Assembly: GCA_914767715.1 (NCBI GenBank)
Contig: OU612065.1
Span: 31,496,001-31,560,000 of the forward strand
Source of the DNA: Membranipora membranacea
Taxonomy: Eukaryota > Bryozoa > Gymnolaemata > Cheilostomatida > Membraniporidae
Length of the DNA: 64,000 bases
Direction: 5' to 3'
Below the pieces are notes generated by a model. That model saw only the letters and a list, made by a program, of their open reading frames with translations. It had not been told where the DNA came from and made no database searches. Both the position numbers and the translations under genes were made by a program. Shown in pieces: positions 1 through 64,000 of this stretch; positions within the stretch are counted from its first letter, which is position 1; the number at the start of each line of letters is the position of its first letter.

Positions 1-398
1 TCAAGCAATACCAACTATGTTTGAAAAAAGAACATGTACAACATACAGGAACCATGATGACATGGGATAAATGTACTTGGTATTTCAACAAAATCACGAA
101 ACAAAGTGATCTTTGTGCATAACTAATATCTGTGATGAGCAGGAAATCATCAGCTAAATCAATATCAGCCAATAATTATAAGCTGGGTTCATACCCAACA
201 ACAATGTCATCATGGAGATTTGGCACTTTTGCTTATTGTCCTCTCATGGAAAACAGTAAGACAACCCTATGGATTTCAAAGACATTGAAATTCTTTTCTT
301 TCAAAGTGCATCGCTGCCAAACAGTTAACCATTGACATGGTATAATGTGAGATAAGGTTCTCACAATTCCAGCCCTTATATATGTTTTTTTTATTTAG

Positions 399-836
399 AT
401 GCAGCTAAATGGAGACCTCCTCTCCCTGGTTATACTCAGTCACAACATCAATCTGCACCAACAACACAACAGACAATGTCCCCAATGGTCACCCCACAAG
501 GTGCCCCTTGCCATGGATTTTCCTCAGGCTATTCGAAAGATGCTATTTTGGACCACAATTTCCAGCTACAGAATCATTTCACTCAATTTTTACCACCACA
601 ACCAAGCACTTCTACGTTCAGTTCTTTGCGAGGGCCGACCTTCTACCCTGTGAATCTAAGTGATGGAGGCCATCATTTACCTTCAAATGATTTTCACTAT
701 GGTCAACGTTCATATAACGAAATGTACCAGCCTCATCAAAGTAGTTCAGTCCTTCCACTGATGCGACCCGGACATCAGGTATACCCACAGCGACCTGCTT
801 CATCTGGAACAACCAATACAACCAGGAAGTCAACAA
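399..836 (+). CDS. Linker exon, copy 1 (Pro/Gln/Ser-rich)
   Basis: This 438-nt internal exon follows a pyrimidine-rich acceptor (TTTTTTATTTAG) and ends at a GTGAGT donor. The two first bases finish a codon begun upstream and the exon ends one base into a codon, so it is phase 1-1. The frame is open throughout and encodes about 145 residues rich in Pro, Gln, Ser, Thr, His and Tyr, with no recognisable fold, signal peptide or membrane segment. It probably is a flexible or disordered segment. The gene start lies left of the window. No initiator is claimed: the ATG at the exon edge is out of the reading frame. Confidence 0.7.
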
Positions 837-1852
837 GTGAGTCTAGTGAATTTGACTTACATTTTTGGTAAAACATTTTGGTTAAAATAGCCTGCTGGTC
901 TTTCACTTTCCGAAGACTGTGAATAAACGCTCCTCAAGTCACAGCTGCATTGTTTCTGAGGTTCTTACGCTCTTTACTATTGATGATACCCTCTTAGTTG
1001 ATATAAGGGTTAGTCTAAATCAGAAGCTCTGTTCCTATTTTGAAAATATATTTCAAATGAAAATCGTAGATTCCCCCCCCTCCCCCCGGAATGAATAAAC
1101 AGTTAAGGTCAATTGCCAAAGATATACAAATGGTCGATGACATTACTGTGTCCCTTGTGTACCTGTGTACCTTTGTAGTTTTGTAGTCTAAGAGAAATTG
1201 ACTCTTTTTCTCGTGACTGCTCTTATCATCACATCTTGATGATAAAGATATCTAGTTCATAATTACACGAATATTTATGGATTCTAGAATAGTCTCATAA
1301 CCTTGAGAAATAAAACCACTTGATGCTGTTGTAACGCACTAAACTAATTTCTCACTTAAATACATTTTTAAAGATTTAACTTTGCGCTGAGCTGCACCGC
1401 AGTTCCGTTGTCAATGTCTTTGTGGTCAGGGTTTCTAGACCAACAGCAAAATATCAAGCAATACCAACTATGTTTGAAAAAAGAACATGTACAACATACA
1501 GGAACCATGATGACATGGGATAAATGTACTTGGTATTTCAACAAAATCACGAAACAAAGTGATCTTTGTGCATAACTAATATCTGTGATGAGCAGGAAAT
1601 CATCAACTAAATCAATATCAGCCAATAATTATAAGCTGGGGTTCATACCCAATACCACTGCAACCATGAAGATTTGGCACTTTTGCTTGTTGTCCTCTCA
1701 TGGAAAACAGGAAGACAACCCTATGGATTTCAAAGACATTGAAATTCTTCTCTTGCAAAGTGCATCGCTGCCAATCAGTTAACCATTGTCATGGTATAAT
1801 GTGAGATAAGGTTCTCACAATTCCAGCCCTTATATATGTTTTTTTTATTTAG

Positions 1853-2290
1853 ATGCAGCTAAATGGAGAACTCCTCTCCCTGGTTATACTCAGTCACAAC
1901 ATCAATCTGCACCAACAACACAACAGACAGTATCCCCAATGGTCACCCCACAAGGTGCCCCTTGCCATGGATTTTCCTCAGGCTATTCGAAAGATGCTAT
2001 TTTGGACCACAACTTCCAGCTACAGAATCATTACACTCAATTTTTACCACCACAACCAAGCACTTCTACGTTCAGTTGTTTGCTAGAGCCGACCTTCAAC
2101 CCTGTGAATCTAAGTTATGGAGGCCATCATTTACCTTCAAATGATTTTCACTATGGTCAACGTTCATATAACGAAATGTACCAGCCTCATCATAGTAGTT
2201 CAGTCCCTCCACTGATGCGACCCGGACATCATGTATACCCACAGCGACCTGCTTCATCTGGAACAACCAATACAACCAGGAAGTCAACAA
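1853..2290 (+). CDS. Linker exon, copy 2 (Pro/Gln/Ser-rich)
   Basis: A 438-nt near copy of the preceding exon with the same acceptor, donor and 1-1 phase, so its duplication lengthened the protein by 146 residues without changing the frame. Substitutions between the copies keep the frame open (for example FSSLRGPTF against FSCLLEPTF). The single trailing base A joins AG of the next exon to make a Lys codon. No domain was recognised. Confidence 0.7.
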
Positions 2291-2764
2291 GTGAGTCTAG
2301 TGAACTTGACTTACATTTTTGGTAAAACATTTTGGTTAAAATTGCTTTTGGTCTTTCGCTTTCCGAAGACTGTGAAATAAACGTTCCTCAAGACACAGCT
2401 GCATTGTTTCTGAGGTTCTCAGGCTCTTTACCATTGATGATACCCTCTTCGTTGATATAAAGGTTGGTTAAAATCAGCAGCTCTGTTCCTATTCTTAAAA
2501 TATATTTTATATCGAAATCATATATCCCCCCCCCCCCCCCCCGGAATGAATAAACAGTTAAGGTCAAGTGCCAAAGATATACAAACGGTCGAGAACATTA
2601 CTAGTTCCTTGTTTACTATCTATAAAACCTTTGTAGTCTAAGAGAAATTGACTCTCTTTTTCTTGCGACTGCTCTTAACTTGACATCTTGACGATAAAAT
2701 TAAAAGGTCTCATCACCTTGGGAAATTGAATCACTTGAATCGTTTCACATTCTAATGTTCACAG

Positions 2765-2993
2765 AGTATTATAAAGTCTGGTATCGAGATGACAGTGAAC
2801 CAGATATAGATGAGATACCTGATCATCCATCCTACAGGCGTCTCACACTAGATGATCTACTATCAGCTACACAAGGTCACACTGTGACTCATATGGCTGT
2901 CAGAGGAGGCAATATACCACCACTCAATCACATAGCACCTAATCTCAAAGTCCTGATGTGTGATGAAGTTGTGAAAGGATCCCGGTTAGAGAA
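2765..2993 (+). CDS. Exon leading into the LRR domain
   Basis: 229 nt, entering in phase 1 after TGTTCACAG and leaving in phase 2 at GTGAGT. The product starts with an acidic stretch (RDDSEPDIDEIPD) and continues to a segment ending APNLKVLMCDEVVKG, which has the spacing of an N-terminal LRR cap or a first imperfect LRR. It switches the gene from phase 1 to phase 2, the phase shared by all later LRR exons. The final two bases plus the first base of the exon at 3811 make an Asn codon. Confidence 0.7.
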
Positions 2994-3810
2994 GTGAGTA
3001 TATTAAGATGTGTATAACAAACTCTACTTTTACTTCATTCATCACACTAGGCTACTCTCCTTATCTGTAATTGAATTGACTGAGGACTTATATCAGGCGT
3101 CCTTCGTGGTTGCAATGCCACAAACCAAATTCTCGCTTAGATACGCAGAGTAATCAGAACTAAGTTGTGCTGTTTTGCAGTTTCACTGTCAATCACTTTG
3201 TGGTCAAACAAAAACCTACTGTGAATGAAAAAAACCTTGTACTCTATGAATCTCAGAAATCACGGTAAAATGGGATAAATGTAGGTGTCTTATCTCAATA
3301 AACTCTCAGAAACAACGGATCTTTGTGCAGAAAATCTATTATCTGTGATGGGCAGGTAATTTCTCTACTAAATCAACATCGGCCAATGGGGTTCAGTGAA
3401 AGCATACCACTGTGTTTTTATGGTCTGATGTCAAGACCATCGCAATTATCGCTTCAGTTAAGTTAGGAGTGCTTACGAATCCCTAGGCTAGTATTTGACA
3501 GTGAAAAAGTCGAAAATGTGACAAATAAGCTAATATCTAATATATATATATATATGTGTGTATGTGAGCATTATCTTTGTGAATTTTAGATGATGTCCAG
3601 ATTTACCCCTCTGAATTTGGCGAAAGCTTTCAATAGAACAATTGGATTTTTTCTGGTGTTTGAGGATATTAGCAAAAAAATGATGTCGCTTCTACATAGT
3701 TTTCGGTTTGATGGGATGCTAAAATAAGAGGCTCACTTAAAGTTTTATCAATCATAAAGAACGATGAGAAAACAAAACTTTTTATTATAATAATTATCTG
3801 TTCATTACAG
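2994..3810 (+). other. Intron; nothing coding seen
   Basis: 817 bp between two phase-2 splice sites. It has a short TA/TG microsatellite near 3539-3558 and weak similarity at its start to the intron around 1330-1600. The acceptor is TTCATTACAG. Confidence 0.6.
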
Positions 3811-3972
3811 CATCACATCTCTTGTAAACCTCGAGGAGCTGAGTATATCTGGTGTAGGCCTGCATAAATCAGGTATTGAGGGACTGCGTACCTTACCTAA
3901 GGGAATTGGTAACCTTAGGAGTCTCAAGAAATTAGTAATAACAGAATCATCACTCAAAGGTTTACCTAAAAG
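3811..3972 (+). CDS. LRR exon A1
   Basis: 162 nt, phase 2-2, bounded by TTCATTACAG and GTAGGT. It encodes 54 residues, or two leucine-rich repeats, beginning ITSLVNLEELSIS and ending SLKGLPKR. The L..L.I and LP..IG.L spacing is that of small (about 23-residue) LRRs. It is four codons longer than the other A-type exons because of extra residues between the first strand and the LRTLPKGIG segment. It is the first unit of the array. Confidence 0.85.
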
Positions 3973-5289
3973 GTAGGTAATGATCGTTTTGAGAATATTG
4001 CGTCATTTTGCCGATCATTCTTAGTACTGCTTTCAAAACAGAATAAGTTTAACCCAACTTACTAAAAACTGCACCGAATGCAGGCAACATTTTTTATAAT
4101 CTACCTGCCTTTCAGAAATGTCTAATTTAGTGACCATATAGTAATATTCATGAATGAGTATAAGCAATTTCTTACATGATGTGTTAATTAGAAGTTTAAG
4201 ATTACTCCACCTTCGGAAATATTTCAGTTCAGGCAATATTTTCAGTTTGAACTTCACTAACAGTTCTTCTTCTGATTATATTGCCGTCCTTTTTAATCAA
4301 CTTGATGCACATGTTCTGTGGTGCTGAAACTTGCGTCAAAAATTACGTAAATTTTTATTAGTTATGTTGTAGTCATAATTCCATATTTGATCTAGACCTG
4401 TGTGAGAAAGTATGAAATGAAGTTATGGGTATGAGGTGTTTCAAATTACGATCGAACATAGTCTGTTCAATAATAAGTACAGGAGAAAACAATTTCAAAT
4501 TCTAGCAGTGTCAATACCTGCTGAATGTTGATCTGGTACAAATATAATTACCGAAATGTTTCAACTCTTCCTAAAAATTCTTGTCATTTTTTTCTAATAA
4601 TAATCTTTCTTGCATAGCATAGCTTTCTGTACAGAATGCAAGCAACATTTTTTTTAGAATCTACCTGCCTTATGGAAATGTCAAATTTAGAAACGATATG
4701 CTAATATTCATGAATGAGTATAAGAGATTTCTCACATGATGCCCATTCAGGTGTTTGAGATTAGTTCACTATCAGAAAAATTGCAGTTCATGCAATATTT
4801 TTCTTTTGATGATGGTGCCCTCCTTTTTGATCAATTTGATGTACATGTCCTGGTTTGTGTCAAAAGTTTAGTTAGGCAGTACTCATTATAACATATAATA
4901 TACATATATGTGAGAAGGCAAAACAAAGCAAGATGTGTACAAGGTGAGGCGAAATATCATCAAACATTTTCTCTCCAATTATTAAAGCAAGAGCAAACAA
5001 TTCCTTTTAAACCAGGGTCATTTCAGACAGCAGGGAGGGTTAAAACCTGCTGGTTGTTAATTTGTTACAAAAGTCAACACCAAAGTGATTTAACTCACCC
5101 TCAACATTCTTTTTCTCTAATCTTATTAATCATCCCTGCATTTATTTATGTCAGCTCTGCCTGTTTGTGTGTTGATGTATCTAGCACAAACAAACACATA
5201 GTTTTAGCTACCTCTGCCAAAACTACAGGCTCACTCATGAAACATAAATTAGGTATCTAGAAATCAATATAATTATCTCCTCCTTACGC
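3973..5289 (+). repeat. A-type intron: two diverged copies of the same spacer
   Basis: The segment at about 4033-4520 recurs after each A exon (12841, 14242, 15651) and at 11441 and 23251. A second, older version with the same order of landmarks (ACAGAATGCAAGCAACA, TAATATTCATGAATGAG) lies at about 4630-4800, leading to a dead A exon at 5290. This shows that an A unit was duplicated early and one exon then died. Short minus-strand ORFs here are shared by all copies and carry no domain. Confidence 0.75.
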
Positions 5290-5379
5290 CATCACAACTT
5301 CATGGCCAGAATACCTTTCCGGAAGAAATTGGGAAACTTGCATGATACAATAATCATTTATCACATTGCTGCCTGAAAG
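5290..5379 (+). pseudogene. Dead LRR exon A', copy 1
   Basis: Remnant of an A-type LRR exon. GAAGAAATTGGGAAACTTG and TGCCTGAAAGGTAA match the middle and end of live A exons, but the middle has lost bases and the acceptor reads TTACGCC, without AG. The frame is broken. The same remnant occurs at 20238 and 24487, so the exon died before the block was duplicated. Confidence 0.7.
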
Positions 5380-6185
5380 GTAAACATGCATTATGTTTTA
5401 GGAATTACTGTGTTAATATTTCACGTTTATATTGTTATTAGAACCAATGTTTGCTGTAACAACTGGCAACAACATGCACATTCACTGTATGTCCATAGGG
5501 TCGAGTTGAGGGAATTTCAGAGCTGTGCGAACCAAGGGAACGCCTGACGGTTTGCTTGTACCCAAACTATATGCTGTTTAATTTAATATTTCGATATCTT
5601 GGGAATCATAAGATGATTCCAGCAAGAAAATGATTTCTGCACATTGTATATACTGCTGCAGTCCAGCTGAAATTTCCGTGTCTTTAATTTAACACAATCT
5701 TTGTCTTGAGGCCTTGTTGTAGTGTTAAAAACGCAAATTGTTGGCCTAGAAAACATAATATGGCATGGTAAAATGAAGCGTTATCAGCTAGATACGGGTT
5801 AAACTAAGGCTACCAAATATCTACAGAGCAGTTTATGATCAGCAATCAATTCATTAGAAAATATCCATACTTCATTTTGGGATTACAATCGAATTGATGC
5901 TCAGATGGATCTTTGATGGGGCCATAAATTATTAGGGGACGCATAATCCATGTGCATTTTTCTTGGTCAGCTTCTTTTTCAAAAAAATTTACATTCACTT
6001 TCATTGTTTCCGCAACATCTTGCTTTCACAACATTGTCTTGCCTTTGAGGGGGGATATCCCAACAAAAACTGTATTATCAGAGTACAGGTGGAGGTCACC
6101 AAATAGTACTCAAAGGTTCCAGGATTACAAGTTTGCTCTGGAATTCAGTGGTTATCAAACTTGCTTTATTTCCTTTCAATTACAG

Positions 6186-6326
6186 CATGCGTACACTCGT
6201 CAATTTGGAGGAACTGAGTATATCTTTCAGTGAGGAGCTGGAATCCTTACCTGACTGGATTGGAGAGCTCACAAGTCTCAAAATCCTCAATGCGTCAGGA
6301 TGCAGCCTAACTCACCTACCACACAG
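6186..6326 (+). CDS. LRR exon B1
   Basis: 141 nt, phase 2-2, between TTTCAATTACAG and GTATGTAATT. It encodes 47 residues, two LRRs: MRTLVNLEELSIS then LPDWIGELTSLKIL and a closing LTHLPHR. The methionine is internal, not a start. The acceptor has a conserved flank of about 150 bp that recurs before every B exon. Confidence 0.85.
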
Positions 6327-7025
6327 GTATGTAATTGTAGTATTTTGAGTATGCCTATTCTTAACAATGGTGAACATCATTACGCAAACTATGTGCTGCT
6401 TACCTCAATATCTCCATTTCTATTTTTATTGTATTTATGATTAAGATGTTTCCTGATGAAAAGTTAACTACACATCACATATGCAACACCAGTCCGACAG
6501 AAGTTGATGAGTCTCTGTTTTGTTAGAGCATACACAACGTTTGTCTTGATGGCTCCCTGCAGTGACAAAAACACAGATTACAAACCTAGAAAATTATTTA
6601 GGATGGTGAAAAGAAGCATAATCAGCTGGATTTTGGTTAAACTAAGGTTTACAAATAACTTCGGAGCAATTTGATCAGTAATATATTCATTAAAAAATAT
6701 CCAGACTTTATCTTGGGGATTACAACGAGAGTGATGCTCAAAACGGTCGTTGGACAAACCATAAACTGTCAAGAGATGCACAATCCGTGTGCATTTTTCT
6801 TGGTCAGCCTCTACTTAAAAGATTCTTACATTCACGTCCATTGTTTCCCAACATTTTGCTTACATAATATTGTACTGCCTTCAATGGGGGATATCAAAAT
6901 AAACATTGTACTACCAGGGTACAGGTGGAGGTACCCATAGTATAGTACTCAAATGTTCCAGGGATACATATTTGCTCTGACATTTAGTGGTCATCAAACT
7001 TGCATTATTTCCCTTTCAATTACAG

Positions 7026-7166
7026 CATGCGGACTCTCGTCAATTTGGAGGGACTGAGTATATCTTTCAGTGAGGAGCTGGAATCCTTACCTGACTGGAT
7101 TGGAGGGCTCATGAGTCTCAAAATCCTCGATGTATCCGGTTGCCGGCTAACTAGCCTACCTGACAG
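7026..7166 (+). CDS. LRR exon B2
   Basis: 141 nt, phase 2-2, intact splice sites. It encodes MRTLVNLEGLSIS with LPDWIGGLMSLKIL and ends RLTSLPDR. It differs from B1 mainly at predicted surface positions and in the closing PDR instead of PHR. Confidence 0.85.
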
Positions 7167-7671
7167 GTATGTAATTGTAATAATTTGAGTATGATTGTTC
7201 TTTACAATGGTTAAAAACGCAAATTGTTGGCCTAGAAAACATAATATGGCATGGTAAAATGAAGCGTTATCAGCTAGATACGGGTTAAACTAAGGCTACC
7301 AAATATCTACAGAGCAGTTTATGATCAGCAATCAATTCATTAGAAAATATCCATACTTCATTTTGGGATTACAATCGAATTGATGCTCAGATGGATCTTT
7401 GATGGGGCCATAAATTATTAGGGGACGCATAATCCATGTGCATTTTTCTTGGTCAGCTTCTTTTTCAAAAAAATTTACATTCACTTTCATTGTTTCCGCA
7501 ACATCTTGCTTTCACAACATTGTCTTGCCTTTGAGGGGGGATATCCCAACAAAAACTGTATTATCAGAGTACAGGTGGAGGTCACCAAATAGTACTCAAA
7601 GGTTCCAGGATTACAAGTTTGCTCTGGAATTCAGTGGTTATCAAACTTGCTTTATTTCCTTTCAATTACAG

Positions 7672-7812
7672 CATGCGTACACTCGTCAATTTGGAGGAAC
7701 TGAGTATATCTTTCAGTGAGGAGCTGGAATCCTTACCTGACTGGATTGGAGAGCTCACAAGTCTCAAAATCCTCAATGCGTCAGGATGCAGCCTAACTCA
7801 CCTACCACACAG
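7672..7812 (+). CDS. LRR exon B3 (same as B1)
   Basis: 141 nt, phase 2-2, identical in encoded sequence to B1 at 6186 because of the 1486-bp tandem duplication. Splice sites are intact. Confidence 0.85.
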
Positions 7813-8511
7813 GTATGTAATTGTAGTATTTTGAGTATGCCTATTCTTAACAATGGTGAACATCATTACGCAAACTATGTGCTGCTTACCTCAATATCTC
7901 CATTTCTATTTTTATTGTATTTATGATTAAGATGTTTCCTGATGAAAAGTTAACTACACATCACATATGCAACACCAGTCCGACAGAAGTTGATGAGTCT
8001 CTGTTTTGTTAGAGCATACACAACGTTTGTCTTGATGGCTCCCTGCAGTGACAAAAACACAGATTACAAACCTAGAAAATTATTTAGGATGGTGAAAAGA
8101 AGCATAATCAGCTGGATTTTGGTTAAACTAAGGTTTACAAATAACTTCGGAGCAATTTGATCAGTAATATATTCATTAAAAAATATCCAGACTTTATCTT
8201 GGGGATTACAACGAGAGTGATGCTCAAAACGGTCGTTGGACAAACCATAAACTGTCAAGAGATGCACAATCCGTGTGCATTTTTCTTGGTCAGCCTCTAC
8301 TTAAAAGATTCTTACATTCACGTCCATTGTTTCCCAACATTTTGCTTACATAATATTGTACTGCCTTCAATGGGGGATATCAAAATAAACATTGTACTAC
8401 CAGGGTACAGGTGGAGGTACCCATAGTATAGTACTCAAATGTTCCAGGAATACATATTTGCTCTGACATTTAGTGGTCATCAAACTTGCATTATTTCCCT
8501 TTCAATTACAG

Positions 8512-8652
8512 CATGCGGACTCTCGTCAATTTGGAGGGACTGAGTATATCTTTCAGTGAGGAGATGGAATGCTTACCTGACTGGATTGGAGGGCTCATGA
8601 GTCTCAAAATCCTCGATGTATCCGGTTGCCGGCTAACTAGCCTACCTGACAG
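8512..8652 (+). CDS. LRR exon B4 (near copy of B2)
   Basis: 141 nt, phase 2-2. It differs from B2 by Leu to Met and Ser to Cys in the loop after the first strand (EEMECLPDW). Both changes are non-synonymous, although the surrounding 1486-bp units are nearly identical. Confidence 0.85.
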
Positions 8653-9351
8653 GTATGTAATTGTAATAATTTGAGTATGATTGTTCTTTACAATGGTATA
8701 CATCATTACGCAAACTAGGTGCCGCGTACTTCAATATCTCCATTTCTATTTTTATTGTATTTATGATTAAGATGTTTCCTGGTGAAAAGTTGTCTACACA
8801 TCACATATGCAACACCAGTCCGACAGAAGTTGATGAGTCTCTGTTTTGTTAGAGCATACACACCGTTTGTCTTGATGGCTCCCTGCAGTGACAAAAACAC
8901 AGATTACAAACCTAGAAAATTATTTAGGATGGTGAAAAGAAGCATAATCAGCTGGATTTTGGTTAAACTAAGGTTTACAAATAACTTCGGAGCAATTTGA
9001 TCAGTAATATATTCATTAAAAAATATCCAGACTTTATCTTGGGGATTACAACGAGAGTGATGCTCAAAACGGTCGTTGGACAAACCATAAACTGTCAAGA
9101 GATGCACAATCCGTGTGCATTTTTCTTGGTCAGCCTCTACTTAAAAGATTCTTACATTCACGTCCATTGTTTCCCAACATTTTGCTTACATAATATTGTA
9201 CTGCCTTCAATGGGGGATATCAAAATAAACATTGTACTACCAGGGTACAGGTGGAGGTACCCATAGTATAGTACTCAAATGTTCCAGGAATACATATTTG
9301 CTCTGACATTTAGTGGTCATCAAACTTGCATTATTTCCCTTTCAATTACAG

Positions 9352-9492
9352 CATGCGGACTCTCGTCAATTTGGAGAGACTGAATATATCTTTCAGTGAG
9401 GAGCTGGAATCCTTACCTGACTGGATTGGAGAGCTCACTAATCTCAAATTCCTCAATTTGTATAATTGCCAGCCAACTAGCCTGCCTGACAG
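9352..9492 (+). CDS. LRR exon B5
   Basis: 141 nt, phase 2-2, lying 840 bp after B4 with a matching intron, so a further tandem step. It encodes LERLNIS and LPDWIGELTNLKFLNLYNC, ending QPTSLPDR; Pro replaces the usual Leu in the last LRR. It is followed by the tail sequence, not by another B unit. Confidence 0.85.
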
Positions 9493-10930
9493 GTATGTAA
9501 TTGTAGTATTTTGAGTCTGCCTTCTCTTTTGAATGATAATCTACAGGCAATCTAGGTGCTATTTACTTTGATATTTCGATTAATTGAGTATGATTAAAGA
9601 CTTCCTAAGGACCAAAGCAATAGATAGTCTGGCAGCTAGTTCTGCAATAGTTATGCAGTATTTTGACACTGAAAAAAATTGAAGCTCTTCAGGGTGAAAA
9701 TTATTTGTAGCTTTAGAAAATACCCCCTCTTTCATCAATTAGCCTCTGAGGTTCCAAAATCTAGTGGTGTTGTATATGCAATGTGCAGACAACTTTTTAT
9801 CTGTAATCATCTTGAAGACTACAGAAGGACCAAAGCAATATATAGTCCGGCAGCTAGGACTACACAATATTTAAAAACTGAAAAAATTCATAGCTCTTCC
9901 AAGTAAAATTATGCATACCTTTAATAATTGGCCCCTTTTTTGTCAATTACCCCTCTGAGGTTCCAAAATCTAGTGCTGTACCAGCCCAACATGCTACCAC
10001 TTGTATGTAATTTAGAGAACTGTAAAGGTTAATGGACTCAGTTATCTAAAGTTGTACAATGTTTCTGAAACTGAAAATATATTTATTTTTAATGTATGTG
10101 GAACTAATCAGTTATTAAATATATTAGGAAGTGGTAGCGTATTGCGCTGGTACAGCACTAGATTTTGAAACCTCTTAGGCGCAATTGAAGGATTATTGGA
10201 CAAAAGATGAACTATAAAGGGACCCATATTCCATGTACAATTCCCTACTAGCCAGCTTACACTTTCACTTCAAAGTTTCTTACATACACTGTCATTGTTG
10301 TTCCATTTTGTTGCTTATACAGAAATGTCTTCTCTCAATGATATATCAAATATTTGGGCAAAAATTGAATGCAGTTTTATTCAAATCTGAGGTGAAAAAT
10401 ATACATTCTAAACAACCATTTGTATACCATATGTAATAACTACAAGGATCATGTTACTTTGGTGTGAATGGCAGTGAAATGAAACTGTTAAGCTAGAGAT
10501 TACAGGAATAGCCTGAAGGCGGTAATCGAAGCTCTCGAATTCAAATATCACAGCAGTTGCCATGCAGTAAGATAAGGAAAAGAAGGCTGGTAAATAAGAG
10601 AATCATACCTACTACAACAAAATAATATGTCGTACGAATTGACCTCAAGAGTGGAGTGTGAGTTTGACCAATAAGAGGGTCAGTAAAATAAAGAAAGTTG
10701 AGCTAGAAATCACGTAAATCGGCTGAAGTGGGAAATCAGACCTCATGTGCCCTAATATGTCAGTTAACACATCAACAATAGAATAGATTTATAAAACCAA
10801 TAGCAACAGAGAATGTTATTACATCAAATCCAATATGAGAACACACCATCTCTTTTCTTTTCCTTTGAATATATTTATGTTTCTACGTCTTATCATCAAC
10901 ACATCATCAAGTCACGTTCGGTTCGCCAGA
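9493..10930 (+). repeat. Block tail, copy T1
   Basis: A noncoding segment found after the last B exon of each block (also 21291, 26300, 28742, 32922). It contains two diverged direct repeats (about 9600-9765 and 9810-9970, sharing GACCAAAGCAATA and CCTCTGAGGTTCCAAAATCT), an inverted relative of the second at about 10130-10170, and near 10230-10370 a diverged copy of the flank that precedes B exons but with no exon after it. Nothing coding is supported. Confidence 0.75.
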
Positions 10931-11440
10931 GTTGTGGTATGCGAGGCGGTCTGGCTCGCATCATTTTCTTGACGATTATCTTCGTTCCGCCCTGGTCTCG
11001 TCATCTTCATCCGCAGGGAGATAGGGCCTACAATAAATGGGCTCAGAATCAGTGTGGTACCTCTTCACCCTAGACTTGTTTCTTATCACTTGTCTGCCCT
11101 GAAGAGATTCTACTGTAACTTAATTACCACTGGAATCAATCACAGGTATAGGGTTTTCATTGAAAGTGCTTTGCATTTTTGTGGGACTGTCTCTTTGCAC
11201 AATTCCCAGCGAATTCATAAAGTCCTCAAACTCGGCACTTATAAACTGCGGACCATTATCAAATTTGAGTGTGGTGGGTATTCCATATCTGAAGAATGTT
11301 TTGGCCTGTCCTTCTGATGTTTGGGATGCGGTTGTGGAGCTCATGATAGAATAATCATAAAAGCGTGAATAATAATCTACCATTACCATCACATACTCAT
11401 TAGTTGGCTGTATGGGACTCTGAACGTCTACACTAAAATC
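10931..11440 (-). mobile_element. Ty3/gypsy fragment G1 (deleted pol 3' end)
   Basis: The minus strand encodes a piece of integrase core (VDYYSRF, then FDNGPQF) fused directly to the pol C-terminus (VQRDSPTKM). About 320 bp present in the fuller copy at 35050-35370 are missing, with CAATT shared at the deletion point. Its left end abuts the block tail. Its right end joins an A-type intron at a shared AAATC. Stops and the deletion make it inactive. G2 at 22691 has the same two junctions. Confidence 0.8.
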
Positions 11441-11833
11441 AGAATGAGTTTAACCCAACTTACTAAAATCAGCACAGAATGCAGGCAACATTTTTTATAA
11501 TCTACCTGCCTTTCAGAAATGTCTAATTTAGTAACCATATAGTAATATTCATGAATGAGTATAAGCAATTTCTTACATGATGTGTTAATTAGAAGTTTAA
11601 GATTACTCCACCTTCGGAAATATTTCAGTTCAGGCAATATTTTCACTTTGAACTTCACTGACAGTTCTTCTTCTGATTATATTGCCCTCCTTTTTTATCA
11701 ACTTGATGCACATGTTCTGTGGTGCTGAAACTTGCGTCAAAAATTACGTAGATTTTTATTAGTTATGTTGTAGTCATAATTCCATATTTGATCTAGACCT
11801 GTGTGAGAAAGTATGAAATGAAGTTATGGGTAT

Positions 11834-11993
11834 AATTTTTCATTGCATCTTCATTTTTCTTGAATTTTACGCAAAAGAATGCCAAAAAACACCTCAAAAG
11901 TCCCTAAAAAGACCTCAAAAGTCCCTAAAAATAGCTGTTTGTTGGCATTCTTTTGTGTTAAATTCAAGAAAAATGAAGACGCAATGAAAAATT
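11834..11993 (+). repeat. Foldback element, copy 1 (160 nt)
   Basis: A near-perfect inverted repeat with arms of about 50 bp; the left arm starts AATTTTTCATTGC and the right arm ends GCAATGAAAAATT. The loop carries two direct copies of CCTCAAAAGTCCCTAAAAA-like sequence. It lies within an intron of the LRR gene. Confidence 0.85.
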
Positions 11994-12630
11994 ATGTTGG
12001 CATTTTTTGTGTGCACCATGGTTAATGAAAGCGGCTTCATATGTGAGAACTTTCAAAAAAACTTGGTTTGGCCACAATAATGGTTATTTGGACAGCATGT
12101 CTGGCGTTATGCAAAGGTGACGAAAATATTAGCCGTATTCGAGAGTCTACTGTCATTGCAATATGCAAGCTATTTTTTTGAAAGTCAATGTGTATGACAT
12201 TTGAAGAGTACTCTAAGAGAAAACTCATAATTAATTTTGATTCGAGCATATGATCTGTTGTGAATTAATGATTGAAATTTCACATATTTTCACGGCTTTA
12301 CAAAAAAAATGCATTGTATGGCGTGACGTAAAAAGTGAATTTAGACTAGTCATATATCAAAGAAAATCAAATTTTACGATGAACACGATCTCCAAGTATA
12401 CATTTCACCTGATTTGAAATTTCTTGCAATTAATTTGACTGCTCAATCTGCATTGACAAAAAGAGCGTTTTCAGCCTCATTTCCTCCCTAGAATGACACA
12501 ACGCCATCGAATCAAGTTTTTGTTCAGCTATTCATTTTCAGTAGCTCGGCAGCTTTCCGACGATATATGGTATGTTGATATTCGGATCGGTCTTCGATAT
12601 TACCTTAATATAATTATCTGTTCATTACAG

Positions 12631-12780
12631 CATCACATCTCTTGTAAAACTCCAGGAGCTGAGTATATCTGGTTCAATACATTCTGAGGGCCTGCGTTCC
12701 TTACCTGAGGGAATTGGGAAACTTGAGCATCTCAAGAAAGTAGTGATAACAAACTCATCTCTCGAAGAGTTACCTGAAAG
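12631..12780 (+). CDS. LRR exon A2
   Basis: 150 nt, phase 2-2, between TTCATTACAG and GTAGGT. Two LRRs: ITSLVKLQELSISGS, then LRSLPEGIGKLEHLKKVVIT and a closing LEELPER. Frame and splice sites are intact. Confidence 0.85.
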
Positions 12781-13240
12781 GTAGGTATAGATCGTTTTGA
12801 GAATATTGCGTCATGGTGCCAATCATTCTTAGTACTGCTTTCAAATCAGAATGAGTTTAACCCAACTTACAAAAAACTGCACAGAATGCAGGCAACATTT
12901 TTTATAATCTACCTGCCTTTCAGAAATGTCTAATTTAGTAACCATATAGTAATATTCATGAATGAGTATAAGCAATTTCTTACATGATGTGTTAATTAGA
13001 AGTTTAAGATTACTCCACCTTCGGAAATATTTCAGTTCAGGCAATATTTTCACTTTGAACTTCACTGACAGTTCTTCTTCTGATTATATTGCCCTCCTTT
13101 TTAATCAACTTGATGCACATGTTCTGTGGTGCTGAAACTTGCGTCAAAAATTACGTAAATTTTTATTAGTTATGTTGTAGTCATAATTCCATATTTGATC
13201 TGGACCTGTGTGAGAAAGTATGAAATGAAGTTATGGGTAT

Positions 13241-13400
13241 AATTTTTCATTACATCTTCATTTTTTTGAATTTAACGCAAAAGAATGCCAAAAAAAGACC
13301 TCAAAAGTCCCTAAAAAGACCTCAAAAGTCCCTAAAAATAGCTGTTTTTTGGCATTCTTTTGCGTTAAATTCAAGAAAAATGAAGACGCAATGAAAAATT
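13241..13400 (+). repeat. Foldback element, copy 2 (160 nt)
   Basis: The same inverted repeat as at 11834, one A unit later, with a few substitutions. Confidence 0.85.
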
Positions 13401-14036
13401 CTGTTGGCATTTTTTGTGTGCACCATGGTTAATGAAAGCGGCTTCATATGTGAGAACTTTCAAAAAAACTTTGTTTGGCCACAATAATGGTTATTTGGAC
13501 AGCATGTTTGGCGTTATGCAAAGGTGACGAAAATATTAGCCGTATTTGAGAGTCTACTGTCATTGCAATATGCAAGCTATTTTTTTGAAAGTCAATGTGT
13601 ATGACATTTGAAGAGTACTCTAAGAGAAAACTCATAATTAATTTTGATTCGAGCATATGATCTGTTGTGAATTAATGATTGAAATTTCACATATTTTCAC
13701 GGCTTCACAAAAAAAATAAGTTGTATGGCGTGACGTAAAAAGTGAATTTAGACTAGTCATATATCAAAGAAACTCAAATTTTACGATGAACACAATCTCC
13801 AAGTATACATTTCACCTGATTTGAAATTTCTTGCAATTAATTTGACTGCTCAATCTGCATTGACAAAAAGAGCGTTTTCAGCCTCATTTCCTCCCTAAAA
13901 TGACACAACGCCATCGAATCAAGTTTTTGTCAGCTATTCATTTTCAGTAGCTCGGCAGCTTTCCAACGATATATGGTATGTTGATATTCGGATCGGTCTT
14001 TGACATTACCTTAATATAATTATCTGTTTATTACAG

Positions 14037-14186
14037 CATCACATCTCTTGTACACCTTGAGGAGCTGAGGATATCTGCTGAATCACGTTCTGGCGGCCTG
14101 CGTACCTTACCTAAGGGAATTGGTAACCTTAGGAGTCTCAAGAAATTAGTAATAACAAACTCATCTCTCAAAGAGTTACCTGAAAG
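14037..14186 (+). CDS. LRR exon A3
   Basis: 150 nt, phase 2-2, after TTTATTACAG. It encodes ITSLVHLEELRISAES, then LRTLPKGIGNLRSLKKLVIT and LKELPER. The second half resembles A1 more than A2 or A4, which suggests exchange between units. Confidence 0.85.
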
Positions 14187-14641
14187 GTAGGTAATGATCG
14201 TTTTGAGAATATTGCGTCATGGTGCCAATTATTCTTAGTACTGCTTTCAAATCAGAATGAGTTTAACCCAACTTACTAAAAACTGCACAGAATGCAGGCA
14301 ACATTTTTTATAATCTACCTGCCTTTCAGAAATGTCTAATTTAGTAACCATATAGTAATATTCATGAATGAGTATAAGCAATTTCTTACATGATGTGTTA
14401 ATTAGAAGTTTAAGATTACTCCACCTTCGGAAATATTTCAGTTCAGGCAATATTTTCACTTTGAACTTCACTGACAGTTCTTCTTCTGATTATATTGCCC
14501 TCCTTTTTTATCAACTTGATGCACATGTTCTGTGGTGCTGAAACTTGCGTCAAAAATTACGTAGATTTTTATTAGTTATGTTGTAGTCATAATATTTGAT
14601 CTAGACCTGTATGAGAAAGTATGAAATGAAGTTATGGGTAT

Positions 14642-14801
14642 AATTTTTCATTGCATCTTCATTTTTCTTGAATTTTACGCTAAAGAATGCCAAAAAACAC
14701 CTCAAAAGTCCCTAAAAAGACCTCAAAAGTCCCTAAAAATAGCTGTTTGCTGGCATTCTTTTGCGTTAAATTCAAGAAAAATGCAGACGCAATGAAAAAT
14801 T
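14642..14801 (+). repeat. Foldback element, copy 3 (160 nt)
   Basis: Third copy of the inverted repeat at 11834 and 13241. The arms carry a few unpaired changes. Confidence 0.85.
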
Positions 14802-15440
14802 ATGTTGGCATTTTTTGTGTGCACCATGGTTAATGAAAGCGGCTTCATATGTGAGAACTTTCAAAAAAACTTGGTTTGGCCACAATAATGGTTATTTGGA
14901 CAGCATGTTTGGCGTTATGCAAAGGTGACGAAAATATTAGCCTTATTCGAGAGTCTACTGTCATTGCAATATGCAAGCTATTTTTTTGAAAGTCAATGTG
15001 TATGACATTTGAAGAGTACTCTAAGAGAAAACTCATAATTAATTTTGATTCGAGCATATGATCTGTTGTGAATTAATGATTGAAATTTCACATATTTTCA
15101 CAGCTTTACAAAAAAAATGCATTGTATGGCGTGACGTAAAAAGTGAATTTAGACTAGTCATATATCAAAGAAAATCAAATTTTACGATGAACACAATCTC
15201 CAAGTATACATTTCACCTGATTTGAAATTTCTTGCAATTAATTTGACTGCTCAATCTGCATTGACAAGAAAAGAGCGTTTTCAGCCTCATTTCCTCCCTA
15301 AAATGACACAACGCCATCGAATCAAGTTTTTGTTCAGCTATTCATTTTCAGTAGCTCGGCAGCTTTCCGACGATATATGGTATGTTGATATTCGGATCGG
15401 TCTTCGACATTACCTTAATATAATTATCTGTTCATTACAG

Positions 15441-15590
15441 CATCACATCTCTTGTAAAACTCCAGGAGCTGAGTATAATTGGTTCAAGATATTCTGAGGG
15501 CCCGCGTTCCTTACCTGAGGGAATTGGGAAACTTGAGCATCTCAAGAAAGTAGTGATAATAAACACATATCTCAATAAGTTACCTGAAAG
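15441..15590 (+). CDS. LRR exon A4
   Basis: 150 nt, phase 2-2. It encodes ITSLVKLQELSIIGSRYSEG, then LPEGIGKLEHLKKVVII and LNKLPER. It differs from A2 at a cluster of predicted strand-surface positions. Splice sites are intact. Confidence 0.85.
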
Positions 15591-16389
15591 GTAGGTAATG
15601 ATCGTTTTGAGAATATTGCCTCATGGTGCCAATCATTCTTAGTACTGCTTTCAAATCAGAATGAGTTTAACCCAACTTACTAAAAACTGCACAGAATGCA
15701 GGCAACATTTTTTATAATCTACCTGCGTTTCAGAAATGTCTAATTTAGTAACCATATAGTAATATTCATGAACGAGTATAAGCAATTTCTTACATGATGT
15801 GTTAATTAGAAGTTTAAGATTACTCCACCTTCGGAAATATTTCAGTTCAGGCAATATTTTCACTTTGAACTTCACTAACAGTTCTTCTTCTGATTATATT
15901 GTCGTCCTTTTTAATCAACTTGATGCACATGTTCTGTGGTGCTAAAACTTGCGTCAAAAATTACGTAAATTTTTATTAGTTATGTTGTAGTCATAATTCC
16001 ATATTTGATCTAGACCTGTGTGAGAAAGTATGAAATGAAGTTATGGGTATGAGGTGTTTCAAATTATGATCCAACATAGTCTGTTCAATTATAAGTACAG
16101 GAGAAAACAATTCCAAATTCTAACAGTGTCAATTTTCTCCTTTTTTTACACTTTCATTGGCAGTCTATTTCATTCCAGTAGCGGAATGTTTTCCGAATAG
16201 TGCCGAAAAAAAAGGAAAAGGAAAAGAGAAACAAAGGAAAGCTTGAGACTGAAGATGAGTTAAAATGTTTCAGTAGTGAGGTGGAAATAGATAGGATGTC
16301 TTTGAGAAGAGAGAAAATAAAAATGTTAAGATATTTTCATTATAGTATTGTGCAGAGGCAAAACTTGTTGCAGAGATAAAATGATAATG

Positions 16390-19225
16390 TTATAATTGGA
16401 ACAAAAGATATTTGAATACGCCAGATTTAAATGATGTTAATTTGCTCAGTGAGCGTATTGACAAAGAAAGATTATTAAAAGATGAAGCAATTGCAATGTT
16501 TAGTTTATCATTAGGAGGTAAAATAAGAAAATTATCGCGCTTGGGGTATCTTCGATTTCTAGAAAGAAAAAGATCATTAATATAGCTAGGTGTGATGTTA
16601 TACATTATTCTGTAGGCATAGAGAGAACTAAAATATATAAGAAGACTAGGAAGTGGCAATATTTTTAAAGTACGACATAAGAAAAACGTATTTGATAATT
16701 GAACTGGATTGTAATGAATATTTGCAATAATTCTTAGCGCAGCTTTCTGATAAACATAAAGTGAATCTAGCTGATATTTTGGACTGATATTCAAGAAAAA
16801 TTGTATTCCATTTATGATATGGCAATATATGAATTGAAAGTAAAACTGTCTGGCTGATTGTGTGGTCAAAAATGTTCTGCATAATTGTAACAAATTGGTA
16901 TTTTTTTGTATTTTAGTTTTTATATATTCAATATGATTATGAAAATGACATCGAATCACTAAATGTAAATCTGAGTAGTTTAGTGGTAGATTATCGTAAC
17001 AGGGTGGTATTTGAGAATTTTAAATCAAATTTATGTTTTGCATTGCCAAAACAAGGTAATGGGATTTTTTTATATTTATGGTCATCCGATTATTATAGCA
17101 CCATTCTTGGATGACACCCAAGTCACCCCTACAATGTTGCTCCAGAGACTGTGGATCTTTCTGATGGCATATAATTACAGTATCGCATACGCATAAGCAG
17201 TTGAGGACAGGGGTAAATTTAACATATCATTTATGAACACAAGAAATAACGTTGGAGCTAAAATTGAACCCTGTGGGACACCTATGTTAATTGGTTTTTT
17301 TTCTGAAGCAATTTGATTATAAAATACATATTGTTGCCGGTCATCAAGAAATGATTTTATCAGCTTCAATGAGGGACCAATTATTTTATAGGAAGCAAGT
17401 TTATTAAACAAGATATCATGGTTTACACAGTCGAAAGCCTTACAGAAGTCCAAGAACATTCCTATAACACACCTATTTTTTTGCTTTTGCCGGAGCACAT
17501 CTGACACCACTTTATGTACAGCATCAGAGCAAGAGTAATTACTTCTGAATCCTGATTGAAGAGGGTGAATAGCTTTTATGTCAGTCAGGAAAGTCATTAA
17601 ACATTTATTTATATGTTTTTCAAAAATCTTTGACAATATAGGTAGAATCGATATAGGTCTGTAATTTCATGGATCATTCGGATCTCCACCCTTAAAAACA
17701 GGGGTTACTCTAGCTGTCTTCCAACATTTGGGGAAATCACCCTCAATAAGAATCTGATTGAAGATGTCGGTCAATATATTAACGACAAAAGGGAGCGTCT
17801 TTTTAAGCATCATAACTGAGATACCATCAGGACCAGTCGATTTCTTATCAGAAAAAGATTTGAGATATAGGCAAATTGATGCAGGAGTAAAACTTTTAAA
17901 GCTAGACAAGAATTTTTCCTGAGAGTTTGTAGGTAGTATATTATCTCTGATTTCAGGGGTATTTTTTGAAATATTTTCCTTTCTAAACCCATGACCTAGT
18001 ATATCAGCGATTGTTGAGAAATGATTGTTCAGGTCTTTGCTGGTAAGAGTTGAAGAAGAACTAGAAGACTTTTTCTTTGTCTTTCCGATGTTGAGGGCGT
18101 CCCAAATTGGTTTTGTATTATTATTTGCTGAGTTTTTAACCAAACCAGAAAAATACGTCTTCTTTTTTTTGTTTATAAGATTTGTAACTAAATTTCTCTG
18201 CTTTTTGTAATCATCCCAGTTTTGAGAGTGTTTTAGTGAATCCCTTATTTTCATTTGTCTAGAGACTTCAATATCAAGCCATGGTGGTAAAACTTCTGTC
18301 TTTACAAAACGAACTTTCCTCCTAACATTTAGACTAATTTTCTCCAAAAACAACTGGTTGAAACTTTCTATCATCTCACTAGATGACCTGAGATATCGAA
18401 TGATATCCCAATTAACGTCTGAAAAAGATCTGCGTAAATTTTCTGGGGTCATTCTAGAAAAGTCATTGAAGCTTATTTAGAGTTTTTTTACACTTGGGAC
18501 AACACCTATTTTTCTTATGCTATATGTGAGATAGTGATCACTTACAGCTGTTTTTAATACTGAGGTATGTCGTAAGTTACAATCCTTATTTGTGTAAATA
18601 TGATCAAGCAGGCTAGATGAATTTTCGCTGACACGTGTTGGCTCATTCACCATTTGTTTGAAAGAGAATCTGGAGAAAATTGGTAGCCATTTTTTCTTTC
18701 TGCTATTTTCCAAGAGATTTACATTAAAGTCACCAAGAATGATGACTTCTTCTGTGTGCTCGGTGCAACAATCTAGGTAAAGTCTCAAAGAGTCATTCCA
18801 AGAAATTAACGAGTTCGGAGATATAAATGAAGGAAATTAAGAAAGCATGAGATGCTTTATGGCGAATTTCGATGGTAATAGATTCATCAATTATGTGATT
18901 GAAATCATTGATTAATTCATATTGAATACCCTGCTTTATTATACCACCTCCAGGTCGAGGTTTCCTGTCTCTTCTTAACATATCATATGATGGAATTTGA
19001 TAAAAAAGGATCTGGTTTGTTTCCATCCAGAAAAGTCTAGCTTAAACCGAAGATTGAAAAATTGTAAGTAGACAATATGTGACTCACTTCATCAATTTTT
19101 GAAGTGATTCCACAAATATTCAAATGGGCAAAAGAAAAACGATTTTTGATCACTTTTAAAGTGTCAGAATTAGGTTGAGAAAAATTTGTATTGAAAGGTT
19201 GGCCTGTTGTTTGGAGCTTACTCAT
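16390..19225 (-). pseudogene. LINE ORF2: endonuclease and reverse transcriptase, broken
   Basis: Read leftward: endonuclease N-terminus (FAHLNICGI), a DRKPRPGGGI block, ILGDFNVNLL and SDHYLTY; then linker and reverse transcriptase with KSTGPDGIS, QSGFR, LDFCKAFDCVNH and GVPQGSILAPTLF. The expected catalytic YADD block reads YAYA just before a stop. A C-terminal region follows from 16959 to 16390. The pieces lie in different frames separated by stops, so no active enzyme is expected. Confidence 0.9.
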
Positions 19226-19435
19226 CTATATGTCTTGTTGTGTTCCTTTTATCTCCTGGTGTTTTCAATGATAGTATAATATTGTACATTGAAGGGAATT
19301 TGATTTTCCCTATCGCCATAGCTTTCTTTGTCTCATTCTCCGACTGGAACTGGATACTGATGGCACGTAGTGGTCTGTCATCTCTATCCCTCAGTCTCTT
19401 GACGCAAAGTGCTCTAAATTCATGGTTGACATCTC
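19218..19435 (-). pseudogene. LINE ORF1-like 3' fragment
   Basis: About 70 residues within the element, containing LRDRDDRPLRAISIQF and a basic, charged pattern that resembles the C-terminal nucleic-acid-binding part of LINE ORF1 proteins. The open frame runs past the insertion boundary into flanking intron, which is chance. The assignment as ORF1 is inference from position and composition. Confidence 0.45.
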
Positions 19436-20237
19436 TCAATACCTGCTGAATGTTGATCTGGTACAAAAATAATTACCGAAATGTTTCAACTCTTCCTCAA
19501 AATTCTTGTCATTTTTTCTAATAATAATCTTTCTAGCATAGCATAGCTTTCTGCACAGAATGCAAGCAACATTTTTTTTAGAATCTACCTGCCTTTTGGA
19601 AATGTCAAATTTAGAAACGATATGCTAATATTCATGAATGAGTATAAGAGATTCCTCACATGATGCACATTCAGGAGTTTGAGATTAGTTCACTATCAGA
19701 AAAATTGCAGTTCATGCAATATTTTTCTTTTTTGACTTCACAGACAGTTTTTCTTTTGATGATGGTGCCCTCCTTTTTGATCAATTTGATGTACATGTCC
19801 TGGTTTGTGTCCAAAGTTTAGTTAGGCAGTACTCATTATAACATATAATATACATATATGTGAGAAGGCAAAACATCAAGATGTGTACAAGGTGAGGCGA
19901 AATATCATCAAACATTTTCTCTCCAATTATTAAAGCAAGAGCAAACAATCCCTTTTAAAACAGGGTTATTTCAGACAGCAGGGAGGGTTAAAACCTGCTG
20001 GTTGTTAATTTGTTACAAAAGTCAACACCAAAGTGATTTAAATCTCCCTCAACATTCTTCTTCTCTAATATTATTAATCATCCCTGCATTTATTTATGTC
20101 AGCTCTGCCTGTTTGTGTGTTGATGTATCTAGCACAAACAAACACATAGTTTTAGCTACATCTGCCAAAACTACAGGCTCACTCATGAAACATAAATTAG
20201 GTATCTAGAAATCAGTATAATTATCTCCTCCTTACAC

Positions 20238-20338
20238 CATCACATCTGTTGTAAAACTTCATGGCCTGAATACCTTTCCGGAAGAAATTGGGAAACTTGC
20301 ATGATACAATGATCATTTATCACAGTGCTGCCTGAAAG
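20238..20338 (+). pseudogene. Dead LRR exon A', copy 2
   Basis: CATCACATCTGTTGTAAAAC and the ending TGCCTGAAAG match live A exons, but the acceptor reads TTACAC instead of TTACAG and the frame is broken by deletions. Confidence 0.75.
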
Positions 20339-21149
20339 GTAAACCTGCATTATGTTTTAGGAATTACTGTGTTAATATTTTACGTTTATATTGTTATTAG
20401 AACCTATGTTTGCTGTAACAACTGGCAACAACATGCACATTCACTGTGTGTCCATAGGGTCGAGTTGAGGGAATCTCAGAGCTGTGCGAACCATGGGAAC
20501 GCCTGACGGTTTGCTTGTTCCCAAACTATATGCTGTTTAATTTAATATTTCGACATCTTGGGAATCATAAGATGATTCCAGCAAGAAAATGATTTCTGCA
20601 CATTGTATACACTGCTGCAGTCCAGCTGAAGTCTCCATGTCTTTAATTTTACACGATCTTTGTCTTGAGGCCTTTTTGTAGTGTCAAAAACGCAAATTGT
20701 GGGCCTAGAAAACATAATAGCCTATGGCATGGTAAAATGAAGCGTTATCAGCTAGATACGGGTAAAACTAAGGCTACCAAATATCTACAGAGCAGTTTAT
20801 GATCGGCAATCAATTCATTAGAGAATATCCAGACTTCATCTCGGGATTACAATCGAATTGATGCTCAGAAGGATCTTTGATGGAACCATTAATTATTAGG
20901 TGACGCAAAATCCATGTGCATTTTCCTTGGTCAGCTTCTTTTTCAAAAAAGTTTGCATACACTTTCATTGTTTCCGCAACATCTTTCTTTCACAACATTG
21001 TCTTGCCCTTGAGGGGGGATATCACAACAAAATGTGTATTATCAGAGTACAGGTGGAGGTCACCAAATAGTACTCAAAGGTTCCAGGATTACAAGTTTGC
21101 TCTGGAATTCAGTGGTTATCAAACTTGCTTTATTCCCTTTCAATTACAG

Positions 21150-21290
21150 CATGCGTACACTCGTCAATTTGGAGGAACTGAAAATATCTGTCAGTGAGGA
21201 GCTGAAATCCTTACCGGACTGGATTGGAGAGCTCACAAGTCTCAAAATCCTCCAGGTGTCAGGATCTAGCCTAACTCACCTACCACACAG
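21150..21290 (+). CDS. LRR exon B6
   Basis: 141 nt, phase 2-2, between TTTCAATTACAG and GTATGTAATT. It encodes LEELKISVSEELKSLPDW and LKILQVSGSSLTHLPHR. Compared with B1, the changes fall around the two strand motifs. Confidence 0.85.
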
Positions 21291-22690
21291 GTATGTAATT
21301 GTAGTATTTTGAGTCTGCCTTCTCTTTTGAATGATAATCTACAGGCAATCTAGGTGCTATTTACTTTGATATTTCGATTAATTGAGTATGATTAAAGACT
21401 TCCTAAGGACCAAAGCAATAGATAGTCTGGCAGCTAGTTCTGCAATAGTTATGCAATATTTTGACTCTGAAAAAATTATGAAGCTTTTCAGGGTGAAAAT
21501 TATTTGTAGCTTTAGAAAATACCCCCTCTTTCATCAATTAAGCCTCTGAGGTTCCAAAATCTAGTGGTGTTGTATATGCAATGTGCAGACAACTTTTTAT
21601 CTGGAAACATGTTGAAGACTACAGAAGAACCATAGCAGTATATGGTCCGGCAGCTAGGACTACACAGAAGTTATGCAATATTTAAAAACTGAAAAAAATT
21701 GATAGCTCGTCAAAGTAAAAATAATGCGTTCCTTTAATAATTGCCCCCCCCCCCCCCTGTTTTCGTCAATTACCCCTCTGAGGTATGTAATTAAGAGAAC
21801 TGTAAAGGTTAATGGACTCAGTTATCTAAAGTTGTACAGTGTTCCTGAAACTGAAAATATATTTATTTTTAACGTATGTGGAACTAATCAGTTATTAAAT
21901 ATACTTGGAAGTGGTAGCGTATTGCGCTGGTACAGCACTAGATTTTGAAACCTCATAGGCGCAATTGAAGGATTATTGGTCAAAAGATGAACTATTAAGG
22001 GACCCATATTCCATGTACAATTCCCTACTAGCCAGCTTACACTTTCACTTCAAAGTTTCTTACATTCACTGTCATTGTTGTTCCATTTTGTTGCTTATAC
22101 AGAAATGTCTTCTCTCAATGATATAACAAATATTTGGGCAAAAATTGAATGCAGTTTTATTCAAATCTGAGGTGAAAAATATACATTCTAAACAACCATT
22201 TGTATACCATATGTAATAACCTACTACAATGATCATGTTACTTTGGTGTGAATGGCAGTGAAATGAAACTGTTAAGCTAGAGATTACAGGAATAGCCTGA
22301 AGGCGGTAATCGAAGCTCTCGAATTCAAATATCACAGCATTGCCATATTGATGGAATAGCAGCAAGATAAGGAAAGAAGGCTGGTAAATAAGAGAATCAT
22401 ACCTACTATAACAAAATAATATGTCATGCGAATCGACCAAAAGAGTAGAGTGCGAGTTTGACCAATAAGAGGGTCAGTAAAATAAAGAAAGTTGAGCTAG
22501 ATACCCAAATCGGCTGAAGTGGGAAATCAGACCTCATGTGCCCTACTATGTCAGTAAACACATCAACAATAGAATAGATTTATAAAACGAATAACAATGG
22601 AGAATGTTATTACATCAAATCCAATATGAGAACACACCATATGTTTCTACATCTTACCATCAACACATCATCAAGTCACGTTTGGTTTGT
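21291..22690 (+). repeat. Block tail, copy T2
   Basis: Same order of segments as T1, with a long C tract near 21745. No coding signal. The minus-strand frame at 22072-22440 shows no family features. Confidence 0.75.
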
Positions 22691-23250
22691 CAGGGTTGTG
22701 GTATGCGAGGCGGTCTGGCTCGCATCTTTTTCTTGACGGTTATCATTGTTCCACCCTGGTCTCGTCATCTTCATCCGCAGAGAGATAGGGCCTACAATAA
22801 ATGGGCTCAGAATCAGTGTGGTACCTCTTCACCCTAGACCTCTTCACTTGTCTGCACTGAAGAGATTCTACTTTAACTTAACTACATAGACTTAATATGC
22901 TAGTATATGCTAGTATATTAAGTCTATGCTTAACTACCACTGGAATCAATCACGGTTATAGGGTTTACATTGAAAGTGCTTTGCATTTTTGTGGGACTGT
23001 CTCTTTGCACGATTCCCAGCGAAGTCATAAAGTCCTCAAACTCGGCACTTAAAAACTGCGGACCATTATCAGATTTGAGTGTGGTGGGTATTTCATATCT
23101 GAAGGATGTTTTGGCCAGTTCTTCTGATGTTTGGGATGAGGTTGTGGAGCTCATGATAGAATAATCATAAAAGCGTGAATAATAATCTACCATTACCATC
23201 ACATACTCATTAGTTGGCTGTATGGGACTCTGAACGTCTACACTAAAATC
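22691..23250 (-). mobile_element. Ty3/gypsy fragment G2
   Basis: Same internal deletion (integrase core joined to the pol C-terminus) and same AAATC junction to an A-type intron as G1. It also carries a small palindromic insertion at 22885. Inactive. Confidence 0.8.
22885..22928 (+). mobile_element. 44-bp palindromic insertion with 8-bp target duplication
   Basis: G1 lacks this segment. Here a near-perfect palindrome (CATAGACTTAATATGCTAG and its complement with one mismatch) is flanked by CTTAACTA at 22877-22884 and 22929-22936. An 8-bp duplication is typical of hAT-type transposition, but the insert is far too short for a normal element. Confidence 0.8.
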
Positions 23251-24486
23251 AGAATGAGTTTAACCTAACTTACTAAAAACAGCACAGAATGCAGGCAACA
23301 TTTTTTATAATCTACCTGCCTTTCAGAAATGTCTAATTTAGTAATCATATAGTAATATTCATGAATGAGTATAAGCAATTTCTTACATGATGTGTTAATT
23401 AGAAGTTTAAGATTACTCCACCTTCGGAAATATTTCAGTTCAGGCAATATTTTCACTTTGAACTTCACTGACAGTTCTTCTTCTGATTATATTGCCCTCC
23501 TTTTTAATCAACTTGATGCACATGTTCTGTGGTGCTGAAACTTGCGTCAAAAATTACGTAAATTTTTATTAGTTATGTTGTAGTCATAATTCCATATTTG
23601 ATCTAGACCTGTGTGAGAAAGTATGAAATGAAGTTATGGGTATGAGGTGTTTCAAATTATGATCCAACATAGTCTGTTCAATAATATGTACAGGAGAAAA
23701 CAATTCCAAATTCTAACAGTGTCCATACCTGCTGAATGTTGATTGGTTACCAAAATAATTACCGAAATGTTTCAACTCTTCCTCAAAATTCTTTTCATTT
23801 TTTCTAATAATAATCTTTCTTGCATAGCATAGCTTTCTGCACAGAATGTAAGCAACATTTTTTTTAGAATCCACCTGCCTTTTGGAAATGTCAAATTTAG
23901 AAACGATATGCTAATATTCATGAATGAGTATAAGAGATTTCTCACATGATGCCCATTCAGGTGTTTGAGATAAGTTCACTATCAGAAAAATTGCAGTTCA
24001 CGCAATATTTTTCTTTTGATGATGGTGCCCTCCTTTTTGATCAATTTGATGTACATGTCCTGGTTTGTGTCAAAAGTTTAGTTAGGCAGTACTCATTATA
24101 ACATATAATATACATATATGTGAGAAGGCAAAACAAAGCAAGATGTGCACAAGGTGAGGCGAAATATCATCAAACATTTTCTCTCCAATTATTAAAGCAA
24201 GAGCAAACAATTCCTCATTTCAGACAGCAGGGAGGGTTAAAACCTGCTGGTTGTTAATTTGTTACAAAAGTCAACACCAAAGTGATTTAACTCACCTTCA
24301 ACATTCTTTTTCTCTAATATTATTAATCATCCCTGCATTTATTTATGTCAGCTCTGCCTGTTTGTGTGTTGATGTATCTAGCACAAACAAACACATAGTT
24401 TTAGCTACCTCTGCCAAAACTACAGGCTCACTCATGAAACATAAATTAGGTATCTAGAAATCAATATAATTATCTCCTCCTTACAC

Positions 24487-24587
24487 CATCACATCTGTTG
24501 TAAAACTTCATGGCCAGAATACCTTTTCGGAAGAAATTGGGAAACTTGCATGATACAATGATCATTTATCACAGTGCTGCCTGAAAG
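24487..24587 (+). pseudogene. Dead LRR exon A', copy 3
   Basis: Same remnant as at 20238, with the same acceptor loss (TTACAC). No live A exon precedes it in this block; the block starts within the A-type intron after the gypsy junction at 23250. Confidence 0.75.
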
Positions 24588-25392
24588 GTAAACATGCATT
24601 ATGTTTTAGGAATTACTGTATTAATATTTCACGTTTATATTGTTATTAGAACCAATGTTTGCTGTAACAACTGGTAACAACATGCACATTCACTGTATGT
24701 CCATAGGGTCGAGTTGAGGGAATTTCAGAGCTGTTCGAACCAAGGGATCGCCTGACGGTTTGCTTGTTCCCAAACTATATGCTGTTTAATTTAATATTTC
24801 GATATCTTGGGAATCATAAGATGATTCCAGCAAGAAAATGATTTCTGCACATTGTATATACTGCTGCAGTCCAGCTGAAGTCTCCGTGTCTTTAATTTTA
24901 CACGATCTTTGTCTTGAGGCCTTGTTGTAGTGTTAAAAACGTAAATTGTGGGCCTAGAAAACATAATATGGCATGGTAAAATGAAGCGTTATCAGCTAGA
25001 TACGGGTTAAACTAAGGCTACCAAATATCTACAGAGCAGTTTATGATCAGCAATCAATTCATTGGAAAATACCCAGACTTCATCTCGGATTACAATCGAA
25101 TTGATGCTCAGAAGGATCTTTGATGGAACCATAAATTATTAGGGGACGCATAATCCATGTGCATTTCTCTTGGTCAGCTTCTTTTTCAAAAAAATTTACA
25201 TTCAATTTCATTGTTTCCGCAACATATTGCTTTCACAACATTGTCTTGCCTTTGAGGGAGGATATCACAACAAAAAGTGTATTATCAGAGTACAGGTGGA
25301 GGTCACCAAATAGTACTCAAAGGTTACAGGATTACAAGTTTGCTCTGGAATTCAGTGGTTATCAAACTTGCTTTATTCCCTTTCAATTACAG

Positions 25393-25533
25393 CATGCGTA
25401 CACTCGTCAATTTGGAGGAACTGATACTATCTGTAAGTAAGAAGCTGAAATCCTTACCTGACTGGATTGAAGAGCTCACAACTCTCAAAATCCTCCATGT
25501 AGATAGTTGCCGGCTAACTAGCCTGCCTGACAG
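25393..25533 (+). CDS. LRR exon B7
   Basis: 141 nt, phase 2-2. It encodes LEELILSVSKKLKSLPDW and LKILHVDSCRLTSLPDR. A strong donor-like GTAAGTAAG lies inside the exon at 25433. If used, it would leave a 40-nt exon and shift the frame. Confidence 0.83.
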
Positions 25534-26161
25534 GTATGTAATTGTAATAATTTGAGTATGATTGTTCTTTACAATGGTATACATCATTACGCAAACTAGG
25601 TGCCGCATACTTCAATATCTCAAGTCCTACAGAAGTTGATGAGACTCTGTTTTGTTAGAGCTTACACATTGTTTGGCTTGATGGCTCCCTGCATCAACAA
25701 AAGCACAGATTACAAACCTAGAAAATATTTAGTATGGTGAAAAGAAGCATAATCAGCTGGTTTTAGGTTCAACTGAGGTTTCCATATAACTCCAGAGCAG
25801 TTTGATTGGTAATATATTCAATAGATAATATCCAGACTTTATCTTGGGGATTACAATGAGATTGATGCTCAGAATCAAACGGTCGTTGGTTAGAGCACAA
25901 ATTGGCAAGAGATGCACAATCCGTGTGCATTTTTCTTGGTCAGTTTCTTCTTCAAAAGTTCTTACATTCACCTCCGTTGTTTCCCAACATTTAGCTTACA
26001 TAATATTGTACTGCCTTCAATGGGGGAGATCAAAATAAATATTGTACTACCAGGGTACAGGTGGAGGTACCCATGGTATAGTACTCAACTGATCCAGGAA
26101 AACAAATTTGCTCTGACATTTAGTGGTCATCAAACTGGCAATATTTCCCTTTATATTACAG

Positions 26162-26299
26162 CATGCGTAAACTCGTCAATTTGGAGAAACTGATAATATC
26201 TGACAGCAAGCTGCAATCCTTACCTGACTGGATTGGAGAGCTCACTAATCTCAAAATCCTCCATGTGTCAATTTGCATGCTAACTGGCCTGCCTGACAG
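26162..26299 (+). CDS. LRR exon B8
   Basis: 138 nt, one codon shorter than the other B exons, still phase 2-2. It encodes MRKLVNLEKLIISDSKLQSL and LKILHVSICMLTGLPDR. The missing codon lies in the loop after the first strand. The acceptor flank is the most diverged of the set (TTATATTACAG). Confidence 0.85.
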
Positions 26300-27756
26300 G
26301 TATGTTATTGTAGTATTTTGAATCTGCCTTCTCTTTTGAATGATAATATACAGGCAATCTAGGTGCTATTTACTTTGATATTTCAATTAATTGAGTATGA
26401 TTAAAGACTTCCTAAGGACCAAAGCAATGGGTAGTCTGGCAGCTAGTTCTGCAATAGTTATGCAATATTTTGACACTGAAAAAAATTGAAGCTCTTCAGG
26501 GTGAAAGTTATTTGTAGCTTTAGAAAATACCCCCTCCTTCATCAATTAAGCCTCTGAGGTTCCAAAATCTAGTTGTGTTGTGTATGCAATGTGCAGACAA
26601 GTTTTATCTGGAAACATCTTGAAGACTACAGAAGGACCAAAGCAATATATAGTCCGGCAGCTAGGACTACACAGAAGTTATGCAATATTTAAAAACTGAA
26701 GAAATTCTTAGCTCATCCAAGTAAAACTATGCGTACCTTTGATAATTGCCCCCTTTTTTGTCAATTACCCCTCTGAGGCTCAAAAATCTAATGCTGTACC
26801 AGCCCAACATGCTACCACTTGTATGTTATTTAGAGAACTGTAAAGGTTAGTGGACTCAGTTATCTAAAGGTGTACGATGTTCCTGAAACTGATAATATAT
26901 TTATTTTTATCTCATGTGGAACTAATCAGTTAATAAATAAATTTGGAAGTGGTAGCGTATTGCGCTGGTACAGTACTAGATTTTCAAACCTCATAGGCGC
27001 AATTGAAGGATTATTGGTCAAAAGATGAACTATTAAGGGACCCATATTCCATGCACAATTCCCTACTAGCCAGCTTGCACTTTCACTTCAAAGTTTCTTA
27101 CATTCACTGTCATTGTTGTTCCATTTTGTTGCTTATACAGAAATGTCTTCTCTCAATGATATATCAAATATTTGGGCAAAAATTGAATGCAGTTTTATTC
27201 CAATCTGATGTGAAATATATACATTCTAAACAACCATTCGTTTACCATATGTAGTAACCTACTACAAGGGTCATGTCACTTTGGTGTGAATGGCAGTGAA
27301 ATGAAACTGTTGAGCTAGAGATTACAGGAATAGCCTGAAGGCGGTAATCGAAGCTCCCGAATTCAAATATCACAGCAGTTACCATGTTGATGGAATAACA
27401 GCAAGATAAGGAAAAGAAGGCTGGTAAATTCGTTAATCATATGTACTATAACAAAATAACATGTCGTACGAAATGACCCAAAGAGTGGAGTGTGAGTTTG
27501 ACCAATAAGAGGGGCTCAGTAAAATAAAGAAAGTGGAGCTAAAAATCACCTAAATCGGCTGAAGTGGGAAATCAGACCTCATGTGCTCTAATATGTCAGT
27601 AAACACATCAACAATAGAATAGATTTATAAAACGTATAACAACGGAGAATGATATTCCATCAAATCCAATATGAGTACACACCATCTTTTTTCTTCTCCA
27701 ATTTGTTTGTTTCTACGTCTTATCATCAACGCATCATCAAGTCACGTTGGGTTCTC
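26300..27756 (+). repeat. Block tail, copy T3
   Basis: Third copy of the noncoding segment described at 9493, with the same direct and inverted internal repeats. Confidence 0.75.
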
Positions 27757-27999
27757 CAGGGTTGTGGTATGCAAGGCGGTCTGGCTCGCATCATTTTCTT
27801 GACGATTATCTTCGTTCCGCCCTGGTCTGGTCATCTTCATCCGCAGGAAGATAGGGCCTACAATAAATGGGCTCAGAGTCAGTGTGATACCTCTTCACCC
27901 TAGACTTGTTTCTTATCACTTGTCTGCCCTGAAGAGATTCTACTGTAACTTAACTACCACTGGACTCTATCACGGTTATAGGGTTTTCATTGAAAGTGC
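27757..27999 (-). mobile_element. Ty3/gypsy fragment G3, very short
   Basis: Only the far pol 3' end survives. It stops at TTGAAAGTGC and continues directly into B-type intron (TTACTTCAATATCTCC). G4 has the identical joint near 30833. Confidence 0.7.
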
Positions 28000-28600
28000 T
28001 TACTTCAATATCTCCATTTAATTTTTTTTTATGTGATTAAGACGTTTCCTGATGAAAATTATACAATACCAGTCCCATCTAAGTTGATGAGTCTCTGTTT
28101 TGTTAGAGCTTACACAACGTGTGGCTTGATGGTTCCCTGCGTTAACAAAAACACAGATTACAAACCTAGAAAATATTTAGGATGGTGAAAAGAAGCATAA
28201 TCAGCTGGATTTTGGTTTAATTAAGGTTTACAAATAACTTCGGAGCAATTTGATCAGTAATATATTCATTAGAAAATATCCAGACTTTATCTTGGGGATT
28301 ACAACGAGAGTGATGCTCAAAACGGTCGTTGGACAAACCATAAACTGTCAAGAGATGCACAATCCGTGTGCATTTTTCTTGGCCAGCCTCTACTTAAAAG
28401 ATTCTTACATTCACCTCCATTGTTTCCCAAAATTTTGCTTACGTAATATTGTACTGCCTTCAATGGGGGATATCAAAATAAATATTGTACTACCAGGGTA
28501 CAGGTGGAAGTCACCAAATAGTACTCAAATGTTCCAGGATTACAAGTTTGCTCTGGAATTCAGTGGTTATCAAACTTGCTTTATTCCCTTTCAATTACAG

Positions 28601-28741
28601 CATGTGTACACTCGTCAATTTGGAGAAACTGAATATATCTTACTGTAAGATGCTGCAATCCTTACCTGACTGGATTGGAGAGCTCACAAGTCTCAAAATC
28701 CTCTATCTGTCAGGAAGCAGCCTAACTCACCTACCACACAG
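28601..28741 (+). CDS. LRR exon B9
   Basis: 141 nt, phase 2-2. It encodes MCTLVNLEKLNISYCKMLQSLPD and LKILYLSGSSLTHLPHR. It contains a donor-like GTAAG within the first LRR. Confidence 0.85.
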
Positions 28742-30162
28742 GTATGTAATTGTAGTATTTTGAGTCTGCCTTCTCTTTTGAATGATAATATACAGGCAAT
28801 CTAGGTGCTATTTACTTTGATATTTCGATTAATTGAGTATGATTAAAGACTTCCTAAGGACCAAAGCAATAGATAGTCTGGCAGCTAGTTCTGCAATAGT
28901 TATGCAATATTTTGACACTGAAAAAATTATGAAGCTCTTCAGGGTGAGAATTGTTTGTAGCTTTAGAAAATACCCCCTCTTTCATCAATTAAGTTTCTGA
29001 GGTTCCAAAATCTAGTGGTGTTGTATATGCAATGTGCGGACAAGTTTTTATCTGGAAACATCATGAAGACTACAGAAGGACCAAAGCAATATATAGTCTG
29101 GCAGCTAGGACTACACAGTAGTTATGCAATATTTAAAAGCTGAAAAAATTCATAGCTCTTCCAAGTAAAATTATGCGCTCCTTTGATAATTGCCCCCTTT
29201 TTCGTCAATTACCCCTCTGAGGTATGTAATTTAGAGGACTGTAAAGGTTAATGGACTCAGTTATCTAAAGTTGTACAGTGTTCCTGAAACTGAAAATATA
29301 TTTATTTTTAACGTATGTGGAACTAATCAGTTATTAAATATATTTGGAAGTGGTAGCATACTGCGCTGGTACAGCACTAGATTTTGAAACCTCATAGGCG
29401 CAATTGAAGGATTATTGGTCAAAAGATGAACTATTAAGGGACCCATATTCCATGTACAATTCCCTACTAGCCAGCTTACACTTTCACTTCAAAGTTTCTT
29501 ACATTCACTGTAATTATTGTTCCATTTTGTTGCTTATACAGAAATGTCTTCTCTCAATGATATATCAAATATTTGGGCAAAAATTGAATGCAGTTTTATT
29601 CCAATCTGATGTGAAATATATACATTCTAAACAACCATTCGTTTACCATATGTAGTAACCTACTACAAGGGTCATGTCACTTTGGTGTGAATGGCAGTGA
29701 AATGAAACTGTTGAGCTAGAGATTACAGGAATAGCCTGAAGGCGGTAATCGAAGCTCCCGAATTCAAATATCACAGCAGTTACCATGTTGATGGAATAAC
29801 AGCAAGATAAGGAAAAGAAGGCTGGTAAATTCGTTAATCATATGTACTATAACAAAATAATATGTCATGCGAATCGACCCAAAGAGTAGAGTGCGACTTT
29901 GACCAATAAGAGGGGGTCAGGAAAATAAAGAAAGGTGAGCTAGAAATCACCTAAATCGGCTGAAGTTGAAATCAGACCTCATGTGCCCTAATATGTCAGT
30001 AAACACATCAACAATAGAATAGATTTATAAAACGAATAACAACGAAGAATGTTATTACATCAAATCCAATATAAGAACACACCATCTTTTTTCTTCTCCT
30101 TTGAATATATTTATGTTTCTTCGTTTCATCTTCAATACGTCATCATTATGTCAAGTTTGGTT
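28742..30162 (+). repeat. Block tail, copy T4
   Basis: Fourth copy of the noncoding block tail. It runs into the target duplication of the hAT-like element. Confidence 0.75.
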
Positions 30163-30170
30163 CTCCAGGG

Positions 30171-30587
30171 CAGGGGCGTATATTCTAAAAATTTTCACTC
30201 ACTGACTTTTTAGAGATGACCATACTGATCGGGCGCAGCCCGATCCACATACCGTAGGCGTGGCGGGGAGGGTGTGGGAGGGGCGCTTAAGCGCCCCTCC
30301 CACCACGGAAATTTTTACATATCGGTAGCAAAGTAGTGCAAGCAGAGAGGTATTTCATTAGCTCACTGAGCTGTTGAGTACTTTCAGAAAACAACTCAAT
30401 AGCAGTAAAAGATTACGGTAAAAATTCTCCAGTTATAAAGCACCCATTTGAAAAAAATCAGACCTTGTTGGGATTCGAACCCACAACATTCTTAATAAAC
30501 AGTGATCATTAGGCACACGCTCTACACACTGAGCTATTCAGCCATTCACAGATATCTGTGGTCCGTGATTGGTAATATACGCCACTG
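30171..30587. mobile_element. hAT-like nonautonomous element, copy 1 (417 bp), with tRNA-like module
   Basis: Terminal inverted repeats CAGGGGCGTATATT / CAGTGGCGTATATT and an 8-bp target duplication CTCCAGGG (30163-30170, 30588-30595). The relative at 27751 has the single, uninterrupted site. Inside are a hairpin GATCGGGC..GCCCGATC (30227-30245), a perfect 26-nt GC-rich palindrome (30276-30301) centred on CTTAAG, and a minus-strand tRNA-like segment. There is no transposase. Confidence 0.85.
30461..30545 (-). other. tRNA-derived segment with A and B boxes
   Basis: On the minus strand, TAGCTCAGTGTG (A box and D arm, stem GCTC/GAGC) is followed about 45 nt later by GGTTCGAATCC (B box and T loop, TGGG/CCCA stem). 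The acceptor stem does not pair and the anticodon arm is poor, so this is an RNA polymerase III promoter remnant of SINE type and not a tRNA gene. Confidence 0.65.
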
Positions 30588-30590
30588 CTC

Positions 30591-32520
30591 CAGGGTTGTG
30601 GTATGCGAGGCGGTCTGGCTCGCATCATTTTCTTGACGATTATCATTGTTCCGCCCTGGTCTCGTCATCTTCATCCGCAGAGAGATAGGGCTTACAATAA
30701 ATGGGCTCAGAATCACTGTGGTACGTCTTCACCCTAGACTTGTTTCTTATCACTTGTCTGCCCTGAAGAGATTCTACTGTAACTTAACTACCACTGGACT
30801 CAATCACGGTTATAAGGTTTTCATTGAAAGTGCTTACTTCAATATCTCCATTTAATTTTTTTTGTATGTGATTAAGATGTTTCCTGACGAAAAGTTGTCT
30901 ACATATTACATATGCAACACCAGTCCTACAGAAGTTGATGAGTCTCTGTTTTGTTAGAGCTCACACATTGTTTGACTTGTTTTTTGTCACTTGTCTGCCC
31001 TCAAGAATTTCTACTGTAACTTTACTACCAATGGAATCGACCATGGTCATAGGGTTTTTATTGAAAGTGCTTTGCATTTTTGTGGGACTGTCTCTTTGCA
31101 CAATTACAATATTGCCTACATTTACCCAGATGGTTAGGCTTGATTCTTTCCATCAAAGGCAGATTTCATTTTGGACTTTTGTTATCACGATCTCGAACAC
31201 ATATATCATCTTTAACCAAGCCCCGTACATCGGCAGTTAATGTTTCATGTCTCTGCCAAACAAAAGATCTGATGGAGTTTTCAAGGTAGCTGGGTGTGGT
31301 ATGATTTGATAGGCCATGACATAATTGGCTAATTCAGATTTCCAATTGAGGTTGACATTTTCAACCTGCCAACTAAAGACCTATTCTGCACTTCAACTTC
31401 TCCATTTGCCTGGGGCCATCTATAGAGGGTCACCTAATAATGATCAATTCCCAGCAAAGTCAGATAGTCCTTAAACACGGCACTTGTAAACAGTGGGCCA
31501 TTATCAGATTTGAGTGTGGTACGTATTCCATATCTGAAGAATATATTGGCCAGTACTTCTGATGTTTGGGGTGCGGTTGTGGAGCTCAGGATAGAATAAT
31601 CAACAAAGCGTGAATAATAATCTACCATTACCATCACATACTCATTAGTTGGCTGTATGGGACTCAGAAAGTCTACACTAAAATCTGCCCATGGTTTCTT
31701 GGGCAGGTGCGTTACGCTCAGCGGCTCTGTAATTTGACACTGGTGACATTTATTTTCACTTTATGCTCAATGTCTCTGTTTACACCAGGCCAATAAACCT
31801 TAGTCCTAGCCCTAGGCGTAGTTCCTACTATCCCAGGATTCCCCTCATGGGCCAAATCTATAACTCGCTGTCTCAATGATTTTGGAATCATGATCCTATT
31901 TCCCTTAATATAATATAGCCTAACACACAAGTTCTGTGGCATTCCATCTGTCTCTACATCAGTCAGTGACCTACTGGGGTATGCTAATCACCTGATATTC
32001 CCCACTTTGGACCTGGACCAGAACCGCCTAATCCTACATTTGATGCATCACTGGTAACCATAGTCCCATTAACTACATCATAATAACCCAGGGTATGGGT
32101 GGTACATAGTGCTTGTTTTAGACTTTCAAATGCCTTCCTCTCATTCTGACTAAAATGGAATTGATCTCTGGCTTCTCCACGAATAAGTTTCCTGAGTGGT
32201 TCACATGTGTCAAATAGTAATCTGCGATGAATTTTGAGACATACTGAGTCAGCCCTAAGAAACTGCAATTTTCAGCTTGAGATGTTGGTTCACAGGCATT
32301 TTGCACAGCCTTCACATGCTTCTGCAATAGGCCTATCCCATTAACAGTTGGTTTGTGTCCTCTAATTCCAATTCTGGGACTTTGAATTTGCACTTAGCTT
32401 GGTTTAGGGCTTAATAAGTCTCTCTAAAACCTGATCAATGATTTTGCCATGTTCCTCAGTAGTATTGGCATATACAATAACATCATCTGACATATTAGCC
32501 ACACCTTGGATACCTTGGAT
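30591..32520 (-). mobile_element. Ty3/gypsy remnant G4, mosaic
   Basis: Minus-strand pieces of pol: C-terminus (30596-30830), integrase core (about 31434-31637), the zinc-binding HEGN..VYWPGVNRD region (31718-31942), RNase H (31984-32268) and part of the reverse transcriptase connection (32118-32393). A piece of B-type LRR intron (about 30834-30977) sits in the middle. The right end breaks in reverse transcriptase and joins the flank of B10. Stops occur throughout. Confidence 0.85.
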
Positions 32521-32780
32521 AAATTATTAGGCGACGCAAAATCCATGTGCATTTTTCTTGGTCAGCTTCTTTTTCAAAAAAATTTACATTCACTTTCATT
32601 GTTTCCGCAACATCTTGCTTTCACAACATTGTCTTGCCTTTGAGGGGGGATATCACAACAAAAAGTGTATTATCAGAGTACAGGTGGAGGTCACCAAATA
32701 GTACTCAAAGGTTACAGTATTACAAGTTTGCTTTGGAATTCAGTGGTTATCAAACTTGCTTTATTCCCTTTCAATTACAG

Positions 32781-32921
32781 CATGCGTACACTCGTCAATT
32801 TGGAGGAACTGAATATGTCTTACAGTAAGATGCTGCAATCCTTACCTGACTGGATTGGAGAGCTCACAACTCTCAAAATCCTCAATGTGTCATATAGCAA
32901 GCTAACTAGCCTGCCTGACAG
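32781..32921 (+). CDS. LRR exon B10, last of the array
   Basis: 141 nt, phase 2-2. It encodes LEELNMSYSKMLQSLPDW and LKILNVSYSKLTSLPDR. It contains an internal AGTAAG. The next exon in phase is the Roc-COR exon at 38531, 5.6 kb away, so the intervening block tail, hAT-like element and gypsy remnant are all intronic. Confidence 0.85.
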
Positions 32922-34341
32922 GTATGTAATTGTAGTATTTTGAGTCTGCCTTCTCTTTTGAATGATAATCTACAGGCAATCTAGGTGCTATTTACTTTAA
33001 TATTTCGATTAATTGAGTATGAATAAAGACTTCCTAAGGACCAAAGCAATAGATAGTCTGTCAGGTAGTTCTGCAATAGTTATGCAATATTTTGACACTG
33101 AAAAAAATTGAAGCTCTACAGGGTGAAAATTATTTGTAGCTTTAGAAAATACCCCCTCTTTCATCAATTAAGCCTCTGAGGTTCCAAAATCTAGTGGTGT
33201 TGTATATGCAATGTGCAGACAAGTTTTTATCTGGAAACATCTTGAAGACTACAGAAGGACCAAAGCCATATATAGTCTGGCAGCTAGGACTACACAGAAG
33301 TTATGGAATATTTAAAAGCTGAAAAAATTCATAGCTCTTCCAAGTAAAATAATGCATTCCTTTAATAATTGCCCCCTTTTTCGTCAATTACACCTCTGAG
33401 GTATGTAATTTAGAGAGCTGTAAAGGTTAATGGACTCAGTTATCTAAAGTTGTACAATGTTCCTGAAACTGAAAATATATTTATTTTCTACGTATGTGGA
33501 ACTAATCAGTTATTAAATATATTTGGAAGTGGTAGCGTATTGCGCTGGCACAGCGCTAGATTTTGAAACCTCATAGGCGCAATTGAAGGATTATTGGTCA
33601 AAAGATGAACTATTAAGGGACCCATATTCCATGTACAATTCCCTACTAGCCAGCTTACACTTTCACTTCAAAGTTTCTTACATTCACTGTCATTGTTGTT
33701 CCATTTTGTTGCATATACAGAAATGTCTTCTCTCAATGATATTTCAAATATTAGGGCAAAAATTGAATGCAGTTTTATTCAAATCTGAGGTGAAAAATAT
33801 TCATTCTAGACAACCATTTGTTTACCATATGTAATAACCTACTAAAAGGGTCATGTTACTTTGGTGTGAATGGCAGTGAAATGAAACTGTTGAGCTAGAG
33901 ATTACAAGAATAGCCTGAAGGCGGTAATCGAAGCTCTCGAATTCAAATATCACAGCAGTTGCCATGTTGATGGAATAGCAGCAAGATAAGGAAAAGAAGG
34001 CTGGTAAATAAAAGAATCATACCTACTATAACAAAATAATATGTCGTACGAATTGACCCAAAGAGTGGAGTGTGAGTTTGACCAATAAGAGGGGGTCAGT
34101 AAAATAAAGAATGTTGAGCTAGAAGTCACCTAATTCGGCTGAAGTTGATATCAGACCTCATGTGCCCTAATATGTCAGTAAACACATCAACAATAGAAAA
34201 TATTTATAAAACGAATAACAACGAAGAATGTTATTACATCAAATCCAATATAAGAACACACCATCTTTTTTCTTCTCCTTTGAATATATTTATGTTTCTT
34301 CCTTTCATCTTCAATACGTCATCATCATGTCAAGTTTGGTT
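32922..34341 (+). repeat. Block tail, copy T5
   Basis: Fifth copy of the noncoding block tail. Confidence 0.75.
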
Positions 34342-34349
34342 CTCCAGGG

Positions 34350-34766
34350 CAGGGGCGTATATTCTAAAAGTTTTCACTCACTGACTTTTTAGAGATGACC
34401 ATAATGATCGGGCGCAGCCCGATCCACATGCCGTAGGCGTGGCGGGGAGGGTGTGGGAGGGGCGCTTAAGCGCCCCTCCCACCACGGAAATTTTTGCATA
34501 TCGGTAGCAAAATAGTGCAAGCAGAGAGGTATTTCATTACCTCACTGAGCTGTTGAGTACTTTCAGAAAACAACTCAATAGCAGTAGAAGATTACGCTAA
34601 AAATTCTCCAGTTATAAAGCACCCATTTGAAAAAAATCAGACCTTGTTGGGATTCGAACCCACAACATTCTTAATCAACAGTGATCATTAGGCACACGCT
34701 CTACACACTGAGCTATTCAGCCATTCACAGATATCTGTGGTCCGTGATTGGTAATATACGCCACTG
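34350..34766. mobile_element. hAT-like nonautonomous element, copy 2 (417 bp)
   Basis: Same termini, same CTCCAGGG duplication (34342-34349, 34767-34774), same hairpins (26-nt palindrome at 34455-34480) and tRNA-like segment (34640-34724, minus strand, B box 34650-34660). Insertion at the same point of the same repeat shows that it was copied with its block and did not insert independently. Confidence 0.85.
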
Positions 34767-34821
34767 CTCCAGGGTTGTGGTATGCGAGGCGGTCTGGCTC
34801 ACATCATTTTCTTGACGATTA

Positions 34822-36720
34822 TCATTGTTCCGCCCTGGTCTCGTCATCTTCATCCGCAGAGAGATAGGGCCTACAATAAATGGGCTCAGAATCAGTGTGG
34901 TACGTCTTCACCCTAGACTTGTTTTTTGTCACTTGTCTGCCCTCAAGAATTTCTACTGTAACTTTACTACCAATGGAATCGGCCATGGTCATAGGGTTTT
35001 TATTTAAAGTGCTTTGCATTTTTGCCGGACTGTCTCTTTGCACAATTACAATATCGCCTACATTTACCCAGATGGTTAGGCTTGATTCTTTCCATCAAAG
35101 GCAGATTTCATTTTGGACTTTTGTTATCACGATCTCGAACACTTATATCATCATTAACCATGCCCCGTACATCGGCAGTTTATGTTTCATGTCTCTGCCA
35201 AACAAAAGATCTGATGGAGTTTTCAAGGTAGCTGGGTGTGGTATGTTTCGATAGGCCATGACATAATTGGCTAATTCAGCTTTCCAATTGAGGTTGACAT
35301 TTTCAACCTGCCAACTAAAGACCTATTCTGCACTTCAACTTATCCATTTGCCTGGGGCCATCTATAGAGGGTCACCTAATAGTGATCAATTCCCAGCAAA
35401 GTCAGATAGTCCTTAAACATGGCACTTGTAAACAGTGGGCCATTATCAGATTTGAGTGTGGTACGTATTCCATATCTGAAGAATATATTGGCCAGTACTT
35501 CTGATGTTTGGGATGCGGTTGTGGAGCTCATGATAGAATAATCAACAAAGCGTGAATAGTAATCTACCATTACCATCACATACTCATTAGTTGGCTGTAT
35601 GGGACTCAGAAAGTCTACACTAAAATCTGCCCATGGTTTCTTGGGCAGGTGCGTTACGCTCAGCGGCTCTGTAATTTGACACTGGTGACATTTATTTTCA
35701 CTTTATGCTCAATGTCTCTGTTTACACCAGGCCAATAAACCTTAGTCCTAGCCCTAGGCGTAGTTCCTACTATCCCAGGATTCCCCTCATGGGCCAAATC
35801 TATAACTCGCTGTCTCAATGATTTTGGAATCATGATCCTATTACCCTTAATATAATATAGCCTAACACACAAGTTCTGTGGCATTCCATCTGTCTCTACA
35901 TCAGTCAGTGACCTACTGGGGTATGCTAATCACCTGATATTCCCCACTTTGGACCTGGACCAGAATGGCACCTAATCCGAAATTTGATGCAATACTGGTA
36001 ACCATAGTCTCATTAACTACATCATAATAACCCAGGGTATGGGTGGTACATAGTGCTTGTTTTAGACTTTCAAATGCCTTCCTCTCATTCTGACTAAAAT
36101 GGAATTGATCTCTGGCTTCTCCACGAATAAGTTTCCTGAGTGGTTCACATGTGTCAAATAGAAATCTGGGATGAATTTTGAGACATACTGAGTCAGCCCT
36201 AAGAAACTGCAAATTTCAGCTTGAGATGTTGGTTCGCAAGCATTTTGCACAGCCTCTACATGCTTCTGCAATAGGCCTATCCCATTAACAGTCGGTTTGT
36301 GTCCTCTAATTCCAATTCTGGGACTCTGAATTTGCACTTAGCTTGGTTTAGGGTTTAATAAGTCTCTCTAAAACCTGATCAATGATTTTGCCATGTTCCT
36401 CAGTATTTGGCATATACAATAACATCATCTGACATATTAGCCACACCTTGGATACCTGCGAGCAGTTTCTTATTCTCATGGTTAAAAATCTCAGGGGCTG
36501 AACTAACACCAAAGTTTAGTCACTCAAAGCGGTAGAGTCCTCCATGAGTGGCAAAGGTTGTTATATAGCTGTACTCTGGTTTGATTTCTAAGTTGCTGAA
36601 CAACCTACTACCATGCATATGCTGAATAATCTCAACCACAGTGGCGAGTGGATGGTGCTAGCGAATCACTGCTGCGTTGTCTCTCCTCATATCGATACAC
36701 ATGCGAATGTTGTTGTCTTT
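34822..36720 (-). pseudogene. Gypsy pol remnant
   Basis: Reverse transcriptase (about 36700-36400) shows FSNLEIK where FSKLDLK is usual, then YRFE*LNFGVSSAPEIF with a stop, and SDDVIVYA where the catalytic block is normally MDDV. RNase H (36212-35913), the HEGN zinc-binding region (35884-35660), integrase core (VDYYSRF, SDNGPLF; 35579-35376) and C-terminal NWKAELANYVMAYRN and QRDSPAKM (to 34822) follow in different frames. Confidence 0.85.
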
Positions 36721-37133
36721 ATGTTTAACTGTACCTGGACAGACATGTACATGATATAGTAGTTATCTATTGCTAGTTAATTTGTTTAGATTTCACTTTT
36801 CCTACCCTTGAGAAGACATTTTCAAAACGGGATAAAATCTCCTCCATAGTGTTTGCCGCTGTAGACTGGTTCGGTTGCAGATAGACATGTTGTCGACAGG
36901 AACCTCTGCTTCCTCACAGTCTACGAAACAAGGGAGACGAGTAGTAAATGAACATGCAATGGAGAAAACATATCCATCAGAAGCGGATTGGTCATCTACA
37001 TGATCTATACCAGCACCAGTATCATTGTCATGCAAATTTCTCACTCTATTTTTATCATTGAGCTGGTTTCCTTTAAATCTACCACATCTACCACATTTGT
37101 TGATCCTGTTATTGTACTAATGTTCATGACTTT

Positions 37134-37742
37134 TCATTGTTTAGACGTATCCAAATCAGTTTTCAAAGTGAGGTTATTTTCTCTCAAAAGTTCCCATCTT
37201 ATCTTGTCAGAAAGAATTCTCGATTCTAGTTGATCTCTAATCTTTATAACTGTGTCACGGAAGTCACAACCGTCTGTCAAGCACCTAAGCTTAGTTGAAA
37301 ATTGTGATATGGATTCACCAGTATCTTGTGAAGCTTTCCTAAACACATATGTCTTTGAAATGCAGGATTTATCTTTTGAACAAAATGTCCGGTCCGTGTC
37401 ATCACAAGTTCATCATAATCAGAGTTCTGTGCAGCAGTGTCACCAGGTGTAAATTTCCCGCACGCGCTGGCCCGCAGTACAGTAGTAGGGACCTCCTTTG
37501 GGCACGCAGCCTTGCTTTTAAGGCTTTTATCTCAGGTGAATCTTAACTTCTTCTTTATTGAAGAAACCCCTTTGTATTTGCATATTGACCAAATTCTTCA
37601 ACCCACCAGCATGACCGTGTCTTGGAGATTTGAATTTTTTCTCCATCCGGTATAAATGGCTCAGTGTCCCCGAGGCCAGCCATAGCAGTGCCGAGGGTGA
37701 CAATTCTAATAGCACTAGCAATACAACTAGCAATGACACCAT
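37134..37742 (-). pseudogene. Gypsy gag remnant
   Basis: The region 37346-37134 encodes QDTGESISQFSTKLRCLTDG then FRDTVIKIRDQLESRILSDK, the typical gag pattern around the QF...LR.L...C.F motif. Upstream, 37742-37527 holds in another frame GDTEPFIPDGEKI and a Trp-rich stretch, consistent with gag N-terminus. It is frameshifted between the two. Confidence 0.75.
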
Positions 37743-38530
37743 GCTTATATATAGAATCGGACTACTCCTAGTACTACCTAAACCTACCTAGCCCTACAAT
37801 TCTATACAAGCAGAAGCATCCATGAGAATAACTAAGAAAATCATCATAATAGCAACTAGCCATGGATTAATATAATCAAGCATCCTGCCAATCTATTGTC
37901 CCAAACCCTGCGTAATACCTAACACATGACAAAAAGCACTACAATACAGTCATCTGGTAATCTGAAGTCATCACCATGTTTTTTTTTGTTTTTTTATTCA
38001 ACAAGTCATATTCTTATGAGATTTTATTATAGATATGTTTTATTTCATCTTCCCAAACCACCATCGGAAAGTTTTAGGCACTTATCTTTGTTTCAGTGAG
38101 AAGATAATAATGTGTGTAATAAATTCTGTGTTACATAAAACAGTTAGACTGGATACATCACCCCAAACAAAAGTATCGTACCTCATGTGTGCTATCAATA
38201 TACATAATTATATATTATATATATATTATATTATTAATTGCAGTAATATCTCTCTCTTCTGTAAATCTTAATTAAACTTTTGGTTTTCTCTTTGGATTCT
38301 TCATATAGAGTTACCTCCCTTGTGTAAACCATTGTGTAAACATGAGAGGACAACTTTTCAACAGTACCTATGATTGTAAACAAAAAAGTTAAGTGCACTC
38401 TCCATATATCTCACCCTCCCTGGTGGTACTAAGCATCTATTATTCACTCTCATGGCAGTGATTCACTTCAAAATCAAAATGCTAACTTTACACAGTTGAT
38501 CTGATAGTTCCATATTTTTTTTCTCTTTAG
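37743..38530 (+). other. Intron before the Roc-COR exon
   Basis: AT-rich sequence, unique within the window apart from an AT microsatellite (38205-38232). No gene, LRR exon or LTR was recognised. It ends in TTTTTTTTCTCTTTAG. Confidence 0.6.
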
Positions 38531-40461
38531 TGTCTGCGATCTAGTCAGTTTGGAGCGACTAGATGTCCGAAAAAATTCTCATCTCATCAAACTGCCAGTC
38601 AACCTGTTGAAGCTCACTAGTCTGAAGTTCCTCGAATGTAAAGGATGTGTTCGCTTGACTTTTCCTCCATATGCTGTCTGTGTACATGGCCTAAATGCGA
38701 TTCATAAGTATCTGAGAGATCGGAAAAAGGGAATCTGTAAAAAGTTCATTCCCGTGACTGTTATCGGTGAATCTATGGCTGGGAAGACTAGTCTTGTCAA
38801 ATCAATGCAGAGTGATAAGCGGTTTCTGACCACCCGTTCTAGCATACACCAGTTGGATGAAGCTACTAAGGTATTCAAAGTCTGTGAGGCTGACGCTGGT
38901 CCTGTTTTCAAGTTGGTATTTCATGATTTCGGTGGTCAGGTGATTTACCAATTCTCTTACCAACTTTCGTTTAGGTCTCAGTTCATCCCCCTTTTGGTCA
39001 TAAACATTGCGGAATTTGATAGACTTGTGAATGAGCTTGGAGATGAAGCAGCCTGTCAAAAGGTGTGCTTTGACTGGCTCTCACATCTCTATCTATCCTG
39101 TCCCCAAGCTGGCCCTCCCCTAGTAGTTCTGACTCACCGGGATTGTATCAAGGATCCTATGACCTTCAAAGTGAGATGGAGCCAATTAGTACAGACAACT
39201 GAGAACCTACGGAAGAAGATAATCACTGAGGAACAGGCTCTTGCTCCGGAGTCAACTCCATTGATACTCATGAATAGTTTCCGAGATTTATCAACGCCTC
39301 TTCTTACAAGACATAAACCCATGATCATTTATAGGGGAACTGGGAAAAAGGTCATTAGTGACCTCAAAACTTTCCTGCTTTCAATCGGTTCACCATTGGT
39401 AACTGAGATACCAGAAAGCTGGTACAGATTCATGCTACTCTGTGCAGAGAGAACAGATCAGCCCTTTCTAACCCTTGAAGAGTTGGATTCATTGTTTCCT
39501 GATGACAAAGAGCGATACATTCTCCAATACCTTCATGAAATAGGGAGAGTAATGTGGTATAGGGAAAGAGGTAGACTAGCTAACGTTGTGTTTCATAGAA
39601 TTGAACTTCTCACCAAAGTAGTTGAGCTTCTCTTTGATCACTCTAGACAGGCTGCTTGGGATCAGCGCTTGAATGATTTTCAGCCATTTCAGCATAAAGG
39701 GTCTGGTATCAGCGAGAGAATCTACAGACAGATGGTTGACAAGTTTCTTGAAACAGGAATGATGAACACCATTCTTCTATCAAATCTCATTGTTACTGAG
39801 TCAGAGTTGATCCCCGAGCTCGCAACTGATGTTCTGAAAGTCTTCCATCTGATATGTGGCCCAATCCATGAAGATGGGGCATATCACTACATTATCCCAT
39901 ACTTCAGTCAGAAGGTTATCACAGTGCTTGAAACAGGGAGTTATATTCCAATGAAAGTGGAATTGTGCTTCAATGGATTGCCAATGCCTGGTTATGTCTA
40001 CCATTTGCTCACTGCAATCTTCGTTGATCATAACATTGAACACTCAGATCACATCGATGTTGGTATGAATGGTGCTTGTGTCGTAGATTTCAATGGAACA
40101 GTTGATTACTTTTCCCATAGTCATACTGATAGAACCATTACCATTCTAATATTGACCAAACCTAAACACATCGTCAAATCCTGGGGGAGACAGTTGTCCA
40201 ATGTGCAGCATTTAATATCAAAAGTGAAATCTGTCTGGAAGGGAGCTCACTTTGATACTGTCTTTTACTGCTCACACTGTCTGATCAAAAAGGAAGTTAT
40301 GCCTACTAACAGAGTCAACCCAGCATGGATGAATCTAGATGTGTCTCCTCAGTCTCTATCCCCAACTAGAGAGTACACTGGTGAGGAGGCTTCAAGATGT
40401 AAGAGGGCTCACGCTGCTGGAGGCCTGTCATCAGCTGTCCCGTTTCCCCTGCTCAGTCCAT
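38531..40461 (+). CDS. Large exon: last LRR, Roc GTPase and COR domain
   Basis: 1931 nt, entering in phase 2 (AG from an LRR exon plus T makes Ser) and leaving in phase 1 at GTGAGT. It encodes about 644 residues. First a terminal LRR (LVSLERLDV, LTSLKFLECKGC), then a Roc GTPase: P-loop GESMAGKTS at 38766-38792, switch II DFGGQ at 38925-38939, base-recognition THRD at 39132-39143. A COR domain follows from IPESWYRF (about 39408) to about 40290, ending in CSHCL, and a Ser/Pro/Ala-rich tail. Roc-COR tandems are ROCO-family switches that bind GTP and dimerise through COR. The order LRR-Roc-COR is as in LRRK-type proteins, but no kinase follows; a caspase does. Confidence 0.92.
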
Positions 40462-40751
40462 GTGAGTATTCACCACTTGAACTTTAAGATAACTCTTTGA
40501 ATGCACTGCTACCTGGTTAGGTTAAACAATAATATCAACATGACTTAGATACAACACTAATATAACATAACAACTCAAAACAACCATAACTTTTTAAAGT
40601 AAGCGCTGTAACGATCATTCACAGATTTGACGAACAGCTATTTCTAAACCTTGGGGTCCAGCATATGTCAAAGAAAGCAATGTTCTAGCTGTTCAATGTG
40701 CATTCGTCACATTAAAACATTATGATGATATTTTCTGATTTGATCTGGTAG

Positions 40752-40829
40752 GTTACAGCATTACAGAGAATGGGATTATAGCGTTGGACAAGTACCTACT
40801 GGATATCGAACCTGAGCGGAATCCGCAGA
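40752..40829 (+). CDS. Short linker exon 1 between COR and caspase
   Basis: 78 nt, phase 1-1, from TCTGGTAG to GTATGT. This acceptor was chosen because the two nearby alternatives (GGTTACAG and CATTACAG) give stops. It encodes YSITENGIIALDKYLLDIEP and a few more residues, possibly helical, with no recognised domain. Confidence 0.65.
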
Positions 40830-41129
40830 GTATGTTTATTCTTATCTTACCAACGTGTGCAAGCGGCATAAATGTTAGCTGACTTGTACAATTCTTGTCA
40901 AATTAAAATAAAGTGTAGTTGGAGATACGCTAAAGTGTCTCAGTCGCATTGTCCAAGTTAATGTAGAAACTTTTATTCTTTGGAGGATTGCGTGCTCAGC
41001 AAACGCGACAAAAGTTTCGTAGTTGAGTCTAGCCGTGTGGATTAGCGATTCGATGTTGTGTACTGCATATTAGGGTATGAAAGTCATTTTGCCTACTTCC
41101 TAAATATGTTTGTTTGTATTGTTTTCTAG

Positions 41130-41281
41130 CTACTGCCTTACCCTCATCTCAACCTGACGATGCGCCAGCACCTGCAGATTTACAGACAGCACATATAGAT
41201 GATATTATGAGTATCGTAAACTCAGATACGGCTTCAATCGATCTACCATTTGCTCAGTCCACCATGAACCACAGAACACAG
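41130..41281 (+). CDS. Short linker exon 2, Pro/Ala/Asp-rich
   Basis: 152 nt, phase 1 to 0, after GTTTTCTAG. It encodes LPSSQPDDAPAPADLQTAH and then IDDIMSIVNSDTASIDLPF. Several Asp residues could serve as caspase cleavage sites between sensor and protease (inference). Confidence 0.7.
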
Positions 41282-41477
41282 GTACTATAATCATGTGTCA
41301 TTTTGCAGTCAATATGATGGTTCAACATTATTTGCCGTATTGTCATGTAGTAAAAGTTAACTAAACTGGGACTGGGTTCCATTAGCTGATTTACTGCATA
41401 TAAACTTTGCAGGAAAATATTCAGCATATCATATAAGATGTACTTAACCTTTGTTAAAATTCAAGATATTTTTCCAG

Positions 41478-41639
41478 GAAGTGTATCCCATGTCAGAGAC
41501 CCGTGGAAGAGCCCTAATCATATCTAACAAGTACAACAACTCCAGACTGGGCTCAGAACATGACTATGATAACATGAAGAGAATGCTGACCAAACTAGGA
41601 TTTATCACTGTTGGTGATCACCAAAACTATAGTGCTCAG
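41478..41639 (+). CDS. Caspase large-subunit exon, N-terminal part
   Basis: 162 nt, phase 0-0, between TTTTTCCAG and GTAAAC. It encodes YPMSETRGRALIISNKYN, then SRLGSEHDYDNMKRML and LGFITVGDHQNYSAQ. This is the first strand and helix of the caspase fold. The Arg in SRLGSEHD matches the position of one of the two arginines that bind the P1 Asp in caspases. Confidence 0.88.
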
Positions 41640-41854
41640 GTAAACTCAGTACGAACCTCGTCTCACAATAGGTCCATTCACATGCAAAGCAGAAATCTCC
41701 GTTGTCACAGAGTAATGCACATATTACCAATGCTAAGTTCCAATAAATGTGATGGATTATCTATATATTTTATATAGAATTTTAGCCATATCTCTTGAAT
41801 TGGGTGTAAACATCAGATGAAGTCATATCTTTGTTGAATGATAATATTATTCAG

Positions 41855-42095
41855 GAGATGATAAAGGAGATCCACAAAGAGACACAACTGGTTGATCCAC
41901 AGACAGGAGAATCAGTACATGCCCATCTGGGGTCATTTGTCCTAGTAGTTACAAGCCATGGCCATGAAGGAACAGTAGGAGGATCAGATGGTAAACAGAT
42001 CAGGATTATAGACATGATCGGGCTACTGTCTCCTAAGAACTTTCCTGCTATGAAGGGAAAGCCAAAGATTGTAATGATCCAGGCTTGCGCAGGCA
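41855..42095 (+). CDS. Caspase large-subunit exon with catalytic His and Cys
   Basis: 241 nt, phase 0 to 1. The catalytic His is in TSHGHEG (codon 41957-41959) and the catalytic Cys in IQACAG (codon 42086-42088). The classical pentapeptide is QACxG with Arg, Gln or Gly at x; here x is Ala. Both catalytic residues are present, so an active cysteine protease is expected. The homologous copy at 51302 retains only the last few codons of this exon. Confidence 0.9.
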
Positions 42096-42341
42096 GTAAG
42101 TAAAGCCTATATATTGTGTCTATATTCTGCATTGATGATGATTTTTCTTTTAATTAACCAGACAAATAAGTGTTCTTGACTCAAGTTGAATGAGAGTTCA
42201 CAATCAACATCCAACAGTTGTAGTTTCGTAGCTCGATCATGGATAAGGGTGGTTTTGAGACTTGTCTTCTACTCGTGCAACTGCGAAAACTGCTTACCTG
42301 TCCTCAAATTTAAGTTAATTGACATTTTCTCTAAATTTTAG

Positions 42342-42512
42342 GTCAGAGAGAAATGCTGCTCACTGACACAACTCCTCCAGCTCCAGCCAATCAGAACCAG
42401 CCTGGAGTAGATATTGTGCAGCAGCCCCCTGTATCTGATGATGACTTACAAGATGCTGATCCTGCAGATATCTCTACTGCTGACTTCATAATCATGCAGT
42501 CAAGCTTTGAAT
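42342..42512 (+). CDS. Caspase p20-p10 linker exon
   Basis: 171 nt, phase 1-1. It begins SQREMLLTD, continues as a Pro/Gln/Asn-rich stretch, then VSDDDLQDADPADISTADF and IIMQSSFE. The Asp-rich part is where caspases are usually cut between the large and small subunits; ADFIIMQSS fits the ADFL...STVPG-like start of p10. Confidence 0.85.
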
Positions 42513-42845
42513 GTAAGTAAACTAGGTTTATTACAGACTGGGTGGTATAAGAGCTCAGAAGGCTGCAAGTAGGGGTTTGTGGCATCACATTTAAAATTTG
42601 AATTGATAATCCAATTTCACAAAATTACGCTTGCAGCCATCTAAGCAGCAGACTTGACCAAATTTTGGTTTTACTTTCATAAAACCAATTTATTCCTGAC
42701 AGTGTATTCACAATACTTGATAGAAGCAGCTCGATGTGGGAAAATGAGCAATGTTGTTATAATTATATGTTTCAACAAAACAGTTGATTCTTTTTCAGCC
42801 AAAAACTCAGATTTAATGAGACTGTAATTTTGCTTTTGTTTCCAG

Positions 42846-42955
42846 CTTTTTCCTCACCTCGACGACCTAGCATAGGCTCACCATTCATCAGAACACTTGT
42901 CACTGTATTCTACAAATATGCTCATCAACTTCATATGGAGGAACTGGCAGCAACT
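42846..42955 (+). CDS. Caspase small-subunit exon 1
   Basis: 110 nt, phase 1 to 0, after TTTTGTTTCCAG. It encodes SFSSPRRPSIGSPFIRTL and VFYKYAHQLHMEEL, the p10 helix that follows the substrate-binding loop. An Arg in SPRR may be the second P1-Asp-binding arginine, although the usual Trp before it is absent. Confidence 0.87.
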
Positions 42956-43169
42956 GTAAGCTTTGCTGCATCCATTCTTTTATGCACAATGAATATCCAT
43001 AAATACAGAAAGATCTAACAGTTGTGTGTTGGTAGCTCATTGCGTATGACATGATGATAAATTTGCATATTGACTTGAGGCAACTTGTACACTTTGAGAA
43101 GCATTTGTCAATTGATTACTTGCATGCCTTTCTCTCACTGTTTTCAACATCTAATATGTCTATTCATAG

Positions 43170-43404
43170 ATAAGACAGATGGTTGCGAAGATCGGAGTAC
43201 AGAGAACCGAATATCTGCTCAGAACCAGAACATATAACACAGCGAGAGCTCATGTCGCCTCTATGCCTCAGACTAGATGTACATTTCTTACTGAGAAGCT
43301 CTATTTTCAAACTGGAGTTAATATGAGGATAGAGAACCACCCTGGCTCACTGACAAATCCTGTGTTACCCAATCCAACAGCTACTAGGATTCACCAGGAA
43401 TCAG
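43170..43404 (+). CDS. Caspase small-subunit exon 2
   Basis: 235 nt, phase 0 to 1, after ATTCATAG. It encodes a basic helix, then MPQTRCTFLTEKLYFQTG, which matches the end of p10 (final strand of the caspase fold), and a C-terminal extension with NHPGSLTNPVLPNPTATR. Confidence 0.85.
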
Positions 43405-43693
43405 GTAAGTCATTGCTGGGAATCATTTATTAATGTCGTTGATGAGTTTTCAACGTTATTCACTCTCTGTGATTGGAGGGGCACTTGTTTGAGTTATTCT
43501 GCCACTCCTCGGTGTAGAGATGATTGTATTCTGATAGCATATTGATAAAGAGTTTCCCATTACGGCCAATGGAACTGAGTTGATCATATCAAACATGTAA
43601 ATAACTTTGATCTGATACTAATGGGTGTTCAAAGCTATAGATATTTATGTTATTGGAAGGTGCCTTACTATATTCCTATACTTATAACTGTAG

Positions 43694-43767
43694 ATGAAAC
43701 ACTAACCATTCAGAGCGAAGGGCGCACTGTCAGACAGGCCACTTACTATAAGTGGTCAGTAAGATGA
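43694..43767 (+). CDS. Last exon with stop codon
   Basis: 74 nt, phase 1 entry after ATAACTGTAG. It encodes DETLTIQSEGRTVRQATYYK and a few more residues, and ends in TGA at 43765-43767. The choice of this as the last exon rests on phase, acceptor and an open frame to the stop; a different terminal exon remains possible. Confidence 0.6.
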
Positions 43768-45492
43768 AATCTATCATCTTCATACTTCCTCTGACTCCTC
43801 TACTACAAACAGATACAGATACAGATATAGACAGTTCATGAATGTATGTAAACTCTACACAACAGGTGCTCTTATTACACAGACTATCATATCAGGTACT
43901 AGAAGTTAAGTTGATCTGACAACATTGTCACAACCACTGTTATAGGAGTTCTCACAGGGTGACAATCGATTAGAGCCTCTACAGAACCAATATATGATTT
44001 TACAATGTATCACTGAGATAAATCATCATTATCATATAAATATTTCATTTTATTTTTGGATCGATCCTATATATCTTGGTATTCTATGATATACTGTGCT
44101 ATGCAGTAGTATGTCGGATAAGGTCTCATTTTCAATTGAGTATGAGATATGTAGAATTGTTGATTCAAGAGTTTTAATCAGCCAAACTAGAATGGTAATG
44201 TATTCATGCGAGCATCAGTTTTTCAACTTTCACCGAACCATCATTCCCTGTTAATGGTCAGACAACTCCTATTCCCAAGATGTATATTAGATAAAATGTA
44301 CTGAATATATTTTACATCAATGATACATCTTTTATTCATGATATATATATATATAACTAGTTCTAACCATTGCAGAAGCGCTGTTTACCTCTGGGTCACT
44401 GTACTATTTTGTTTAACTTGACTTACCTTACTGATTGACCAAATATTTTGTATTTACTCATAGGCCTACAACGATGAGAATTGTTTAATTTGTGCCATGA
44501 TTTGTTGCTTGCTACATACTTATACCAATATAATTACCTGTACTACTTTGATTCAATCAAGACTCCTTACTGTGTCAGTAATTCAAAACTTCACCACTAC
44601 TAGACAACCAGTAAGCCATAGTTATGATTATCCGACTTGAAAGTTAATTATAATCAAGGTATCAAGGCTCTTGCTGTAGATTAAAAGTATATTTTGAATT
44701 AGAATTCGCAACTCAGAATTCATTACAGCTCTGCTGAAACCGAAGGAGAGGAACTTCATGAAAATTTCATTTAACTTTCTGTGGATGTTTCCCATTGTAT
44801 AATCTCCATAGTATAATCTCGCACTAATGTGTAAAAAGGCTGATTATAGTGTGAGTTAAGCTCAGTCAGTTTTTGATTAGATCTTTGTGATGACGTAGAG
44901 TTAGCGGCCTCTTCAGCCGTAGAACTGTGACGTCTCAGCACCCTGAGAGCTCCTAATACCATCTTACGATACCAGTATAAATTCATAGCATCGAGAGTAA
45001 ACCCGCCCAGCAGTGTGCCTGGGAGGTGATAGCCTGATAGGTGATAGCCTCCTGACTCATATATAGGGTATAATAAGAATAAGTCATCGGGATTATCCTG
45101 GCTATTGTGAATGTGAACAACATTAATAGTCCGTTCTAATAGTAAGCACTTCCCCACTTCATATCACAGTCGTGTAGAATTACCCTGTAAAACAAAGATT
45201 GATGGTACTGTAACATCATGTAGACAACTCTGCTTGGAAATAGCCAAATTCAAAGTGAAAGTGCCTGGAATATCTTTTTTTTCCCACTATTATGCTAAAC
45301 AGGCCCGTAGTTCTAGGGGAGGCAGGACGCTCTGCCTGCCCTAGAATGGTCAATAGAGTGGCCTTAATCTGCTGTAGTTTAGGAACAATCGATGAGGGTG
45401 TAAAGGAAAGGGTATTGTGAGCATCTCCTGTGGAGGCTGGGGTTAATCCCCAGCCTCCAAAGCGTTTTCCTGATATAAATAGTATAAATATA
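43768..45492 (+). other. Downstream region of the caspase gene; no gene seen
   Basis: AT-rich, with a TA microsatellite near 44342-44354 and an ATTAAA at 44680-44685 that could be a poly(A) signal. The whole stretch is repeated at 53056-54770. The minus-strand frame at 44771-45157 is not conserved as an ORF in the copy, so it is not called. Confidence 0.55.
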
Positions 45493-45567
45493 TCGAATAG
45501 CTTACTCATGTGCAATCAGTGATACAGCACTGCTGTATCACTGATTGCACATGAGTAAGCTAATCGA
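45493..45567. repeat. Perfect hairpin H1 (37-bp arms)
   Basis: Inverted repeat centred on 45530 (CAGCACTGCTG); arms contain AGCTTACTCATGTGCAATCA and its complement, with one mismatch. The copy at 54771-54845 has changed on one side only (CTGTATCACTG to CTGTAATACTG). Confidence 0.9.
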
Positions 45568-46237
45568 TTTTACCGTTGATATTCATGTTCATCTCATCCG
45601 ATATGTGTACATTAGGAAATATGCTTGGTTCAGAGCAAATAACTTGTGCTAGGCTCATTTATTACCTCAAATTTAGCCTTATCACTGAAACCAGGCTAAA
45701 ATGGGTCACCAAATGAGAGGGCTAAACCATAGATTGTCACTCGCTCTTTTGCACCATTTGATGTTATTGAGAGGGCTTCAGGCGCTTTGTGGGATTGTCT
45801 CCTACCAAAAATACTAGGTTAATCTTAGGGCAAAAGCCAAAAATCTGGTACCCGCAACATGGTGGCTTGTGACTTGGTGCAATCAAGGAGTCAACTCTAA
45901 CTCCTTGGTGCAATGCACTATATTTGTATTGATGTGATATCTGATTTGCAGTCCACAGCCAGGGAAATATTCTGCAATAGAAGTTGCATTCTCATTAGTG
46001 TAAAGGGGACAACTCTTTATTATCAAATAAAATTAGTATTTTTGACCAATCAGGTATTGTCTAACATAATATTTTTATTCTTCACAATTTCAATGTCAGA
46101 GGAAGGTCATGACAGTCATGCATAATTCTTATCAGAGCTAATATAATTTATCATAAGCATTGAATTGTACTATTGATTGAGTTCAGTGATCATAAGCTTT
46201 GATTCTTAGTGAGAAAATCTGATTCATAAACTACTAC

Positions 46238-46298
46238 TAACTAGCTTGTCTAATGGTGAGAGGTGAATATCACCTCTCACCATTAGACAAGCTAGTTA
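46238..46298. repeat. Perfect hairpin H2 (29-bp arms)
   Basis: Arms TAACTAGCTTGTCTAATGG and beyond, with an ATA loop at 46267-46269. The copy at about 55473-55532 is slightly degraded. Confidence 0.9.
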
Positions 46299-46537
46299 AG
46301 TTAGTAATAGGTTATGACTTACAATGAATATTATTCTTCCAATCCACCTATCGACCTAGCCCTGCTTTGTGGATCCCCGCGGATCCGGGGGCTTGTGCCG
46401 CCGACCTGCGTGTGCTAGTTGCACTGCGCCTTGTGTGACCTCATTTGGTCACCCTCCATCCTAGCGATGGTGGGTGCACCCTGGCGGGTGGGTGGGATGG
46501 ACAACACATGTCTCACACAAGCATTTCATTTTCTTCA
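46299..46537 (+). other. GC-rich patch; no gene seen
   Basis: Contains GGATCCCCGCGGATCC and runs of GGGTGG, unlike the AT-rich surroundings. It is conserved in the second copy (about 55533-55756) with a deletion of CTCATTTGGTCAC-like sequence. Confidence 0.5.
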
Positions 46538-46841
46538 CATTACAAAATAAAGTACAGTTGTGAAATACCCTCTACCAGTGGTTCCTACATATCGTAGCAG
46601 CGGCTGGATTGTGTATACCCACAAATGAGTGTAGCAAAAGTAGAGAGCTGAGCCTAGCATACATGCGCCCCAGCATGCATTCAGACAAGCAAACTTTGCC
46701 TGCCATTGTACTCCTTTGTTCACCAAACAAAAGGCCTTGTGTTACACAACTGTCATAGGTGCATTGGGGCATGTCTCCCTGACATCGGCCCCCAGGGCCT
46801 ATCCAACATACTACAGCATAGGTGTACTTTATTTTGTAATG
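46538..46841. mobile_element. MITE-like element, copy 1 (304 bp)
   Basis: Bounded by exact inverted repeats CATTACAAAATAAAGTACA and their complement, with no transposase. The target duplication is unclear (CA on both sides at most). Copied at 55757-56060 as part of the segmental duplication. The short ORFs inside are not supported. Confidence 0.65.
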
Positions 46842-47522
46842 CAATCTAACCCTTTGCTGGCCATATACCTTATAACATTATAACACCGCTGCTCTCACCT
46901 AAATCCTACGTTGCTCAGAGTCTCGATATCTGACAATCATATTTGACAATAGAACATTATTCAGTTGCCATAACCTAAACACTTCCAGAAACATTCAACA
47001 AAATATTTCTACACAGTTACAGTACCGATCACTACAATCGACACAATACTATATATCTCGATAGAGGAGCCCCTACACTCCGAGTGAGATTAGAAAGGAA
47101 TGGAATGGAATGGAATGAATTGGAAGAGTAAAATTCATTGTAAGTCAGATTAGTCCGGCAAGAATAAATATACGCCGTGAGAAATTTGGCATTCTTTTAC
47201 AAATTTACTGATAACAAATCTATGCTCCAACAGCCACTGAATTTAGTATCATCCTGACTCACTGAGAGTGAGGCTGCTGTTTACAAAGCAAGCAATGGAC
47301 ATAGAACTGTTCAATCAGAACAGTTAATGAACTCTCCTTCCTTCCTCATTAAAGGCCCAAACCACAGACAGCAGGTCACTGACAGTTGATTTGATGAGTT
47401 GCAGCCTTGTGTGTGTGTGTGTGGATTTTGTTTGTTGTGGTGAAGATGGGAAGCTGTGCATGAACCAAGTTATCGCAGCTGCGCAGCTTCTGTACCCGCC
47501 AATTGCGTTGCTCAGATGAGTC

Positions 47523-47590
47523 ACTTCTCTCTCATTGGTCAGAACAATAAACTTTTGGAAGTTTAATATTCTGACCAATGAGAGAGAAGT
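47523..47590. repeat. Hairpin H3
   Basis: Arms ACTTCTCTCTCATTGGTCAG and complement, continuing imperfectly to a TTGG loop. Copied at 57527-57594. A GT microsatellite lies just upstream (47410-47423). Confidence 0.85.
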
Positions 47591-47594
47591 TCGG

Positions 47595-48250
47595 TGTTAT
47601 CCACTAAGAGATTAGTGATCCAATTCTATTTGAAGTACCCTTGGATGGAGAACCCACAACTAAGTGCCTCACGTTAGCTGTGTATAGTGTCCTGTTTAGG
47701 TTTATTAATAAGTGTATGATGAAACATGACAAAACTCTGGCCCTGCGAGTATTGACTCCCATATTGCTTATCAGGAGTTGCCTCCTCTGTTCAGATGAAG
47801 GAACAACTCTTGGTCATCTGCTAAGATATATTATTAAATTGGCCACATGTACAATCTATGTTTTAATTGTATTGTAAACACTGTATCAGGAGCACAGCAA
47901 CACGCTTTTCTAAAATGCTTTGTTGTTTTATAATATCAGTCCTTTTTTTTCGAGCTCATTAATTGAGGGAAGGGCTTATTGACCCAAATACCAAATGGGC
48001 TTGAGAACCAAACTGCTGTATTGACAAGGACTAAACAATGAACTCCCTCTTCGAGGGAGTTCATTGGACTAAATATAAACCTATACAGGAAACCTTATAC
48101 AGCTGGAGTGAAGCATTTAATTGTGGGACGTAACGACATTGGAAGGTGTAGTAGTATGGCGTTTTACTTGTAGGAATTTGAGTGACAAATAAACCAACCA
48201 ATCAATCGTGATCATTGCCTTGCAGCTCATATACCAGGTTTTTTTTGATA
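47595..48250 (+). repeat. Dispersed repeat R, copy R1 (also R2 49690, R3 57600, R4 59585, R5 61640)
   Basis: About 650 bp starting near AAGAGATTAGTGATCC and ending in AATAAACCAACCAATCAATC-like tails or nearby. It precedes each PUS1 fragment. A 78-codon open frame (MDGEPTTKC...) is partly conserved but shifted or shortened in R2, R4 and R5, so coding is not supported. The tail of AATAAA plus short CAAT repeats resembles the 3' end of a non-LTR element. Confidence 0.6.
48036..48065. mobile_element. 30-bp palindromic insertion with 8-bp target duplication
   Basis: CAATGAACTCCCTC and its complement around a 3-nt loop, flanked by GGACTAAA at 48028-48035 and 48066-48073. R4 (near 60010) has the single site with no insert. 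R3 has the same insert with 4 bp lost in the centre (58040-58065). Confidence 0.85.
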
Positions 48251-48493
48251 ACTTGATATCAATTTTGATCGAATTTTGTGATTGAAAATTGCTTCACTAT
48301 CGGCAGTATCTTTTTTTCCACTTGATGTTATTTTTTATTCAAAAGTTTATTCTCCTAAGTTTTTTATCAAGCTGCTAAATCTATTGTAGTTTTGTAAGAA
48401 AGGCCAAGCAGGTTGAACGAGAGGAGATGATAAGCCGTAATCAGAACAGTTGAATAGAGAGTGCTGAAAACCTCCTTGAAGATCTTACTGAAG

Positions 48494-49534
48494 ATGGCGC
48501 GGAACTACTCGCTTCGGAAAGGTTAGTGACAAACGTAATTTCTCAGAAATATTTTACATAATACTTACCATAACTTATGATACCCGTACTTGCCGACAAT
48601 ATTAAGCATGTCTCTGTTTCCTTGCTCAATAATTAATACACTACACTACAATGTTTTCGGGGTTTTGTTGCACATGGTCGTTGGTGATTTTATAAGGCAT
48701 TTGCCACAATCGGCTTCGAAAGTATTTCCAATCTAATAATGGGTTGAGGCATATAAATTAACCCCACTGAATATAGATATGAAATTGCAGGCCACTCTAT
48801 CTACCCAAGCAGAGAGGAAGCCTAAACTGAAGAGGAAGAAGATTGCTTTACTCACAGTATACAGTGGAAAAGGTTATCACGGTGTTCAGATTCAGTGAGT
48901 ATTTTTTAATTTGCTGCTGTATGTATGATGTTGGTATGCAACTTGGGAGGCTTGATTATAGATAATAGCATTACTACAGACCTAAACATTGATATTTATG
49001 GTTAAATCATGCAGTGCTGGAGATCGAAGCAACTTCTGTATGGGTATTTAGGGTCAGTACTCAGTTTTCTCCTGTTTTGGATATCTAGCGCTTTCATACA
49101 TCCTCTGATAATTTAGCTAATAACACAAGATATTTCTGTGAGTGCTTTTGATAGTTTACATCTTGCTTTATTTATGATTATATAACTGTGCAATTTCTAC
49201 TACAAAACCTCCCGTCTCCTCATGGAGAGGGAGCAATTTATATCTACCCCCCCTCCCAGAAATATCAAGGACACATGCTTAGTTTAACAGATCGCACACT
49301 ATGTCTATCTAATTCAGATTGGGTTCTTGACTTTTTTTCTCCCTCAATACAAGACATGTGTATATAGTATGGCCCTTGCTGTTGATTTGCATATTATGAT
49401 TTTGATTGTGATATGTAAGTTTATATCTCATGTGTTGCAGAATCACCGGACACAAGACTATAAAGTCGGAGCTGGTTTAAGCTTTACACACCAGAAACCT
49501 AATTGACCAGAGCTGTGCAGACGATATGAGTAAG
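48494..49534 (+). pseudogene. PUS1: PUS1-type pseudouridine synthase, 5' fragment, copy 1
   Basis: Exon 1 starts at ATG 48494 in a strong context (GAAGATGGCG) and runs to 48521; exon 2 is 48813-48894; exon 3 is 49441-49534. Phases join (1, then 2, then 0) to give MARNYSLRK, ERKPKLKRKKIALLTVYSGK, GYHGVQIQ and ITGHKTIKSELV, the N-terminal strand of eukaryotic PUS1-like enzymes, which make pseudouridine in tRNA. Exon 3 has TAA after the Val codon (GTTTAA). The catalytic ARTDKG part is not in the window. It is a broken fragment. Confidence 0.75.
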
Positions 49535-49689
49535 GTATGTATGTAAAAGAGCTACTCATGCATTCTGACATTCCCTTATGGAACTTTTGCCCGTGTATAA
49601 CCAGGAGATTAGGTCAAATCATTAGTATTATCATCCTGGGAAAAGTGAAATTAATGGGTTACTCTTCAACAACCCCTTGTGTTCTGTGT

Positions 49690-50300
49690 TATCCACTAAG
49701 AGATTAGTGATCCAATTCTATTTGTAGAGTCCTTCGATGGAGAACCCACAACTAAGTGCCTCACATTAGCTGTATATAGTGTCCTGTTTAGGTTTATTAA
49801 TAAGTGTATGATGGAACATGACAAAACTCTTGCCCTGCGAGTATTGACTCCCGTATTGCCTATCAGGAGTTGCTTCCTCTGTTCAAATGAAGGAACAACT
49901 CCCGGTCATTTGCCAAGATCTATTATTAAATTGGCTACAATCTTAGTTTTAACTATATTGTGTTGTGAACACTGTATCAGGAGCGCAGCAACAAATTATG
50001 ATTAACTTAGAAGCCAGCGCTTTTCTAAAATACTTTGTTATAATAAATATCAGTCCTTTTTTTCAAACTCATTAATTGATGGGGGGGGGGGGGGGTTAGT
50101 TGACCCAAGTGCTGCATGGACTTGAGAACCTAAACTGCTGTATAGGCATAGACTTAATATAAACCTAGACAGGACACCTTAAACAGCTGACGTGAGACAT
50201 TTAATTGTGGGTGACATAACGACATTGTAAGGTATAGTAGTATGGCGTTATCATTGCCTTGCAGCTCATAAACCAGGTTTTATCTTGATAACTTCCATAA
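49690..50300 (+). repeat. Dispersed repeat R, copy R2
   Basis: Like R1 but without the palindromic insert and with a run of 17 G near 50080-50096. It is closest to R5 at 61640. Confidence 0.6.
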
Positions 50301-50710
50301 TCAATTTTGAGCAGATTTTGAGTTTGAAAATTGCTTTGCAATCAGCAGCATATTGTTATCATCTTCATGTTATTTTTTCTTCAAAAATTTTTATCAAACT
50401 GTTCATGCCAAGCAGCCAAATCTATTGTAAAAACCTGGTGTATGAGCTGCAAGGCAATGGTAACACCAATGCTACTTCACCTTCAATGCTGTTACGTCGC
50501 CCACAACCAAATTCCTCCTGTCAAGGCTAATGCTCCATATAGTGGCCTGTCTGGGTTTATTATTATGTCTATGTGTATAGCTTGTTTTTTGATTTATGCA
50601 GACCGGTGCTCAAATAAGAGGTAAGAAAAGCTCAGTAGGTTAAACAAGAGGAGACGATTAGCCGCAATCAGAACCGGATGAATAGAGAGTGCTGAGAACC
50701 TCATATTGAA

Positions 50711-50741
50711 GATGGCGCGGAACTACTCACTTTGGAAAGGT
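50711..50741 (+). pseudogene. Isolated PUS1 first-exon copy
   Basis: GAAGATGGCGCGGAACTACTC followed by a GTAGAT donor repeats the first PUS1 exon, but no matching exon 2 or 3 follows before the caspase duplication at 51302. The same orphan exon lies at 62763-62793. Confidence 0.55.
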
Positions 50742-50799
50742 AGATGCCAATCCTTAATTCTTAGGGATACTTTACATAATACTTCACCATAACTGATGT

Positions 50800-51301
50800 T
50801 ACCATTCTTGCCAACAATAATACAGCCACCAGAACCAATCCTATCCAATGCAAATATGTATGGATATAACTTTCATATTCCTACTTATTTTCTCTTACTC
50901 ATGGACATTTTATAGTTTTCGCCCATGGGATTCCTAATGGGGTTGTGTCAGCAGTTGTCCCCTATTATATGGGGCGCTGAACAGATGAGACCATAAATTT
51001 GCACTTTTTTATATAAGTTTTCATAAGAGCTAATCACACTTTTTGGTCTGGCAGCCAGGGAAATTAAGATAGAAACAAAATGAGCGGAATTAAACGGGCG
51101 AATTATGCTGACATGCTTTATTGGACAAAAATTGACTGCGAATATAATTTGATATTTATAATATTATTTAAATAATAAATAAATCATTAGAATAAAAAGA
51201 AATAATAATATTCCAGCTTTGAAATTTGAAAACTATATAAATTCAACCTGAAAATGTTGATTGCAGAAAAGAAATTCAGAATAGCATATATATATTATAT
51301 A
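50800..51301 (+). other. AT-rich spacer before the duplication boundary
   Basis: Very AT-rich around 51160-51300, with TATATATATTATATATAT immediately before the point where the second caspase copy starts. No gene seen. Confidence 0.5.
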
Positions 51302-51596
51302 TATCCAGGGTTGCGCAGGCAGTAAGTTAAGCCTATATATTGTGTCTATATTCTGCATTGATGATGATTTTTGTTTTAATTAACCAGACAAATGAGTGGA
51401 CCAAGCACTTAAGTGTTAAAGGTTCTTGACTCAAGTTGAATGAGATGAGAGTTCACAATCAACATCCAACAGTTGTAGTTTTGTAGCTCGATCATGGATA
51501 AGGGTGGTTTTGAGACTTGTCTTCTACTCGTGCAACTGCAAAAACTGCTTACCTGTCCTCAAATTTAAGTTAATTGACATTTTCTCTAAATTTTAG

Positions 51597-53055
51597 GTCA
51601 GAGAGAAATGCTGCTCACTGACACAACTCCTCCCGCTCCAGCCAATCAGAACCAGCCTGGAGTAGATATTGTGCAGCAGCCCCCTGTATCTGATGATGAC
51701 TTACAAGATGCTGATCCTGCAGATATCTCTACTGCTGACTTCATAATCATGCAGTCAAGCTTTGAATGTAAGTAAACTAGGTTTATTACAGACTGGGTGG
51801 TATAAGAGCTCAGAAGGCTACAAGTAGAGGTTTGTGGCATCACATTTAAAAAAATTGAATTGATAATCCAATTTCACAGAATTACGCTTGCAGCCATCTA
51901 AGCAGTAGACTTGACCAAATTTTGTTTTCACTTTCATAAAACCAATTTATTCCTGAGAGTGTATTCACAATACTAGATAGAAGCAGCTCGATGTGGGGAA
52001 ATGAGCCATGTTGTTATAATTATGTTTCAACAATACAGTTGATTCTTTTTCAGCCAAAAACTCAGATTTAATGAGACTGTAATTTTGCTTTTGTTTCCAG
52101 CTTTTTCCTCACCTCGACGAGCTAGCATAGGCTCACCATTCATCAGAACACTTGCCACTGTATTCTACAAATATGCTCATCAACTTCATATGGAGGAACT
52201 GGCAGCAACTGTAAGCTTTGCTGCATCCATTCTTTTATGCACAGTGAATATCCATAAATACAGAAAGATCTAACAGTTGTGTTGGTAGCTCATTGCGTAT
52301 GACATGATGATAAATTTGCATATTGACTTGAGGCAACTTGTACACTTTGAGAAGCATTTGTCAATTGATTACTTGCATGCCTTTCTCTCACTGTTTTCAA
52401 TATCTAATAATATGTCTATTCATAGATAAGACAGATGGTTGCGAAGATCTGAGTACAGAGAACAGAATATCTGCGAAGATCTGAGTACAGAGAACAGAAT
52501 ATCTGCTCAGAACCAGAACATATAACACAGCGAGAGCTCATGTCGCCTCTATGCCTCAGACTAGATGTACATTTCTTACTGAGAAGCTCTATTTTCAAAC
52601 TGGAGTTAATATGAGGATAGAGAACCACCCTGGCTCACTGACAAATCCTGTGTTACCCAATTCAACAGCTACTAGGATTCACCAGAAATCAGGTAAGTCA
52701 TTGCTGGGAATTATTTATTAATGTCGTTGATGAGTTTTCAACGTTATTCACTCTCTGTGATTGGAGGGGCACTTGTTTGAGTTATTCTGCCACTCCTCGG
52801 CGTAGCGATGATTGTATTCTGATAGCATATTGATATAGAGTTTCCCATTACGGCCTATGGAACTGAGTTGATCATATCAAACATGTAAATAACTTTGATC
52901 TGATACCAATGGGTGTTCAAAGCTATAGATATTTATGTTATTGGAAGGTGCCTTACTATATTCCTATACTTATAACTGTAGATGAAACACTAACCATTCA
53001 GAGCGAAGGGCGCACTGTCAGACAGGCCACTTTCTATAAGTGGTCAGTAAGATGA
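51597..53055 (+). pseudogene. Caspase 3'-half pseudogene
   Basis: Copies of the last four caspase exons: 51597-51767, 52101-52210, 52426-52692 and 52982-53055, with splice sites kept. The third carries a 32-bp internal tandem duplication (GAAGATCTGAGTACAGAGAA... repeated) and a GGA to TGA change, so it has an early stop and a frameshift. There is no catalytic exon. It cannot give an active protease, although an in-frame p10 piece up to the stop is possible. Confidence 0.9.
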
Positions 53056-54770
53056 AATCTATCATCTTCATACTTCCTCTGACTCCTCTACTACAAGCAG
53101 ATACAGATACAGATATAGACAGTTCATGAATGTATGTAAACTCTACACAACAGGTGCTCTTATTACACAGACTATCATATCAGGTACTAGAAGTTAAGTT
53201 GATCTGACAACATTGTCACGACCACTGTTATAGCAGTTTTCACAGGGTGACAATCGAATAGAGCTTCTACAGAACCAATATATTATAATTTTACAATGTA
53301 TCACTGAGATAAATCATGATTATCATATAAATATTTCATTTTATTTTTGGATCGATCCTATATATCTTGGTATTCTATGATATACTGTGCTATGCAGTAG
53401 TATGTTGGATAAGGTCTCATTTCAATTGAGTATGAGATATGTAAAATTTTTGATTCAAGAGTTTTAATCAGCTAAACTAGAATGGTAATGTATTCATGCG
53501 AGCATCAGTTTTTCAACTTTCACCTAACCATCATTCCCTGTTAATGGTCAGACAACTCCTATTCCCAAGATGTATATTAGATAAAATGTACTGAATATAT
53601 TATATATCAATGATACATCTTTTATTCATGATATATATATATATAACTAGTTCTAACCATTGCAGAAGCGCTGCTTACCTCTGGGTCACTGTACTGTTTT
53701 GTTTAACTTGACTTACCTTACTGATTGACAAAGTATTATGTATTTACTCATATGCCTACAACGATGAGAATTGTTTAATTTGTGCCGTGATTTGTTGCTT
53801 GCTACATACTTATACCAATATAATTACCTGTACTACTTTAATTCAATCAAGACTCCTTACTGTGTCAGTAATTCAAAACTTCACCACTACTAGACACCCA
53901 GTAAGCCATAGTTATGATTATCCGACTTGAAAGTTAATTATAATCAAGGTATCAAGGCTCTTGCTGTAGATTAAAAGTATATTTTGAATTAGAATTCGCA
54001 ACTCAGAATTCATTACAGCTCTGCTGAATCCGAAGGAGAGGAACTTCATGAAAATTTTATTTAACTTTCTGTGGATGTTTCCCATTGTATAATCTCCATA
54101 GTATAATCTCGCACTAATGTGTAAAAAGGCTGATTATAGTGTGAGTTAAGCTCAGTTAGTTTTCAGATTAGACCTTTGTGATGACGTAGAGTTAGCAGCC
54201 TCTTCGGCTGTAGAACTGTGACGTCTCAGCAACCTGAGAGCTCCTAATACCATCTTACGATACCAGTATAAATTCATAGCATCGAGAGTAAACCCGCCCA
54301 GCAGTGTGCCTGGGAGGTGATAGTATGTTAGTGGTGCCTCCTAACTCATATATAGGGTATAATCAGAATAAGGCATCGGGATTATCCTGGCTATTGTGAA
54401 TGTGAACAACATTAATAGTCCGTTGTAATAGTAAGCACTTCCCCACTTCATATCACAGTCGTGTAAAATTACCCTGTAAAACAAAGATTGATGGTACTGT
54501 AACATCATGTAGACAACTCTGCCAAATTCAAAGTGAAAGTGCCTGGAATATGTTTTTTTTCCCACTATTATGCTAAACAGGCCCATAGTTCTAGGGGAGG
54601 CAGGACGCTCTGCCTGCCCTAGAATGGTCAATAGAGTGGCCTTAATCTGCTGTAGGTTAGGAACAATCGATGAGGGTGTGAAGGAAAGGGTATTGTAAGC
54701 ATCTCCTGTGGAGGCTGGGGTTAATCTCCAGCCTCCAAAGCGTTTGAATGATACAAATAATATAAATATA
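53056..54770 (+). other. Copy of the downstream caspase region; no gene seen
   Basis: Matches 43768-45492 with scattered changes. Nothing coding is conserved between the copies. Confidence 0.6.
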
Positions 54771-55756
54771 TCGAATAGCTTACTCATGTGCAATCAGTGA
54801 TACAGCACTGCTGTAATACTGATTGCACATGAGTAAGCTATTCGATTTTACCGTTGATATTCATGTTCATCTCATCCGATATGTGTACATTAGGAAATAT
54901 GCTTGGTTCAGAGCAAATATCTTGTGCTAGGCTCATTTATTACCTCAAATTTAGCCTTATCACTGAAACCAGGCTAAAATGGGTCACCAAATGAGAGGGC
55001 TAAACCATAGATTGTCACTCGCTCTTTTGCACCATTTGATGTTATTGAGAGGGCATTAGGCGCTTTGTGGGATTGTCTCCTACCAAAAATACTAGGTTAA
55101 TCTTAGAGCAAAAGCCAAAAATCTGTTACCCGCAACATGGTGGCTTGTGACTTGGTGCAATCAAGGAGTCAACTCTAACTCCTTGGTGCAATGCACTATA
55201 TTTGTATTGATGTGATATCTGATTTGCAGTCCACAGCCAGGGAAAATATATGCAATAGAAGTTGCATTCTCATTAGTGTAAAAGAGACAACTCCTTATTA
55301 TCAAATAAAATTAGTATTTTTGACCAATCAGGTGTGGTCTAACATAATATTTTTATTCTTCACAATTTTAATGTCAGAGGAAGGTCATGACAGTCATGCA
55401 TAATTCTTATCAGAGCTAATATATCATAAGCTTTGATTCTTAGTGAGAAAATCTGATTCATAAACTACTACTAACAAGCTTGTCTAATGGTGAGAGGTGA
55501 ATATCATCTCTCACCATTAGACAAGCTAGTTAGTAATAGGTTATGACTTACAACAATGAATATTATTCTTCCAATCCACCTATCGACCTAGCCCTGCTTT
55601 GTGGATCCCCGCGGATCCGGGGGCTTGTGCCCACGGCCTGCGTGTGCTAGTTGCACTGCGCCTTGTGTGACCCTCCATCCTAGCGATGATGGGTGCACCC
55701 TGGTGGGTGGGTGGGATGGACAACACATGTCTCACACAAGCATTTCATTTTCTTCA

Positions 55757-56060
55757 CATTACAAAATAAAGTACAGTTGTGAAATACCCTTTACCAGTGG
55801 TTCCTACATATCGTAGCAGCAGGTGGATTGTGTATACCCACAAATGAGTGTAGCAAAAGTAGAGAGCTGAGCCTAGCATACACGCGCCCCAGCATGCATT
55901 CAGACAAGCACACTTTGCCTGCCATTGTACTCCTTTGTTCACCAAACAAAAGGCCTTGTGTTACACAACTGTCATAGGTGCATTGGGGCATGTCTCCCTG
56001 ACATTGGCCCCCAGGGCCTATCCAACATACTACAGCATAGGTGTACTTTATTTTGTAATG
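55757..56060. mobile_element. MITE-like element, copy 2 (304 bp)
   Basis: Second copy of the element at 46538, same length and same terminal inverted repeats. Confidence 0.65.
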
Positions 56061-56297
56061 CATTCTAACCCTTTGCTGGCCATATACCTTATAACATTAT
56101 AACACCGCTGCTCTCACCTAAAGCCTACGTTGCTCAGAGTCTCGATATCTGACAATCATATTTGACAATAGAACATTATTCAGTTGCCATAACCTAAACA
56201 CTTCCAGAAACATTCAACAAAATATTTCTTCACAGTTACAGTACCGATCACTACAATCGACACAATACTATATATCTCGATAGAGGAGCCCCGACAC

Positions 56298-57083
56298 CAG
56301 GGAGAATGGAAGGGGGATGAGCCTGCACTCGATAGGCCACACCTCTTATTGCAACATGATCTTACTTACGTTTTGGAGTTGTGCCCTCACAACGAAACCA
56401 CGATTAGTGAATGGAAAAGTGTGGGTTGACAACTTCTCAAGTGACAAATCTATGACTTTCCAATGGAAAGTTCAAAAATAAAAAATCATTTTTGTTGTAT
56501 TGTAGAATGAAATTATTCTTTATCATTCTTCTTATGGCTGAAGAACACATGTGAAAGGGTAGTAAAACAATTCTTAGAGCTAAAAACAATCATCTTGATA
56601 AACAAATCTTACAGGGCAAGGTACCCATAATAGTATCAATTTTTCGAGTTTATTCATTGAGGAAAAGAAACTTAGCTTGTGAATCTGAATATTATTTCAG
56701 CACATGTGGTTAGGGGGTGTTGAGAGCTGTCCAACAATATCCTATTTACATACCTACTGTCACTAGAAGGCTGGGAATCTTACAGAATGTGGCAGTTAAA
56801 GGAGCGAAATATGTCGGCATGGGCCTTTCATTGATGATTAATGAGTGTTATTAGCACAATTGTGTTGTAATAACTTGTCCAGTACATAATTCAAGTGTTC
56901 TGGATTAGTTGGTGACAATAATTTTTTATGGATTGGTATATTTCATGTCTAAAACATAAAAAAATGAGTGTGATGTATCTATTAAAATACTTATTTCAGC
57001 CGTTATCAACATCTATTCACCAGTACTTGTCTGTGATTGGCCAATACTACTAGTGCAAGCTCCTCCCCCTTCCATTCTCCCTG
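56298..57083. mobile_element. hAT-like nonautonomous insertion (786 bp)
   Basis: Present only in the second copy of the segmental duplication; the empty site is at about 47068-47080. Termini CAGGGAGAATGGAAGGGGGA and complement match over 25 bp with one difference. Flanks CCGACAC and CCTACAC look like a 7-8 bp target duplication with one change. No transposase ORF. It inserted after the duplication. Confidence 0.85.
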
Positions 57084-57599
57084 CCTACACTCCGAGTGAG
57101 ATTAGAATGGAATGGAATGAATTGGAAGAGTAAAATTCATTCTAAGTCAGATAAGTCCGGCAAGAATAAATATACGCCGTGAGAAATTTGGCATTCTTTT
57201 ACAAATTTACTGATAACAAATCTATGCTCCAACAGCCACTGAATTTAGTATCATCCTGACTCACTGAGAGTGAGGCTGCTGTTTACAAAGCAAGCAATGG
57301 ACATGGAACTGTTCAATCAGAGCAGTTAATGAACTCTCCTTCCTTCCTCATTAAAGGCCCAAACCACAGACAGCAGGTCACTGACAGTTGATTTGATGAG
57401 TTGCAGCCTTGTGTGTGTGTGTGTGTGGATTTTGTTTGTTGTGGTGAAGATGGGAAGCTGTGCATGAACCACGTTATCGCGGCTGCGCAGCTTCTGTACC
57501 CGCCAATTGCGCTGCTCAGATGAGTCACTTCTCTCTCATTGGTCAGAACATTAAACTTTTGGAAGTTTAATATTCTGACCAATGAGAGAGAAGTTCGGT

Positions 57600-58245
57600 G
57601 TTATCCACTAAGAGATTAGTGATCCAATTCTATTTGAAGTACCCTTGGATGGAGAACCCACAACTAAGTGCCTCACGTTAGCTGTATGTAGTGTCCTGTT
57701 TAGGTTTATTAATAAGTGTATGATGAAACATGACAAAACTCTGGCCCTGCGAGTATTGACTCCCATATTGCTTATCAGGAGTTGCCTCCTCTGTTCAAAT
57801 GAAGGAACAACTCTTGGTCATCTGCTAAAATCTATTATTAAATTGGCCACATGTACAATCTATGTTTTAATTGTATTGTAAACACTGTATCAGGAGCACA
57901 GCAACACGCTTTTCTAAAATGCTTTGTTGTTTTATAATATCAGTCCTTTTTTTTCGAGCTCATTAATTGAGGGAAGGGCTTATTGACCCAAATACCAAAT
58001 GGGCTTGAGAACCAAACTGCTGTATAGAGAAGGACTAAACAATGAACTCTGTGAGGGAGTTCATTGGACTAAATATAAACCTATACAGGAAACCTTATAC
58101 AGCTGGAGTGAAGCATTTAATTGTGGGACGTAACGACATTGGCAGGTGTAATAGTATGGCGTTTTACTTGTAGGAATTTGAGTGACGAATAAACCAATCA
58201 ATCAATCGTTATCATTGCCTTGCAGCTCATATACCAGGTTTTTTT
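57600..58245 (+). repeat. Dispersed repeat R, copy R3
   Basis: Partner of R1, including the palindromic mini-insert in shortened form at 58040-58065. Confidence 0.6.
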
Positions 58246-58493
58246 TTATAACTTGATATCAATTTTGATCGAATTTCGTGTTTGAAAATTGCTTCACTAT
58301 CGGCAGTATCTTTTTTTCCACTTGATGTTATTTTTTATTCAAAAGTTTGTTCTCCTAAATTTTTTATCAAGCTGCTAAATCTATTGTAGTTTTGTAACAA
58401 AGGCCCAGCAGGTTAAACGAGAGGAGATGATAAGCCGTAATCAGAACAGACGAATAGAGAGTGCTGAAAACCTCCTGGAAGATCTTACTGAAG

Positions 58494-59473
58494 ATGGCGC
58501 GGAACTACTAGCTTCGGAAAGGTTAGTGACAAACGTAATTCTCAGAAATATTTTACATGATACTTACCATAACTTATGATACCCGTACTTGTTGTTTTCG
58601 GGGTTTTGTTGCACATGGTCGTTGGTGATTTTATAAGGCATTTGCCACAATTGGCTTCGAAAGTATTTCCAATCTAATAATGGGTTGAGGCATATAAATT
58701 AACCCCACTGACTATAGATATGAAATTGCAGGCCACTCTATCTACCCCTGCAGAGAGGAAGCCTAAACTGAAGAGGAAGAAGATAGCTTTACTCACAGTA
58801 TACAGTGGCAAAGGTTATCATGGTGTTCAGATTCAGTGAGTATTTTTAATTTGCTGCTGTATGTATCATGTTGGTATGCAACTTGGGAGGCTTGGTTATA
58901 GATAATAGCATTACTACAGACCTAAACATTGATATTTATGGTTAAATAATGCAGTGCTGGAGATCAAAGCAACTTCTGTATGGATATTTAGGGTCAGTAC
59001 TCAGTTTTCTCCTGTATTGGATATCTAGCGCCTTCATACATCCTCTGATAATTTAGATAATAACACGAGATATTTCTGTGAGTGCTTTTGATAGTTTGCA
59101 TCTTGATTTATTTATGATTATATAACTGTGCATTATCTACTACTAAACCTCTCATCTCCTCATGGTGAGGGCGCAATTTATATCAACCCCCCTCACACAA
59201 ATATCAAGACCACATGCTTAGTTTATCAGATCACACACTATGTCTATCTAATTCAGATTGGGTTCTTGACTTTTTTCCTCTCTCAATACAAGACATGTGT
59301 ATATAGTATGGCCCTTGCTGTTGATTTGCATATTATGATTTTGATTGTGATGTGTATGTGTATATCTCATGTGTTGCAGAATCACCGGACACAAGACGAT
59401 AGAATCGGAGCTGGTTAATGCTTTACACACCAGTAACCTAATTGACCAGAGCTGTGCGGACGATATGAGTAAG
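58494..59473 (+). pseudogene. PUS1: PUS1-type pseudouridine synthase, 5' fragment, copy 2
   Basis: Exon 1 at 58494-58521 has TAG at codon 6 (58509-58511). Exon 2 (58754-58835) and exon 3 (59380-59473) are intact and encode KKIALLTVYSGKGYHGVQIQ and ITGHKTIESELVNALHTSNL, followed by IDQSCADDMSK. This is the best-preserved body of the three copies, yet its start exon is broken. No later exon is in the window. Confidence 0.75.
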
Positions 59474-59584
59474 GTATGTATGTAAAAAAGCTACTCATGT
59501 AGCCTGACATTCCCTAATAATGGAACTTGGTCCGTGTATAACCCGGAGATTGGGTCATAACATTAGTACTATCACCCTGGTAAA

Positions 59585-60180
59585 AGTGAGAGATTAGTGA
59601 TCCAATACTATTTGAAGTACCCTTTGATGGAGAACCCACAACTAAGTGCCTCACGTTAGCTGTATATAGTGTCCTGTTTAGGTTTATTAATAAGTGTATG
59701 ATGAAACATGACCAAACTCTAACCCTGCGAGTATTGACTCCCGTATTGCCTATCAGGAGTTGCCTCCTCTGTTCAAATGAAGGAACAACTCCTGGCCATC
59801 TGCTAAGATCTATTATTAAATTGACCACATGTACAATCTATGTTTTAATTGTATTGTAAACACTGTATCAGGAGCACAGCAACATGCTATTTCTAAAATG
59901 CTTTGTTGTTTTATAATATCAGTCCCTTTTTTCGAGCTCATTAATTGAGGGGAGGGGCTTATTGACCCAAATACCAAATGGACTTGTGAACCAAAGTGCT
60001 GTATAGACAAGGACTAAATATAAACATATACAGGAAACCTTATACAGCTGGAGTGAAGCATTTAATTGTGGGACATAACGACATTGGAAGGTGAAGTAGT
60101 ATGGCGTTTTACTTGTAATGTGAGTGACAAATAAACCAACCAATCAATCAATTGTTATCATTGCCTTGCAGCTCATATAC
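59585..60180 (+). repeat. Dispersed repeat R, copy R4
   Basis: Lacks the palindromic mini-insert and so shows the empty site. Ends in AATAAACCAACCAATCAATCAATTG. Confidence 0.6.
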
Positions 60181-60439
60181 TAGGTTTTTTTTGATAACTT
60201 GATATCAATTTTGATAGAATTTTGTGTTTGAAAATTGCTTCACTATCAGCAGTATCATTTTTTCAACTTGATGTTATTTTTTATTCAAAAGTTTGTTCAC
60301 CTAAATAGTTTATCAATCTGCTAAATCTATTGTAGTTTTGTAAGAAAGGCCCAGCAGGTTAAACGAGAGGAGATGATAAGCCGCAATAAGAAGAGGCGAA
60401 TAGAGAGTGCTGAAGACCTCCTAAAAGATCTTACTGAAG

Positions 60440-61485
60440 ATGGCGCGGAACTACTCGCTTTGGAAAGGTTGGTGACAACCAAAATTCTCAGAATTATTTT
60501 ACATAATACTTACCATAACTTATGATACCCGTACTTGCCGACAATATTACAGCATGTCTCTGTTTCCTTGCTCAATAATTAATACAATACACTACAATGT
60601 TTCCGAGGTTTTGTTGCACTTTTGGTCGTTGGTGAGTTTATAAGGCATTTGCCATAATTGGCTTCGAAAGTATTTCCAATCTAATAATGGGTTGAGGCGT
60701 ATAAATTAACCCCACTGAAAATAGATATGAAATTGTAGGCCACTCTATCTACCCCAGCAGAGAGGAAGCCTAAACTGAAGAGGAAGATGATAGCTTTACT
60801 CACAGTATACAGTGGAAAAGGTTATCATGGTGTTCAGATTCAGTGAGTATTTCTATTTTGCTGCTGTATGCACCATGTTGGTATGCAACTTGGGAGGCTT
60901 GGTTATAGATAATAGCATTACTACAGACCTAAACATTGATATTTATGGTTAAATCATGCAGTGCTCGAGATCAAAGCAACTTCTGTATGGGTATTCAGGG
61001 TCAGTACTCAGTTTTCTCCTGTATTGGATATCTTGCGCCTTCATACATCACATCCTATGATAATTTAGATAATAACACGAGATATATCTGTGAGTGCTTT
61101 TGATAGATTCATCTTGCTTTATTTATGATTATATAACTGTGCAATTTCTACTACTAAATCTCTCATCTCCTCATGGTGAGGGAGCAATTTATATCTACCT
61201 CCCCCCCAACAAATATCAAGGCCACATGCTTAGTTTATGAGATCACACACTATGTCTATCTAATTCAAATTGGGTTCTTGACTTTTATTCTCTCTCAATA
61301 CAAGACATGTGTATATAGTATGGCCCTTGCTGTTGATTTGCATATTATGATTTTGATTGTGATAAGTATGTTAATATCTCATGTGTTACAGAATCACCGG
61401 ACACAAGACGATAGAATCGGAGCTGGTTTAAGCTTTACACACCAGTAACCTAATTGACCAGAGCTGTGCGGACGATATGAGTAAG
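60440..61485 (+). pseudogene. PUS1: PUS1-type pseudouridine synthase, 5' fragment, copy 3
   Basis: Exon 1 60440-60467 (intact), exon 2 60761-60842 (intact, RKMIALLTVYSGKGYHG), exon 3 61392-61485 with the same GTTTAA stop as copy 1. The shared stop suggests that copies 1 and 3 share a more recent ancestor or exchanged sequence. The unit spacing to copy 2 is 1946 bp. Confidence 0.75.
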
Positions 61486-61639
61486 GTATGTATGTAAAAG
61501 AGCTCCTCATGTAGTCTGACATTCCCTTATGGAACTTTTGCCCGTGTATAACCAGGAGATTAGGTCATATCATTAGTATTATCATCCTGGGAAAAGTGAA
61601 ATTAATGGGTTACTCTTCAACAACCCCTTGTGTTCTGTG

Positions 61640-62300
61640 TTATCCACTAAGAGATTAGTGATCCCATACTATTTGTAGAGTCCTTCGAACCCATAACTTA
61701 GTGCTTCACTTTAGCTGTATCTAATGTCCTGTCCAGGTTTATTGAAAGTCCATAGTTCCATACACTGGTAGCTCTTATTATGACAAAGTATATGCATCCA
61801 TTTTTCGCAACATTTAATGTTTGTGATAGCCAATAAATCAATCAATCAATCAGAAGTGTATGGTGAAACATGACCAAACTCTTGCCCTGCGAGTATTGAC
61901 TCCCGTATTGCCTTTCAGGAGTTGCTTCCTCTGTTCAAATGAAGGAACAACTCCCGGTCATTCGCCAAGAGATTTTATTAAATTGGCTACATGTACGATC
62001 TTAGTTTTAACTATATTGTGTTGTGAACACTGTATCAGGAGCGCAGCAACAAATTATGATTAACTTAGCAGCCAGCGCTTTTCTTAAATACTTTGTTATA
62101 TTATATATAAGTCCTTTTTTTCATACTCATTAATTGAGGGTGGTGGGGGTTAGTTGACCCAAGTGCCGCATGGACTTGAGAACCTAAACTGCTGTATAGG
62201 CATACAGGACACCTTATACAGCTGACGTGAGGCATTTAATTGTGGGTGACATAATGACATTGGAAGGTGTAGTAGTATGGCGTTATCATTGCCTTGCAGC
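61640..62300 (+). repeat. Dispersed repeat R, copy R5, interrupted
   Basis: Like R2, but split by a roughly 110-bp insertion at 61744-61850. Confidence 0.6.
61744..61850 (+). mobile_element. Short retroposed 3' end with (ATCA)n tail
   Basis: Absent from other R copies, which read TTTATTAATAAGTGTATG across this point. The insert ends in CCAATAAATCAATCAATCAATCA, a microsatellite tail with AATAAA typical of heavily 5'-truncated CR1- or RTE-like retrotransposons. No coding part. Confidence 0.6.
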
Positions 62301-62762
62301 TCATATACAAAGTTTTTTCTTGATAACTCAATCAATTTTGATCGATGTTTCAGTTTGCAAAATTGCTTTACAATCAACAGCATCTTGTTATCATCTTGAT
62401 GCAATTTCTTCCTCAAAAATTTGTATCAAACTGTTCATGACAAGCAGCTAAATCTTTAACATTATCGAGTTATCAACCAAAAACCTGGTGTATGAGCTGC
62501 AAGGCAATGATAACACCTATGCTACTTCACCTTCCAATGCTGTTACGTCGCCCACAACCAAATTCCTCCTGTCAAGGCTAATGCTCCATATAGTGGCCTG
62601 TCTAGGTTTATTATTATGTCTATGTGTATAGTTTGTTTTTTGATTTATGCAGACCGGTGCTCAAATAAAGAAGGTAAGAAAAGCTCAGTAGGTTAAACAA
62701 GAGGAGATGATTAGCCGCAATCAGAACCGGATGAATAGAGAGTGCTGAGAACCTTATATTGA

Positions 62763-62793
62763 AGATGGCGCGGAACTACTCACTTTGGAAAGG
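62763..62793 (+). pseudogene. Isolated PUS1 first-exon copy
   Basis: Same sequence and donor (GTAGATGCC) as at 50711, with no exon 2 behind it. Confidence 0.5.
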
Positions 62794-63094
62794 TAGATGC
62801 CAATCTTTAATTCTTAGGAATACTTTACATAATACTTCACCTTAACTGATGTTACCGTACTTGCCAACAATATTACAGCATGTCTCTGTTTCCTTGCTCA
62901 ATAATTAATACACTACACTACAATGTTTTCTGGATATTTTGCATATTTGGTGATTTTATATGGCATTTACAATCAAATAATGAGTTGAGACCTAACAAAC
63001 TTGTTCATTGATGAAAGTTTCAGTCAATCTCACTATTTTTCGGATATCAACTGTTAACCTGCTGATTGTCAACTTTTGGACTAAAGAGTAAAAA

Positions 63095-63276
63095 ATGTCT
63101 CTTTGCCGTGCAAAGTTCACTCGTGTTATAAATCTTACTAGGATGATGGATTTAACTAAACCTATAGTGGTGAAGAAAGCTACGCCTAAGAAGTATGCAT
63201 CCCGGTCGACTGGCAGAAAACGCCCCACCATAAAGAGATGTTTGTGCTGCATTACAATGACATTTCATGGATTTGA
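63095..63276 (+). CDS. Possible first exon of an unrecognised gene (basic N-terminus)
   Basis: ATG in a fair context opens a Lys/Arg-rich stretch (KPIVVKKATPKKYASRSTGR, KRPTIKRC) and ends at FHGFE with a GTAAAT donor. The sequence is unique in the window and follows the orphan PUS1 exon 1. A stretch from 63869 to 63989 is open after an ATTATCCAG acceptor but does not join this exon in a long frame. It could be a diverged relative of PUS1 exon 2 or chance. I do not recognise it. Confidence 0.25.
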
Positions 63277-63301
63277 GGTAAATGAACAGCTCGCCCTAAC
63301 A

Positions 63302-64000
63302 CTTGAACTTATTGTGAAGAACTGTCGCTCCAAATCCCATCGCTCAGTTGTATAAATTAACCACATTGGATATAGATATGAAATGGGGGGTAACTGACTG
63401 ACCAAATGTGTCCCAGCTTATGGACAACTGCTTCAATGACTTGTCTTCCATGGTTAGATTACGGGAAGGTGCTTTATAATCCATCCAATCAAATTCATAA
63501 ATGAAAATGTATGGCCCCAAATATTAATAATTTAATATATATATATATAAAATATGAAATATAAATATGTACACAGTATATGACTCACACTATATATGCT
63601 GTAGGATCAATATCAAACGTGATGTAATATATACCGTCACCATATATCTATATATCTATGATTGACCATTACCTAAATAAGGTGGCAACAAAGTAGTATC
63701 CCATAGTACAATTCTCTGAATATCATTTTATGAGTATCTATGTTCATTAAGATAATGCATCAATCATAGCATGATCATGTTGGAATTATGTTTGTATTTT
63801 CTGTTTATGTGAGATAAGACTTTATTACTTCATTAACTACTGTATGATTTATCGATTATCCAGGGAAGTCCACCATTAAAACAGACCCAGAGAGGCAGTC
63901 TGGTTTCACACCTCGAGGCTATCATACTATAGATAGACTCTGTGAATGTTGCATTCAGTGCCAGAGCTCAGCCCACCAGATCTCATAACCAGCCATTCTC
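63302..64000 (+). other. Right-edge region; no confident gene
   Basis: AT-rich with TA repeats at 63533-63550. A possible acceptor ATTATCCAG at 63860-63868 is followed by about 120 nt open to TAA at 63987-63989, rich in Cys and Gln. Assignment is not possible from this window. Confidence 0.4.

Follow-up and report, generated by a model that had tools for sequence, protein, structure and literature searches.

A bryozoan gene with an array of fourteen symmetrical LRR exons upstream of a predicted Roc-COR-caspase body

Brown-algal LRR-ROCO genes, reportedly the subject of work by Zambounis in 2012 (cited in PMC11378527 and PMC4104024), are among the closest precedents for the gene described here. 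The available text of a study of Ectocarpus and Saccharina describes arrays of phase-2 LRR exons in these genes with alternative transcripts, together with exon shuffling and diversifying selection at concave LRR positions (PMC11378527). Bacterial conflict proteins combine rapidly evolving LRRs with an AP-GTPase, COR and a variable effector, according to the accessible part of PMC8195603. The sea-anemone protein NG1 is given as LRR, Ras/Roc, a weak COR and TIR_2 in the portion available of PMC5094078.

The bryozoan Membranipora membranacea carries 14 LRR exons upstream of a Roc-COR-caspase body in a window of 64,000 nucleotides, the whole stretch of DNA that was analysed (Table 1). The spliced frame from exon X1 to the stop codon is complete, with 2091 codons. 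No gene start was found within the window, and it probably lies to the left. X1 and E3 have no Pfam match. LRR_14 matches the joined protein at 2.6e-78, and NACHT is absent from X1 and from the 12 Pfam families that reach E=1 or better in the joined protein, taken from E3 onward.

Downstream of the array, a single exon encodes a Roc GTPase domain with the P-loop GESMAGKTS, as in ROCO proteins. Roc (PF08477) scores 27.6 bits against a cut-off of 27 on the exon's open frame and 26 bits, just under the cut-off, in the joined protein; P-loop residues G79, G84, K85, T86 and S87 are invariant in all 19 aligned sequences (that of the window and 18 relatives). A COR domain is predicted directly after Roc. 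Its COR-A part scores 17.4 bits in Pfam, below the cut-off of 35.3, and is assigned by structure match. The AlphaFold model of the exon (pLDDT 84, pTM 0.84) has as top fold matches Chlorobium LRR-Roc-COR, LRRK1, LRRK2 and an isolated COR (3dpt); matches to Roc-COR tandems span both domains, and a PDB sequence search returned Chlorobium Roco (6e-5).

The C-terminal exons match Peptidase_C14 (PF00656; 116.9 bits against a cut-off of 21.4, E 1.4e-33, joined protein) and, in a PDB sequence search, caspase-9 (3e-15). Exon C4 contains both SHG and QACAG, which we take to be the caspase His motif and the Cys motif (QACxG), respectively. This combination identifies a metazoan caspase with a predicted protease function. 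Positions 42077-47078 are repeated at 51303-56297, the second copy beginning inside the active-site exon, and the 32 extra bases in its copy of C7 are not a multiple of three. The original prediction of only one effector body holds in that a single working body exists; it had missed this second, 5'-incomplete caspase copy.

Table 1. Features of the gene and its array (window positions).
Feature	Position	Strand	Basis or details
N-terminal exon X1, Pro/Gln/Ser-rich, phase 1-1	399..836	+	open frame, GT-AG
N-terminal exon X2, tandem duplicate of X1, phase 1-1	1853..2290	+	sequence comparison
Exon E3, phase 1-2, leads into LRR array	2765..2993	+	gene model
LRR exon A1, 162 nt, phase 2-2	3811..3972	+	open frame, GT-AG
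Decayed A-type copy, acceptor AG lost	5292..5379	+	tblastn, sequence comparison
Tandem duplication, 1486 bp, 5724-7209 / 7210-8695	5724..8695	+	3 mismatches
LRR exon B1	6186..6326	+	141 nt, phase 2-2
LRR exon B2	7026..7166	+	141 nt, phase 2-2
LRR exon B3, identical to B1	7672..7812	+	141 nt, phase 2-2
LRR exon B4	8512..8652	+	141 nt, phase 2-2
LRR exon B5	9352..9492	+	141 nt, phase 2-2
LRR exon A2	12631..12780	+	150 nt, phase 2-2
LRR exon A3	14037..14186	+	150 nt, phase 2-2
LRR exon A4	15441..15590	+	150 nt, phase 2-2
Decayed A-type copy, in-frame stop, acceptor AG lost	20243..20338	+	tblastn, sequence comparison
LRR exon B6	21150..21290	+	141 nt, phase 2-2
Decayed A-type copy, acceptor AG lost	24492..24587	+	tblastn, sequence comparison
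LRR exon B7	25393..25533	+	141 nt, phase 2-2
LRR exon B8	26162..26299	+	138 nt, phase 2-2
LRR exon B9	28601..28741	+	141 nt, phase 2-2
LRR exon B10	32781..32921	+	141 nt, phase 2-2
Exon with last LRR pair, Roc GTPase and COR	38531..40461	+	Pfam, PDB, fold matches
Linker exon C1	40752..40829	+	gene model
Linker exon C2	41130..41281	+	gene model
Caspase exon C3	41478..41639	+	gene model, Pfam
Caspase exon C4, SHG and QACAG motifs	41855..42095	+	gene model, Pfam, PDB sequence search
Caspase exon C5	42342..42512	+	gene model, Pfam
Caspase exon C6	42846..42955	+	gene model, Pfam
Caspase exon C7	43170..43404	+	gene model, Pfam
Last coding exon C8 with stop codon	43694..43767	+	gene model
Partial second caspase 3' half, 32 extra bases in C7 copy	51303..53055	+	repeat comparison

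All 14 LRR exons in 3811-32921 (four of A type and ten of B type) are open, bounded by GT-AG sites and in phase 2 at both ends, the phases being computed across the whole gene model; the original prediction had the phases and splice sites right. Their lengths (A, 162 or 150 nt; B, 141 or 138 nt) are each divisible by three and agree with the predicted 150-162 and 138-141 nt, and every exon of either type encodes two LRRs. Each follows the pattern C, codons, AG, with TTACAG 5' and GTA(T/G)GT 3' of the exon. Skipping all 14 keeps the frame because E3 ends and the Roc-COR exon starts in phase 2, and the codons at array junctions specify only Asn or Ser and are therefore stop-free at any join. Thus any subset of exons stays in frame, as foreseen, and also preserves the LRR register of two repeats per exon. 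The exons encode 13 distinct peptides because B1 (6186) is identical to B3 (7672). A and B exons match each other by nhmmer (best 4.9e-7) and, judged from their sequences, all 14 probably descended from one exon, so the phase agreements are not counted as independent.

The layout raises the possibility that the 14 exons are spliced combinatorially, in any selection, to the one caspase body, giving up to thousands of sensors. LRR register and frame would survive every choice, and precedents exist in the available text on brown-algal ROCO genes, whose phase-2 LRR exons are spliced into several variants that differ in their LRRs (PMC11378527), and on NLRP3, which skips a symmetrical LRR exon (PMC6642158). 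However, frame symmetry does not speak for alternative splicing, because surviving tandem duplicates of internal exons must be symmetrical; duplication alone would produce it. The splice sites are near consensus and, by eye, alike within each type, as in constitutive exons, and selection on every copy is equally expected if all exons are used together. To look for transcripts, we queried with the spliced A2-B10 array (384 aa) and obtained 1601 matches; none of the best 120 of these is a transcript of this gene, because their identity never exceeds 48%, and at least six of the 120 carry a Roc domain. We regard combinatorial splicing as unlikely, if a real possibility.

Arthropod Dscam clusters consist of tandem similar exons with a constant body, and one exon is chosen per cluster. 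Mutually exclusive choice of this kind would suit the present gene in that it, too, has tandem similar exons before one invariant body, and the E3 intron has an 11-mer, at 3065, whose complement occurs in the acceptor region of nine of the 14 exons. The 11-mer was the best of 16 tests on k-mers from that intron and from the final 1.5 kb of the intron that precedes Roc-COR; two of 100 shuffles reach the same count, and no shared docking-type complement in these regions survives correction for the 16 tests. Moreover, the complement is the common B acceptor sequence, absent from the four A exons and one B exon, and a single chosen exon would leave about four or five LRRs. Exclusive choice is highly improbable.

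Lamprey VLR cassettes lack splice sites and are copied into an incomplete germ-line gene in somatic cells. The likeness to the bryozoan locus, LRR cassettes beside one gene, is confined to the layout, which is all that would speak for somatic DNA rearrangement here. By contrast, this gene is complete as sequenced, with an intact frame, and all 14 intact cassettes are ordinary exons with GT-AG sites. Rearrangement has been proposed for brown algae as well, although rearranged ROCO loci are unreported there too in the available text (PMC11378527). Such a process is extremely improbable for this locus.

Very recent and older tandem duplications make up the array together with recombinant units, which supports the copy-number change suggested in the original prediction. 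Two of the three mismatches in the 1486-bp duplication fall inside the B2/B4 exon, and both change an amino acid. The flanks of the B exons form two upstream (U1, U2) and two downstream (D1, D2) classes that occur in all four combinations, a pattern that clearly points to recombination. Three A-type copies have decayed: the acceptor AG, kept in 14/14 intact exons, is lost in all three, and an identical in-frame TGA is readable in each (shown by tblastn for one). The original prediction had overlooked these copies as well as the 1486-bp duplication. Transposon remnants lie within the introns. The decayed copies, the intronic remnants and the incomplete caspase copy might suggest that the array is dying or misassembled and has no function, and the 99.8% tandem duplication could be an assembly error. 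Yet all 14 exons are open with intact sites despite differences of up to 28% at amino-acid-changing sites within a type, the length differences (141/138 and 162/150) are multiples of three, B core positions are fixed at 8 of 12, and the frame is intact through Roc-COR-caspase; we consider a dying or misassembled array very unlikely.

Comparison of exons with their own flanks provides an internal neutral yardstick. Exons A2, A3 and A4, which share both flanks (600 upstream, 440 downstream), differ pairwise at 7-21% of exon sites and about 2% of sites in the 1-kb flanks: 24/150 against 22/1034 for A2/A3 (p=4e-11), 11/150 against 17/1038 for A2/A4 (p=3e-4), and 32/150 against 23/1032 for A3/A4 (p=1.5e-16). 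With flanks running past the duplicated unit, A2/A4 gives p=0.87 and the other pairs 9e-11 and 2e-5. All 11 A2/A4 changes alter the amino acid, none being silent, and at the nine changed codons the A4 codon is absent from all other A exons. Both 150-base flanks are less than 10% divergent in four of 45 B pairs; the exon exceeds the flank in three of these (p=0.0016, 8e-7 and 3e-7), and the fourth is the identical pair. Omega is 2.93 in A exons (against 1, p=0.012) and 1.42 in B exons (p=0.18; 1 is not rejected), with kappa in the omega=1 null taken as the best of seven values, in tests that assume a single tree, an assumption violated by recombination in the array.

The B exons also vary more at eight concave positions that correspond to the positively selected sites of brown-algal ROCO LRRs (3.5 against 1.74 residue types, p=0.0009 against all other sites and 0.005 against other exposed sites); these were mapped by the spacing in the available text of PMC11378527 after the B variability had been seen, so the test was not blind. 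A first definition with ten positions gave p=0.016 against all other sites and 0.07 against other exposed sites. A exons show no such concentration, variable codons occupying 5/8 mapped concave sites and 19/41 others (p=0.46). As internal controls, the gene offers two duplications outside its LRR exons, neither with an exon excess: X1/X2 differ by 3.0% in exon and 7.9% in non-exon sequence (p=5e-4), and the caspase copies by 1.5% and 2.8% (p=0.08, alone not significant).

These differences could have arisen without diversifying selection if the exons were older than flanks that gene conversion homogenised or recombination replaced. The flank classes have recombined, silent sites in several exon pairs are also more divergent than flanks, and a simple count across all 45 B pairs puts pN slightly under pS (0.147 against 0.161). 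Because silent exon sites also exceed the flanks, part of the exon divergence is older than the flanks or conversion-borne. However, if homogenisation ended at both edges of an exon, this would in turn call for selection for different exons, and neither the wholly amino-acid-changing A2/A4 differences beside flanks diverging by 1.6% nor the control duplications fit an account by age alone, which we hold to be improbable. The exon sequences bear a signature of diversifying selection that is strong in the A exons and weaker in the B exons, and they suggest that the sensor's range of recognition is being diversified in evolution.

One animal gene holds this anatomy, an open frame, a history of duplication, recombinant flanks and divergence restricted to exons. 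We think it reasonably probable that it encodes an intracellular LRR-Roc-COR-caspase sensor, its array built by duplication and recombination and its exons diversified by selection. On the best reading, the sensor owes its diversity mainly to germ-line change, with splicing diversity possible. The solenoid would have grown as a symmetrical two-LRR exon was repeatedly duplicated in tandem and recombined unequally; if every exon is used, it would comprise 28 array repeats and the pair on the Roc-COR exon. Selection for new LRR surfaces would diversify the array exons. Ligand held by the LRRs may alter the GTPase or dimer state of Roc-COR, and this change could bring two caspase domains together and start proteolysis. 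Going by its domains, the outcome is probably cell death, in defence or in self/non-self recognition. Most transcripts would contain most exons in series, diversity would lie mainly between alleles and individuals, and exon skipping may add isoforms. A stronger version, in which splicing and allelic copy number join 14 positively selected cassettes combinatorially to the Roc-COR-caspase body, would unite a repertoire of recognition with execution within one polypeptide, and we find it doubtful. Are invertebrate cell-death receptors diversified by cassettes inside one gene, not by large gene families? The locus makes this question testable.

Human NLRs recruit a caspase and are not fused to one. 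They resemble this gene, as in the available text on NLRP3, in having symmetrical, skippable LRR exons in a sensor upstream of a caspase (PMC6642158), but have NACHT where this gene has Roc-COR. Named relatives are bryozoan (30-35% identity), other relatives reach 58%, and a query spanning LRR, body and caspase had six matches. The MFHAS1-like proteins P0041 and P0045 of the bryozoan Watersipora subatra combine LRR, Roc-COR and caspase in one protein (Pfam-checked for P0045); both are 31% identical in the body and have few LRRs in the listed models. No related DNA was confirmed among 10 pattern matches in viral_contigs or 37 in genome_contigs. In the literature searches, an animal LRR-Roc-COR-caspase protein was described in none of the listed titles and abstract openings and in none of the available passages. 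Bacterial conflict proteins and NG1 share LRRs, a Roc-COR-type switch and an exchangeable C-terminal effector with this gene; they differ in their effectors, and exon cassettes are not described for them in the available text (PMC8195603, PMC5094078).

The original prediction had looked to Dscam and lamprey VLR as models; the available texts offer closer precedents in brown-algal ROCO LRR exon arrays (PMC11378527) and NLRP3 (PMC6642158). As in the brown-algal genes, tandem phase-2 LRR exons, here 14/14, precede one Roc-COR body. The algal exons hold one LRR in 72 bp, whereas each exon of 138-162 nt here holds two, and the portion of PMC11378527 available describes no caspase, which this animal gene carries in cis. 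Within the sources accessible, the exon-cassette LRR-ROCO design is described for brown algae only (PMC11378527); the present locus shows it in an animal gene with the executioner fused in cis, and this variant is new.

The fourteen LRR exons of the original prediction, four of type A (150-162 nt) and ten of type B (138-141 nt), were all recovered where it had placed them, and every length is a multiple of three. Each exon opens with a single base, continues in whole codons and closes with AG, with TTACAG on its 5′ side and GTA(T/G)GT on its 3′ side, and all fourteen are in phase 2 at both ends in the full gene model. Phase 2 is likewise the exit phase of the exon before the array (E3, 2765-2993) and the entry phase of the Roc-COR exon (38531-40461); the predicted keeping of the frame by any subset holds, even with zero array exons. 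Junction codons encode only Asn or Ser. The LRR register is also maintained in any subset, because each exon comprises two LRRs with the same cut point. The layout of an array ahead of a Roc-COR-caspase body is confirmed; its interpretation as a potential source of many sensors, by alternative splicing or copy-number change, is partly supported.

When the two N-terminal exons (X1 and X2), E3, the fourteen LRR exons, the Roc-COR exon and the eight linker and caspase exons (C1-C8) are joined, they yield 2091 codons whose sole stop is terminal. A gene start was not found within the window and probably lies to its left. Pfam searches of the product return LRR_14 (2.6e-78) and a caspase domain (1.4e-33), and the active-site exon C4 bears SHG and QACAG. 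Among solved structures, the best relatives are caspase-9, caspase-1 and CED-3. Roc scores 27.6 bits (cut-off 27) on the open frame of the exon and 26 bits in the joined protein, and COR-A scores 17.4 bits, under the cut-off of 35.3. Despite these modest scores the predicted ROCO assignment is firm, since the nearest PDB sequence to the Roc-COR exon is a Chlorobium Roco protein (6e-5) and the AlphaFold model of this exon (pLDDT 84, pTM 0.84; built from 19 sequences, with 16 of the 18 relatives anonymous) matches the folds of Chlorobium LRR-Roc-COR, LRRK1, LRRK2 and an isolated COR. Those relatives of the body that have names are MFHAS1-like proteins from a bryozoan, Watersipora subatra (30-35% identity), two of which are listed with a caspase domain, one (P0045) confirmed by domain search. 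Together with the introns and the metazoan type of the caspase, they mark the window as animal DNA. The claim of a single effector body stands for working bodies but not for copies: a second copy of the caspase 3′ half is present at 51303-53055, which begins inside the active-site exon and carries 32 additional bases in its C7 copy.

Frame symmetry alone does not point to alternative splicing, because only symmetrical internal exons survive tandem duplication, and any such array therefore appears interchangeable. Splice sites are similar within each exon type. In the E3 intron, an 11-mer at 3065-3075, CTGTAATTGAA, has its complement at the acceptor of nine of the fourteen exons (9/10 B exons), a weak lead to splicing control: it was the best of 16 tests in a search of exon flanks and parts of both border introns, and 2 of 100 shuffles matched it. 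No transcript of the gene was among the 120 best matches listed. Isoform diversity is reported for brown-algal ROCO genes (PMC11378527) and for human NLRP3 (PMC6642158), and by these precedents the array likely generates some isoform diversity.

The region is generally prone to tandem duplication (see the table below). Larger blocks, which take in cassettes and introns as well as remnants of retroelements, recur at 66-98% identity, and the downstream 42-63 kb is likewise repeated; it is therefore not duplication itself that is special to the LRR exons, but their divergence pattern. Two of the three mismatches in the 1486-bp duplication fall inside the second B exon, both changing an amino acid. 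The same in-frame TGA is readable in all three decayed A-like copies. Exon X, more conserved than its surroundings, is a second symmetrical cassette of the same gene. The retroelement pieces follow B exons on the downstream side, and the two were apparently duplicated together. Pfam found zero matches for the open frames beside the reverse transcriptase remnant (16390-17019 and 17667-18476), and none at 0.001 for the two open stretches of the downstream block. The pseudouridylate synthase 1 (PUS1)-like copies (PDB match 3e-9) are tandem and partial, with a stop in the second exon in two of three.

Repeats and other features of the window, and classes of B-exon flanks
Feature	Positions	Strand	Remarks
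B exons, flanks U1D1	6186, 7672, 25393		exon starts
B exons, flanks U1D2	21150, 32781		exon starts
B exon, flanks U2D1	8512		exon start
B exons, flanks U2D2	9352, 26162, 28601		exon starts
Decayed A-like copies	~5292, ~20243, ~24492		acceptor TTACRCC, without AG, 3/3
Tandem duplication, 1486 bp	5724-7209 / 7210-8695		directly adjoining; 3 mismatches
Tandem duplication, 93.3%	1-2698		doubles N-terminal phase 1-1 exon X (X1/X2)
Decayed retroelement	35376-36212	minus	integrase core, H2C2, RNase H; judged Ty3/gypsy-like
Retroelement repeated pieces	~10858-11418, ~22622-23228, ~27688, ~30522-32515		
Reverse transcriptase remnant	17175-17663	minus	RVT_1 1.3e-25; intron between A4 and B6; judged LINE-like
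PUS1-like exon pair, copy 1	48791-48895, 49442-49534		
PUS1-like exon pair, copy 2	58732-58836, 59381-59473		
PUS1-like exon pair, copy 3	60739-60843, 61393-61485		
Open stretch, 130 aa	44771-45163		in duplicated downstream block
Open stretch, 150 aa	54341-54793	minus	in duplicated downstream block

B-exon flanks fall into two upstream (U1, U2) and two downstream (D1, D2) classes, and all four combinations are present, which requires recombination between the left and right sides of the exon. The exon at 7026 has a U2 upstream flank and a right flank interrupted by the duplication joint at 7210, while the upstream flank of 28601 is a mosaic, U1-like over its last 60-120 bases and U2-like farther out. 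Unequal crossing-over of misaligned cassettes, with the exon as the common anchor, would explain this mixing, and would both create and remove cassette copies.

Under neutrality, duplicate exons are expected to differ no more than their introns. Both non-LRR duplications fit this expectation (X1/X2: exon 13/438 sites, elsewhere 63/802, p=5e-4; caspase copies: 9/609 and 68/2468, p=0.08), whereas the LRR exons show the opposite. For A2, A3 and A4, which all lie in 1.4-kb units (A1 is without their upstream flank), the exon and flank differences are 24/150 and 22/1034 for A2/A3 (p=4e-11), 11/150 and 17/1038 for A2/A4 (p=3e-4), and 32/150 and 23/1032 for A3/A4 (p=1.5e-16). All 11 base changes between A2 and A4, in 9 codons, alter an amino acid (p=2e-5 against the flanks; the chance of zero silent changes among 11 is 0.046). 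Four of 45 B pairs have both 150-base flanks less than 10% different; one consists of the two identical exons, and exon divergence exceeds flank divergence in the remaining three. In 60-base windows divergence is highest within the exon; B6/B9 (21150 and 28601), for instance, differ by 0% just 5′, 17% and 12% in the exon, and 0-2% over the next 180 bases.

Codon models, tree-based tests that recombination in the array weakens, put omega at 2.93 in A and 1.42 in B (p=0.012 and p=0.18 against 1, respectively). By simple counts, A exons have a pN of 0.192 with a pS of 0.090, and B exons a pN of 0.147 with a pS of 0.161. In B exons, 8/12 core positions are fixed, and the most variable residues lie at LRR sites mapped to those positively selected in brown-algal ROCO LRRs (p=0.0009 against all others, 0.005 against other non-core), although these sites were placed by spacing after the variability of B was already visible. 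Variable residues of A exons show no concentration at the mapped sites (p=0.46). Silent exon sites also exceed flanks in several pairs, and part of the exon variety therefore predates the flanks or arrived by conversion. Taken together, the data make a strong case for diversifying selection in A exons and a moderate one in B exons.

Initiator caspases become active when brought close together. Published work reports that purified Roco proteins dimerize mainly via COR, with a proposed monomer-dimer cycling with nucleotide (PMC6337361), that bacterial LRR-AP-GTPase-COR proteins with variable C-terminal effectors form a conflict system (PMC8195603), and that a gene of LRR-Ras/Roc-weak COR-TIR_2 layout occurs in sea anemones (PMC5094078). 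On the strength of Roco cycling, effector-bearing LRR-GTPase-COR proteins and proximity activation, we infer from the observed parts list that a ligand would be held by the LRR surface, the nucleotide and dimer state of Roc-COR would shift, and two caspase domains would be brought together, followed by cleavage. ROCO genes with phase-2 LRR exon cassettes are a known kind, to which this gene belongs; it differs from them in its animal host, its two LRRs per exon and the caspase in the same protein. This one locus, an animal LRR-cassette ROCO gene with a caspase in cis, is a new version of a known design.
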